A stretch of DNA of 64,000 nt, taken from NCBI GenBank assembly GCA_029339195.1, contig JAPTJF010000059.1, forward strand, positions 124,001-188,000, given 5' to 3'. The first letter of the stretch is position 1. Each line of letters opens with the position of its first letter. The stretch comes from Micractinium sp. NFX-FRZ (taxonomy: Eukaryota > Chlorophyta > Trebouxiophyceae > Chlorellales > Chlorellaceae). Below, piece by piece: positions 1 to 64,000 of the stretch. A model generated the notes under the pieces. That model worked only from the letters and a program-made list of their open reading frames with translations. It made no database searches and was not told the origin of the DNA. Position numbers and translations under genes: made by a program.

Positions 1-1397
1 ATATAAAGGGGCACTGACCCTTGTCCAAATCTCCCCCGCAGCGCAGCTTCACCTGTAGCTGCTCCTGCAACCATTCACAGGGTAAGACCCGACTCGACAC
101 GGCAGGGCAACTGCCCCATGCCAGAAACACAGTGGGATGCCAGAAACACAGTGGGATGCCAGCGCAGCCCTCTCTGGCTCTGCGCTCTCTGGCTCACCAC
201 TCCTTCTGCTGGTACTAGATCCGAGCAGCAGGAGCAGCAGGGCGTGCTGGGCACGTTTCGCTGGGCATCTTGATCGAATTGCTGTATGTGTGCGTGCACA
301 TGTTGAAAGCCGAAGCTTGAAGGAGGCGGTCAGGCGCCCCGGGCTCCGGAGAGCTCCCTGCCAGAGCCCACCCACCCACTTACCTCTTGGGTGGTGCCTC
401 AGGATGCGCCCACTGTTTCCGGGGTTGGGCACAGCACTGCGCAGTGCTGTGCCCCATTCCGCCACCCACTGCCTTCAGGGTGGCGCCCTGAGCACACACA
501 TTAGAGTGGTTACAGGGTGAGGCTGGGGAAGTTTGAAAGGCAGCGTGCACCCCAGAATAGTGTGCAGCGGTGGGCATGTCGGGGGCAGGTAGCTACTCTA
601 TGGAGTAATGAAACACGCGGGCGGTACATTCCGCTGCTGTCAAGTTGGAAGAGCAGTACAGGGGAGCGGGCGGAGCGAGGGAGCAAGAAGCGAAAGCGGT
701 TGGACATGGATGAGCGGGCAAAAAGCATGCACCCGGCGCCGCCGCGCGGGCAAGAAAACGCATGCGGACAAGCCACAAGGGAAGCAAGGGGGGGGAGAAG
801 CGAGAGCGAGCACGTGGGCACATGTGGCGTAGTCTATGTGCCGAGGGTGGCAGAGACAGGAAGCCTCCCTCTCACACAATGAGCAGGGAGTGCGCATGCT
901 CGGATGATGCATGGGTGGGTGCGACGAGGCATGCTTTGGCCTGGAGGCGGATTGTGTACGTCGGATTTGGTGGTTGGGGGTTCTTGGGGGGGCGTCAGCA
1001 AGGGCGAGCGGCCAGCCAGCAAACCCTCAGGCGCGCAGTGCCTGCCAGCTCGCTTACGCGCGGGCGGTGTGCTTCCACCCCTCAATCACGTGCACGCCCC
1101 AGTCGTTGCTGCAGAGGGCGGGAGGGGGGCATGCCAGAGCAAGGTGAGCCAGGCAGCTGATGCCGGTTGAGAGCAGGGGTGCGTGCAGGGGAGCGCAGCA
1201 TCCATTCGCCAGCCCCTCCCCTGCACTGCCTGTGCCAACCCACCATCCAGAGCGCGCTTGCAAGAACACTGGGCGCCCGCTCCGGCTGCCCGCATCAGCC
1301 CCTACCCCTCTCCAGGCACAACAATGGGCAGCAGGCCAGGCGCTTTCCGCTCTGGCTCCCTGTGTCCCCCCCTACCCCCGCCCCCTCCCCCTTATGC
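1..1397. other. Left-edge stretch without a supported gene
   Basis: No coding region could be supported. The first bases carry a TATA-like string (ATATAAA), and a CAG acceptor-like site near 41 is followed by about 40 nt and a GGTAAG donor-like site near 80. An exon of a gene starting outside the window is therefore possible but cannot be shown. The rest is GC-rich and should contain the 3' UTR of the minus-strand ferredoxin gene. A TTACA (TGTAA on the minus strand) near 510 is the nearest candidate poly(A) signal, but it is far from the stop codon. Confidence 0.4.
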
Positions 1398-2298
1398 TCA
1401 CTTGATCTCCACCACGCAGTCGCTCAGCGGCTTGGCGGAGCAGGGCAGGATGAATCCGGCCTCGATCTGCTCCTTGCTCAGCACATTGCCGTCGTCCAGC
1501 ACCGTGAGCCACTCCATGTCGACCTGACCGCTCCGCAGCTTGGAGACGCAGGTGCCGCACACGCCGCCTGCGCGGGGGCAAGGGGGCAGGGCAGAGGGTG
1601 TGGGTGAGAAGGCGCGGCAGGTGGGGAGGGGAGAGAGGGAGGCGGGGTGGGGCAGTGCGGTGGTGACGCCATCCAAGCCATGGCTCACAGAGGCGGACCC
1701 AGGCTGCGGCAGAGGTCCCACTAGCCCCGCGCCAGCCGTGGCGGGGCCAGCAGCAGCAGGGGCGGTGCCGCCCAGGCAGTGGGGTGCGACCCGGCCAGGC
1801 CCGCTCACCGCGGCAGGAGGCGTTGAGCTCGATGCGGGAAGCGTCAGCGCCGTCCAGCAGATAGTCGTCGGCAGCAATCTCGCAGGTCTTCTCCGTGCCC
1901 TGCTCGGTCACAAAAGTGACCTGCGGGAAGGCAAGGGAAGGGGCAGAGAGGCAGGGTGGGTGGTGACGCTGTGAAAGGAGGGACGGCAGCGGGAGGCGGC
2001 GGGCGACTGGCCCCACCGCACGCGCATTGGCGCCAGGGCGGCGCTCAGGAGCCATCGAAATCCAGCTGGGTTGATGACCGGGGCGGCACGGCGATAAGGT
2101 AAGGGTTGGTGGGGGGGTGACGGGCAGCCCCATGCATGGCTGGCAGTGGCTGGCAGCGGAACCCTGCCCCTCCCCGCAGCCCCTCACCTTGTAAGCATGG
2201 ACCTTGAAGCTGCACCGAGCCACCGCCTGCTGCCGGGGGGCCGCCGCGAAGGCCTTGCGGCCAGCAAAGCTGCTGGTGGTCTGCGTGAGTGCCATCAT
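1398..2298 (-). CDS. Plastid-type 2Fe-2S ferredoxin
   Basis: Small soluble electron carrier, inferred to act in the chloroplast stroma. Three exons (2298-2188, 1920-1809, 1567-1398) join in frame to 130 residues. The N-terminal 33 or so residues are rich in Ala, Ser, Arg and Gln with few acidic residues, as in a chloroplast transit peptide. The cluster ligands read C-x4-C-x2-C (Cys73, Cys78, Cys81, around RGGVCGTC) with the fourth Cys at 117 in ILPCSAKP. Photosynthetic PetF proteins normally have 29 residues between the third and fourth Cys. Here there are 35, with extra residues around DMEWLTVLDDGN, so this is an atypical isoform rather than the main photosynthetic ferredoxin. Two ATGs are adjacent at the start; the first is taken. 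Which enzyme it serves cannot be read from sequence. Confidence 0.88.
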
Positions 2299-3514
2299 GG
2301 TTGCTGGGGGGCGCAAAGACAGGCGGCGGGCTGGGCAGCAGTGGAAGAAATGAAGGAAACTAGAAATGGGGGTGGGTGCCGACAGGCTGAACTTGATCCC
2401 CCCCCCCATCGACAAGTTCACGTCGCTCAGCAGGGCGCAGCAGGACACCTCGTGGGGCACCTCTCTCGGATTTGGGTGGCGTCTCGCCAGATACGGTTCA
2501 GCGAGTGGATTAAATGCGGTCAGGGTTGGCGAGACCTGTCGGGATGAGGAGCAGCGCTTGCACTGGCTGCCGCTGCCGCCGCCTGCGCCAGTTGCGCCCG
2601 CTGCGCAGCGGGCGTCCGTCTCCCTGTCCTCCCCCTGCTTTCATGGAGCCAAGAGTTCTGCCACCGTTTCGGAAGCTATTCTTGATGCTGCACTGGATGA
2701 GGTGCTGCCACGAAGCTTGGCGGAGACGTGCGGGCGGTGAGCCAGTCGGTCGGGCAAGCCGGGAGCTCCCCGACGGGGAGCAGCCCTTCTGGGGCAGCGC
2801 TTGATGTGTGCACATCAGTAGTGTGATGTCACGCTAGGTCAAGCCAACCAGTGCCAATCATCTGTAGTTTACTGGGAACGCTCAGGGACTAGTGCACAGC
2901 ACATATAGGGAGTTACCGCATGTGGCCAGATTGTGTGGGAGGGCCGCCTGCGTTCCGGCTGCTGCTGGGCGCAGGCGCTGACCGCCCTGCCGGGTGCGGC
3001 TGGTGGTACCACCGGTGCTGCTGTAAATAATTGACAGGGGGAGGGTCTGCCTGGTGTGAATTCAAGTCGAAAACACGAATGGATACAGGTGAAAAAAATG
3101 CAGGGCAAAGGTGCGCGTGTAACAAATGTGCACCCACCTGCTGGTCCCGATCCGAGGGGCTTCACTGGGCCAGCGGCGCCAGCGAGTTCTCACCCGGGTG
3201 GCTCAGCAGGGGCATGCGTGCAGTGTGTCATTCCTTGGAATGACTAGGAGAGTGATGAATGGTGCAGATCGACAAGAAAGGATCAAGAGGAGGGTGCTAA
3301 ATTGGTGCAGGGCATGGGGTGCGTCGCTGCACGGAATGCTGGCTGATGCCGGGTTGGCAGCGGGACGTGGGCAGCTGCCTGCAAGGGCAGCCCTCAAGGG
3401 CGGTCCTAAAGCTGCAGCCAAGCCCAGCTGTTGCGCTGTTCTCCTTCATTGCCGTGCGCACAATGCGCCTGCCTGGGGCCTCCGGCTGCCATTGGCACCT
3501 GCGGGCCACGCCTA
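2299..3514. other. Intergenic: ferredoxin upstream region and b561 3' end
   Basis: No gene supported. This stretch should hold the ferredoxin promoter (right of 2298, minus strand) and the 3' UTR of the cytochrome b561 gene, which ends at 3515. A CCAAT pentamer lies at 2854-2858, too far from the ferredoxin start to be a confident promoter element. Confidence 0.4.
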
Positions 3515-6500
3515 CTAAGCGCCGTGCCAGTGCTCCGCGCCGTTGCTGGTGTGCTCCGCGCCGTTGCTGGTGTGCCCCACGCCGTTGCTGGTGTGCTCCG
3601 CGCCGTTCTCGGCGCCAGAGGTGGGCGCTGGCGGGTGGGCCGTCAGCTGAAGGTCGTTGGCGCCCGAGGTGCCCTTGGCAGCCACCTGGCCCGGCGGCGG
3701 CAGCTGCAGGTACTGCCAGCTGCGGGCAGGGCAGGAGGGCAGGGCAGGGGGGCAGGGCAGGGGGGAGGGAGGGTCATGGGTGCGAGGCACACACACACAC
3801 ACACAGGGGAGGCAGGCTCTTGCTGCGCCGGGAGGCCGCCTTGGCATGGTGAGCGCCACGGGAGGCAACATGATGGGCTTGCATGCATGCATCCACCTCG
3901 CGCCCTGGGTGCCCTGCCCGGCCCGGCACAGGCGCTGCTGCGTGCCCGCCGGAGGCGCCAACAGGGCGCCAGTCGGTGGAGAACAGACGGAGGCGTGCAG
4001 CGAGCTTCTGGATGGCTAGCGCTGGCAGCGCTGGCAGCGCTGGCAGTGCTGGCTGGCTGGCTGCTGCCTCAGGTGCCAGGCTGGCACCCACCTCTCGCGC
4101 AGGATTGCGGCCGCCACGATGGAAGCAAACACGCCGGTGTAGGCGCCCCAGCCCCAGGACCCGGTGTTGACCATCTCGGCCAGGCCTGTACGGAGGGCGG
4201 GGCAGGGGGGAGCGGCAGCGTGGGGCGGCGCCGGCTCCAAACGGTTGTGCGTGCCGAGGAGGACGGGGGGAAGGGACGGCAGGCGGCAGACGCTGCTGGC
4301 AAAGCCCCACACTGCGGGCAGTGCATGGGGAAGGGCAGGTGTCGTGCTGCCTGGCCATGCCTGCTGGTGAGCCCTGCAGCGGCAGGCTGGGCACCACGCA
4401 TCCGCTGACCCATGATAAAGTTCACCAAACACATGGCGTTGGGGCCATCCTGACAAGCGTTGGATCCCAGCGGAAATGGTTCCCAGTGGGCTCACTGGGC
4501 CGCCCCTCGCTCACCATAGTAAATGTTGGCCACAGCCACCACCGCCGCGGCGCGCCCGGTCCACCAGTGGATCAGGTTCCAGGCACGGCGCAGGCGGCTG
4601 GTCAGCTTGGGACGCACCAGCGCAGACAGCTGCAAGCCCAGGGGGCGGGAGGTGGGGCGGGCATGGCTGTGGGGAGGAGGGGGTGGCGGCGTGTGCTATG
4701 CCTGCTGCGCTGCACCCGCCCAGAGCGGCACGCTGCTGACCAGGGAGGCGGCCGCCTCCTGGAGAGCGGCTGCCACAAAGGCGCGTCACACCCTCCCTGC
4801 TGCGCACGGCAGCTCAGCATGGCAAGCCACTCCACTGCAGGTTGCCCGCATTGCCCGGACTCTGGTCCTCTGCACCACCTCTCTGCACTTGACTCCCTGC
4901 ACTTGACTCCCTGCCCCAACTCTCAACCCTCACTCTCCACACCAGTGGGTCCCCCCGCTCACCTGGAGCAGGCCCAGCACGGTGGCGGCCACCCCCAGGT
5001 TGCGGTGCACAGCAAAGGCGCCGCCCCAGCATCCGGCCACGGCAAAGCCCAGCCCAAAGCCGATGACACCCAGCAGCAGCCCCGCCAGCTGCAGCGCCCT
5101 GCACCCAGGCAAAACCAGGAAAAGGGAGGGGAAGGGGAGGTCAGCGCACCTGGAAGGCCGCCTCCAGCTGCTGCTGAGCACGCTAAGCCAGCCGCGTGCC
5201 CGCACGCGCTGCCAGTCAAAGGCTGGGAGCACGTTGCCAGGTCATGCGCACAGTCGCGGACTTGCTCAGCACCTGAAAGCGCGCACCGCTGGCGGCGCTG
5301 CCACCAGGCCGGCAGCAGCATGCAGTGCCCCGCTGCTGGATGGACTGCCGTTGCGTTCTTGAAGGCACTCTTGGCACACTGTTGCGCTCGCACGCACGCT
5401 CACATGCCCAGGGATGCATGCCCCAGCTGTCCCCCACCTGTGCGCTTGGAACCAAAAGGGGTCTGCATTCTTGGCGCAGCGCGCGATGACGATGCCAGCG
5501 GGGATGAGCAGGCCCCAACCGATGAGCAGCAGCCAGATGTGGGCCTGCGGGCCAGCAAGGGCAGGGGGAGGGGGAAGGGGGGCGTCCGGCAGTCTTGGTG
5601 GGGGGCAACGCATCGCTTGTGGCGGCCAGCTGTGCCGCCGGCACCACCAGAGCCACCACCACCGCCAGTTTGACCGAGCTTAGTGCCAGCCTGGGAGATG
5701 ACAGCCAGGCTGTGTCAACAGGCACCACAGCCCGGCACACACCCAGCGCGCCCCCACACAGCGCCGCCTGCCTCCCAGCCCCAGCGGAGCCCAGCTCTGT
5801 GGCGAGCCATGCATATATGTGCTCCAGCATCCCAGCCCAGCCCACTCCTGCATTTTGCACCACCCTGCCTGCCAGCTCACCGCCAGCAGCGCCGACATGG
5901 GCTTGCTGAAGGTCTCTGGGTCGCTGGCGGTGCCGGCGGCAAGGTCGACGGCCATTACGCCATACGTGCTGTGCATGCTGCGGGAGCGGGGGCAGATGGG
6001 GGCGGGTGGGGTCAGGGCAGGTGAGGGACGGGGGCAGGGGCTGGTGCGCAAGCGAGGTTTGCGGGGCGGGGCAAGAGGGGTGGGGGGCGGGGCAGGGGCA
6101 GGGCCAGGGCGGGCATGTCATGCGCGGGGTGGCACCGAGCAGCACAGCACAGCACAGCACAGCACAGCACAGCACAGCACAGCATACTGGAAAAGGGGGT
6201 TGCTACCAGTGCCACCACCTCAGTGCTCCGCCCCCTCCTGTAACCACAGAGTGCGCTACCCACCGGACGTCGCCACTGCGGTACACCTCCCCTGCAGCGT
6301 AGATCAGCTCTGGCTCATCCGAGGGGGCCGGCGGGTCTGCACCAGAGTGGAGGAGCAGCGGAGGCATTGCAAGTGGGGGTTTGCAGGTGGGGAGGGAGGC
6401 CAAGGGGCAGGTGGGAGGGGCATCGAGGGGCAGGTGGGAGGGGCGGTATCAGCAGACCCACTCTGAAAGCACTTTGACCTGTTTGCTTCCCACCCACGCT

Positions 6501-7647
6501 CTCCACCCTTGTGCCCGTCGTGCATGTGCCTGTGGCGGCGCCACGATTGCCCACAGGCAGGGAGAGCATGTGCATGCCGACTGCCAGGCCGACTGCCAGG
6601 CAGCGCTGGCGCCCTGCACGGCCGCGCGCCCACCCTTGCAGGAGGCCTGCCACCTATCCAGGCAGGCAGGCGCCCACACGGTTCCGCTGCCTGTGGCCAA
6701 GTTGTACCGCAAACAAATGCGGCGGCAACCTACAGCAGCAGCAGGCCACCTGTGGTGAAGGCCCCCAGCAGCCAGCCGTTGGTGAACTCTGCCGCCACGT
6801 CATCCATGGGCAGCGCTGAGCTGGCATCCATGTCACCGCTTGCGGTGCCCGTCATCTTGACCTGGCGAAGCTTGGCGCCTGCACGGCAGGGTGGGCCAGG
6901 GTGAGGGGCAGGAGGGGCACCCTGGATCAGCATGGCATCTGGCAGCGTGGCGATTGGGCTGCTGGCGGAAGCTCGGGCACACACGTCGGCGGGCAGCACG
7001 GGCGGCAGCGCCGGCGGCGGCACCCTTCACAAGTCTCCTCCCTCCCCAGCTGCGGCTGCTGCCAGCTGTGCAGGCGAGCGCGCTGCACTGCCGCAGCACT
7101 GGCAACCCTACTGGGGCGCACCGGAGGGGCAGCTGGTGCAGTGTTGCAGCACAAAGGCGGTGCCCCCAGTCATTGCATTGTCGGGGTCGTCCTCCCCGGG
7201 GTATCCCAGCGCAACATAAGCGTGGGCCGACACGCTGGCGTTCAGGCCCCACCGCACGCGCTGCCCAGGTGGGGCGCCGACCAGGGTCCAGGCAATGTTG
7301 AAGTCGCTGCCCACGCCCTCAGCCAGGAAGCAGTGGTCAAAGCCCTCTGCGCCGCGGCTGAGCTGGAGGGTGCAGGCGGGCTGCAGGCGGGAGGCGGCAG
7401 GTGGCGCGGCAGGGGGCGGGAGGCAGCATAACGGGGGCAGGGGAAGGTTCAGCGACTTGCACCCCGGCTTGCCGGGGCTGCCGCCGGGCCGCATCGGCGT
7501 CAGGATCATCGCGGCACCCAATGCACTTGGGGGTGAGGGCAGGTGGATCCCCTTGAAGGGCTCAAGTGAGCACGTGCGGTCCGCTCCGCTCACCTCCGCG
7601 ACCGTCCGACCGGCCAGCACCACCAGCAGCAGCAATGCTAGCATCAT
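3515..7647 (-). CDS. DOMON and cytochrome b561 domain membrane protein (CYBDOM type)
   Basis: Predicted trans-membrane electron-transfer protein of the plant/animal CYBDOM family, in which an extracellular DOMON haem/sugar-binding domain is joined to a b561 core. The first exon (from the ATG at 7647) begins MMLALLLLVVLAG, a signal peptide. DOMON-like sequence follows (FNIAWTLVG, then AYVALGYPGEDDPDN near 7200; further exons near 6880-6730 and 6340-5890). The b561 helices come next: AHIWLLLIGWGLLIPAG with FQAHRW (about 5550-5420), FAVHRNLGVAATVLGLLQ (about 5040-4965), and the diagnostic LVRPKLTSRLRRAWNLIHWW (4630-4560) with TGRAAAVVAVANIYYG. The His residues in these helices are the expected haem ligands. 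The tail (3600-3515) is a degenerate seven-residue repeat ending HWHGA. Exon borders are approximate. The direction and partners of electron flow are unknown. Confidence 0.8.
3530..3613 (-). repeat. 21-bp tandem repeat coding a C-terminal heptapeptide repeat
   Basis: About four copies of a 21-bp unit (on the plus strand GTGCTCCGCGCCGTTGCTGG plus T) lie in the last exon of the b561 gene. In the minus-strand frame they encode GAEHTSN repeated, with one variant (GVGHTSN). Because the unit is 7 codons, copy-number change would lengthen the tail without a frameshift. Confidence 0.85.
3786..3807. repeat. (CA)n microsatellite in a b561 intron
   Basis: About ten uninterrupted CA dinucleotides in the last intron of the b561 gene. 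No function is suggested. Confidence 0.9.
6137..6183 (-). repeat. (CTGTG)n pentamer array in a b561 intron
   Basis: About nine copies of AGCAC on the plus strand, that is CTGTG/GTGCT in the sense of the host gene. It is one of several arrays of this pentamer in the window, nearly all in introns with the same polarity relative to transcription. Confidence 0.9.
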
Positions 7648-8493
7648 GGTGTGTCAAACGCGAGGCAATGACTTCTCTCGTTGTTTTCAGGCCGCGACGG
7701 AGACTATGGCGTTATGACTCCCTCCTCGGGAGGCCACGTGCTTGCCAGAATCGACGAGAGGGGAATCCGGGTGTTTACTCCGCCTGGAAGATGAGGAGAG
7801 GGCAGAGCGATCAAGGAAGCGGGAAGAAGGGCATAAAGAAGCTGGTTAAGAATCTGACAACTGGGCGGCGAAGCTTACACTTGCCAGATGCAGATCTTGA
7901 TCTCATGCTCAACCTATGTGTGTGAATGAAGGAGGCCCTCCGTGCCACGCAGTGAGATGTTTTGGGCTTCTTGCAAACGAGTGGCGCCCCTGCTGTTGAG
8001 CACTGCTGCGCCAGGTGGCAGGCAGCACCGGCCGGGTGATCACCTCATGAATGCCCCGGCCAGCTGGCCGGGACATTTTCCAGCTGGCCGGGAGGAGGTG
8101 TCGCGCTTGTGCTTACATGGCTAGCCATGGCTAACCATGACAGCTGTCTTGTAGCTTTAGGGGATATGAAACAGAAGCTGGCAGGACTTGGCGGCAGGCT
8201 ACATTCCTTCGGGTTGCAGGCACTCTGAAAGGGGCTCGCTGTATGCGCTACTTCCCCCCCTTGCGCACCAATGGTCCGGACATGAATGGCAGTTGCTGCC
8301 AATGTGTGCTTTTGCAGGATTCAATGTTCACAGCTCCAGGGCAGCGGCCCGCTTGCTCAAGCACAAGGCTTTTGGCTGCTTGCAGTTGCATTAACAAGCT
8401 GTTGCTCCGGTCACGCTGCTGCCAGCTGCAGAGCCGGCGCCGCAGGCACAGCCGCCCTGGCTGGCCGCAAGCCCTTGCCGTCGGGTGGCTCGC
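7648..8493. other. Intergenic: b561 upstream region and BASS 3' UTR
   Basis: No gene supported. The right part should be the 3' UTR of the BASS-type gene (stop at 8494). TTACA at 8113-8117 is TGTAA on the minus strand and could be its poly(A) signal. The left part is the upstream region of the b561 gene. A short direct repeat built on CCGGCCAGCTGGCC lies at about 8055-8095. Confidence 0.45.
8113..8117 (-). terminator. Candidate poly(A) signal TGTAA for the BASS-type gene
   Basis: TGTAA on the minus strand, about 380 nt past the stop codon. TGTAA is the usual poly(A) signal in green algae; its use here is inferred from position only. Confidence 0.35.
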
Positions 8494-11400
8494 CTACCGT
8501 GAAACCACCACCGCTTCCAGCGGCGGCCCCATGGCCGCAGCTGCCCCTGCTCCGTTGCCGCTAACGCCAGCTTCTGCCGGCCCCGACGCCTCGCCCACCG
8601 TAGCAGCTGCTGCTTCCGCTGCCGCCGCTTTTTGGTCAGCTGCCTCCGCAGCTGCTGCGCCCGCTGTGGGAAGCTCCAGCTCGGCTGCCCCCTGCCCTGC
8701 GGCCTCCTCCCGCTCATCTGCCCCACTGCTGCTGCCCCCGCCATCCAGCTTGGCCTCGCTGCTGCCGCCGCCTTCCAGCTTGGGAGGCGTGGCGTCCCCG
8801 ATGCCCTCCCCGCCGCCCCCGCCGTCAGCGTCGGTTGCAGCAGCGGCCGCCTTGGCTGCGGCAGCCTGCCGCTCGACGCGGCGCGCCAGCCAGGGAGCAA
8901 AGGCAGCCCCCATGAAGATCTGGAGCAGCTGGCCTGAGATGCAGGGCACTGCCAGAAGCCCCTGCTGGGCCACATTGCTCGTCAGGTAGCTGCAGGGGGT
9001 AGGGGCAGGTGCGGTGGACGACAGAGCGTGCAACGATGAAGGGCAGGGAGGGAGGGGGTTCGCAGCCGCACTTCTAACCCAGTCCTCCAAAGAAAGCAGG
9101 GCCGTCCCCGGCTGGCAGCAGCAGTCAGAGGCAGCCGCAGCCGAAGAAGGTGCCCCAGGCGGACCGGCCTCCCCAGCCCGCCGTGACCTGGCCTGCCCAG
9201 CTGGCGCCACCTCACCTGATGACTGTCACAGCCACCGGCGCGCTCTTCTGCGAGCTCATAATGCCCACAGCAATGGACTCACGAAGCGGCAGGCGCAGCA
9301 GGTAGCTGCACGCAGGGAAGGGAGGAGCAAGGTTGCAGGCAGTCGCCGGGGGTGCGGCGTGAGCAGTGCGGGAGGCAGGGTGCCTGGGGTCTGCCGGCAT
9401 GTGCCGCTGTCAAGGCACCTGCGTGCGCCATGCACGACGCCGGGACAGGCTGCTGCGGTCCCATGATGGAACAGGAGGCAGCAAGTGAGCTGGCACTGCT
9501 ACGTGTCATGCTGCTTGCTGATGCTGACGGTCGTGGTGCTGCCCCTTTTACTGCTGTGCTCAGCGAAGGGAGGGGCCTCGGCGGCAGCGCTGCTGCACAG
9601 AGAGCACCGTCAGTTAAGCCGGCGCCACACCAGCCACGGCAGGCTTGCCTGGTGGCCAGGAAGTTGAATGCCAGGTAGACGAGGTGCATGATGGCGGCAG
9701 CCACAATGACAATCAGGATGTCGGTGAACCGCTGCTGCAACAGCACCTCCTGCATCCCCCAACAATGCAATGCAGGGCCATGCGACACGTCAGCATCCGT
9801 TGTTGTTGGCACACAAACGTGGTCTGCCGGTCAAGAGTCTAGAAGTATGCGATGCAAGGGGTGAGTGTCGTGCAAGCAAGAGAGCAGGGAGTAACAGGGA
9901 GGTCGCTGTGGGTGTGCAAGTGTGTGGGGTTGCGGGCGTGTGGACCGCATGCCTGGTAAAGCAGTGGCCTCCTTGCACCCCAGGTGCATGCATCCCGGTG
10001 CGCCCCCCACCCACCCACCGCCCACCTGTGCGCCGCTCAGCGTCTGCCAGATGATGAGCGCCAGCTGCACGTTGCTGCACATCCCCAGCTGCAGCTTCCA
10101 CTTGGTCACGAAGGTACGCACACACTTGAACAGCTCGCGGGCCGCCTGGCGACAGGTGGCAGAGGGTGGCGACAAATGGCGACAGGTTGAGGCGGCACAG
10201 CGGGGAGGTGGGGGCGGCAGGAAGGCAGGCAGGCAGGGGAGGAGCAGGAGTGGGGAGGCGGGGAGACCGCCGGGCAGGCAGGCGGTGCTGCAGGCAGGCA
10301 GGCAGGCAGGCAGGCACTGCCGCTCTGCCTCATACCGCGCTGTGCTTCACACACCACGCACGCGCACCGCAGGCACCTGCAGCTGCCACCCTCCCACAGC
10401 CCGCGCACCTTGCCCACGACCGCAAGCAGCAGCACCATGGACCGCACCTGCTGGCATGCCCACCCACGCACCGTGCCCTACCCGTCTGCACCCGCCCCAC
10501 TCCCCCGCCCACCCACCCACGCCTCTCCTGCACGCACGCCCTCTAACCTTGCCGATAGCCGCGGGCACCAGCACGGTCACGATCAGCTTCACCAGCAGGT
10601 TGACGGCATCCACGCTGACACTGAACCCCTCCTCATCAATGCCATGCAGCAGCAGCTTCAAAATGGGCGGCATGGTGGCAATGCCCAGCATGTTGGTGCC
10701 CACCAGCAGGAGCAGGGCCAGGCCTGCGTTGCCGCCCGACACCCGCACCAGCGCCTCGCCCACGCCCAGGGTGGTGGGCACGGCGGCAAAGATGGTGAGG
10801 CCTGGAGTGTTGATAAGTGGGGGGCAGGCAAGCGGGGTGGGTGGCGCAAGGGCGAGGAGGAGGGTGCGAGATTGGGGGGCGCTTGGGAGGTTGGTTTCGG
10901 CAGGCGGCAGGCACGGCATGGCATGGCACGGCACAGCACGGCAAGGCATGGCACGGCACGGCTCGGCACGGCGGCGCAACCTATCCTTCGACACGCCCGC
11001 CGCCCCGGCACCCGCTTGCCCCCGCCAGCACCCACACCCTCCCACCAGCCCCGGCCCAGCACCCAGCACACCCACCGATGGCAAACTCGGGCGGGGTGAG
11101 GGGCAGCTCTCTGAGGGCAAATCCCAGGCAGGGTGTGAGGAGCAGGATGGAGGCAAAGCCGTAGGCCACGCCCCGCCAGTGCCTGGCCGCCTTTTTGATG
11201 TCGTCCGTCTTGAGGACAAGCCCAGAGATGAAGAACACGATGCCTGCATGTGCACAGGGGAGGGGTAAGACGGCTGATGTGGTGGCGTGCTAGAAAGGGA
11301 AGTGTTTGGCGCGGGGACGGCAAAGCAGACGGCGAGTGGGGGGCACCGGTGCGGTGCTGGCAGTGTACCGTTGGACTGAGATGCGATTGCCTGCTGAGAT

Positions 11401-11773
11401 GCGGTGCAGGCGGGTGCTTGCAGGTATCTTACATATGTTGATGGTTTGAATCAGGTGAATGTCTCCAAGTATCTGCACGACATGCGAAGGATTGTGTTGA
11501 CATCAGGCGGGAATCTTTCAGAGGGCAGCCAGCTGCAGCCTGCAGGCGGGCGCGTCGCCACGGGCGCCGCCCGGCGGTACACCCGCCTCCACCACCCTCA
11601 TGTCTTCTGCTCACCAACACCCCGGCCACAGCTCGCCCAGGCTGCGGCCACGTTAGAGCCACGATTGTTGCCACCGCAAAGCAGATGACAAGGAAGTGCT
11701 TCACGAAAAAGGCGCGGGCGGCCGCCCGGGCCTTGGGCCAATCGACGCGCGGCATCTGCATGGCCAACGGCAT
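8494..11773 (-). CDS. BASS/SLC10-type sodium-coupled transporter, BASS4/SLC10A7-like
   Basis: Predicted ten-helix secondary transporter of the bile acid:sodium symporter superfamily. In order, the exons give DWPKARAAARAFFVKHFLVI (near 11750), FFISGLVLKTDDIKKAARHW (near 11230), LTIFAAVPTTLGVGEALVRV and LLLLVGTNMLGIATMPPILK (10800-10555), LQLGMCSNVQLALIIWQTLS (near 10100-10030), DILIVIVAAAIMHLVYLAFN (near 9720), ESIAVGIMSSQKSAPVAVTV (near 9280-9220), then the last helix and a long Ala/Gly/Ser/Glu-rich tail to the stop at 8494. FFxSGLxLKT and SSQKSAPVAVTV are typical of the RCH1/SLC10A7/plant BASS4 branch. Plant BASS4 is plastidial, but no clear transit peptide is seen from the ATG at 11773, so a further 5' exon is possible. 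The substrate cannot be predicted. Confidence 0.8.
10913..10975 (-). repeat. Degenerate GGCAC/GGCAT pentamer array in a BASS-gene intron
   Basis: About twelve degenerate pentamers (GGCAT, GGCAC, AGCAC, GGCAA on the plus strand) in the intron between the second and third recognised exons. In the sense of the gene they read GTGCC/ATGCC, the same polarity as the CTGTG arrays in other genes. Confidence 0.75.
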
Positions 11774-13043
11774 TCATAAGGCACGCACAAGCGGGGCATC
11801 GCGGTAGGTCGGGGATTCGGTGCACACCGGGTGGAGTGCCAACAAGAGTGCCAGCGGCGGTAGCGGTTGCAGGCGGGCAGCTGCATGCCAGCAGGCAGCC
11901 AGGGATAGGATAACATGGCTTGGACAGAGTGATGCATGTATTCATCTTATCATGCCCCCTACCACTGAGTAATAGGGAGAGTGCAGGTTGTGTGCAAGCC
12001 AGCGCCGTCTGCTAGCGGCACCCGCTGGCCCCCCAGTGAGTGGGTGGGAAGGGCACTAGAATTAAAATTTACAGAGCGTGCGGCGAGACTAAGAGGGCGC
12101 GTCATGCCGTGGTCAATACCTCCTTTGGTGGGGTGTAACGTGCTCGGTGGCAACTGTGAAGAGGGGGTCGGGTGGTCCAGGTGGACATTCTAGGAGGGCC
12201 TGGCTGTGGTGGGATCTGGCACGGCGAAGGGCGCTGGAAAGAGCCACACCCTAATGCAGGGGATGGCCCACCACGTACGCTGCTCGGTTGGAGAAAGAAA
12301 GGAGAGGGGGCGAGGCATTAGGGGTAGAGGAGGTAAGGTTGGAAAATTGACGGGCCAGACGGCGAGGTGGCATGCGCTGTGCGGGGCTGTGTGGGGGGTG
12401 GAGGGGCGGGTGCGAGCGGGAGGGAGGGAAAGAGGGAGGGATGGAGGGCGGTGTGAACGGTGAAGGTCGGCTATACCTAGAACTGGCAAGGGGGTGCGAG
12501 AAGGGCAGGGGGCAGCCGGGCTCTGCTGGCGGACGCTGCACACTGTGGGTGAGGCAGGGCAGCGTGGCGGGAGTTGATGCGGGGGGAGGGGAGGGGAGCT
12601 GTTGGTGCGGGAGCAGAGCATGCATGGTCAGCAGAGGAGAAGCCCGCCAGCCCCGCCAGTTGCAGACATGAAACTTGGGGTGTGTGCGCAGCTGATGGCA
12701 CTTCGCGGCACATGGTCAACACCGGTCGACACCATATCATTCACAAGACCTGGGAGCTGCCAGCTGCCGCTCACCACTGGCTGGCTGGCTGGCACCCCCA
12801 AACGCTTTGAGCTCCTGAGATGATCAGCTGGCCCTGCAAGCACGCAGGTTGGAGGGGTGGTGTCAGCAGCCGGGCCTGTGCTATCACGGCATGGCAGCTC
12901 ATGGCAGCGCATGGCATGCGTGCAGGGCGCAACATGGCCTCGAGGTGCCCTGGCCATGCCAGCCCGCCATTGCCTGGTACCTCTCTGAATCACGCACAGG
13001 CAGCCCAGGCCGACAGGCCAGCCAGCCAGCTGCGCCCCTGGTC
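11774..13043. other. Intergenic stretch between the BASS-type and propeller-protein genes
   Basis: No gene supported. It contains the upstream region of the BASS-type gene and the 3' region of the proline-rich propeller gene. TTACA near 12069 is a minus-strand TGTAA but lies almost 1 kb past the stop. Open frames here are low-complexity and match nothing I recognise. If the last codon of the propeller gene is instead a splice donor, extra coding sequence could lie here. Confidence 0.4.
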
Positions 13044-16000
13044 TCACCAGCGCATGACGGTGGCGCGGCCGCCGTTGGCTCCGTCCTCAAATGCCACGTG
13101 CGGCGCGCCCTGTGAGCCGATGACGAGGCCCACATAGTTGGCGCTTCCCCTGCGGGCAGGCAGGTAGGGTGGCGTTGCGGCGGTGGCAGTGAGGGGAGCG
13201 GCCCCGAGGCTGGGGAGGCAGGCAGGCAGGCATGGGAGCACAGCACAGCATAGCACAGCACAGCAGGGGAGAAGGGATGATGTGCAGATCATGCAGAGGG
13301 AGCGCAAGCGCAGCACTGCGTAGCGCAGGTGCAGCACGGCACAGCGCAGGGCAAGCACAGCGCAGCGCAGGCAGCGTGCTGTGCTGCTGCAGCCTACACG
13401 CGAGCTGCCTCCCCCACAAGACCACAAGCTGTCTTTCCCCAGCTGCCCGCCCATGCCATCCGCTTTGGCTCACCGAGAGGCGCCGGCGCCAATGGGCAGC
13501 CACGTGCTGTTCTGTCCGGAGGGCAGATAGTGGAGCGCCGCCCGGCCTCTGCAGGCAAGTGGTGCGCAGGGTAGGGGCGCGCGTTGCTGGTTGGCAGGGC
13601 AGGCGGGTGGCAGGCGGCGGGGCAGCGGCAAGGGGCTGCGGGCCATGCAGGCACATTTGCCTCACAGCCCGCCCTGTGCCAATCACCGGCAATGGGTGCA
13701 CATTGCTTGCATGCTCCTGCTGCTGCCCCCCTGCTCCTGCTCTCACCCCTCCCAGCCCAGCCTGCATACCCCACCCACCCCACCCACCGCCCCCCACCTG
13801 TCGGTCAGGTCCTTGTACGCAACATACGGCTCCCCATCGCGCCCAAAGGCCAGGCTGGTGTAGTCGGCGGCGCCGGGGGAGATGCCGCGGGGGCCCACAA
13901 GGGCCCAGCTGTCGGCTGTCGGCGTGAGGGTCATGAGGCTTGCCTGCAGCAGCGGCATAAAAAAGGCAGTGGGCGGGGTGGCAGCCGGGGAGCAGGGAGA
14001 AGAGGTGCTGGTGCAGCCAAGCAACCGCACGCCGTGCCCCCTGCAGCAGCTGCTGTTCATCTGTGCTGTGCACCAGGTCAGCGCTGCTTTGCATGCTCTG
14101 GTCCCAGCAGCAGGTGGGCGCTTGCCAAGCGGCGCTGCCCCCTTTCTCTGCAATTGGCCTGTGTCAATGACCGCGCACTCGTACCCAATCCACCTGCCGC
14201 AGCCCCTCCCCTGGCCAGCGGCCCAAGCACCGCACACCAGGCAGGCCCCATCCCCCCACCTTGCTGCCGTTCTCTTCATCAACAAATGCCACGTGGGGCA
14301 TGCCGGCAGAGTCAAACGCCAGGGAAAGGTGGGAGGATGCACCTGGGGGAGGGAGGGAGGGGGGTGACAATTTGAGGCAAGGCAAAGGGGTTCAACTTTG
14401 CAGGAGGTTGGTCTGAGTTGTTCGCGCCTGCCTCCTGCTGCCACGCAGCATTTTGGTGTGCTCTTCGTGCCGCTGCTTGTGGCACCCATGGTGGCTGCAC
14501 TGCACAAGCGCAAGGTGAGGTGGTCTGTACAGCCAACGCCAGGCCACCAGTGCCCGGCTGCCTAGCAGGCCTGCAGACCCTCCTCACCAGGGGGTGCTGC
14601 TCCGCGCGCCTGGCTTCCCACGCCCACCCGCCAAAGCGTGCACGTCACGCCAAGCCCCTCCCCCTCCCCCTCCCTCCCTTGTAACCTCACCAGTGAACCC
14701 AGGCTTGCCCACTGGCTCCCACTTGTTGTACGCAAACGCGCAGACGGTGACGCCCTTGCCGGCCGAGGCATCCGAGTAGGCGACGTGAGGGACGCCGCTG
14801 CAGGGCGGGGGTGGGGCGACGCAACAATTAAGTGGGCTTGCACAGCGAGTGATGGGAGCGATTACCATGTCGACTGTGCACAGGCACGTGCCCGGCAAAC
14901 AGCGCCGGGTGCGCACTGCTGGCGTGAGGTGCCTTTGACCAACAGACAGTGCTGGAGGTGTGAGCTCAACAGGCCACCTGGCGCTGGTGTTTGAATGTTG
15001 AGCCATGTCGACTGTGCACAGGCGGGTGCCAGACTTGTGTGCCCAACAAGGAGGGAGCTGGCAGTTCCTGACCCCTTCCAGAGGACAGGTGCCGCCTGGC
15101 CACCTTTGTCAGCAAGCAGGCAAGCAGGCAGGCAGGCAGGCATGCTGGGTGCCCCTTCGTCTCCCCCACCCGCCTCGCGCCGCCACCCCCGCTCTTGCCC
15201 CGTGCCCAGCCCACGCCTGCACCCTCCTGCCGCCGCCTTGAGCACCCCCCCTCGCATGCCTCGCCCCACCCTCCCACCAGCCCCCCCCGGCATTCGCAGC
15301 AGTCCATCCAAGATAGGGCCGCAGCGGTGCAGCAAGCGCTCTCACCGTGGGCTGATGGCCAGCGCGGTCCAGCTGGCGCCGCCCCCGCTGAAGCCCTCCT
15401 GCCCCACAGGCGTCCAGCTCTGGGTGCCCCGCAGGTACGTCCGCACGGTGGTGCGCATGCCGGCAAAGTAGTCCTGCAAACGGGGGCATAGAGGCGAATG
15501 AGAGGGCGGGTGGGCCGGGATGGTGGGTCGAGGGACACACGTGGAGCAGACAGCCCAGCGTGGTGCAGTGGGAGGTTTTTGCGTCCCCATGCCTGCAGCA
15601 GCCCCCGATCCCTGCCTAGCAAGCACTGCGCTGGTGTGATTTGCAACCCGAACCGCAAGCCGGCAAGCTGAGTGGATGACCGGTCCTGCGGCATGCCACA
15701 CTGGCAGAGCCCGCATGCATGCCCAACACACAACCGACTGAGCAATATCCGAGCAGCATCCACCGTTCCAAGCTCGCCTGGTACGCCACATAGGGTGCGC
15801 CAGCAGAGTCGAAAGCCATGCTGAGGTGGGAGGCTGCGCCCGCCGACAGGCCCGCGCTGCCCACCGCCGCCCACCCGGCGCCGCCGTCTGCAAAGCGCAT
15901 CACCGTGGCGCGCCCGCCGGCCGTCAGGTCCTGGAACGCCACGTGGGGCACGCCCCGCGGGTCCAGTGCCAGTGTGAGGAACCAGGCGGGGCCGGGAGAG

Positions 16001-16112
16001 AAGCCGGGCGGGCCCAACGGCTGCCAGGTGCCGGCGGAGAAGGCCAGCACGGTGGCGGCGCCTGCAGCCAGGGTGGCGGCAGTCAGCTCAGTCGGTAGCT
16101 CAGCCGTCAAGC

Positions 16113-16168
<56 letters not shown>

Positions 16169-18600
16169 AAATTAGATTCTCAGTGTGCAAAGGCAGGGAG
16201 CAAGGAGCAAGGCAGGGGGAGCACGGCAGGGGGCAGAGTGTGGAGCGCCGCCGTGAGCTGAGCTGCTCTTTGTGGAGAGCGAGGGACACTGCCTGGCCGC
16301 TGTGCGCCCCAGTGCTGCTGACCACCAACCCTCTTGGTTTCTAACCCCCCAGACTAGTGCCATGCCCCGCGCCCTGTATGGCACCGCGCTGCAGACCCAG
16401 CAAGCCTCTCCCAAGGAAGCCGCTGCCCAGCCGCCCAGCCACCTCCACATGTCGCCCGCCACACCTGCATTCCCATCCCACCCACCCCCCGCCTCCACAC
16501 CCACGGCTGGCTGCACCCTCACCGGCACGGGAGTCATCGGAGAGCGCCAGCAGGGGCGTCCCGCTGGCGTTGAGCTGCAGGCTGACAAAGGAGGCGGTGC
16601 CAGAAGAGAAGCCAGGCGGGCCCACAGACTGCCAGCTGGGCGGCGGAGGTGGCGGCGGGCGGGGGGAGGGCGGCGGCGGCGACGGGGAGGGCGACGGCGG
16701 CGGCGGTGGCGGCGGCGGGGGGGAAGGGCTGGGAGGGTGCGGCGGCATGGGGCTGGGCGGTGGGCGAGGGGGCGGGGGGAAGGGCGGCCTGACTTGGAGG
16801 TTGCCATAAGGGAACGGGGGCTTGAGGGAGGGAGGGGGCCTGGGCTTGGGGGGCGGCGGCATGGCAACGGCAACCTTCTTGGGCGGCGGCGGCCGGACTG
16901 TCGTCTGTTTGAGTGGCGTGGGCGGCGGGGGCCGCGTCACCGTGGGCTTTTTGGCGGGAGGCGGCGGCGGAGCCCGCAAAGCAGCCTTCGTGGGCGGAGG
17001 GGGCGGGCGGCGTGGCGGGGCGGGCGGTGGCGACTTGGGTAGGGGGCACACCTTTTTGAACACGCTCACTTTCTCCAGCTTCCACCCAATCTCGGCGGCT
17101 TCGGTGGCTGTGAAGAGGCCCAGGCCGCCGGAGCAGTCCTTGGGTGTGCCCAGGTAGCGCCGCCCGCACTTGGCCTGCGCCCGGCTCTGCGCCAGAGAGA
17201 GGGGGGGGGAGGGGAGGGTTGGGAAGGGCACGTGCGCAGTTGGCGCTGGCAGGGTGGGGGAGAGGAGCCGTCCACAGAGGTGCGGCAGCAGCCTGCTGGC
17301 ATTCCGGCATACTATTTCAACTCAAAAAAACGCGTGGCAGGCGGCGACAGGTGGCAGGTGGCGACAGGTGGCAGCGGCAGGCGGGCGGCCAGCACTTACC
17401 ACCAGGTACAGTCTCAGCACGTTTTTGGCCTTGGTGGCCTGCAGCCCCCACAGCTGGTTGTTGGGCTGCGTGGGCTTGGGGGGCACAAAGCGCAGCGCCC
17501 CCACCACGTCGCTCAGCCCGCAGGTGCGCGGGTCGGCCGCCAGGAAGCGGGTGCCGCAGGAGGCGCAGCCCTGGGTGCTGCGGCCCACCGCCTGCAGAGG
17601 GGAGGGCGGATTAGGCGGCAGGCGGGAGATGGGCAGTCAGGCTGGGTGGGGCAGGTGGGCGGGCTGGTGGAGGCTGGAGGCTGATACAGATACACACGTG
17701 CCTGGCCATCCCGCCACCCTGTCAGCCACTGCCCAGCTTGCGTGCCCCCTCCCCAAAAACACACACACACATACAAACACACACCTCGAGGGCGTAGTGT
17801 GCTGAGCTGGCTGCGCTGGGCATGATGCGCCACAGGTGGCTGACGCCGTCGGAGGAGGACCAGGTGCCCAGGCTGGCGTCGGCGGAGGTACAGGGGCGGG
17901 ACGTGACATTCAGGCCTGCAGAGGAGAGGCGAGGGCGTAGAGCTGGGCTGGGCTGGGGGAGGTGGGCAGGCTGGCCTGGTGCGGGCATGCTGAGGCAGCA
18001 GGCTGGGCGCCGTGGCGCCCCGGCTGTCAGCAGCTGTTGGCAGCGCAGGTGTACTTCGAGCGGCCTGCTGCTAAGACTGAGATGTAGGCCCCTTCTCCTC
18101 CCCCGCTCCCAGCCAGTGCTGCCACCCTCTCTCTACAGCACCGGCCATGCTGCTGCGCATGTCGTGGCGCCCCTGCGGCCGCACCAACCCACACCAGCAC
18201 AGCACAGCCCGGCACGGCACGCAACTCACCCGTACGGCAGCGGGCAGCCGACACAAGGCGGTACACACCCTCCCCGATGCGCACTTGCGCCTGCGCACCA
18301 CCTGCATGTGGCGGGGGAGCGAAGGGTTGCAGAAGGGCGGACCGGGGAGCGCTGCAGCAGCTGGCGGGATAGCTGTCGCGGCAGCCGGTGCTCTGGAGGC
18401 GCGCCGACGGGCAGGCCCCCGCCAAGCACTGGCAGATGCGATGGGCGAGTTGGAAAGCGAAGCAACACAGACTCCTGTTCACAGCCAGCCTGGAACTCAC
18501 CCAGGCAGGACAGTGCGGCCAGCAGTGCCACCAGCAGCGCTGGCGGCGAGCGGCGGAGGGCGGCGCCACCCTTGGCGTGGTCTGGCGGCGGGTTCAACAT
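13044..18600 (-). CDS. Secreted proline-rich protein with seven propeller-type repeats
   Basis: Not assigned to a named family. The ATG at 18600 starts a signal peptide (ALLVALLAALSCLG). A Cys-rich domain follows over exons at about 18300-17050 (GVYRLVSAARC, LNVTSRPCTSADASLGTWSS, STQGCASCGTRFLA, AKCGRRYLGTPKDCSGGLGL). Next is a proline-rich stretch (17050-16640) of PPSP/PPPP runs like the hydroxyproline-rich rods of algal wall proteins. Then come seven repeats of W-x-x-(V/L/I)-G ... G-(F/L/I)-S ... LAF...G-x-P-(Y/H)-V-A-(F/Y)-x-D over exons from 16630 to 13044. The Trp-Gly motifs read WQSVG, WQPLG, WAAVG, WTPVG, WEPVG, WALVG and WLPIG, which suggests a seven-bladed beta-propeller. Likely extracellular (inference). 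The stop follows ATVMRW, but the same bases could form a GTGAGA donor, so the C-terminus is less certain. Confidence 0.72.
13233..13265 (-). repeat. (CTGTG)n pentamer array in a propeller-gene intron
   Basis: About six AGCAC/AGCAT pentamers on the plus strand, CTGTG in the sense of the gene. It lies in the last intron, just upstream of the final exon. Confidence 0.85.
16112..16170 (-). repeat. Long A tract with (TAA)n, possible retroposon tail
   Basis: On the plus strand about 38 T are followed by about six ATT triplets. On the minus strand this reads a run of TAA/AAT then poly(A), as at the 3' end of a non-LTR retroposon. It sits at an exon/intron edge of the propeller gene. No element body was recognised, so a plain microsatellite is possible. 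Confidence 0.6.
17752..17786. repeat. (CA)n microsatellite in a propeller-gene intron
   Basis: An imperfect CA/ATACAA repeat in a 5' intron of the propeller gene. Confidence 0.85.
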
Positions 18601-19199
18601 TCTCCCTGATGCGCTGTTCCTCGCGCTTCCGCTGCCACAATCACTGCTGCGGGCAGGGCGGCCAGCAGGGGAATGGAGACCAATGGCACCAGGACGGGTT
18701 CCAACTACATCGCACGTAGACGCCCGTGGGAGGTTAAGTGGGGCTGCTCACCTCGTCTTCGCTGCTCAACAACTCCAAGGCGGGAACACGGGCCAGGGGG
18801 CAGCTGCTAGTGACTGCTGGCAACGACTGCAATCCGCGGATGTGAAGCGCCTCACCTGTTTCAGGCGCTGATCAACCTGCCGCTGATCAGAACACACTTT
18901 GATCGGAGGCCAGTCGATCCGAGAACAGGGAGGGAGGGCCAAGGAGCCACTTGGCTCCAACTGCTGACGGTGTGTCGCTTCGCTGGGCACGGCTGGCCCT
19001 GGAGAAGGCTGCAAAGCTGCGAAATAGGCGGCTATCCTGGCCAAGACACCCGGTTCAAGATGCCAGAGTCATCAAGTCAGGCAGCTACCTGCAGCTGTTC
19101 ACTGACTGTACAGCTCGTCCTTCAAACAATTGGACCACCAGCTCCTCTTTACAGAGCCACAGCCTGGCAGATAATAGAGGAAACCAGCAGGAGACCCAT
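18601..19199. other. Intergenic: propeller-gene upstream region and OPR 3' UTR
   Basis: No gene supported. It holds the upstream region of the propeller gene (from 18600, minus strand) and the 3' UTR of the OPR/RAP gene. Confidence 0.5.
19149..19153 (-). terminator. Candidate poly(A) signal TGTAA for the OPR/RAP gene
   Basis: TGTAA on the minus strand, about 47 nt after the stop codon at 19200-19202. Confidence 0.55.
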
Positions 19200-22100
19200 T
19201 CAGGTTGACGGCTGGGCTGCACCATCGCCAGTCCTACCGCCCGCGGCCCCACTGTCCCCGCTAACGCTGCCGGCACTGTCGCTGCTGCCGCCGCCGCCGC
19301 CGCCGCCTGCCGCCTGCAGCCCGGTGCGGGCCACCAGGCCGCCGCGCGACAGCTTCCCCTGCCTATACTGCATCAGTGTGAGCCGCTGAGCTCGCTGAGC
19401 CAGGCTGGAGGGTGGGGCCTCCCGGGGTTGGCTGGCACCTGCCGCCGCTGGCGTGTCAGCTGCCCCTGCTGCCGCGCTGGGCTCAGCCTCCGCTGCAGAG
19501 CCATCGCCAGGGCTGAGAGCTGGTGGCTCCCCAGGGCCAGCCACGCCCGCCTCCTGCTGCTGCTGCTGCTCCTCCGTGGCTTGCCGCGATACACCCTGCT
19601 GCTGCTCCCCTGCGCCTGGCAACCCCTGCCGCCGCTCATGTGCGCCAGGCACACCCTGCCGCTGCACCAAACCTTGCACTTGCTGCTGCTGCCCGGTGCT
19701 GCCTGGCAGGCGCAGCCCAGCTTCCTCCAGCTTTGCCAGCATGTACTGCTGCCGCTGACCGGGCGACAGCTGGCGCCACTCGTGCTGCGGCACGCTCACG
19801 GCCTGCCAGCCCAGGCGCTGCAGGCAGGGCAGCACAGGCGAGGGCGCAACAAGGGGATGGCGTGAGGAGGCAGCATGGGCAGGTGCCGGCACGGAGACGA
19901 GGCACGCGGGCAGTGGGGGGATGCACTGCTGGACTTTCAGCCAGCGTGGGCAACATGGGAAGAGTGTGTGGGGATAGAATGGGCTGGGTGGTAGGGCAGG
20001 ATCGGCAGGGGGGCAGGCAGGAGGAGTTGAGGGGCAGTAGGGCTGCTAGGCGCGGTGCTCTGTTCCCACTGGAGCCTCCTCATGCCCACGCACGCATGCA
20101 CCGCGGCCCCCACAACCCCCACACAGCACCACACTACACCACACACCTGCAGCAGGCGGCGCTTGAGCGCTGTGCCACCCATGAGGTGGTTTGTGTTCAC
20201 GGCAAAGTGCACCGGGCCGTCAGCTTCCACTGCGGGGGGTGTCGGGAGGCGGGCGCGGTCATCACACAGCGAGTTTGGCAGGGCGGGGCATGGGGGGGAG
20301 AGGCGGGCCTGCTCTTCCCCCCCCACTTGAGTGCGCACACACTCACTGAGGCATGTGCCCACGTGATGCTCTCCCTTCTCCACACCCTGCGGCGCTCGGC
20401 TGCTTGCAGCACCCTGCTCCCATACGGCCAGGCTCACGGGTGTGCTGCCCGCTCCTCCACCCACGTCGCCACCCACCACGCGCACTCCCTTTAACGCAGA
20501 GCAGCCTGCCTGCCCACCCACCCACCTGCGATGCGCTGCTCTGGTATGGCCACATCAATGGAGTACTCCCCCGCCTCGCTGTACTCCAGCTGGCACGCCA
20601 CGCCCAGCGCACACATGCACTTGTACACCTGCGGGGGGGAAGTGCCGGTGTTGCAGTGGTGAAGGGCACATCGGTTCAGTGCTCCAGCTGGCACGGCAAT
20701 GCGCCCAGGCAGGGCAGGCCACGCCCGCAGTGCCGGCATTCTTGCGGGGAGGCAGGCGCCGGCACGCCGCACGCTGTGCCTGCTGCCCGCCCGGGTGTGT
20801 GGCCAACAGCACTGCCTTGCATCTGTGATAGGCCAACCAGGGCCACCCAGCCCAGCCCAGCCCAGGGCCCGCCCCCCCAGCCTGCTTGCTTCCTTCCTTG
20901 CTTGATTTCTTTGCCCCTTTGGTGGAGCGACAGCTGCAGGCAGGCAGGCAGGCAGGTAGGTAGGGCGGGCAGTGGGCAGGTTGGCAGCTTGCTTGCTTGC
21001 CTGCAGCTGGAAGGCTGAGACGCTGCGTGGGCCCGCCTCCTGGTGCCGTGCCCAGGCGCGCCCCGCAAACGCGCGCAGGCGGCCGGCTTGGTAGAGGGAG
21101 TCGAAGAAGGAGGCGGTCTCGGCAGGGAGGGGGCCCAGGCCTGCTGGGGGAGACGGGCGGGCACAGGCGTTGGGTAGTACTGGTGAGGTTGATGGTGGGG
21201 CGGGCTGCACGATGGCGACGCACAGGGCAGGGAACACAGCGTCGGGCATAGCACAGGGCATGGCACACACACAGCATAGGGCATGGCACAGGGCATGGCA
21301 CACAGCATAGGGCATGGCACAGGGCATGGCACACAGCATAGGGCATGGCACAGGGCAGGGCCTTCACGCACCCCACGCCCTCCCTTTCCCATCCCCCCTG
21401 CACCCGGCGGCACCTCTGCCCAGTGCGGCTGCCTGATCTTTCCTCCACTGCTTTCGGAGCACCTCTCCCCCCCTTGCCCACGCCAGCCTCCCCCGCTCAC
21501 CCGCCCCGGGCGGCGCCTCCAGCCGCAGTGCCACCTCCACCCAGTGCAGCTGGTTGAGCTCCGCCGGCTTGAAGAAGCGCTGCTCAGCACCAGCCAGCGC
21601 GCGCCAGCGGCGGATGAGCTGCACGGGACCAGCGAGTGTGGGTGGGTGGGTGGGTGGGTTGGGTGTGAGAGCAGGGTGCTTGTGTGAGAAAGACGCTGCT
21701 CCGTGCCAGCCAGCCCACCCATGGCTCACCTGGGGAGGGTGGCGCCCCGCCTCGGTCAGCCCCCAACTGCTCCGCACCTTTCACACCCATGCTAGGCAAC
21801 AAGACAACGGTATGGGTATGCAGCCCCATGCCCTCAAGTGGCCAGAGCAGCAGCCAGCCTGTGTGAGCCCCCAACCGCTCTTCAGCTCTTGCCCATTCTG
21901 GGCAACAAGATCGTGGTAAGAATGCTGCCCAAGGCTCACCTGGGGAGGGTAGCACCCCGCCACGGTGAGCCCCCACGCCACGTTGGCCAGCCCCTGGGTC
22001 GTCAGCTCATACAGCACCTCGCCCGCACGCTCAGCCAGGGCGGCCACCATCTGCGGGGGGCGGGCGTGGGTGTTAGTGCGTGCGCGGCTGGGCGGTGGCG

Positions 22101-25100
22101 TGAGGCGGCGTTTCGGTGCAAGAGTTGTGGGATAACAACAGCCATGTCCCTGGGTGGTCAGCGGTGAGGTGAGTGTGAGGCAAGCGGGCAGAGGCAGCAC
22201 GGAGCAGCAGCGGCTGTGGTGCCCACCTGGCGCTGGGTGGGGCTGTCGCAGCGGTTGGCCGATGCAAAGCTAAACACCAGCACGCTCACGGCCTGGGCGG
22301 TGAATGCGTCCCGGTCGCTGCCGCTGCTGGCGTGGCTGCCGCTCCCCCTGCGCGAGCCCTTGCCGGACCACCCCCACCGCGCATTACCGCCGCCGCTGCT
22401 GCCGCTGCTGCTGGGGGGCGCGCGCGCTGGCTGGCCCAGCATGCGCAGCACGGCGCCAGCTAGGCAGTCGTACAGCTCGGCATGGTCGTACTGCAGCGTG
22501 CTGTATGCCCACGCCAGGCTGGCGACAGCCTGTGAGGGGGCAGCATGGCACAGCAGCAAGCAAGAAGATGCGTGGGGGTTGTGGGGTGGAGGCACGGCAT
22601 GGCATACAAGGCGATGCGAGGGGGTGGGACTTGCAGGTGGCTTTATGGTCAGCGGGCAGCGGACGCCACGCAGCACGCAGCAGGGGCAGCTGCGTTGCCC
22701 ATCGAATGCCTGTCCAAATATGGAAAAATCGCGACCCCGACGCATGCTCACAGCAGGTTCAAAAAATGCTCGGCCCAAGACTGCCGACTCTGCCCATGGC
22801 CGGCGCATGCACACAGCCAGCCACATGGTGCAGCAGCAGACAGCAGCACCAACAGCACAGCAGCAGCGGGAGCCTTGTACAATACATGGGATGACCCGCC
22901 AGCTGCAGCAGCCCACCTGCACGTCCAGCTGGCGCCGCTCCTCCAGCTGTATCGCCCTGGCTGCCAGCTCGTCCAGCAGCTGAGCTGGCGGCTGCGGGCC
23001 TAGCAGGGAGGCCAGGGACCAGGCCAGCGCTGCGGGGGTGGGCGGGTGGGGGCAGGGGGAGGGCAACGGGGCGCGACGTGAGGCACAACCTGCGCTGGAG
23101 ACGCTGAACCGTCCAGCACAGCACGGAACAGCTCAATGCACTGCAGCACAGCACAGCGCAACTCAGTGCAGCACCAAAAAGCGCCATGCAGCACAGCACA
23201 GCACAGCACAGCACTGCGCCAGGCCTCCTGGCGGCGGCGCGGGCAGAGGTGCTGATGGCGTCGACGGCACGCAAGAACAGGCATCTCGCCAGACGGCAGC
23301 TGCACAGGCAGTGTAGCTCCCCACTGCACTAACACAAACACCGAGCCAAGCCAGTACAGGCAAGGCACAGCAGTGCGCACATGAGATGCCACGTGTGTCC
23401 ATGCGGCCTGCCTGTTTGCGGGCGGCGGAGGCCAGGAGGTGCACCACCTCTCGGCGGGGGCGGCAGCGCCCCGTGTGCCTCTGGATGGCCGCACGCAGCA
23501 GCAGCCGGTTCTCTGCAGGCGGGCAGGAAGGAGGGGTGCGGAAGAAGGTTGGCGGTGATGAAAGGAGCAATCTTCTGGTGCATCTACCCTGTTCTATATA
23601 ACTCGACTGTCCTGCGTGCATGCAGAGCCATGTATCCCCAGCGCCATGACTTCCAGCTCCATCCCCATCCACATGCAGAGCCACATGGATGCCCCCCGCA
23701 GCATCAGCCGGTTCCCTGCAGCCAGCCGGCGGGCAGGCAGGCAGGCAGGCCGGCGGGCCATCAGCACCCACCAAGGGGCGCGTCGTCCGGGGTGCCGCCG
23801 TAGCTGGGGGCCAGCGCCGCCTGCCAGGCCAGAGTGAACCCGCGTGCCAGTATGCACACGTCTGCATCGTTCAGCCAGAAGCCCGGCTGCTTTTGGCGGT
23901 ACCGTGCCGCCAGCTCAGCTGCCACGTCATCCATGAAGGCCGGGTCCCAGCAGCCAGAGGGCGCTGCGGAGGCCGCCCCGTCCGCCGCCCCTGCGGGTGC
24001 TGCTGCGGGTGACGGAAGCGGCGGCGGCAGCGCTGCCGCCGTCGATGTGCCGCCGCTGCTGCGTGTGTAGGGGCCTGGTGCTGCGTCTGGTGCTGTGCCT
24101 GGTGCTGCGTCTGGCTCAGCATGCGCAGCGGGCACAGCAGGGGTGAGCTCCTGTGCCAGCAGGACGTGCGTCATGCTCTGCACGCTGAGATCTCCCAGGC
24201 CGCGGTGCCGCAGCAGCGCCGTGCCGCGCAGCAGCAGAGCCGGCGGCAGCACTCCCATTGAGGCGAGGCTCCACAGCAGCAGGCACAGGCTACGCCCGCT
24301 GCACGCCCCCAGGCTGATTCCACTCGCTCTGCTGGCCCTGCTGCTGCTGCTGCTGCTGGCGTCGTCATCGCTGCTGCTGCTTTCGCCGTCGCTGATAGTG
24401 CCAGGCGCTGGCAGCGGCTGCGCCTGCTGTGCTGCCACAGGCGGCCCCTGTGCCGCGTGCCCGCCAGCCTCGCCGCTGCCACCCACGCCCCGCTCCCCAT
24501 CGCTTGCCGCCAGCAGCGCAGCCACCATTCCATCCAGCAAGGCGGGTGCTGGACGTCCCAGCTTGACCACAGCATACACCAGCATGACGGCTGCATCCAT
24601 GCTGCCAACATGCAGCGGCGGCTGACGTGGCCACGGGCGTTCCGCCTGCTCGCCGCCGCCGCCGCTGCTGTCGTCGCTGTCGCTGCCGCTGTCGCTGCCG
24701 GTGCTGCCGGGGTGCTCAGCGCTGCCGGGGGCCGCCACCACAGCCTTGCCCAGCCGCCCATAGATCCGGTCAATGAGGGTCACACTGCCGTGGCCCAGCT
24801 GTGCATGTGCCCACAGGACCTGGGCGGCCTGCAGATCTGCCAGCTCAGCGGTGTGCCCCTCCAGCCTGGCAGCCAGCGCGGCAGCCGCGGGGTGCCGCCG
24901 CAGCAGGCCGCGCTGCGCGGCGGGGCGCCGCATCGCGTGCTGCAGGGGCGGGGAAGGGCAAGTGAGGGAGAGGTGTGCAGGGGGAGGTGGATGGTGGGAC
25001 GCTGCTGTGCAGGCTGTGCTGTGCAAAAGGTTTGTGCTAGGGGGGGAGGGGCCACTGCACAACCTCTGCCTCCACCGCCCTGCTGCCCACCGCCCGGGAG

Positions 25101-25779
25101 CCCCACCCACCTTCCCCAGGCGGTGGAATGCGGTGACGGCGTTGACGAGGGAGAAGGCGGGCAGGTGGGCCGCCACCAGCTGCAGCAGCTCCTCTGCTGA
25201 GGTGGCAGCACAGATGGAGGCGTTCAGCTGCTTGGCAGCTTCCTTGTCCAGCACTGCCGGCGGCTGCTGCTCCTGCTGCGCCGCCTGCTGCGCTTGCTGC
25301 TGCTGCTGCGCCTCCGAGTGCTGCTGCACCTGTCCATGCAGGGGCGGTGTGGCCGGCCTGCGCATCTGCCCCTCGGCCATTGCCGCAGGCGTGGGCTGCC
25401 GCGGCTTGCCATGCAGGGGACGGTCAGGGGCGTGCTGAGGGGCGCCGCTGGGCTTGGCTGCTGCTACACAGGCGCGCAGCCGGCGGGGTGGGCGGGAGCA
25501 ATATGGTGCCTGCAAGGGATGGGTCGCCGCGTAGTGCCACAGCAGCACGAGTCAGGGAGAGACCAGCTGCCCGGCAGCATGTCCCAGTTGATGCAATGAA
25601 CACAACATTTACATTAAAAATACTTTGCACTCCAATCAGCTGCCTGGATGTGCCATCAATCCTGCTCCCTGAACCCTCCTGCTACCCACCTGCTGGCACT
25701 GGCACTGTGCCGCCACTTGTGCTGGCGGCAGCGGCAGCGGTCCCCTGGCCCCGCCCAGGCGCAGCCCCGCGGCTGCCAT
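19200..25779 (-). CDS. OPR/RAP-domain organelle RNA-binding protein
   Basis: Predicted factor for stability or translation of a specific chloroplast or mitochondrial RNA. Exon 1 (25779-25690) and exon 2 (25509-25111) join to an N-terminus rich in Ala, Arg and Pro (LPPAQVAAQCQCQQ then APYCSRPPRRLRACVAAAK), as in an organelle transit peptide. Exon 3 (24939-23772) and later exons carry degenerate 38-residue octotricopeptide-like units, for example RSLCLLLWSLASMGVLPPAL, AVASLAWAYSTLQYDHAELY and GLANVAWGLTVAGCYPP. The C-terminal RAP domain is spread over exons at about 20650-19760: GEYSIDVAIPEQRI, VEADGPVHFAVNTNHLMGG, TALKRRLLQRLGWQAVSVPQ, HEWRQL. A Gln/Ala/Gly-rich tail follows. Borders of exons 1-3 are firm; the rest are approximate, and the donor after ARKQ (near 23410) is unclear. 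The RNA target cannot be predicted. Confidence 0.8.
21243..21363 (-). repeat. 31-bp tandem repeat in an OPR-gene intron
   Basis: Three close copies of a 31-bp unit made of CACAGCATAGGGCATGGCAC plus AGGGCATGGCA (about 21270, 21302, 21333), with a partial copy before them. The unit is built from pentamers like those in other introns of the window. Confidence 0.85.
21721..21990 (-). repeat. Roughly 210-bp duplication of an OPR exon end and donor
   Basis: The exon ending at 21940 (sense WGLTVAGCYPPQ then GTGAGC) has a close copy of its last 45 or so bases in the following intron at 21721-21767 (SSWGLTEAGRHPPQ then GTGAGC) and a weaker partial copy at 21848-21885 (GWGLTQAGCC). The region between is also duplicated (CTAGGCAACAAGAC against CTGGGCAACAAGAT). 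Confidence 0.8.
23110..23215 (-). repeat. (CTGTG)n pentamer-rich intron segment in the OPR gene
   Basis: Scattered and tandem AGCAC pentamers on the plus strand, CTGTG in the sense of the gene, with the longest run at about 23193-23213. Confidence 0.8.
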
Positions 25780-26242
25780 GAGCTCAGACTTCCAGCAGGG
25801 TCGGCTGGGTGTAGCCAAGGATGTGGTGGTGTGAAGGGGCGGCGTGGCGCGATGTAAAGTCCGGCGCGATGTAAAGTCCGGCGGGGTGCTTGGGAACGTC
25901 CTCAGAAGTTGTGAGGTCGTTGTGAGTAGTGCGTAGTTGTCAAAAACTAAGTCCAAGTGCAGAACGGAGGTCGTCAGGCCATTTCATGCGCTGCGTGCTG
26001 GGCATGCGGCCGCCGGAGGGCTTTTCCTGTGGGCCACCGGCTTTTGTGATGGTTTCCACCAATCACTGCACGCATCTTAGGTGAAGGTTTCGCTAGATAC
26101 CGCCAAAAGGCGCCGCTCTTTCTGTCTGTGCCCCTCGGCTGCTGCCTCCCACACTGCGCCAGCTGCTCCTCTTTTGCCATTAAAACGCCGACACTGCCAC
26201 TCATTGTGCACCCCGGCGGTCAGCACCTAACCGGCGCAGACA
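25780..26242. promoter_or_regulatory. Divergent promoter region between OPR/RAP and carrier genes
   Basis: These 463 bp separate two start codons that face away from each other, so both promoters must lie here or in the 5' UTRs. Visible elements are a perfect 17-bp direct repeat (25846-25879), which contains TGTAAA, and a CCAAT pentamer at 26059-26063, 180 nt before the carrier ATG. No clear TATA box is seen on either side. Confidence 0.5.
25846..25879. repeat. Perfect 17-bp tandem direct repeat in the divergent promoter
   Basis: Two abutting identical copies of GGCGCGATGTAAAGTCC, about 67-100 nt upstream of the OPR/RAP start codon. Position and exactness suggest a regulatory site or 5' UTR element, but this is inference. 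Confidence 0.8.
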
Positions 26243-29200
26243 ATGGCCGCTGCCAGTGCCACGCCGCCGCCGCCTGTGTGGCACTCGCTGGTGGCAGGCG
26301 GCGCCTCTGCCGTCTGCTCGCGCCTGGTGACCTGTAAGCTGCAAGCAACAGTCGCGGATCACTGACATGCACCTGCCGCAGCCATTTCTGTGCCCTTAGC
26401 CCGGGCGAGGAGCCAGGCCCTGCTGCGACACTGCGCCTCCGTCTGCTCTGCTGCCGGCCTCGCCACCCCGACACCTCCTCCCGCCCCCGCCTCACCCACC
26501 CACCCACCCACCACCCTTGGGGGCCCCACACGCGCAGACCCTCCCGACACCGTCAAGGCGCGGCTGCAGGTGCAGGGTGCAGCAGGCGCAGGAGGGACGG
26601 TGTACCGAGGCACTGTCGACGCTTTTGCACAGATCGCGGCCCGCGAGGTGGGTGCTGGCTGGGCCTTATGCAGCCTGGGTGGGGCAGGTGTGGGGCTGGC
26701 TGGCACGCACCCACTGCAGTGCACCGCGGCCTGCACGCAGCGCGACTGTGCAGGGGCACGGTGGGGTTGCGGCGGGCAGGCAGGGGGGCAGGAGGGATGC
26801 CAGCGGGCGCAATGCAGCATGGCCCTGGCCCCGCCCCCCCGGCCGGCTGTGCAGAGTTGAAGGTTGCACAGGCGTGCCGCCGGCACTCTGAACACGAAAC
26901 ACGGAGCTGGGGAACACGCCGGCGTCGGCATGTCGGGCCCCTGCCGCGCCTGCGCACTGTGCCGCCGCCGCCCGCAGCATCCAAGTCGTGCACCGTGCCC
27001 GCCCCTCTCCCCACCCGCGCGGGGCAATCCAAAATAGACATCTCCAAAACACTCCAATCATACTGACTGGATCCTGGGGGAGCTGAAACCCACCCCACCA
27101 CCCCCACGTGGCTGCTGCCTCCGCAGGGGCTGCCTGGGTTCTACCGCGGCTTTGGCGGCATCCTGCTCACCGTCATCCCAGCCAACATGTCCTACTTTAG
27201 GTGGAAGGGGCGGGGGCGGGGGGCGGGGGGCAGGAGCCGGCCATGGACAGAAGGCCCGACTGCTCTGCTTTGTTGTGGTCGTGTGCCGCTGCTGCTGCAG
27301 CGGGGGCAGCATGGGGGCAGGTGCAGCGTGTGTTTCTTGCACTATTTTCTCAGCGCATCATGCCTCTCTGTTGCTGCCCCACGTGAGGTTGGTAATCACA
27401 ATCGCAAAACCAATGTGTGCCCCCTGCCCCCACCTGCTCCGCCCTGCAGCGGCTACGAGCTGGGCAAGCGGCTGGCCCCCAAGAATGCCGGCATGCTGGG
27501 GGACCTGACCGCCGCCACGATTGCGCAGGCGGGTGGCGCAGGGGCGGGGAGCGAGTGGCGGGGTGGTGGTGGGGGGTGGCGGGGCAGGATGCCGGGGGGG
27601 AATTGAAGGGCAGGGTGGCTGGGATGCAGGGGGGAGTTGAAGGGCAGGGAGGGAGGCAGGGTGGGGACTGTTGTGGTGCTGGTGGGCACCACGCTCCGCC
27701 CCATGTGCACTCGGCCCTGTCCCGTCTGCACCCCCGCATCCCGCTGCCCCGGTCCGCTGTCCTGCAGACGGTAGCGGGCGTCACCCCGCGTCCCACTGCC
27801 ATTCACAAAAAATGCGGTGCGCCTGCTGTTCCCTTCCACTGCAGACGATAGCAAGCGTCGCCTCTGCTTGCCCCATTGATGCCATCACACAGTGTCGGTT
27901 CCTGCCCCGCTCCACGCCACCTGCAGACGATAGCGGGCGTCGCCTCTGCTTGCCCCACTGATGCCATCACACAGCATCGGTTCCTACCCCGCTCCTCCCC
28001 ACCTGCAGACGATAGCGGGCGTCGCCTTCTGCCCCATCGACATCATCAAGCAGCGGGTGCAGACGCAGGCAGTGCTGGCGGGGGCGGGGGCTGCCGCCGC
28101 CAGTCCCTTGATGGCGGTGCGGGAGGTGTACGCGGCGGCGGGGGTGCCAGGTGGGCTGGCAGCGGGCTGGCCTGGGTGGGTGGGTGGGTGGGCTGCTGGC
28201 GACGGGCACTGGGGGCTGGGTGCCGTCGTTGGGCTGGGCTGGCAGATTTACATCACTCACATCCGCGCTGCTCCCCCTCTGCTCTTGTTCTGCCCTCCCC
28301 TCCTCCCTGCTCTATCCCCCGCTCCGCCCCTTTCCCTCACACCACTTGACCTCCCCCCTACACACACCACTCTCCCCCCCCCTGCCTGCCAGGCTTCTTC
28401 AAGGGCTTCCTCACCATGAACGCCCTCTGGCTTCCCTGGAACTGCATCTACCTCCCCCTCTACGAGGCAGCCAAGCGGCGCATCTGCTACTGGCAGCTGG
28501 GCAGGCTGCGGGCACAGGGGGGCGGGCTAGCCCAGGTCACGCGGGTAAGACATGAGGGGAGTGTGGAGGGCACAGGAGGGGGAGTGGGGGCGCAGGGAGG
28601 CGGGCAAAGAGGCGGGCGGCACAGGGAGGGGCGCAGGCGGGCGAGTCGTTTGTCGTCGTCATGGTGGAGGGGTGCAGTGGGCTGGCCAGCCCTGGCTGCC
28701 CCCGTGGCACCCCTCACCCCTCAGCGCACCCCTTTTTGCACCCACCACTGTTGGTCCCCCGCCGTCGCTCCTTCCTCCCACCTCCCCCCCTGCCCTTACC
28801 CACTCTTTTCCCCCCAGATGAACAATCTTCCAACCTCCAACCCATGCCGCTTGTGCTCCGCCCCGCCCCCATCTGCTGCCAGCAGGACGGCGACGGTCAG
28901 CTGATAGTGCAGGACCCGTCCATGCAGCAAGTGCTGCCCATCTGGAGCTTCCCCCTCTGCTCCGCCCTCTGCTCCGCCACCGCCTCCGTGGCGACGCACC
29001 CCATAGACGTCGTCAAGACGCGCCTGCAAGTGCTGTCCAATCGCGGCGGCAACCGCGGCGGCGGCGCGGCGGCGGCAGAGCAGGCGACGCAGCAGCGGCT
29101 CACGGCCTGGCAGGTGCGGCGGTATGCCTGGGTGGGGCCGCGCTGGCTGCCGCTGTGTAGACTGGGATCTACGGCACCCTGCGAGCCCGCCCCCAGCCCG

Positions 29201-29547
29201 CCCACACCTGCCTGCCGCCCTTCCCACCCCCACCCTCCAGCTGCGCCGCATCACGCCCGCACACCCAACCTCAACCTCAAACCTACCTGCCCCCTCCGCC
29301 CCCCGCCTCTCTCTTCCCAACCCTCCAGGTGTGCCGCCAGCTGTACGCGGCAGAGGGGACCCGCGGCTTCACCCGAGGCCTGGGTGCCAGGGTGGCAACC
29401 ATGTCCACAGGCAGCGCCATTTCTTGGATGACTTACGAGTCAGTCAAGAGGTGGCTGTCCCAGCGGGCAGCAGAGGCGGCGGCTGAGGCGGATGGGCAGG
29501 AGCAGCAGGCGGCGCCGGTGCGGCAGGCAGCGACGGCGGGGCAGTAG
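26243..29547 (+). CDS. Mitochondrial carrier family (SLC25) transporter
   Basis: Inner-membrane solute carrier of 365 residues. Eight exons: 26243-26333, 26538-26647, 27127-27200, 27450-27528, 28009-28150, 28393-28544, 28883-29113, 29329-29547. All three family signatures are present: PPDTVKARLQ (first repeat), CPIDIIKQRVQ (second) and HPIDVVKTRLQ (third), each followed by a GFxxGF-type half-signature (GFYRGFGG, GFFKGFLT, GFTRGLGA). Helix-end sequences such as LPWNCIYLPLYEAAKRR and AISWMTYESVKRW recall the SLC25A44-like group, but the substrate is not assigned. The intron 27529-28008 starts with GC rather than GT, and its 3' half is an 82-bp tandem array copying the acceptor and start of exon 5. 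A Glu/Ala/Gln-rich tail ends the protein. Confidence 0.88.
27762..28060 (+). repeat. 82-bp tandem array copying the acceptor and start of carrier exon 5
   Basis: The motif CTGCAG then ACGATAGCGGGCGTC occurs four times. The coding starts are at about 27767 (degenerate), 27845, 27927 and 28009, with a spacing of 78, 82 and 82. The last copy is the real exon. The earlier copies still encode carrier-like CPIDAITQ and CPTDAITQ against the functional CPIDIIKQ. Confidence 0.92.
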
Positions 29548-30612
29548 GCCGGGCGGGGTGGGTGGGCCGCCCAGCGTGCTCAGCATGCCCGGCGCTGCTG
29601 CACATATGCCTGCTGCTACTGCAGCTTGTCGGTGTGCCTGATTGTGCGCCTGCCTGCCTGTAATCCTGGTGCAACCTGCTCCCCCTTTGTGCTACGTGCC
29701 CAGCGCCTGTGGTCCCACACCGTGTGCGCCTGCGGTTGCCAGCGGGTTGCAGGTTGCATGGCAGACACAAGCACGCACGAGCAGGCAGCACTGGGGCTGC
29801 TCAGTGCGACTTCCTAGAGCAGCGGAGTGTGGGAATAGGGCCGGGTGGTGCGGCGCAACGTTTGGCAGCAGAGGGGAAGGCAGGAGGGCAGAGCGGCGGG
29901 CTTGGCGGGGTGCGACAGGTGGTGCCTGTACAGAGTGCATGCATGGGTGGAAAAGGGAGGGAGGGGGGAGGGAACAAGAAAGGGGAGTTGGTGCAGAGGA
30001 ATTTGGTGCGGGAAACGAATGAAGCCAAAGCAGGTGGAGAAGAATGCACGGAGCAAAATCAAGATTGGGCGGCCGGGCGCCCAAGACGTTGGGCGACAGG
30101 TGGCAAGACTGATTCACATTCAAAGCGAAAGATATCGCGGGGGCAGCGCAGGCGGCCTGGCCAGCCTGGCACGAGAGATCACCACAAGGGATCATGTTTA
30201 TTCAGTAATGGGGATGCGGCGGGTCGGGGGTTGGGAGGGGTGCGGCACGCGGCCAGACGGATCGAGGGTGGGGGAGGCACAAGCCAGCTGGCTTGGATCC
30301 CCACAATACAGGCACAGGCGGGGACTACAGCGGCGCTTGCTTATTGCCTGCCTTGGCACAGCTGCCGGGGTTGGGGTGGGGCATGACAGGCCGGTTGGCT
30401 GGCTGGTTTGGCTGGCTGGCTGGCTGGCTGGCTGGTTGGGCTGTGGCGGGGGGGATGCTGGGGGGCGGCGCGGTGGAGGGGCGGGGAGGGCGGCCCAGCG
30501 TCCTACCCTGCCCCTGCCCGCCTCCGGCTGGCCAGCGCAGGCCCGCGTGGCCGTGCGCCCCTGCACCTGGCAGCACAGCTCCCCAGCACAGCACAGCTCC
30601 AAGCAGCACAGC
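29548..30612. other. Convergent intergenic region between carrier and GATA-type genes
   Basis: No gene supported. Both flanking genes end here. The carrier 3' UTR probably ends after TGTAA at 29659. The right part, the 3' UTR side of the GATA-type gene, contains a run of (GGCT)n at about 30390-30430. No clear minus-strand TGTAA was found near 30613. Confidence 0.45.
29659..29663 (+). terminator. Candidate poly(A) signal TGTAA for the carrier gene
   Basis: TGTAA, 112 nt past the stop codon, at the distance usual for green-algal genes. Confidence 0.55.
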
Positions 30613-33600
30613 TCACATCTCCCCAAACAGCGAGAGGCCGGGCAGCGGGGAGGCCGAGGGCAGGAGGGGGCCCGACGGCATGCCCTCAAACGAGAGCTGC
30701 AGGGGGCCCAGGGAGCCTCCCGACAGCTGGGGGCCCAGCAGGGCGGGTCCCCCAGCCTCCTCATGCACCCCCACCAGCATGGGAGGGGAGTGAGCCTGGA
30801 GCATGAGCAGCAGGGGCTGCTGCTCGGGGGGCTGCTGCTGCCTGGTCTGCTGCCGCTGCTGCCCGCGCTGCTGCTGCTGGCCCTGCCGCTGCTGCGGCAT
30901 GTGCTGCTGCTGCTGCCACTGCAACACCATGCCTTGCTGCTGATAGAGGTACTGACAGGCAGCTGGGGAGGCTGCAGGCGCACATATCGGCGCAGCGGCG
31001 GTGCTCGGCTGCGGCGGCGCCGCCTGGGCCGCGGCGCTTGCTGCGACGCCGGACGCGGCAGCGGGGCCGGCGGCAGCTAGCGCGGCGCCAGCGTCGGGGC
31101 TGGGGGCGTCGTCTAAATGCAGGATTGGGTGCAGCAGCGCTGCTGCCCCGAGGAGGGTCACGTAGCGGTGGGCGCCTGCGCAGCAGGCAGAGAGGGCGGC
31201 AGATGGGTGGGCGGGGCGGATGGCAGGAAGTGGGGCGGGCACGGGCGGTGGGCGGGTGCAGCCCGTCCTTCCACTTGTACACACTTGTACACACTTGTAC
31301 TGGCGCTGCAACACTGTACACTTGTGCACACTTGTACTGGCGCTGCAAGAAGCCGCCAGCTGCCTGCTTGCCCCCATTCCTGCCACTGCACGCTCAGCCA
31401 CCTTGGGGGCCAGCCCACAGGCAGATGGCGCAACACCCACAACGACGCACACCACGCAGCCCCCACCCGCCCGCCTGCATGCAGGTCAGCCCCGTCCAGC
31501 CTGCCGACTCACCCACAAAGAGGTCGACTTGCGGGCAGTAGGGCGAGGGAAAGAGGAGCATGAAGCCTCCCGGGCCGGAGCGCCAGGCGGGGGCCTTGGT
31601 GAGGGGGCAGAAGGAGAGGGCCATCTCACCAGTGGCCGGCGCCTCGTGCCAGCACGCCACGGCGCCCGCTGCACGCGTGGGGGGGCAGGGCAGGCGCTGG
31701 AGAGGGTCGGTGCAGGGGCGAGGGAGCGGGCAGGTAGGGGCGTGCGCGGACGCCAGGCGTGGGGGCCTGGGCTAGCGCTTGTTGCCATGCTGAGCAGGAA
31801 CGGGCAACAAGCGCACGCTGAGTAGGGGCACAAGCGCACTCGGCAGAGGCGCACACCCTTCCCCGCACCCCAGCCAACCACTGCAGCGTGTCATCCACCC
31901 CACCCACCTGCTGCAAAGACTGTCAGCCGCATGACCGTCTGGCCGCCCTCTGCCGCCTGCCCCTCGCCGCCGCCCTGCGCCTGCTGCCCGGCCGCTGCGC
32001 CCGCCAGCCACTCCTCGCCTGCCGCCGCGGGCGTCGCTGCCAGGGGCCCGCCCTCGTGTGACTCCCCTGCCTGCTCCCCCTCCTGCCCCGCTCCAGGCAC
32101 CACCGCCTCCAGCAGGCATGCCACCGAGTGCAGCAGGCCGGGCGGGTCGTCCGGCAGGCGCAGCTGCACAGAGGGCAGCACGCCTAGCACCGTCCTGCGA
32201 GCAGGGCGGGCGGGAGGGTGGGGCGGGGGCGGATGAGTGGGGAGGGCTGGGGGCAGCACGGGTGAGTGGGGGGCACAGGCCAGGCGGCAGGGAGGATGGA
32301 TGAGGGGCCCAGGCTGCTGGGCCGGTGAGTCGAGGGGCACAGGCGGGCAAGTGGTGTGGGGGCAGGGGCGCTCAGGGCTGAAGGCACACCGCCGCTCTGG
32401 TGAGCGAACCACAACATACAGTTGCCGCCTGGCCGCCCGGCCTAGCAGGCTTGGGCGGGCGGCGCATGCGGAAGGCTGCTCTTGCTCTACCGGTGGCGGC
32501 ACGAGCAGCCTGCCCACGTTGCGCAGCTGGTCAAGCAGCGTCCCGCCCGCACGCGCACCTGTGGTCGAGGCCGCCGGGCGTGGCGAGGCGCGAGCGCCGC
32601 GCGCAGGCCAGCATCAGCCCGCCCCCGGCGCCCCCGCTGCCCGTCTCCTCCAGTGCCCGCTCCTGCCTGTGTGCCAGCTCGCACAGCAGCAGCTGCTGCT
32701 GGTGGCTGCGCTGGCGCACAGCAGACTGTGCATACAGATCCTGCTGGCTGCCCCCCTGCATGGCCAGCCCTGTGGCTGCCAGCCCGCTGCTCGACGGCGA
32801 GCCGCCGCCCTGCTGCTCCTGCTTCTTCTCCTCCCGCTGCTGCTGCTGCTGCTGGAATTCCGCTGCTGGGCAGCCACTAGAAATGAGCTCAAACACGCCG
32901 GCGGCGTCGGCGCCCTGCAGGGACCAGGAGGCGCCAAGGCTTGGGTTGACAGGGCACGTGAGACCCACAGCGAGCGGCAGCTGGGTGGCATGCAATGCAG
33001 GCAACACATTGGTGGTGGGTGGGTAGGACGCCCCCAGGCAAGCCTGTACCCCAAGCACGGCACCACAGCCTGGTGCACTGGGCACAGAATATGCTCACCT
33101 GAAGGGATACCGGTGCAGCTGCGGCGCCGGCTCCTGAGGCACTTGGGTATCCCAGCACCCCATGTGACCCCTGCTGCAGCAGCACCGGCCACAGGCCTGC
33201 CGCCGCTGCCGTGTCTGTGTCGCCGCTGCCCAGCCTGCCACGCAGGGCGGCAGAGCCCACCAGCGGAAGCAGCACCTCCTGCTGTTGAGAAAGGGGCATG
33301 AGGGCAGGTCGGGTCGGCACATGTGGGGCGGGCACATGTGGGGCGGGCACACATGTGCTTTCACGTGAGCAGCAGGCGCGTGCCAAAGGGCGGTGGGGGG
33401 CGCCCCCTCCATGGGGGGCCTCTGCAAGCAGCAGCACAAGCGGGCTGCCAGCGAGTGTGCGGCACCCTAGCCCTGAGGAGGCGCCCCCAGCGCAGGAAGG
33501 GCGCCATCTTGCCCACCTGTCCGTGCGCCTGCCCCTGCGCCTGCGGGGAACGGCGCCGCGCCTGCGCCCCGCCCGGCTGCGACTGCCGCCGCTTCTTTCG

Positions 33601-34319
33601 GTACACCTTGCAGTGGCACGCGTTGCAGAGCCTGCGGCAGGGGCAGGGCCGGCGCTCAACACAGGAGCACACGGAGGAGCGATGGCTGTGGGTTTGATCA
33701 CGCTGCAGCCGGCGGCAGCGCTGACGGGACAGCCAGCATGCCGCACGCATCAAGATACACAGATAGATAACCAACCAGCCAGCTTGCCCCTTCCTCCTTC
33801 TCCCGCATGCCCTCGCCCGCTGTCATGATTGCTTTGCGGGCAGGGCGGTAACGCTGTGCGGCGCGCTGTGCGCCTGGGCTGCAGCACCCACCTCACGCGC
33901 GTCTCTGGGTCATTGCGGAAGCTGGACGACACGTGCACGCCACAGACGCCACAGCCGTCCTTCTGCAGGGAGGCGGGCAGCCAACGGGGGGGCCGTGGGC
34001 TCAGGGTGGCCGGCGCACACCACCGCTTGCCACCCAGCGGTGCAGCGGCAGTGCCAGGGGGCTCGGGGGAGGCCGTGGGTACTGGGCATCATCGCACACA
34101 GCTGCTCCCCTCTGCTGCCATTGTCCAGGGCCCGCGGGGGGCGGCTGTGGCCCGCAACCCTGCCATGTTCGCCAAGCCCTGGGGGGCCCGCCACCGGCGC
34201 TGGCAGAGCCGTGCCGCGGGTGTGCTCGAAGCCCTTACGTCGAATACCTCACGCGGGGGCTTCTTGGCCCTGCTGTCAGGCCCTCCGTCGCCTGGGGCTT
34301 GTCCAAAAGGGAGCTCCAT
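30613..34319 (-). CDS. GATA-type zinc-finger protein with poly-Gln regions
   Basis: Predicted nuclear transcription factor. The finger is split by an intron: exon 33962-33892 gives KDGCGVCGVHVSSSFRNDP and exon 33631-33517 gives RLCNACHCKVYRKKRR. Together they make C-x2-C-x18-C-x2-C with the GATA-type LCNAC and a basic tail. The usual Trp of the loop (WRR) is replaced by FRN. Downstream exons 33281-33099, 32914-32559, 32194-31908, 31668-31513 and 31175-30613 stay in frame. They contain Gln-rich stretches and a conserved-looking segment (RLTVFAA, VACWHEAPATGEMALSFC, PQVDLFVG, HRYVTLLGAAALLHPIL) that I do not recognise. The start is taken at 34319 (MELPFGQAPGDGG), with SRAKKPPREVFDVRAS before the finger; the join between this exon and the finger is not resolved. 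Targets are unknown. Confidence 0.68.
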
Positions 34320-35639
34320 ACCCCTCTAGCTGTGGCCGCGCTCCTTGAGTGGCATGGCGGTGAGTCAATTCTAAGGATTCTTCTTGTGTCCGGGAAGAGA
34401 TGCGGGTAGAGCAGCTTAGGGGCCGCGGGGTGGCTGCGAAGGCAGCTCCCTTGGCTTGGCTACGGCCAGCAAGTTCGCCCTCGAGCTGCAGCCAATCAGC
34501 GGTTTTGCGGGGTGTCAGGGCAACAACCGGCTTAGGAGAGGCCAATTCAGGGGCCGATCGCGCGGAAGGAGGCATATGTGAGCAGGCATGGTCCCTTCGT
34601 ACCGGCGCCTGCGTCGCTACCGTCGGCCAGTGCCGTCGGCAGGACACCACCATCACCGCCCATGCTACTTGCAAACATGCTGGCCGTCGGAGATGTATAG
34701 GCAATATGATTAAGGGGGCACTGGCAGTTTAGGTGCAGGCCTGCCACTTGGTCCCGCCTCCAACTCTGGCGGCCCCTTGTAGTGCTGCTGAAGGCGCACC
34801 CAAGCTTACGGTGCAGATAAGCATTGACCAGGACAACATCATCCCAGACACAACGCGACAAAACAATTCACATCCCACGGAGCGCGTGGCGGCATCCAGG
34901 ACATGCATGGCCGGCACCTGGTGGGTGTGGGAGCGGCGCAGTGCCGCAGCCAGGGCGCGGTGGGGCAGTACATCGGCGCTGGCTGCCCAACCCGTGCAGG
35001 GAAGCATGGGCTGACTTGGCGTTGAGTTTATTATGGATAGATTCAGGTGTGAGGGGGGTGTGAGGGGGAGGGCGGGGTGGTGCCTCTGCTTTCTTGGAGC
35101 ATGGCCAGGTGGCGGGTGTCGCCAGGTGCCGCCGCCATGGCTCCACTCCACCCTGCCAGTTGGCAACCGCAGGCTCACACTGCCGCCTCGACAGCACATT
35201 TCCGACTTGTCTTGCCACCATGCCTGCGCCGCTCTGCACAACTTCAGGAGGCAAAGAACACCAGTGACCCTGCCAGCGGCACAAGCAAGCGTGCCACCAA
35301 CGCAGTCGCGTTTCACTCAGCCTAGTAGGTGAACTGCGCTCGTCAAGGCTGCCGGCGCATGCGGATGTGCCCACTGGGCCAGATACCGGCGCGCAGGTGC
35401 CTGCCTGAGGCTCCCAAGAGCCTCCCAAGCTCCTCCGGCGCGTGCAAATGCACCAAGGGGGGTTGCACAGTCAAAGCGCCACCACCAGTAGGAGGGAGGG
35501 GTTCAGAGATGCCTGCCGGCGCCTGCCGCCGTCGCCTCTCCCTGCCGCTGGCGCCCTGACGCGCCCCCCCCCGTACGCCCTTCCTGCGCTGCGGAGCAGG
35601 CACGCAGGCTGATTGAGAGGGAGGGAAGGAAGTCGCCGC
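34320..35639. promoter_or_regulatory. Divergent intergenic region between GATA-type and MFS genes
   Basis: No gene supported in 1.3 kb. A CCAAT pentamer (34492-34496, inside GCAGCCAATCAGCGG) lies about 173 nt upstream of the GATA-type start and supports a promoter there. An AT-richer patch is at about 34690-34730. A minus-strand open frame of 195 codons (34729-35316) spans much of the rest but matches nothing I know and has no intron signals, so it is not called as a gene. Confidence 0.4.
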
Positions 35640-38600
35640 ATGGGAGTAGGAATAACCCATGAGCTGGGCAGCAAAAGGGGCGGCCCGGCTTCTGCTACCG
35701 TCACAGCGGCGGCGGCACTGGAGGCTGCCACCGCTGAGGCAGGCGGGTGCACTGCGGCAGACCGCCACGCCCGCCTGCTGGCGTCTGCAGAGCGCAAGAT
35801 CCACTGGCGTGTGCTGCCCCTGCTGTCCCTGCTATCTATCATCTGCTACCTGGATCGTGCCAACCTCAGCTTTGCATCAGGTGGGCGCAGGGGGCCGGCG
35901 GGGGGCACACGGCGTCGGGCGGGTGGAAGAGGCGCCAGGAGGCGCCAGAGCGCCTCAGGGTGGCGGCCCGCGGTGCAGTGGCATGGCGGCGTGGAGGTCA
36001 TGGGGGGTCGGGCGAGCCGCAGTGCCTCGTCTCCCGGCGACCTCGGGGCAACGCCAAGCGGCCCCAGCCCCCCGGATGCGTGCCCACCCGCAGCGCCTGC
36101 CGCCCGCCTCCATCCCCTGCCCCCCGGTCTACTACTACCCATGGATTGCTGACAATGAATGCGCAGCAAAACCCTGACCCCTACTACCCGTCCCTCTCCT
36201 GCTGCAGTGTCAATGAACCAAGACCTGGGGTTCAGCACTGCCACATATGGCCTAGGCTCAGGCCTCTTCTTCCTCACCTACTCGCTCTTCCAGGTGTGCC
36301 CTGCTGTGCTGTGCTGTGCTGTGCTGTGCTGTGCTGTGCTGTGCTGTGCTGTGCTGTGCTGTGCTGTTGCGGTGCGGTGCTGTGTCATGCTGTGCTGCGC
36401 TGTGTTGGCCTCTTCCTCCTCGGCTCCTTGCACCTCAGGTGCTGGTGTGGCTCGCTGTGCTGTCGCCGTGACACTCTTAACCTGTGTGCCGTGCTGTGCT
36501 GTGTTGTCGTGCATTGCTCTGTGATGTGGTGCCTCTTCCCCTCCCTCGCACATCCCCAGCACCGTGGCCACCGCCCCCAGACCTGCGGCCTGCCGTGCTG
36601 TGGCCTGCTGCATATCCGCTGGCGTGTCTTGCTGTGACCCCACGCTGTGCTGTGCTGTGCTGTGCTGTGCTGCCCTCCCCTCCCCCCCAGATCCCCAGCA
36701 ACATGGCCATCGCCAGGGTGGGCGCCCCCCTATGGCTTTCCATCATCTGCCTGGCATGGGGCCTCATCGCCGGCTGCTTCGCCGCCATCAACTCCGAAGC
36801 CAGCTTCCTCGTGCTGCGCACGCTGCTGGGCGTAGCCGAGGTGGGCGGCGGGTTGCGGGGGGCCATGGCGGGCACGGGTGGGATGGGTGGCCGTGGCCTG
36901 TGTGTGAATGGCAGATGATGGGATCCCGGCTGAGATGGCGGCAGCACACCAGACGGCGGTGGCAGGGGACTGGGCCGGCCACCAGCATCAGAGAGGCAGG
37001 GCAATTGTCTCAAGTGGGGCGGCGGGGCGGCCCCCCAACCCCCACCTCTCACGCCCCTTGCGCACGAGGAACTGCGTGACCATCGCCGCCTTGCTTGACA
37101 CTAAATCGCCCTGTGGCGCTGCCCCCACGCCGGCCGCTGCAGGCGGGGGCGCTGCCCGGCATGTGGCTCTACGTCTCCCTCTTCTACCTGCCCAGCCGCA
37201 GCACCATCCCCATGACTTTTGTGATGGCGGGCATCACCGTGGCACAGGCATGCCGGACTTCCGGGCTTCCGGGCTGCATGTTTGCATGTGCAAGTTACTA
37301 GTCCATGCAATGCATACACTTGCCGTGCTATTGCTCGCCGCCCCATGGCGAGCGTGCATGCGGCGCCGTGCCGCCAAGCTGAGCGTGCGTGCGCTGCCGG
37401 GCGCTGTGCTGTGCAGCTGCCTGCCCAGCCGCCTTCCCCGCCCTACAACACGTATGCCTGCCTCGTGTCCAACCTGCCCGCCCACCCTGCAGGTGGTTGG
37501 AGCCCCTCTGGCTGCCGGCTTCCTGGCTCTGCACGTGAGCACCCCTGCATGCTGTGCTGTGCTGTGCTGTGCTGTGGGTGCGCTGTGCCCGGAGCCAGGT
37601 CGCACGCGGTGGCTGCGGCGCGCTCTGGCCCGCTGCGCCCAGCCTGCCTCAACCCCTGCGTCGTCGCTGCACCGTGCCGCCAGGGTAGCACTACATGCTG
37701 TCAGCGGCTGCCGCACCTGCACCGACCTCCCTCCCACATCTCCATCTTTCCACCGCTGCTGTGCAGGGCGTGGCAGGGATGGCTGGCTGGCGCTGGCTGT
37801 TCCTGCTGGAGGGAATCCCCGCTGTGCTGCTGGGCTCTGTGCTGTGGTGAGCCCAGCAGGGCGGAGCGGGCCTGCTGGCCCAGGCAGGCACACGCACATG
37901 CACCTCGCCGTGCAGAGGAGGGGAAGAGGCATGCTGTGCGTGCTGCAGGGCGGGGCAGCTCCAAAATCAACATCTGGCTTCTTTGGGCGCAACAGCAAAT
38001 GCCGACTAGCCCATTCCTGCTCCCCACGTGCGTTCTCTGCCTGCCCTCCCACCACGCCTTGCAGGCTCGTCCTGCCGCCCAGCCTCGCCGCCGCTCGCTT
38101 CCTGACACCCGAAGAGCACCTGGCCATGCAGCAGGAGATGGCTCGAGAGCACCGGCAGGGCGGGGCAGCGGCAGGGGCAGAGGTGGAGGCAGCAGCGGTG
38201 GGAGAGGGTCAGCTGGCAGCTTGCGCAAGCTCTGCCACCAAGGCATATGATAAGCCTGCAGCCATGGCGAGTCACGGCAGCCGGGCGTTGGAAGCTCTGG
38301 AGAGCCAGCTGCCAGCCAAGGGAGGCTGCGGCAGCAGCACCAACAGTGGAAACAGCAGAAGCAGCAGCAGCGCGGCAGAGGCAGCAGAGGCGGAGCAAGG
38401 CGGCGGCGGGGAGCAAGGCGGCGGCAAGGAGCAAGGCGGCGGCGGGGAAGAGTGTGGGCAGCTGCAGCAGCCCGCACACGAGCGCCGGACACTGGCCCAG
38501 GACTGGGCCTCCCTCCTGCTGGCAGCGCGCTGCCCGCTGGTGTGGTGCGCCGGCGCCTGGCGCTGCCTCTACGCAATGTGCCTGTACGGGCTGCAGGTGG

Positions 38601-41051
38601 GTCCTGGGCTGCACTGTGCCGGGCCCGCGCTGCGCTGCGCTGCGCTGTGCCTGCTGTGCTGAGCTGGAGCCAAGCTGTGCTGCGCTGTGTTGTGGTATGG
38701 GCTGGACTGCAAAGCGCCCAGCCGGGCCAATGCTACAGCCGCTGCCGCTTTGCTTGCCTCATGGCCCCAACTGAAGGGCTCCTTCTTGTTTACTTCACCC
38801 CGCAGTACTTCACCCCACTGATTATCGAGGCCACCATCCACGAGGTGGGTGCGGCTGTGTGGTATGCTGGGAGGTGGATGGGGAGGCGGGGTGAGCGACG
38901 GTGAGCTGTAAGGTGAGTGGCATCAGGGCAGGGGGCTTGGTGCCCACAACATGCATGCAGGGCGCCCCCCCCCCCGCCGGTTCCCCCACACAGCGCCCTC
39001 AGCGCACACCCACTGCCCGCCCCACCTGTTGCCGCAGGGCGCGTCCACCGCCGTCATCACGCTGCTCACAGCGGTGCCCTTTGCGGCGGCCGCCCTCTTC
39101 CACCTCCTCAACGCCATGCACTCGCAGGTGGGCTGGGTGGGTGCCAGTGGGGGGTAGTTGCAAGGGGTGGGTGGTTGGGTGGATGGAGTGGAAGAAAGAT
39201 GGGTTGAACCCTGCCTGGGGCGCCTGACCTGCATGCGTGGAACACTTCTTGCCTTGGCTTCCCCGGCGCCCCTCTCTGACCTCATTCCACCGCCAATCCC
39301 ACCCGGCTGTGCCGTGCAGCACACCGGCGAGCGGCGCCTGCACATCGCGCTGCCCTGGATGGCGGGAGGCGTCTTCATGTCGGTGCTGCCCACCGTGACT
39401 GAGACGGGCAAACAGGTGAGCCTGCCTGGCCTGCTCATGTTGGTGGGATGAAGAGGGCGGCGGGAGTTGAGGCACAGGGAGGCAGGCGGCGCTCGGCAGC
39501 CTAAAACGCACACCCCGTCATGCCCCTAACCCGCCTGCTGGCCTCCCCACCTGCCCCCCCCTGCCAGGTGGCGGCCATGGCGGTGCTCACCCTGGCTTCC
39601 ATGGGGGTGGCGGGCGCCGATGGCCCCGATGTCTCCTGGATCACCGGCATGATGAGCACGCAGGTGGGGCTAGAGGGGCGGGTGGGGAGGAGGCGTGCTG
39701 TGTGTTTGGGGTCGTGGAATGATCGGGGTGGACGGGCGGTGGCGGGGGGTGGGGTGGGGGGCGAGCTGGAGGGAGGGGAAAGAAGGCGCAGATCAGGGGC
39801 GTGTTGAGGAAGGGGTGCGATGGGGGCGTTGGGAGGGAGGGAAGGGGGGTGGGCTGCGGGGCGCTGGGAGGGAGGGAGGGGGCGGGGCACGACCCTCACT
39901 GGGCTGCTCTGGCCTGCGAACAAGTGCTGGCCAACCCACACGTCACCACACCCCCGCACCTCTCCATCACATCCCTGCCACCGCCCCACCCTGCCCACGC
40001 AGGAGCGCCTGCTGGGCCTGCCCTCGCTCAACGCCCTGGCCAACGTGGGCGGCTTCGTGGGGCCATACCTGATCGGCGCGCTGCGCGACGCCAGCGGCAG
40101 CTACAACTCGTCGGTGAGGGGGGGCGGGGCTTGTGGTCAATCAATCAATCAATCAGTTACATTTAGGGTCCACGGAGCCAGCAGGACTCACGGGACGGAA
40201 AGGGAAAGCTCATCTCTGTGGTTGCCCGGGGACGAGGGGAGGCTGGGGGCACTGCCACAAAGCCCTCAAGGCAGGTGTGTGCTGCCTCAGCGGCAGCTAC
40301 AGCTCGTCAGTGAGAGGGGGAGCGGGGACCTGCTGGAGGACTGAGGGTGCTGCTGTGCACGCTATCAACGCAGCTGTCGCTGCGCGTGCCTCTATCGTTG
40401 ATGTCAGCTTGACATCAAGCTGTGTGCCTGGCTTCGCAGCCGCTCCAGCCCCTGCTTGCCCCACTGCCCCATGTCGCCCACGCTCTCCTGCTGCACCCTG
40501 CCCTCTGCAAAGCCCCGCTGCCCACACTGCCCCCGCCCCCGCCCCGTCCATTCCCTCCGGGACCCCTCCCGCCTCCCTCCTCTTCACAGGAGTGGGTGAT
40601 GGCCGGCAGCATCATTGCCGCATCCCTCATGGTCCTCGCCTTCCCCCTGCGCTGGGCCACCATCCAGCCCGGTGCCGCCGGTGCGGGTGCCAGGGCAGCG
40701 CTGCACCAGGCAGCAGTAGGTGACGGCAAGGGACAGGAGCAGTGCTGGCGGCTGGAGGAGGGCAGCGGGCACCCGGCGGGCGGGGCAGGGCCAGGTTTGG
40801 AGGCAGCCCGGGGGTCGGCGGCGGTGCCTCGCCGGCGCAGCCTGCTCAGGGCGGCGTCCCTGCTGGCGGGGATGGCGCCTGGAGAGGCGCTTCTGGCCTG
40901 CCCAGAAAGCGTCCGCTCTCGCCTGCTGCCAGAGTTGGAGCCAGAGGCAGCTGGTGCTCGCTCTGTGCCCCGCCGGCACGCCACCTTTGCGTGGGGCAGC
41001 GGCGCCGGCGCTGGCGGGCAGCTGCGCCCGGGCCGGGCAGCCACCTTCTGA
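35640..41051 (+). CDS. Major facilitator transporter, anion:cation symporter (ACS) type
   Basis: Twelve-helix secondary transporter of 709 residues. Thirteen exons: 35640-35880, 36208-36293, 36691-36840, 37143-37247, 37493-37534, 37767-37846, 38065-38596, 38806-38844, 39038-39127, 39320-39415, 39568-39663, 40003-40113, 40590-41051. The first helix ends LLSIICYLDRANLSFAS, the ACS signature (YxDRxxLS). MNQDLGFSTATYGLGSGLFF, ARVGAPLWLSIICLAWGLIA, GMAGWRWLFLLEGIPAVLLG and GLPSLNALANVGGFVGPYLI are also typical. ACS relatives move organic anions such as tartrate, phthalate, phosphate or pantothenate; the substrate here is unknown. The central loop (exon 7) is long and Gly/Gln/Glu/Ser-rich. The intron 37248-37492 begins with GC. 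The C-terminal tail is long and hydrophilic. Confidence 0.85.
36296..36367 (+). repeat. (CTGTG)n pentamer array in an MFS intron
   Basis: About thirteen tandem CTGTG units just after the donor of the second exon. Shorter runs of the same pentamer lie at about 36645-36672 and 37555-37577 in neighbouring introns, all on the sense strand. Confidence 0.92.
40137..40200 (-). mobile_element. Non-LTR retroposon 3' end in the last MFS intron
   Basis: On the minus strand the segment reads GAGTCCTGCTGGCTCCGTGG, then ACCCTAAATGTAAC, then about five TGAT units. A TGTAA poly(A) signal followed by short tandem repeats is typical of green-algal LINE or SINE 3' ends. A second copy of the same 3' end lies at 41078-41125. 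The 5' limit is not visible. Confidence 0.6.
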
Positions 41052-41077
41052 GCGATGGCTGGGAGCCTCATTCATCA

Positions 41078-41125
41078 TCATTGCATTTCAAGTGCACGGA
41101 GCCAGCAGGACTCATGAGACAGCCT
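41078..41125 (-). mobile_element. Second copy of the retroposon 3' end, in the MFS 3' UTR
   Basis: On the minus strand it reads GAGTCCTGCTGGCTCCGTGC, then ACTTGAAATGCAATGATGAT. It matches the 40137-40200 element at about 32 of 39 positions over the shared core and likewise ends in short tandem repeats, here ATG. It starts about 27 nt past the MFS stop codon. Confidence 0.6.
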
Positions 41126-41180
41126 GCGGTGTGCAAAATAAGTAGCGGCAGGCCCGGTGCATGCAATTTAAGAGTGGCAC

Positions 41181-41185
41181 TGTAA
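41181..41185 (+). terminator. Candidate poly(A) signal TGTAA for the MFS gene
   Basis: TGTAA, 130 nt past the stop codon at 41051. Confidence 0.55.
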
Positions 41186-41592
41186 AGGAATGTTCAATCT
41201 ATTGCGTGTTTAAAACTTCTCACTGAATTGACTATTAAGAACATTAACGAAGCTCATTTGTGAAGTGTCGCGTGTGTACATTTCGCCATCACGACGGCTG
41301 CGGTGCTGGCCAGGAAGGTGCCGCTCATTCTGGCCAGCTGGCCAGAGCTTGGCAGAGCACAGACCCTCCCCGTTCACTTGCACTGCCACATTTAGATATG
41401 GCAGCTAAAGGCACGACCTACTGGCCTACGGGGGTAAGGATTCAAGTTAGTTCAAGCTGAAGCTGAGAACGCAAGGCGCGCTGGGCTGTGCTACCGCTCA
41501 CGCTGTGCGTGCTGGCCAGCAGTACGCAGTCTCCTGCAGCCATCGGCCGCTGCTAGCCCCACCTTACAGCGCCGGCGTTCATCACCGACGTG

Positions 41593-44500
41593 ATGCAGGC
41601 CCTGTTGGCCGCCCTGATGCGGCCCGCCGCCGCAGAGGCGGCGCCAGCTGCGGTTGGTGCGCTGCGGGGCGCCATCGGCTGCCGGTGGATGCAGGGGAGC
41701 TTACTTTTGAATCAGATGCCCCGCACAATGTCAACGGTTGTGTCTCCAAGCGACCCGAAGCTGCTGCGGAATTTTGCGATCATAGGTAGCGACGGGATTG
41801 CGTGGAAACAAATCATGGACCACAACAGTTTGCATTCAGAATGAAAGCAAGCGCTGAGCCACGGCGCGACCGACATGACATGACATGCCGCCGCCGCCGC
41901 CGCTGCCAGCCGCCGCCAAGCATCTCTGTGCCCAACTGTCCTGTGCTCTTCCAACTGTGCCCCCTTCTGCAGCGCATGTGGACCACGGCAAGACGACGCT
42001 CATGGACCGCCTGCTGACCTTTTGTGGCGCCTCGCTCAGGTGGGTGCTGGGTGCTGCTGCTGCTGCTGATGGTGGGTGGGTGGGAAGCCGACGCCTGTGA
42101 CCCGTGCTGGCAAACTCTTCTGGCCTGCAACTGCTGGCTGCCGAAACGCCTGGATGTCCAGGAGGGTGCCTGTGGCGTGCCGGGCGATGTGCCGGCCGCC
42201 GCCAGCTGGCAGCACGTTTGCTGCTACCCCTTCTGCACCCGGACATCCCTGCCCCGCCCTCTGCCCGTCCCGCCCCTGCTCCCCCTGCAGCGGGGGCCGG
42301 TGATGGGCAGCAAGCCCCGCCAGCCGTTGCACAGATGTCCTATTTCAAATCATGTCAGAATTTCCTGCCACACATGCCCCATGTACAAGCGTGTCCCCAC
42401 ATGCTCCAAGCATTGCATTGCAACCTCCGCCCCCACCCACCCCACCCCTTCCATGCAGCGAGGACCGGGTGATGGACAGCAACGACTTTGAGAAGGAGCG
42501 GGGGATCACCATTTCATCCAAGTACACCTCATTTGCGGTGGGTGGATGCTTCCCTGTTTGAGCTGCCGCCACTCATGAGGGGCTGGGGGTTGTGAGGCTG
42601 GGCAGGCGGGCAGGGCGGCATGCGGTGCTGTGAGAGAGGAGCGTGGGACACAAGCCTGGGCCTCGCCCCCGACTCTCTCCGTGCTGTGCCCCCCACCCTG
42701 TCCTCCCCTGATCTCCCCTCCCCTCCTGCCCCCGCAGTTCAGGGGCCACGTGTTCAATGCGGTGGACACCCCAGGCCACGCCGATTTTGGCGGGGAGGTG
42801 GAGCGGTGAGCTGGGCTGGCCTTGTATTGTGGGGTGAGGAAGATGCATATTGGGGGGCGAGGCTCGGCAGGGTGACTGAGGAGGGGGAGGGTGGGGGTGT
42901 GTGAGTGGTGAGCAGGCGGGCGGGCGGGCAGATGCCCCGGTTTGGCGGCAGATGACAGAGCTGGGGGCAATGGCTGGAAGCAGGTTCAACAGGGGCAGCA
43001 CGTGCCTCATGCTCTGACCCACCCGTCAACCCCTGTCCCCTGTTGCCTTACCGCCGGCACACCCTGCATCGAACCGCCATCCACCACCGCAGGGTGCTGG
43101 GCATGGTGGACGGCGCGGTGCTGCTGGTGGATGCCAACGAGGGGCCTCTCAGCCAGACCAAGTTTGTGGTGGAGAAGGCGCTCAAGCGGGGGCTCAAGTG
43201 GGTGGCTTTTTGTATGACGTGGCTGTGCCGGGTTGCTGGCTTGGTGGTGGTGTGTTGGTTTGATGTGGGGAGATGGTGCTGGCGGTGCTGTGGTGTTGGT
43301 GTTGGCATCGAATTGCTCGAGTACTTTGTGCTGTGCAGCCAGGGCAGACCTGCCAGCTTCCAACATCCCTTGGCAGGGGCCATGCTCTGTTCTAGTTTCA
43401 ACATTTTAGTATGCATATGTATTCACCATGATTGCCTGGCGCAGGCCCGTAGTTGTGCTGAACAAGGTGGATCGCCCGGGAGCCACGGAGACGCGCTGCG
43501 GGGAGGTGGAGTCGTGTGAGTGATGCGCCTTGCCTGCCCGCCTGACTGCCTTGGGGGGCGCGCCTGGGAGCTCACGCTCAGCCATTAACGCGCAGCTCAC
43601 TTGCCCCCTCAGCCCCCGCCAACCCCCCCGTCCTTCCCCCCTCTGGCAGCCACGTCTGTCCCTCCATTCCTGACCTGCGTGCCCCCTCTCTCTTCTCCCC
43701 CCCGCACCCCCGCAGCCGTGGTTGGCGTGTTTGTGCCTCCATTCTGCCCACATCAACCATTGCATGCCCCCCGTTCCTTTGTCCCCCCCCACCCTCTTGT
43801 TCCAGCTGTGTTTGACGTGTTTGCCAACCTGGGCGCCACCGACGAGCAGCTCGACTTCCCGGTGCTGTACGCCTCGGCAAGAGAGGTGGGTGGTATGGCA
43901 GCGGGGGAGGGAGGGCAAGGTGGGCGGTGGGGCGTGGCAGGTCGGATGCTGCAGGGAGTGGGATGGGCAGCCAGACGAGTAGTGTGAGAGGAGGCCACGC
44001 CACGCCAAGATGATGTAGTGGTTTGAGTTCATTGCGCCGCCAGCAAGCTGCCGCCTGCCCCTGCAGCCGCCCCCCCGCTGCTCCCCGCCCCTCACAGCCC
44101 GCCTCCCCGCCCCGCCCCCCTCCTCACCCTGCGGCAGGGGTGGGCCAGCCGCACGCTGCCGCCCCCTGGCCAGGCCCCGGCCGACGCCAGCATGGCGCCC
44201 CTGCTGGAGACGCTGCTGGAGCATGTGCCGCCGCCGCCCTCGGAGCCCCTCAACGGTGCGCTGCTGCGCGTGTATCCTGTGAATATGGGTGCAATTGTAT
44301 CACGGTGCGTATGTGTGCATCCTGCCTGTCTAGAGGCGCTGCCAGTGGGCAAGTGCCGTTGCTATCGGTAGAGCCCCCGGACGGCACGTGTGGGCACAGT
44401 GGTGTGCCTGCAGGCCCGTGTGGTCCTGGCAGAGCGGCGCCCCTTCCTGAACCTGTGTGCTCATCCGCCCCTGCCCTGCTGTGTCACGCTGTGCATGCTG

Positions 44501-47271
44501 CCCTCCCCCGCAGACCCCTTTAGCTTCCTGGTGGTTATGACGGAGCGGCACCCCTTCCTGGGCAAGATTGTGACGGGGCGGGTGCACAGCGGCAGCGTGG
44601 CGCTGGGGGACCGCCTCAAGGTGCTGTGGAAGGACGGTGAGCCCGGTGGTGGGGGTGAGCACTGTGCTGTTTAAACAAAATGACCACTGTGCTGTTTAAA
44701 CAAAATGACCACTGTGCTGTTCGTTTAAAAAACGAGGGAGGGGGTTGTGTTTGAGGCGCCACTGCGTGCTGTGCAAAGCGTGCTGGAATGTGTGCCACGC
44801 TGGGCATGCCATGCCGTGGTGTCCGGGTGGCGGGGGCGGGGTGTTCAGGGTGCCCATGCCCTGCTGAGCATGCTGTGCCGCTACGACTACGTCGTGCCGT
44901 GCTCAGCATGCTGTGCCACGCTGTGGTGTGCAGGTGGCGAGGACTTGGGGTTCAAGGTAACCAAGCTCATGAAGCGCAGCGGCACAGGCACAGGTGGGCC
45001 GCGGTGGGGGTGCCAGCGGGCCTGTTTGGGGCCAGGAGGGTCAGTGGTACCATCCCCTTGGACAAGGCAGCCGGTGCCGCCAGCTGTGATGGGCCGCGCT
45101 CGTGCCCCAGCCAAGCGCCCAGCAGCAGGGGGCTCCCGGCAGGCCAGCGAGCAAACCGTCCCGCTCCCACCGTCCAACTTCACACCCTTCCTTGCCCTGG
45201 CCGGTGCCGTTTGCTGATTGCAGTGGAGGTGGAGCGCTCGGTGGCGGGAGACATTGTGTCCATTGCGGGCGTGGCGGCTGCCGGCATCGCGGACACGGTT
45301 GCGGCGCTAGAAGTGCAGGCGGCGTTGCACCCAGGTGGGTGCGCCCGACTGCGCTTGGCCTGTTGGCTGGGCTGTGTGGCAACGCAAGGTGACACCGGAT
45401 GCACGGCCCTGCCCCTGGCACCTTCTCTCCCGACACCTCCTCTGCCCCCTCCCCTCCCCATATGTCCCCTCCCAATCCCCCACCTCCCTCAGGCCACATC
45501 CCACCCACCCATGCTCCCATCCCGCCTGTCACGTTCTGCCTCCCAGTCTATACCTCCCTCACTACCCCCACCCCCCATCCCCCGCAGGCCAGATCGACCC
45601 CCCCACCCTCTCCATGGTGTTCTCCCCCAACACCTCCCCCCTGGCGGGGCGCGAGGGCAGCCAGCTGACGGGAACCAAAATCGGGGAGCGGCTGGCGGCG
45701 GAGGCGGAGACCAATGTGTCGCTGCGGGTGATGCCGGTGGAGGGCAGCGGCGGGGAGTCGTTCGAGGTGCAGGCGCGGGGGGAGCTGCAGCTGGGGCTGC
45801 TCATAGGTGAGGCGGGGGAGGGGAGGGAGGGAGGGGGGGCAGGAAGGAAGGAGGGGTGGAAGGGGAAGTCAGGAAGGAAGGGAAAATGAAGGAAGAAGGA
45901 AGGAAAGAAAGCATGGTGCGACAGTTGCAGGAGGGGTGGGAGTGGGGGTGGGGGTGGTGTGTGTGTTGCGGGGAGGGGATGGGCGCACGCTGCGCGGGCT
46001 GTGTTGGGGGCTGCTTGGTTGGTGAGTGCGGTGGAGCAGGGGGGCGCTGGATGCGTGGGCAGGGTGTTGGGGGACCTGACACCCTTGCCTGCCTGCCCCC
46101 CCGGCCCGCCCGTCTGCCTCCCAGCTCGCAACCCCTCCTGTGTGCTTGCCTCCTTGCCCGCCCTACCCTGCCCTACGCCCGCCCGCCCCTGCAGAGAACA
46201 TGCGGCGCGAGGGGTTTGAGCTGTCTGTTTCCCCCCCTAAGGTGGTCCTGCGCTACGAGAACGGTGAGGCGGGCACGCATGTGCCGGTACTTGTGTGGGT
46301 GCTTGCGGTAGCAGCAGCAGCAGCAGGGGGAGGGTGGTGAGCGCCAGCGCCGGCGGCAGGGAGCCAGGGAAGGGGCGTGACCGCATGGCAGCGCCTGGTG
46401 GCACCCCTGCAGCCGGGGCCTGCCCGCCCGCCTGCCTGCCTGCCCGCCTGCCTCAGCTTCTTCCACAATGTGCATGGGTTTTGCAAGCTCACTGTGCAAC
46501 AAACAGACGACGTTGGGCAAGGTGTGCCCAAGGCTGCTTGCTCTGCGTTTGCTCCCCCCCGCCCCCCCCCCCCCCCTGCAGGGCAGCGGCAGGAGCCTCT
46601 GGAGGAGTTGGTGTGCGAGGTGGAGGACGGGCATGCGGGAGAGGTGATCGAGGCGGTGACGTTGCGCAAGGGGGAGGTGCGGGGGCTGGGAGGGTGGGTG
46701 TGGTGGTGGGGTGTGGTGGTGGTGACAGGGGGAGGGTTGGGAAGTGTCGGAATTCTAACGGGGGGGAGGTGCGGGGGCTGCATGTGTGTGGTGGGGGGAA
46801 GGGCAGGGTTGGGACGTGACGAAATTCCACAAGGTGCGGACGAGGGTTCTGGGGAGCAGTTTGGGGTGGGGGCGTAGCGGAAGAGGGTGGGGCGGCTGGG
46901 CGGCAGCGGTGCGCAGCTGCTGAGAGGTAGACTCGTTGTGCCCTCCTTTCTCATTCATTTTTTGCAGCTCCGGGGGATGCAGGCGCTCAGGGCTGAGGGC
47001 AAGAGCCTTGTGACTCCTAACTCCCGCCCCGGCTGCCCCTGTGCCCTCCCTTCTTTTTGGGTTTTGCAGCTGCAAGAGATGCAGCCTCTGGAGACGGAAG
47101 GCAAGCAGCGGCTGGTGTTTGAGGCCCCCTCCCGCGGCCTCATCGGCTTCCGCTCCTCCTTTGCAGCCATCACGCGAGGCACGGGCCTGCTGCACCGCGC
47201 CTTTGCACGGTGGGTACGCCCGCCAGCATCGAGGGCTGCAGGGGCATGGAGGCTGGGGGGCGCTGCGGGGG

Positions 47272-47303
<32 letters not shown>

Positions 47304-49391
47304 AGCACTGCTGCTTCCGGCATTGGTGCCTGCCAGCCCCCACCCCCTGAACACATCAAATCACTGAAACCACACTGCCCTGTACGCGTGCCGGTGCGCA
47401 GGTACGGGCCCTACCGAGGCGGGCTGGACCGCGTGCGCAAGGGCGCCCTGATCTCTGTGGCAGGTGTGTTGCTCTGCAGCTGCCTGTGGCTCCCATGTCA
47501 GACTGTGGTGTCGGTGTTTGGTGGGTGGGTGCAGCTCCGGAGCGATCTACCTTGGCCGGCAGTGCCTGCTGCTGCTTCCCTGCCCCCTAGTACTGCCAAC
47601 CCCCAGGGCTGTCCCTCTGCCTGCCTGCGCCGGCGGCCAGGCCACCATCCCTTCCAGCCAGCCCAACTCTGCCTGCCCCGCTGCCCCCCTCTGCCCACAC
47701 GCACCCGTCCAGGCGGCAAGACGACGGTGTACGCGCTGGGCGGGCTGGAGCCGCGTGGCGTGCTGTTTGTGGACAATGCGGCAGAGGTGTATGAAGGCAT
47801 GGTGGTGGGGGAGCACAGCAGGTGAGGGGGGGGTCATGTGGGAGGGGCGGGGGCACAGTGCAACCCGGGGGGAGGGGCGGGGGCCAGGAGGTGGGGACAG
47901 GAGCGGGGGCAGGAGCCGAGGCGCTGCGCCTAGGGTGGCAGGGCGGGGCAGGGCGCGGCGCCACACGCACACACGTACGCATCAATCATGCCCTGACAGG
48001 GGAGGCTGAGGTGCGCCCCCCACATGAGCCCACCTGCCTCAACGCCTTCCGCCCGCCGTGCACACAACTTTGACTGCTGTGTCGGAAGCCGGCGGACGTC
48101 AAGGCGCGCCCCGGTGCTGCCCAAGAAGCAGCTGGCCATCGCGTGCACAGCAAGGGCAGTCTCAACCGTGCTTGTTCGTTGTTCATCAACACAACAGCGT
48201 TACCCCTTCCCCCTTCCCCCCTTCCCCCCATTGCGACGGCAGCACAGCCTTCCTCCTCCTTTCCCCCCGCCCCTGTTATCTGCTGCTGCACACGGTAGGG
48301 GCGGTGTGGGCACTGTAACATACGGTTGTTTTCATCCCCCCCGCCCAACACGCAGGGAGACCGACCTGGAGGTGAACCCTGTGCGGGAGAAGAAGCTGAC
48401 CAATGTGCGCAACACGGGGAGCGAGGAGCAGGTCCGCCTGGCGCCCCCCCGCCTCATGACTCTGGAGGACGCTATCGGGTGGGTGGGCGGCTGGCGGCTG
48501 GCATGTGCCTGCCTGTACAGCGACCAACGGCAAACCCGTTCTGCCTCGCACTGCTGGCGACGCCCGTTGCATGACCATGTCCAATTCAGGGCTGAGCGGG
48601 GCAGCCCTGGGTGGGGTGGGGTGGGGTGGGGGTGGGGTGTCTCTTGTGGGGTGGGGCTGCCACTGGTGGGGTAGCGGGGGGGGGCTTGTTGGCGCTACGA
48701 GGCGCCGTCGGGTGGGTGGAGCCAGCATTTTTTTCTGGTATGGTTTGCCAATGCTTCCATCTGCTGGGGAGTCGGTCAGGGTGGGCTTAGGGTGGTGGGT
48801 GGTTTGGATGGTGTGGCTGGCTGCGGTGGAGGGTGCCATTGGGCCACTTGGGTGTGCACAGGTGTGTGTGTGTGTGTGTGTGTGTGCAGGGGGACAGATG
48901 GGTGTGGATAGGGGGGCGTGTGTAGAGGGGCCCAGGTGGCAGTGGGATGCCGCTGGCGCTCCCCCGGAGGTGTCGAGCCATCCCTCGCCCGCACCGGGGA
49001 CCCGCCGTGCCACCCGCTGTCCCCCCTCCCCTCCAGTATGCAGTGTCAAGGTTCTGTGGTCAGCTATCTTTAGATAGGAAGCGCTCATTTTCAGCTTTCC
49101 AAATTCAACCCGTCCCGTGCAGCTGCGAGGCAGCCCACGGGTTGACCCCACGGGGCGCACCCACCCCTGGCCAAAGTTGTTCTACCCCCATCTGCCCCCA
49201 TCTGCCCCCATCTTACCCCCTCGTTCCACCCCTCCCCCTTCCTTCTGTGTGTTTCCTGTTTCTGCTTCCCCTGCAGCTACGTGGCGGCGGACGAGCTGAT
49301 AGAGGTCACCCCCGCCCGCCTGCGGCTGCGCAAGCGCACGCTCGAGTCGGGCATGCGGCGGCAGCAGAAGCGCAAGGACGAGGCGCGGTGA
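41593..49391 (+). CDS. typA: TypA/BipA translational GTPase, organellar
   Basis: Ribosome-binding GTPase of the EF-G-like family, linked in bacteria and plastids to ribosome assembly and stress. Nineteen exons (first 41593-41785, then 41973-42039, 42459-42537, 42738-42805, 43093-43197, 43445-43515, 43806-43885, 44138-44255, 44514-44636, 44934-44993, 45224-45334, 45588-45806, 46195-46263, 46582-46676, 47070-47209, 47402-47463, 47713-47821, 48356-48478, 49277-49391) give 668 residues. GTPase motifs: [12 protein letters not shown] (about 63-74), ERGIT (100-104), DTPGH (123-127), NKVD (177-180), YASAR. TypA-specific features follow: [51 protein letters not shown], and a C-terminus ending in [10 protein letters not shown] plus basic residues. 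The 55-60 residue leader, absent from bacterial TypA, suggests import into mitochondria or plastid. Its introns hold many partial exon copies. Confidence 0.93.
44659..44735 (+). repeat. 25-bp AT-richer tandem repeat in a TypA intron
   Basis: ACTGTGCTGTTTAAACAAAA plus TGACC occurs twice in tandem with a third partial copy. The third copy ends in CGTTTAAAAAACG, a near-palindrome. Each unit contains TTTAAA, unlike the GC-rich surroundings. Confidence 0.85.
46655..46830 (+). repeat. Roughly 90-bp duplication of a TypA exon end and its donor
   Basis: The end of exon 14 with its donor (GGGGGAGGTGCGGGGGCTG, ending about 46690) recurs at about 46762-46782, and the following intron sequence recurs too (GTTGGGAAGTGTCGGAATTC against GTTGGGACGTGACGAAATTC). 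Confidence 0.75.
46940..47143 (+). repeat. 102-bp duplication of the acceptor and start of TypA exon 15
   Basis: The real acceptor (exon start 47070, [15 protein letters not shown]) is preceded exactly 102 nt upstream by a diverged copy (start 46968, [14 protein letters not shown]), each with a pyrimidine tract and TTTGCAG. The spacing is 34 codons and the intervening frame is open. Confidence 0.9.
48861..48890. repeat. (GT)n microsatellite in the last TypA intron
   Basis: About thirteen GT dinucleotides in the intron 48479-49276, which also contains a (GTGGG)n run at about 48611-48640. Confidence 0.9.
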
Positions 49392-50912
49392 GGCGGGGCA
49401 GCCAGGTGGCAGCGCCGCTTGGCAAGCACTCTGCCCTGCAGGCGCTCTGCCCTGCAGAGGCGCGCGGAAGAGGCGCTGCGGTAGAAGCTGCGGTGGAAGC
49501 TGGGGTGGAAGCTGGTGCGCTGGTGCCACGCACCGCCCCGCAGGAGGCGCAGCGGTGGGCCGCCCAGCACCCTGGGCCTCACTGCTTTGGGTGAAGGGGC
49601 GTGGTGCCGGGGGCGGCCCCTGCCAGCCATGGCTTGCTGCCTTCCTCCGTGCCCGTTCCGTGTGCGCGAGCACGCCCGCCCCCGCAGGCGCCAGCTGCCA
49701 CCAGGGCTGCCTCTCGGCTGTCCTTGTCCCAGCGGTGGGCAAGCGCCTGCTTTGCCTGCTGGGCACGTGCCATCCCGACCTGCATCTAATCCACGTTTTG
49801 ACTCACAACACATGCCCTGCTACCCTTCCTCTCCCCGACCCGCACCCCCGACCCGCTCTGATGCCCGCTCTGATGCCCGTCCCCCACATTCTTTCTACGA
49901 TTTAGATGTCCCAATCAGTGCCCTTCTGGATGCGCCAATATTCGTTTATTTGATCGCCCTCATGCTCCAGTTGTTGGCCCCTGACGTGTTTGACCTCTCG
50001 AGTGGGGTGGTTGGAGCACAACTGTAGCACAACTGTAGCACACAGCGCCGTACCAGCGCTGGCAGCAAGTGCGGCGGCGGCCTACCGCGCCGGCCCACCC
50101 CAGGTTACGAAACCGTGCTTGCGCAACAAGCCCGAATGTCAGCTCAAACCGTGGCCAGCTGCTGTTGGGTGTTGGGTGTGCTCGCTTGCGCTGCCTGCCG
50201 GTGTCCTGGAGAGGCCAGGTACAGGTGGCGGGCCACCGGGCAGGATCGCGGCTGTGCGGTCAGGGCAGGCGTTGCTGCCACGAGGCTAGACCAAACCGTG
50301 TTGGTTTGTCAGCACAAGGGCAGTCAAAAGCTTGCGAGCTACGTGCAGCGCTGCAGCTGCCCCGGCCCGCCCTGCAGCAGAGCTTCAGGACGGCGGCGGC
50401 AGCGGCGCAGCAAACGTACCGCGAGGACGGCCAGCGCGCCAGGCATGGCAGGCCATCCGATACGGCATCGTACTGTCCCTCCCGCCTTCCAATCCCGGTG
50501 TGCCGCGCTGCCAGCCTGGGAAGAGCTCTGATTGGCAGCCGCGCCGCCCCCTACGACAGGTGCTTCTAACAACCAGCTTCCGACCCCAGCTTCCCTCCGC
50601 CCGTCTTCTTCAGGTGCGTCCCGTTGATCAGTTACCATAGCCCCTGCCACACTGCGCATGCCGTCCGACACGGGGCGGTGTTGCGGCAGCTTTAGGACAA
50701 GTGTTGCCACGTGCGCCGACTGTCCGGAGCCGAGAAGCTGCAGCCTTGCATAGACCTGATCGTCAATTGTGCTGCTGTAGGTGCCTTCATATCTATAGCA
50801 AGGGCGTGGCAGAACCCCTAGCCTGCTTCACGGGGCGTATGCTCACTGGGCCAGCTCGGCCTGTTTTCGGAGTGCTCAGCTCCTCCTAGCCCTTGCCGGC
50901 AGGCTTCACGGC
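49392..50912. other. Intergenic: TypA 3' region and M11 gene 1 upstream region
   Basis: No gene supported in 1.5 kb. A short direct repeat (GCACAACTGTA twice) lies at about 50018-50040. An ATTGG (CCAAT on the minus strand) is at 50531-50535. A TGTAA for TypA was not found within several hundred bases. Confidence 0.4.
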
Positions 50913-53900
50913 ATGAGGCACGTCGTAGCAGCCGCCGCGGCCCTAGCGGTCATGGTTGCGCTTTGCACAACGCCAGCAGCGGTCGCGCGCCAGCTCACGC
51001 AAGGAGGCGGTGGCCCCGCCGACCCTGCTCTGGGCAGCGATGCTACGATCGTTGGTAGGTTTGTCACAGGGGACGATGGTGCGGGGCGGCCCCCGCTCAC
51101 CCTTCACCTTGCTGCGGCGGCGGCTGGGCGGCGCCGACCCCGCCATCTGCCGCACCCCCCGTAGAGAAACCCTTCAGGCTTTACCCACCCCCTGCGCTGC
51201 AGGAAGCACCGTCATCATAGCACGTGACTATGCCTTGACTTCAAAGAAGAAGAGCGACAGGTGTGGGACAGCAAGGGGGAGGGCAGCAGCCTGCGCCGCG
51301 GCAGACGGGTCTGCGCCCGCCTGGCGGGCGCGCAGTCTCCCGGCGCGTGCCGGCACAGCGGCCTGCCCCCGCCGCACCCACGCCTTGGGCTGCCATTTAT
51401 CCCTCCCACGCCATCAAGCCCTCCCCCGCAGTCCTGCCTTCAAATCCCGCTCCTCCATCAAGCCCTCCCGCCCTGCCCCCCCCCCCTCCCCTCCCCTCCC
51501 CGCAGGCTCCTGCTGATCCGCACCCGCGGCCCCGGCGGCAGCGGCGGCAGCACCATCCAAGTCAAGAATGTGCCTGCCTCCGTGCTGCTCACGCTGCGGT
51601 CGGGGCTGGTGGCCAACGTGACTGGAGAGGTGGAGGAGGTGGAGGAGGGCGGGCAGCCGGCGGACGACAGCGGCCAGAGGGTGGGGGCCAAGGGCAGCGG
51701 GGACGGCATTTGGTGGCTGCGCCGACGGGTCATCAAGACGCTCAAGTACAAGGGCATGACCGTGAGGGCACCCATCAGCGCACCGCCCACAGAAGTGCTG
51801 GCAGGTGGGTGGGGGGGCGGGTGAGGGGGGTGGGAGCGGGGGGTGGGGGCAGGTGGGGGCAGGATGAGAAGGGCAGGGGGCAGGCCAGTGGCAGGCAGGC
51901 AAGCTGGTGCGGGCAGGGGGCGCGGCGGCGTGCTGTGACACGGCGCCAGCACGGCTGGGGCAGCGTGGCGCCCGCTCGGCCAGCCGCCCCGTTGGACGCA
52001 GAGCCGCCTGCGCAATTGCGCCCGGCTGCACGCCTCTCACGCGAGGCCCCCGCGCCCTGCCCCCCCCCCTCCAGGCGTGGTTGCGTTTGAAGAGCCGAGG
52101 CACCCCAGGCGGGCCCCTGCATCCCCACATTCTTGCCATGTATGCTGCGTCTCCCAACTTGCTGCCACCACCCCTTGTGTTGACTTGATGCGCAGTCGCG
52201 CCCGAGGAGGCTGAGGCGCCCTGGGTGGACCCCGCCGCTCCCACGCCCCGCTCCACCGCCAGGGCTGGGCGCAGGCTGGAAGCGGTCAACATGACGGCAC
52301 TCAACCCGGTCGTTGTCTCCTCAATGCCCCTGGTGTCGCCCGAGCTCAAAGTGCTGGTGGTGCCCAGTGAGTGGGGCAGGGTGGTGTTGCATTGTGCACT
52401 GGCGGCGTTGCATTGTTGCCCCCGAGCTCAGAGTGCTGGTGGTGCCCAGTGTGCGGAGCAGGGTGCAGCGGGGTGTGGCATCGTGCAATGTGCAAACCCT
52501 GCACAATCCAGTCCGGCCCCTGAGAGTGCAGCGCAACAAGAGCATGCACTCCCTTCCCTCCCCCGGCCCTGCCCGTGCGCGCACCCCCCACCCCTCGCCG
52601 CCCACACTCAAGGCCGCGGCCCCTGCCCTTTGCACCTCATGACAACCCTTCCCCCGCCCCCTGCCCCTCACCTGCTCCCCTCCCACTCCAGTCGCGGCCG
52701 TGGCGCCCAACGGCGCTGCCTGCCCCGGCACCGCCCTGCCCACCCTCACCCGCCTGCAGCTGCGCAGGACCATGTTTCGGGAGCTGGACCCAACGGGATA
52801 CACTGGTGAGTGCGCGCCTTGCACCTGGGACAAACAGGGTCTTTTGTCTTTCAATAGAAATAGCCCTGATTTACCCTTCGGGGGGCAGGCCCCACCCTCA
52901 GTGCACAGTTGTGTGTTCCGGGCCTGCAGCACTCGCCCGCCCTGGCTGCCTTGCCCGGTGCATGCTCGACATGCAGGGCAGCCCTGTCCCGCCCGGGAAC
53001 CAAGGGCCCCGGCTTAGCGCACAGCAGGGGTGGTGGGCGCGCACGGGCATCGGGAGGCGGGGGTGCATCGGGGGGTGGATTCTGCAAGGTTGCGTACCAG
53101 TGTGGGGCTGGAGGCGTGCAGGAGCGGGGGACGCAGGGAAGGCAAGGGCAGCTTGCTGTGCCGCAGCATGGCGACCGCAGCGTGCAGAGCGCCCTGCCGC
53201 CCCGCCCCACCCCCTTCTCAGCCTCGCTCCCCCCTCCCTTCCCCCCTCCCTCTGTGGTTGGGTGCAGTGGGTGCCACCTACCAAAAGTGTTCCCTGGGCC
53301 GCACAATCATCCGGGAGCCAGGCAGCCAGGTGGCGGAGCGAGTCAACATCCCCTGCTCCGGCACCAAGTGAGGCTGCTGCAGCCGCTGCTGCTGCTCTGG
53401 TCACGGCCCAGGAATGCCCCTCAGCTGGGATGGCATGCAGGCGGGGTCCATTGGGAGCTGCAAGCTGCCGCCGTCGCAGCCGCTGCCTGCGCTGCGCTGC
53501 CGGAGGAAGTGTGCCAGCTGGCGGCCGGCGATGTGCTGCTGGGGAAGGCGTGCTGGGTGCTCGCCCGTGAGCCGCTGCCATGTTGCAACAGTCGGGCACA
53601 CTGCAGCTGCAGCGCTCATGATTCATCAGTGCGCCTTGCGTCTCCCTTCTCCCGCCTGCACCCTGGCCGCCTGCGCTGGGGGCGTGCACCCCAACCCTGC
53701 CTGCTCCTGCCCTGCTGCCAGGCTAACACAGTTTCCTGCTGCTGCCCGCCCGCCCGCCTGCCCGCCCACGCACGCACCTTGCAGCGGCGGCGTCGCCTGG
53801 ACCTTCTCCAAGTGTGATTACGACGACATGGATGGGTATGCCAACGCAGCGGAGGAGGCGCTGGTGGCGCGCGGCGTCAACACCACGGCATTCAGATACA

Positions 53901-56803
53901 AGTGGGTGGGGGGGAGGGCAGCGGGCACCGGGGACGGCGCCTCGGTTGTTGCTGATGAGCGACAGGTGTCACCTCTATGTCCCCAACCCCGCTTGCACCC
54001 CCGTGTCACATGCCCCTCCCCCCCGCTCATGCCCAACTTAAACCCAGAGCTCAACCTCCCTGCTCCTTTCCCTCCACGCACCAACAACAACACCCTCCGC
54101 ACACACCCACACAACAACAAGCACCCCCCACCCACACACACCATCCCCCCCCCCCTCCCGCAGGGTGTTCCTGGTGCCCAAGAGTGCCTGCGACTTTGTG
54201 GGCACCGCTTTCGTGGGGTGCGACGGCCCCCAGAACTGCCGCTCCTGGATCAACCACGGCTTCTGGGAGAGGTGCGCCCCGTGCTTCTATGAAAGTGGAA
54301 TGTGGGGCTGTAAACGCCCACCCTGGCCCACCCTGCTCGGCTGTCATCCCCACCCCCACCCCCACCCCCAACGCCAAGCAATGCAACTGGTGAAGCAGTC
54401 ACACAGCTGGCAGTCACGAGCTGGCAGTTCACGGCAGATGTTGTGACCGACTGAGCCCCATCACACCTCACTGCTCCCTCCATCACACCTCATTTCTCCC
54501 GCCCATCACACCTCACTGCTCCCTCCATCACACCTCGATTCTCCCCCCCCCATCACCCGGTGCAGCGAGCAGGCCATCAGCCACGAGGTGGGGCACAACC
54601 TGTTCCTGGGCCACTCCGGCTCCGTCAACACGGCGGGGGCATACGTGGATTGTGAGGGGGCGGGGTGCTGGTGCGCTGCGCTGGCCTGCGTACGGGGCGT
54701 GCTGCTGCGTACGTCTGTGGGGGGTGGGGGCGCGGCAGCGGTGAGTCGGGAGTGCGCGGAGCGGGTACCTGCTGTGTGTGTGTGTGTGCACGCAGGCAGG
54801 CAGTGCGAGGGGGATTTGGAAAGAGGGGGAGGGGGGCGCGACCGGGGGCAGGCGGCTGGCCGAAGGTGCCGTTGTGAGGAGCTGCACGTGTGGCGCACCC
54901 GGAGTAGGGCCCTGCCTGCGCCCGCTGTTGGAGTGCCACTGCCTGGCCCATGCCCCTCCCCTCCCCAAGCTGACCTCGCCCCCCCAACCTGCTCTGCCCT
55001 GCTGCGCCCCGCTCTGTGCAGACGCCGATGACACCAGCATGGTGAGGCGCAGCTGTGCTTCGTGCTGACGTGTCAGCAGAGCGCTGATCGGCACTCTGCT
55101 GGCCTGTGCAAGAATGGGTGATTGCCTGCCTGCCTGCCTGCGTGGCTTGGCTGGCTGGCTGGCATGGCTGCCAGCAGTGCTGTGTGGTGGGCTCCCTCGA
55201 GCCATGCTGCCCCTGATACCCTCCCCCACCCCACCCCACCCCCTGGAACATGGCATGCCCCCCGCAGATGGGCTTCTGCTGCGCCAACCGCTGCCCCAAC
55301 GCGCCGCTGGCCTGGCAGCTGGGCTGGACCTCCCACGTCCTGCTCAACGCCACCAACCTGGCGCCCGGCCAGACCTACAACCTCACCCTGGCCTCCCCAG
55401 CCCTCTACTACCGCTCCGGCGTGCTCATCCGGCCCACATGGGTGGTTGGCGGAGCGGAGCCTATCTATGTGTCCTTCCGCACCAGGCACAACGGGGATAC
55501 GCAGATGGCGGAGGCGGCGGCCAACAAGGTGGGCCCACCAACCCTCCCGCCCCTGCCCTTGCATGCATACTCCCCTTTTTGATCCATGCAGCTGTAGTCA
55601 AACACATGCCCTGCGACTGCTGCTCAGGCATGGGCGCCGGCCGCCTCACCGGGCAGGTAGCAGCCTGCAGTAGCGGCCTGCGGGTAGCGGCCTGCTACCA
55701 GCCCGGTGAGGCGGCCGGCGCGCATGCCTGCTGAGCGGACCACCCTCCGCCCCTCCGGCCTCTCCACCCCTCTGTGCACGCACACACGCGCGCCAGCCGG
55801 CCACCGATGGGGCGATGCTTGGCAGGGCAGCCTCAGCAGGTGCACGCCGTGCCCCAATCGCGTGCTGCGCCTCGCCTGTGACAGCCCCATGCACTCCATG
55901 CACCCTGCATTGCTGCGCCCCGCCCCTCCCTCCACCTTCACAGGTTCATGTGTACACGTCGTCCATCGCCAACGCGCTCGACCCACAGATCACCGTGCTG
56001 TGGAAGAGCCTGGGAGGTGGGCCCCCCGCCCTGCTGGCACGTGCTACAGTTGGTTGCCCGGATGCGGCCGGTGGGCGGAGTGCCGGCCGCTGAGTGGTGT
56101 TCTTCATGCCCACAGTGCCCCGGCACAACACTTGGGATGGCCTAGCCTCACCTCACGGGCCCGCCGCTCCAGCCGGCCCACCCGCCCGCTCACCCCGCGT
56201 GCTTGCCCCCGCCACCCCGCCATCTTACCCCCGCCTTGCCTTGCCCTGCCTTGCTGCCCGGCCCCCCTGCAGTCAACCAGGCGTACGGGGTGACCGTGCC
56301 GACGGGCATCACCATTCGCCGCTTTGCCAGCAACAACCCGGCGCTGGCGGTGGTCACCATCTGCCGGCGTGGCGGTGCAGAGACCCAGGCCAGCTGCCTG
56401 GCGGGGAGGGACAACAACTGCGACGGCAGGGCAGGTGGGGCGGGCAGGCAGGCAGCAGCTGGGGTGCAGAGGTGCATACAAGGTGTACGCTGCCAGGCGG
56501 TGTCGAGCAGCAGCCTGCGGTGGCAGGGCGCGCTGTGGGCTGCCGTGCTGGTTGGAGCCTGCCCCAGCTGGTTGTGTGTGATGCGCGGTACGTGAGGGTG
56601 GGTGCTGTGGCAGAAGCAAGCAAGGGGGCAAGGGGGCATGCAGGTCCAGCCTGGCAGCCTTCTGATGGGAGCCAGGGTGTGCCCAGGTGGCATTGCTCGT
56701 GACCACAGCATGCCTGCCCCCCGCCTGCCCCCCTGCCTGTGCAGGCTCCGACGACCCCCAGTGTGCCACCTGGCTGGTCAAGAGGGTCAAGCGCATGCGG
56801 TGA
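50913..56803 (+). CDS. Peptidase M11 (gametolysin-type) metallopeptidase, copy 1
   Basis: Secreted zinc protease of the gametolysin family, which in volvocine algae digests cell-wall or matrix glycoproteins. Fourteen exons (50913-51054, 51203-51260, 51506-51804, 52196-52366, 52692-52805, 53268-53367, 53785-53901, 54164-54271, 54566-54651, 55022-55041, 55268-55528, 55944-56016, 56273-56434, 56745-56803) give 589 residues. A signal peptide (HVVAAAAALAVMVALCTTP) and a propeptide-like region precede the catalytic part. The zinc site is HEVGHNLFLGH (376-386): the HExxH form rather than the QExxH of Chlamydomonas gametolysin, and with Phe where metzincins usually have Gly. The Met-turn is at Met405/406, followed by GFCCANRCPNAPLAWQLGW, typical of M11. 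Exon 10 is only 20 nt. The C-terminal part has a further Cys-bearing domain. The tandem paralog starts at 59162. Confidence 0.88.
55621..55738. repeat. Long inverted repeat (hairpin) in an M11 intron
   Basis: The arms 55621-55668 and 55687-55738 are reverse complements over about 45 bp with few mismatches (shared core GCGCCGGCCGCCTCACCGGG), separated by about 18 nt. It lies wholly in the intron 55529-55943 of M11 gene 1. It could be a miniature inverted-repeat element or a source of a folded intronic RNA. Confidence 0.85.
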
Positions 56804-59161
56804 GGCACCCAGCGGGCGCTCCTGCCCACAGACGGGCGCACCGGGTGCGGCGCCCACCTGGCGGCCAGCTCAGCTGCAGAGATCCTGAGGTGCTGCCACA
56901 CCGCCGGCTTCTTTCTACTCCTTGCCTTCAAAGGGCGCTAGCCCCACTGCCCCGCCTGTCACCCGAGGGTTCGACACCTCTCTCGCAGCGGCCCTGCCCC
57001 CGCACCCGGCACAGTGCACCCACCACACCCTTTATTGGTCCCGCTTTTGAGACAATCATAACTGCCCTCTTTCGCCGAGCGGGGGTCTGATCATCTCCTC
57101 CGTGACCTCACCCAACAGGTGACCCCCCCAGGCTGATTCTGGAATCAAACTGCCGATCTGGTGTGTTCAACCCACATCATCATTGGGTCTCAAGTGCCCC
57201 CCAACTGAGCCGCCTTGCACCCCCTGAACAGGCCCCCCTCTCTTGCACTGCTCAGCTCTCACCCACCCACCCCCTTGCCTCCATTCCGTCATGCTTGTCA
57301 GGCCTTCATCACCTGCCTGCCCTCCTCAGTACTTCTTTCTCTCCTTCCCTCTCCACATGCCTCGCCTGCCAGCCCACATCGGCAGCCGCCCACCTCGCAT
57401 ATCCGCCCGCTCTGTCACAGTGCCCCGACCTGCCCGCGCGTCATGACCTGGCTGATCAGCACGTGCACCCTTGTCCTTCCTCACGTGTCCGTCCTATCAC
57501 TTCCACTATCCCTCCCCGCGTTCCCTCACTTCCACTGCTCTCCCCCCGTCACTGTGCCCTGCCTTCCTTACACCGCTGCTACCGACCCTGAAGCACTGAC
57601 CGCCCTCCCCCTTGTCTTCCCTCCCACGCACCGCTCCCTCGGTGCCAGCACTGCTGTCCTTGCACCTGCCGCGGCCAGATGCCCCCCACCTCCCTGTGCA
57701 GCTGCCCTGCCCTGCGCCGCGCAGCCACGCCAAGCACACTCTCAACAGCTGGCCCCCAAATCAACACTCCCTCCCCGGAATGCCTGCCTCACCACCCGAG
57801 TTCTTTTTCCAGAGGCCCTTTGTTTATGCCTGTCCCACCTCACCTTACCAACCACTCAGCCTGGAGGGTGTCGCTTGGGCCAATTCAGCCCACCTCCCAG
57901 CCCACCCCCCTGCCTAGGCGTCCCCTCAACTGCCCTGAAAGTATTTTTCCCGCTCACCTGATGAGTGACCGCCCTCGCCGTCCTCCGACTCGCTGCAATC
58001 TCCTCCCCTCTCCATGCACACGCACGTGCCACATGTTGTACAGCCTGCCGTGCCCATATTTTCCTGCCCTGCACAGCCCTGCGCCGCTTGCAGCCCTTTT
58101 TTCCAGGCGCCTTGCCCCACCGGCGCGGAGTACTGCACGCACCGTGTGAAGAGTCCGCTTGCCTGGGAGCCAAACACAGCGCCGGGCCGCACACTGTTAA
58201 AGAGTGCATACCAGTCATGAGGAGACAGCCAGTGCCAGTGCCAGTGCCAGTGCCTGCCTGCCTGCCTGCCTGCCGGCCTGCCGGGATCCCAGCAAAGGGC
58301 GGCGCCAACCTGCAGGGCGGCGGGCGAGGATTGCACCTGCTGGTTTGGGTGGGACCGTCAGCTCACCCGTCTTCCTGTGCACTACCGCACTACAGTAGAA
58401 TGTGCAATGGAGGGCGGCTGGCGGGGGCGCGGCTCATGCTTGCAGGCCGCTGCGTGAACCCCCAAGCCACGAGAGTCATGTGCAGAGGGGCGGGCTTGCA
58501 GCGCAGCCAGCTGGGGGCAGGCCAGTGACTGGCCAAGCAGACTTGGGTGAGCAGCTGCTTGCTGCATGCCCCGGTGCGGCCAGCCTCCTTCCAGCTCAGC
58601 CTGAAGCTTGCTGGTACCAGGCAGCCACTGGGTGGCCCCTCCCCGCCAGCTGTGCGCACAGCCTAGCAGCATCGTGGACCACTGAAGAGGCACCTACACG
58701 ACCCTGGCAGCACCAAGTGCCGCCGCACAGGGAGGATATTGGAGCAGGAGGGGGCCGCCTTGCATGCATTTCTGACAGAATCCCCTGCCGGCAGTGAGAG
58801 GTGCCGCCGCAGCTTCCGCCCCAGCTTCCCTCCAATCCCCCTTGCACACCGCTCCGGCCCGTGCATCCTGGCGGGAGATCTAAATGCGCTAAAGCTCTAG
58901 TGGCGCATTGCCAATTGAGGCATGCCAGTGGGTGGCGGCCTGGAAGGACGCCGATCTCGGGCGTCCGGGGCACGTAGGGCACGTCACCTCCACTGCTCGT
59001 GCCCCATCTACGCGCTCCTCTACTCTCCTGTACACGTTCTCTCCCTTGCAAGCCAGCAGGGAATTGAGTATCACCGCCCTGGGCCAGTCAGGCAGTCCCC
59101 TGTGCCTCCCCGTTGGCTACCCCTCCTCCTGGCTTCCCTGCGACAGCGCAAGTCACTTCCC
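56804..59161. other. Intergenic region between the two M11 genes
   Basis: No gene supported in 2.36 kb. From about 57200 to 58000 the plus strand is strongly C/T-rich and holds long open frames that are Pro/Ser/Leu low-complexity and not credible genes. A tRNA-like minus-strand segment is at 57109-57205. A CTGC-rich run (CCTG repeated) is at about 58225-58275. The right end is the upstream region of M11 gene 2. Confidence 0.45.
57109..57205 (-). other. tRNA-like segment with A- and B-box matches, possible SINE head
   Basis: On the minus strand a GGCTCAGTTGG string (A-box like) is followed about 50 nt later by AGTTTGATTCCAG (B-box like, one base off the GTTCGATTCC consensus). A proper cloverleaf could not be drawn: the acceptor and T stems do not pair well. 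A degenerate tRNA gene or tRNA-derived SINE fragment is the best guess. Confidence 0.3.
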
Positions 59162-62100
59162 ATGGTTCGCAGCAGTCTAGCGGCCCTCGCAGTTGCCCTG
59201 GTGGCTCTGTGCGCTGTGGCAGCACCCGCGGCTGCAGCCCGCAGGCTGCAGCAGACGCCTGGCACCTACATCGTGGGCAAGAACGTCACCCTTACTGGTG
59301 AGACCGGTTCGGAGTGACCGCTGGCGGTCGGGGTGGGGTCAGCTTCCCCCTTCTGGCTCCTCCCTCCCACTCCGGTCCACTCGGCCGACCCTCCCCTCCC
59401 TCCCGCTTGCAGGCCAAGCAATCGTGATCAGCGCGGATCTGCTGTTCAGGAGGAGCGACAAGTGAGAGCGGAAGGGTTTGGGGGGAAGGGGCCGAGAGAG
59501 CAGCTTGGCGGCCGGCGGCGGTGTGCCGTGCGCAGCTTCCGCCGTGCATGCACAGCTGCTGCGCCAGCTCCGCCGCCCCGCTCAGGCCCCGCCCGCCCAC
59601 CCCACCATCCCCTCTCCGCCCCAACAACCATGCACACTGCTGTTGCTGCACACTGCTGTTGCTGCGCACTGCGCCCTCTGCCTCGCGCCAATTGCGCGCC
59701 GCTCTGCCTGCTCATGCCATCACCCGCCCCGCCACGGCCCCCTGCCAGACTGACCGGCCGGCAACCGACCACCAGCGCTCCTCCTGCCGCCTCACCTCAT
59801 TACCACCTTCCCTCCACACCTTCTCACCCCGCCTCGGCGTATCCAGCTGCTTACGCACCTCCCCGTACCCCTTCCCCCCCTGCCGCCGCCCCCAGTCACA
59901 ACGCAACCCGTCTCGCCCCGCCCCCCCGTGCCCCCCATGTGCAGGATGCTGATCCTGCGCTGGAAGTCGCGCAACCTGCATGTGCGGGGCGTGTCCCGCC
60001 AGGCCATCGACGAACTGCAGTCGGGCCAGCTCATCACGGTCACAGGGGAGGTGCTGGAGGTGAGCTAAATGCCTGCCCGCCTGGCTCGCTTGCTTTGATT
60101 GTGAGGTGGATTGCTGGGGAGAGGCGAGGCGGGTACCCCGTCGGCCCAGCTCCCCTTTGCTTCCTGCCGAGCGGGTGCTGGTGAGCGGGCCAGTACTGGA
60201 CAGCCACTGCCTGTGCTGACACCCCCTGAATTCCTGCATGCTGTGCCTTTGATGGCTGGTCAGCTGACTTTGGCTGCCTGCTGCCCCTGGCGATGCTTCA
60301 CATTCACACGCCACAGCTGTGCTCCACTCAGCCACCCTCACCCTCCTCACCATTACATCCATCCTGCCCCCCCTCCCCCACCCCCGTCCCCCCATGTGTA
60401 TGACAAACACCCGCAGGTGAGCGATGAAGAGGTCGAGCTGCCTGTTGACGATGGGCTGGGGGATGATCCCTCCAACAGCACCTCCAACGGCAGCAACGGC
60501 AATGGGCAGGGCAACGCGTTCGGCAACGGCAACGGCAACGGCGGGAAGGGGAGTGGAGGGGTGATGAGGGGGCTGCGCGTTAAGTCGATGCGGGCGCACA
60601 AGATCAGCAAGCGGAACAACAAGAAGAAGGGGCCCGAGGAGGTCACCGTGGGTGCGTGGCGGGTGTGGGGTGGAGGGGATGGGTGGGTGGGTGGGTGGGG
60701 AGCAGGGGCTGGGCAGGTGCCGGAGGGGCAGCGCGGAGTGCATGCAGCAGAAGGCCAGCCAGCGAGGCAGGGGCAGAGAGGTGTGGTGCTGGCAGGTGCG
60801 CGCAAGCACCCAGCAAAGGGGGCCTGGGGCTGCTGCCGCTCGCTTCGCTTGCACCCGCCCTGCCCGACCCCACCGCCAGCCATACTCGTATCATGCCATC
60901 CTGAAATTACGCCGCTTGTCCCGCCGTGTCCCGCCCTGTCCCGCCCTCTGTGTGAACCGTTCACCCACCCACGTGCCGCCACTGCCCAATAGCGCCCTGC
61001 CCTCAAGAGCCGCTGCTCTCCCATCTCTCCTCCTCTGTCCTCGCTCCTCCTCACCTCTGCCCACCTCCCCCCGGCAACCCCCACCCCCCCTGCAGCCCCC
61101 TTCACCCCCGACAACGACGACCTGCCCACCGTGCCTTACCCGCCGGAGCTGCAGCGCAGCCGCCGCCGCCTGCAGGCCATCCGCTTCGCTTCCGTCCCCA
61201 TGGCCGCATGGACCACGCTGCCCAGCATCAACCCGGAGCTCAGCGTGCTGGTGGTGCCCAGTGGGTGGGGCAGGGTGCAGTGGGGTGTTGCATTGGCCGC
61301 TGTAGTGTTGCATTGCTCCCCCCAAGCCCAGCGTGCTGGGCGTGCCCAATGAGCGCCGGGCTGCGTCCGTACCCCGTACTCCCGGTCATTGGCATACGTG
61401 CTGGGGCTCTGCCTTGTATGGCCCTGTGGTTGACCTGAGCCAGAGCTCAGCGTGCTTGCCGTGCACAGGGACTGGCCAGGCAACTGCATGTTGTGTGCGT
61501 GGCGGGTCGAGGGTGTGGCAGGTTGAGGGGCAGGCACTTCTGCGGCCCGGTTGGTCAATGCCCAACCAGTGTAGCCAGCGCAGTGGGGAGGGGGTGGGGT
61601 GCGAGTAGTGGAGGTGGCCAGCCAGGTCGGGCACCGGTTCCCACTGCTGACAGCGCCCCCCTCCGCTCACCGCCGCCCTCCCCTGCCCTCTTGATCCCCC
61701 ACCCTTCACCCCCTGCAGTTGCGGGCGTGGTGCCCGGCAGCTCCCCCGCAGCCGCCTGCCCCAACACCACCCTGCCCGCCATCGGGCGCAACCCGCTGCG
61801 CGCCACCATGTTCCAGGAGGTGAATGCCAGGGGCCCAACCGTCGGGTCCACCTACGCCGACTGCTCCTTCAACCGCACGCTGGTGCGGGAGCCGACCTCC
61901 CAGGTGGCGGGCCAGGTCAACCTCCCCTGCTCCGGCACCTAGTGAGTTGCTTGGCTGGCAGCACACTTGATGCTGCACAGGGGGAAGGGTCAGATGTGTG
62001 GTAGTACACCCTGCTGCTGCTGCCCGACCCTCATGCGCCTGCATCCCTCCCGCTCAGCTCCGCTCCGCTCCCCCTACCACCTCTGCCCTCCTGTCCCCAT

Positions 62101-64000
62101 GCCTACACCATCAGTCTAGTAGCCACACTTCATTGGCAGAGCACGCAGGCGGATGCATGCTCCCACGCACGCTGACAGGCAGGCATGTGTGGCCCCCACC
62201 GCTGCAGCGATGGCGTGGCCTGGAGCATGGGCAAGTGCGACTTTGAGGACCTCGACGGGTATGCAAACGCCGCTGACGCGGTGCTGCGTGCGCGCGGCGT
62301 CGACCTCGACGCGTTCAAGCACAAGTGAGTGGGTGGGGCGGGGCGGGGCGGCGGAAGGGCCTGGTGCCTGCGGGGTTGGGATGCCTCACCAGGCATGGAC
62401 AGTTGCATCATGGCTGGCACTGACTCGGGGTCTGCGCTGCACGCACCACAAGCGGGCGACCAAGGGAGGGTGCATGCGATTCGGGCGGTGGCTCCCGCCT
62501 GCATGCTGCAACCGTCCCGCGCGCTCACCTCGCCCCTCCGCCCCTGCCCGCCCACCTCGCCCTCCCCCCTGCCCCCCCCGCCTGTCGGGCAGGGTGTACC
62601 TGGTGCCCCCCGGCGCCTGCGCCTTTGTGGGCCTGGCCTACGTGGGGTGCGACCACACGTTCCCCTGCCGCGCCTGGATGGGCGGCAGCTTTTGGCGCTC
62701 CGCCCAGGGCATTGCCCACGAGCTGGGGCACAACCTGTTTCTGGGGCACGCCGGCGGCTTCCTGCCCAACGGCGACTACGACGAGTGAGGGGGGGGGGGG
62801 GGATGGGGAGCACTTGTTTTTGTGGGGATGGGGAGCAGGATGGGTACAGGCTTGCACGGATGGGAGCGCTGACGAGCGACAGAAGGTGGTGATGAGCGTG
62901 TGCTTTCAGCCCAGAAGTTTGCGCCTTCCTTCCTTCCTTCCTGTCACACCATGTGCGTCCCAGCAGAGATGCCGGTTTGCGCCTGGTTTGCCTGGGAGCG
63001 GGTGTGCATGGGAGGAGGGCCATGCTCGTGCATCCCTTGAAACAGCGTGCCACCCAGGCGCTGCTCCCGATCCTCGCCGCCGACCCACCCCTGCCCCTCC
63101 CCTGCTCACCACCGCCCTGCTGCCGCAGGTATCTGGACGACTCATGCCAGGTGCGCACCCGGCTGGCTGCCCCCTGTGACCTCGTGCTGGCTGGGAGCAA
63201 CCGTATCAGGCACCCAATGTCGCGGCAGGAAACCGGGGCGAGGGAGTGTGGGAAGTTCCCACTCTGACACAGCTCAGGGATGCCGCCATTCAACCCGCCC
63301 TCTGCCAACCCTCCCTTGCCCACCCTCCCCACGCCGTGGCGCAGATGGGCTACTGCTGCAGCGACCGCTGCCCCAACGCCCCCCACGCCTGGCAGCTGGG
63401 CTGGCGCTCGACGCTGCAGCTCAACGGCACCAACCTGCTGGCGGGGCAGACCTTCAACTTCAGCCTGGGGTCACAGAACTTCCACGACAGGGTGAGGGGG
63501 CAGGGGGGTGCGGCCGCTCATGCTGGGGGCATGCTGGGGGCATGCTGGGGGTGGGGGTGGCGGTGTGCTGGGCGGGAGGTGCGGTGCAGTTGAGAGGCGG
63601 TTTCAGGACTTACACACAAGAGGGTGGGTGTCTTGTGGGCACATGCCGCGGCCATGGCATGTCTTCCATGTTTCAGGATCTAAGTGAGAGGGTGGTGTCT
63701 TGTGGGCCATGGCATGTCTTCCATGTTTGCTCCCCTCGGGGTGCCAGGGGGACTCCCCCTCCCCCTCCCCCAACACCCATGACAAGGCACGGTGCTGGGG
63801 GCTGTCAGCTGGCTGGCTAGGGAGGTCCGGGTGGGTGCGTTGCTTGCTGGACCGGCTCACAAGCATGCCTTTGATGACACCCCTGCCACCCTTGCCACCC
63901 ACCCTGCCACCCGCCCTGCCACCCGCCCTGCAGTCGGTGGTGCGCATAGCCCCCACCTGGGCCGCCGGCGTCGACCCCCTCCACATCTCCTTCCGCCTGC
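59162..64000 (+). CDS. Peptidase M11 (gametolysin-type) metallopeptidase, copy 2 (3' truncated by window)
   Basis: Tandem paralog of the gene at 50913. The ATG at 59162 starts a signal peptide (SSLAALAVALVALCAVAAPA). Exons: 59162-59297, 59413-59461, 59945-60059, 60417-60651, 61096-61260, 61719-61941, 62208-62324, 62593-62784, 63129-63150, 63345-63491, and 63934 past the window end; the first ten make 467 codons in frame. The zinc site is HELGHNLFLGH (389-399), again HExxH with Phe in place of Gly. The Met-turn is Met419 in MGYCCSDRCPNAPHAWQLGW. The propeptide region has an Asn/Gly/Ser run (about 60470-60550). Most intron positions match copy 1, but the intron between copy-1 exons 8 and 9 is absent. 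A 22-nt microexon (63129-63150) corresponds to the 20-nt exon of copy 1. Confidence 0.88.
63601..63725 (+). repeat. Imperfect 55-70 bp tandem duplication in the last visible M11 intron
   Basis: Two units, each starting TTTCAGGA and ending GCCATGGCATGTCTTCCATG (63601-63670 and 63671-63725). The second lacks about 15 bases. Both start with an acceptor-like TTTCAG. Confidence 0.85.

Follow-up and report, generated by a model that had tools for sequence, protein, structure and literature searches.

Diverged copies of exon edges in the adjoining introns of a green alga, probable relics of small tandem duplications across splice junctions

The window (the whole 64,000-nt stretch of Micractinium sp. 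NFX-FRZ DNA analysed here) raises the question of why an intron should carry a worn copy of the edge of the exon beside it, complete with acceptor or donor, and whether such copies arise by chance, by duplication, or because they are of use in splicing. The host, a relative of Chlorella, has a genome of 66 Mb.

Exon-edge copies in adjoining introns

A gene finder trained on TypA, of which it recovered 19/19 exons, was run on the window plus 240 kb; the TypA exon edges are backed by protein homology, and all other gene models are ab initio predictions. Each exon edge was aligned with its adjoining intron (Smith-Waterman, exon sequence only, simple repeats masked), and matches are referred to as echoes. 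At a score of at least 70, echoes were found for 48/406 acceptors (exon starts) and 46/409 donors (exon ends) and occupy 87 of 428 introns, while at a score of at least 80 the counts are 32/406 and 33/409, with 10 of the 113 predicted introns of the window affected. In round terms, one intron in 5-7 has within it a diverged copy of the start or end of an adjoining exon.

The comparison with control sequences, for which slightly different gene models were used (17/19 TypA exons; true values 50/435 acceptors and 46/437 donors), shows that this pattern is real and extends outside the window. At a score of at least 70, matches were found to the reverse complement for 3/435 acceptors and 3/437 donors, to random introns for 18/2175 and 18/2185, to other introns within the gene for 3/421 and 6/423, and to the intron at the other end of the exon for 2/381 and 6/381, which amounts to 0.5-1.6% per edge over the four control types against 10-12% for the true introns. 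The excess is confined to the intron adjoining the copied edge, the intron on the opposite side being at control level, and the copies are direct and close by, that is, in the orientation and proximity expected of tandem duplication. Inverted copies or antisense pairing elements were rejected as an explanation, the reverse-complement rate being that of the background. Representative features of the window, with strand in brackets, matched positions and offset in nt, are as follows.

21940..21975 (-), donor edge (exon end) of the OPR/RAP-type gene; predicted intron 21619-21939
21730..21765 (-), echo of donor edge 21940-21975; 32/36, offset 210; repeat families D15 and D18
21833-21873 (-), weaker middle copy of the same edge; spacings of 108 and 102 give three units
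21690..21721 (-), echo of acceptor edge 21575-21606 of OPR/RAP-type intron 21619-21939; 26/33, offset 115; weak, score 77
20682..20711 (-), echo of acceptor edge 20584-20611; 26/31, offset 100, score 89
23680..23714 (-), echo of acceptor edge 23477-23511; 30/36, offset 203, score 102
28009..28053 (+), acceptor edge (exon start) of the mitochondrial carrier gene (Pfam Mito_carr)
27927-27974 (+), nearest echo of carrier acceptor edge 28009-28053; 36/48
27761..28002 (+), more copies of the carrier acceptor unit, from 27761, 27839 and 27921; repeat families D12 and D14
36552..36575 (+), echo of MFS acceptor edge 36691-36714; 21/24, offset 139
36407..36436 (+), echo of MFS donor edge 36261-36290, in the same intron as 36552..36575; 23/30, offset 146
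40288..40308 (+), echo of MFS donor edge 40092-40112; 20/21, offset 196; intron-side homology not found (p=0.92)
42291..42313 (+), TypA echo of acceptor edge 42459-42482; 20/24, offset 168; weak, score 71
44420..44447 (+), TypA echo of exon 44531-44558; 23/28, offset 111, score 90
44827..44870 (+), TypA echo of acceptor edge 44934-44978; 31/45, offset 107; weak, score 76
46936..47012 (+), TypA diverged copy of intron tail and exon start 47039-47117; exon part 32/48, whole-unit score 139; absent from the score-66 list
52414..52448 (+), M11 gene 1 echo of donor edge 52331-52366; 32/36, offset 83; intron-side homology continues (p=0.010)
56489..56529 (+), M11 gene 1 echo of donor edge 56393-56432; 30/41, offset 96
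61320..61348 (+), M11 gene 2 echo of donor edge 61232-61260; 24/29, offset 88; another copy at 61440 (D5)

A first-pass annotation of the window had claimed that introns carry diverged copies of the adjoining exon edge, and had proposed their alignment with control introns as the test; the claim is borne out by the excess over controls and, in the genes that it named, by the OPR/RAP, carrier, MFS and M11 matches above. Its inclusion of TypA stands in part: 5/36 TypA edges are echoed at a score of at least 70, against 7/544 comparisons with other TypA introns, but at a score of at least 80 the count is 1/36, so the TypA cases are mostly of the weak kind.

Duplicated units at splice junctions

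The geometry of the echoes was analysed for the 65 of score at least 80, those at 70-79 being excluded. Their spacing (median 117 nt, 10-90% range 91-200 nt) and identity (71-96%) agree with the first estimates of about 70-210 nt and 70-93%. Offsets lie at 78-173 nt in 57 cases and at 196-292 nt in the remaining eight, seven of which (196-236 nt) are at about twice the usual spacing. The copied part of the exon is short, 22-79 nt with a median of 38 nt, in exons of median 132 nt; it exceeds 64 nt in 1/65 echoes, and a 48-nt exon (C3 2938-2986) is present as a full-length copy. Echo-bearing introns (163-758 nt) are longer than others (median 349 versus 268 nt, P=2e-8), with echoes in 0/25 introns below 150 nt and in 10/14 of 500-700 nt, although in this comparison longer introns also offer more target.

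In a substantial minority of echoes the similarity continues beyond the exon. The echo rate by position is at its maximum across both junction types and falls to background past +50 in the exon, and homology past the echo on the intron side was detected for 25/65 (tail test, p<=0.05), that is, for 12/19 with an exon identity of at least 0.85 and 13/46 of the rest; the echoes lacking it are either eroded or free-standing. The duplicated unit measures about 80-140 nt and in some cases forms arrays, as in the carrier gene, where a similarity of 90% extends along the full length of the 82-nt units at 27839 and 27921. The description of the copies as 'free-standing' in the first-pass annotation is consequently not general, many being members of a duplicated unit or array, though several of high identity lack intron-side homology (C9 10931, p=0.99; window 21940, p=0.98; window 40113, p=0.92; C1 9123, p=0.91). 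Among the 19 least diverged pairs, substitutions are 1.5 times and gaps 2.4 times as frequent in the intron part as in the exon part, three rows being trivial self-alignments that depress the intron figure; these ratios are close to the factor of two expected if one of the exon copies is constrained.

Taken with the controls and the positional profile, this homology supports a local duplication process at splice junctions, and we consider it probable (about 0.65) that the echoes are relics of small local tandem duplications across existing junctions. Tandem duplications with a unit of about 80-140 nt would arise locally in the genome, and a unit spanning a junction would yield two copies of the splice site, each accompanied by the signals on its intron side and by roughly 20-60 nt of exon. 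An intact protein would require splicing at the copy adjoining the remaining exon, which would stay in use, while the outer copy, an exon fragment with its own AG or GT, would join the lengthened intron and decay freely. Where intron-side homology is gone, duplication would be the cause by extension. The near-absence of exon parts longer than about 60 nt would reflect survivorship, in that a stranded copy with more exon context may compete too well and be removed.

The competing possibility with the best standing, though an unlikely one, is that duplication is targeted to junctions, with the exon-side breakpoint at most about 60 nt away, for example through breaks or nicks at structures linked to transcription or splicing, or through template switching near the junction. 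Strict windows (score of at least 110 over 36 nt) match at 15/367 and 14/350 junctions, compared with 8/1658 in intron interiors (control 2/1658), 0/425 in exons at +60..96 and 0/1933 in intergenic DNA (the intergenic control contained self-hits and was set aside), and the donor and acceptor profiles are alike. However, this contrast mostly shrinks once matched ages and the constrained exon copy enter the model, a breakpoint signature is not established, and duplications occur within introns too (41/192 pairs after removal of repeats). Counting, on the other side, against the preferred reading are the 219 pairs, of which 78 involve an edge, 50 are intron-intron and 19 intergenic, where random placement expects 37, 42 and 52. 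Somewhat less likely again is the view of junctions as hotspots, in which a junction-centered segment (intron flank plus at most about 60 nt of exon) would be copied into the neighboring intron via a DNA lesion coupled to splicing or transcription, or an RNA-templated step, so that introns would lengthen outward at their own ends and accumulate strong decoy sites.

The uniform neutral model comes closest to the data when ages are matched to the observed identities (0.12-0.32), the observed echo ratios then being 1.4-2.5 times those predicted, a fit that holds because young duplications are assumed to be nearly absent; if they are included, the excess, which favors targeting, is far larger. With ages of 0-0.35 or 0.08-0.30 the model gives 6.2 or 4.3 matching intron-interior windows per echo (observed 0.8) at a score of at least 80, and 3.6 or 1.1 (observed 0.09) at a score of at least 110. 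Pure detection bias was rejected, simulations with ages of 0-0.6, 0-0.35 and 0.08-0.30 departing from the observations by factors ranging from several to about forty. The model also predicts 206 detectable echoes with more than 60 nt of exon for 192 with 22-60 nt, and such long parts are almost lacking, so that something further, either a filter or a targeted process, must be invoked. Branch-point-like CTCAC/CTGAC motifs are most frequent at -60 to -30; their inclusion as the sole limit on exon length was rejected, none of 37 events with room for more than 64 nt having used it (log10 probability about -7, allowing 50 nt at acceptors and 10 nt at donors; 28 events and -3.7 with 40 nt also at donors). 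Nor are long echoes hidden as predicted exons: similarity between adjacent exons was seen in 22/428 pairs, and in the six of these with echo-like offsets (96-220) it is confined to 21-37 nt.

The process was initially described as 'ongoing', for which support is weak at best, since no more than 4/65 echoes reach an exon-part identity of 95%, a smaller number than expected of a constant rate (the simulation with ages 0-0.35 has an upper quartile of 0.95). Assembly collapse of fresh repeats is a possible alternative cause of this scarcity.

Fate of the stranded copies

Mismatches in the exon parts of the 65 echoes show no codon-position bias (0.146/0.178/0.154, P=0.22), and 31/37 indels are not multiples of three. 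The splice dinucleotide is kept at its mapped place in 37/65 (AG 18/32, GT 19/33), no more often than neutral decay at about 81% identity would leave it; in the absence of both a codon-position signal and preferential retention of AG/GT, signs of function are lacking. It is therefore improbable, as well as unsupported where the first-pass annotation had suggested it, that the echoes are selected decoy or alternative sites regulating splicing. Surviving sites (dinucleotide within 2 nt of the mapped place) are often strong, 14/19 AG and 10/22 GT exceeding the 25th percentile of true sites by PWM compared with 2.1% and 3.8% of ordinary intronic AG and GT, but this strength is inherited from the copied site. 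It does make accidental splicing at such sites plausible.

Slightly less probable still are alternative or duplicated exons overlooked by the gene models. The finder did report a small number of echoes as very short exons, 27-48 nt long (C9 2301, C10 16974 and 17970, C3 2842 and 2938), but the copied part typically ends within the exon, its mismatches are indifferent to codon position, and the TypA protein, which matches its nearest orthologue at 90% over 623 aa, aligns to it with one single-residue gap and no added segments. Weakest is chance matching in GC-rich, low-complexity introns, refuted as a general explanation by the controls at score 70; at score 60 the true rate is 16-17% and that of the controls 3-6%, so individual weak cases, as initially allowed, may be chance.

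Relation to known systems

The pattern was not found reported in the open-licence literature searched. Intron gain by tandem duplication, described for Drosophila (PMC2891723) and a potato RdRp gene (PMC4974935), is similar in that a local exonic duplication carries splice motifs and one copy is intronised; there, however, a new intron of unit length arises within an exon, whereas here an existing junction is duplicated and the intron grows. The first-pass annotation had held that under tandem duplication the copies should lie at the ends of the intron rather than in its middle, which is correct for intron gain from an AGGT site; a duplication crossing an existing junction instead places the outer copy, together with an AG or GT of its own, in the middle of the intron. 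In keeping with this distinction, the echo offset equals the length of its intron in 0/65 cases and is, at the median, far below it.

Paired nicks in plants are a known source of small tandem duplications. Fill-in at DNA breaks by Pol alpha-primase/CST also produces them (PMC8355091). Both are plausible sources of short tandem units, but neither is known to be linked to splice junctions. Introner elements (PMC3488318) are likewise recurrent sequence events in algal introns; their sequence is common to many introns, whereas echoes match their own adjoining exon, and the rate of 0.8% at which exon edges match random introns speaks against introner-like sharing.

If the tandem-duplication reading is correct, one intron in about 5-7 would record a past splice-junction duplication in a green alga, providing a concrete route to intron lengthening and to strong cryptic sites, and a natural experiment in splice-site choice in which near-identical sites competed and the gene survived. 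The near-lack of exon copies above about 60 nt could then gauge the exon context read by the spliceosome, at donors and acceptors alike; for Volvox and Chlamydomonas, one study argues that intron definition prevails (PMC4378016).

Two further comparisons concern repeated sequence beside or within introns. Tandem exon duplication, as in mutually exclusive exons, places a copy of exon sequence with a splice site beside the exon; echoes differ in comprising the edge only and in showing no coding constraint. Minisatellite arrays resemble those echoes that occur in arrays of at least three units with a single period, but the echo units cross splice junctions and their copies are strongly diverged.

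Gene models and the frequency of exon-edge echoes

The source genome, an assembly of 66.07 Mb in 838 contigs (with 64-71% G+C in the window), is judged to be that of a relative of Chlorella, since its TypA protein is nearest to those of Micractinium tetrahymenae, Chlorella variabilis and Chlorella vulgaris (87% each). The gene models were made de novo: TypA was assembled manually, guided by its reading frame and by protein conservation (19 exons; 90% identity to P0001 across 623 aa, one gap), and a small splice-aware gene finder was trained on TypA and on its own predictions and applied to the window, 200 kb from ten other contigs and 40 kb from one further contig. The final models recover 19/19 TypA exons and hold 428 introns (median length 276.5 nt), some of which are wrong because the finder accepts GT donors only and fuses two M11 genes into one. 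In the carrier intron preceding the echoed exon the donor is probably GC (GCGCAG|GCGGGT, window 27521-27540), as the protein sequence continues convincingly from that point; the finder placed it at 27682 instead. Of the gene names in the first-pass annotation, M11 gametolysin peptidase, mitochondrial carrier and MFS agree with Pfam, whereas the OPR/RAP-type label is that annotation's own, Pfam giving a sub-threshold FAST_1 match. Across introns of the window and the other contigs, branch-point-like CTCAC/CTGAC motifs peak 30-60 nt upstream of the acceptor.

Exon-edge echoes, that is, diverged copies of an exon start (acceptor echoes) or exon end (donor echoes) inside the adjoining intron, are real, and their earlier sighting by eye is borne out. 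When only the 45-nt exon edge served as query against masked introns, under +5/-5 scoring, a Smith-Waterman score of at least 70 was reached at 48/406 acceptors and 46/409 donors (32 and 33 at ≥80; 19 and 16 at ≥100), such that 87/428 introns carry at least one echo (59/428 at ≥80). Four controls, run on slightly earlier gene models in which the true rates are 50/435 and 46/437, gave 0.5-1.6% at ≥70: 3/435 acceptors and 3/437 donors for reverse complements, 18/2175 and 18/2185 for random introns, 3/421 and 6/423 for other introns of the same gene (one of the checks originally proposed), and 2/381 and 6/381 for the intron across the same exon. As this last, wrong-side comparison lies at background, echoes of exon starts lie in the preceding intron and not in the following one. 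The window is poorer than the sample (10/113 introns at ≥80 versus 59/428 overall); in TypA alone, 5/36 edges are echoed at ≥70 versus 7/544 comparisons, and 1/36 at ≥80.

Anatomy and origin of the echoes

When 30-nt windows were slid across the junction, echoes peaked at -10 to +20 (39/395 acceptors, 35/380 donors), falling on the exon side to 1/296 acceptors and 0/283 donors at +50; from -30 outward into the intron 1-4% of windows were echoed, versus 0-2% against other introns. Among the 65 echoes scoring ≥80, the copied exon part measures 22-79 nt (median 38; 5-95% range 24-58) and is uncorrelated with the distance to the true edge (Spearman -0.06), and three quarters of the echoed exons are longer than 100 nt. 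This distance is 78-173 nt in 57/65 cases and 196-292 nt in the remaining eight, seven of which lie near twice the common spacing. Some arrays retain a visible middle copy, as one does in the window:

21725, 21833, 21935: array of repeat family D15

In a share of cases tandem units appear to have been copied, beyond isolated edges alone. Homology continues past the echo on the intron side (p≤0.05 versus the flanks of other introns) in 25/65 echoes, comprising 12/19 with exon identity ≥0.85 and 13/46 of the rest, and some alignments show whole units that run from the intron tail through the pyrimidine tract and CAG into the start of the exon, with the next unit immediately after; some high-identity echoes are short and isolated (for example at 10931 and 9123 in two other contigs, C9 and C1). 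In the younger set, the intron part carries 24% substitutions versus 16% in the exon part, and 5.4 versus 2.3 gap openings per 100 sites, a ratio about that expected if one exon copy is constrained and the other free. The first-pass annotation had held that tandem duplication, as in the intron-gain model, puts exon copies at the intron ends and not in mid-intron; a duplication that crosses a junction already present is nevertheless bound to leave such mid-intron copies. Intron gain by tandem duplication is already known (PMC2891723, PMC3488318) and a mechanism for small tandem duplications at DNA breaks has been described (PMC8355091); searches of the open-licence literature listed no paper that describes duplicated, intronised junctions as a pattern across a genome.

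Within the stranded copies, mismatches are spread evenly over codon positions (111/759, 135/760, 117/758; P=0.22), and 31/37 indels are not multiples of three. The copied dinucleotide is kept at its mapped place in 18/32 AG and 19/33 GT cases, and the surviving sites are often strong in their sequence score, 14/19 acceptors and 10/22 donors outscoring the weakest quarter of true sites. Introns with echoes are longer, with a median of 349 nt versus 268 nt for those without. A relative date is suggested by one gene pair:

50912-63491: two adjoining M11 (gametolysin-type) genes, with an echo at the same donor in both

Across exon end and intron head, the gene 1 echo agrees with gene 2 at 53/60 positions versus 48/60 with its own gene, and this closer likeness to the paralogous junction suggests that the echo is older than a change in gene 1's own intron head. 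An M11 intron also holds a long GC-rich inverted repeat (55640-55730; arms of ca. 40 nt by eye).

Placement of the duplications and the limit on copied exon

Random placement of the 219 duplicate pairs predicts 37 at edges, 42 of the intron-intron kind and 52 in intergenic DNA, compared with 78, 50 and 19 observed (70, 41 and 16 among 192 pairs once repeated rows are removed); local direct duplications in predicted intergenic DNA of the window and other contigs thus reach about one third of expectation. Under strict similarity, matches were found for 29/717 junction windows, 8/1658 intron-interior windows, 0/425 exon-interior windows and 0/1933 intergenic windows, a comparison that shows the junction bias uncorrected. 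The outcome of a neutral simulation with uniform placement depends on the ages assumed: at ≥80, ages of 0-0.35 and 0.08-0.30 give 6.2 and 4.3 interior windows per echo versus 0.80 observed, and ages of 0.12-0.32, which best match the observed identities, give 1.71 (at ≥110, 0.23 versus 0.09 observed), with 0.82 intron-intron pairs per edge pair versus 0.59. Even at these best-fitting ages, junction echoes are at least 1.4-2.5 times commoner than the uniform model predicts, and the residue may stem from unmodelled intron features or from some preference for junctions.

The simulation also predicts 206 detectable echoes whose exon part is longer than 60 nt and 192 in which it measures 22-60 nt, compared with 3/65 observed beyond 60 nt and 1/65 beyond 64 nt. 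We read this limit as survivorship: an outer copy bearing a splice site and a long exon stretch would compete with the true site and be lost. A preference for breakpoints near junctions would look the same in a single genome. That donors and acceptors share the limit fits an exon-context reading better than a branch-point requirement. Splicing in Volvox and Chlamydomonas has been argued to proceed chiefly by intron definition (PMC4378016), and another study gives a plant-like 22% for Chlamydomonas cassette exons (PMC2397502).

A separate repeat was seen in a TypA intron at 44656-44730, which consists of three tandem 25-nt units (TGACCACTGTGCTGTTTAAACAAAA) that are A+T-rich against their surroundings.
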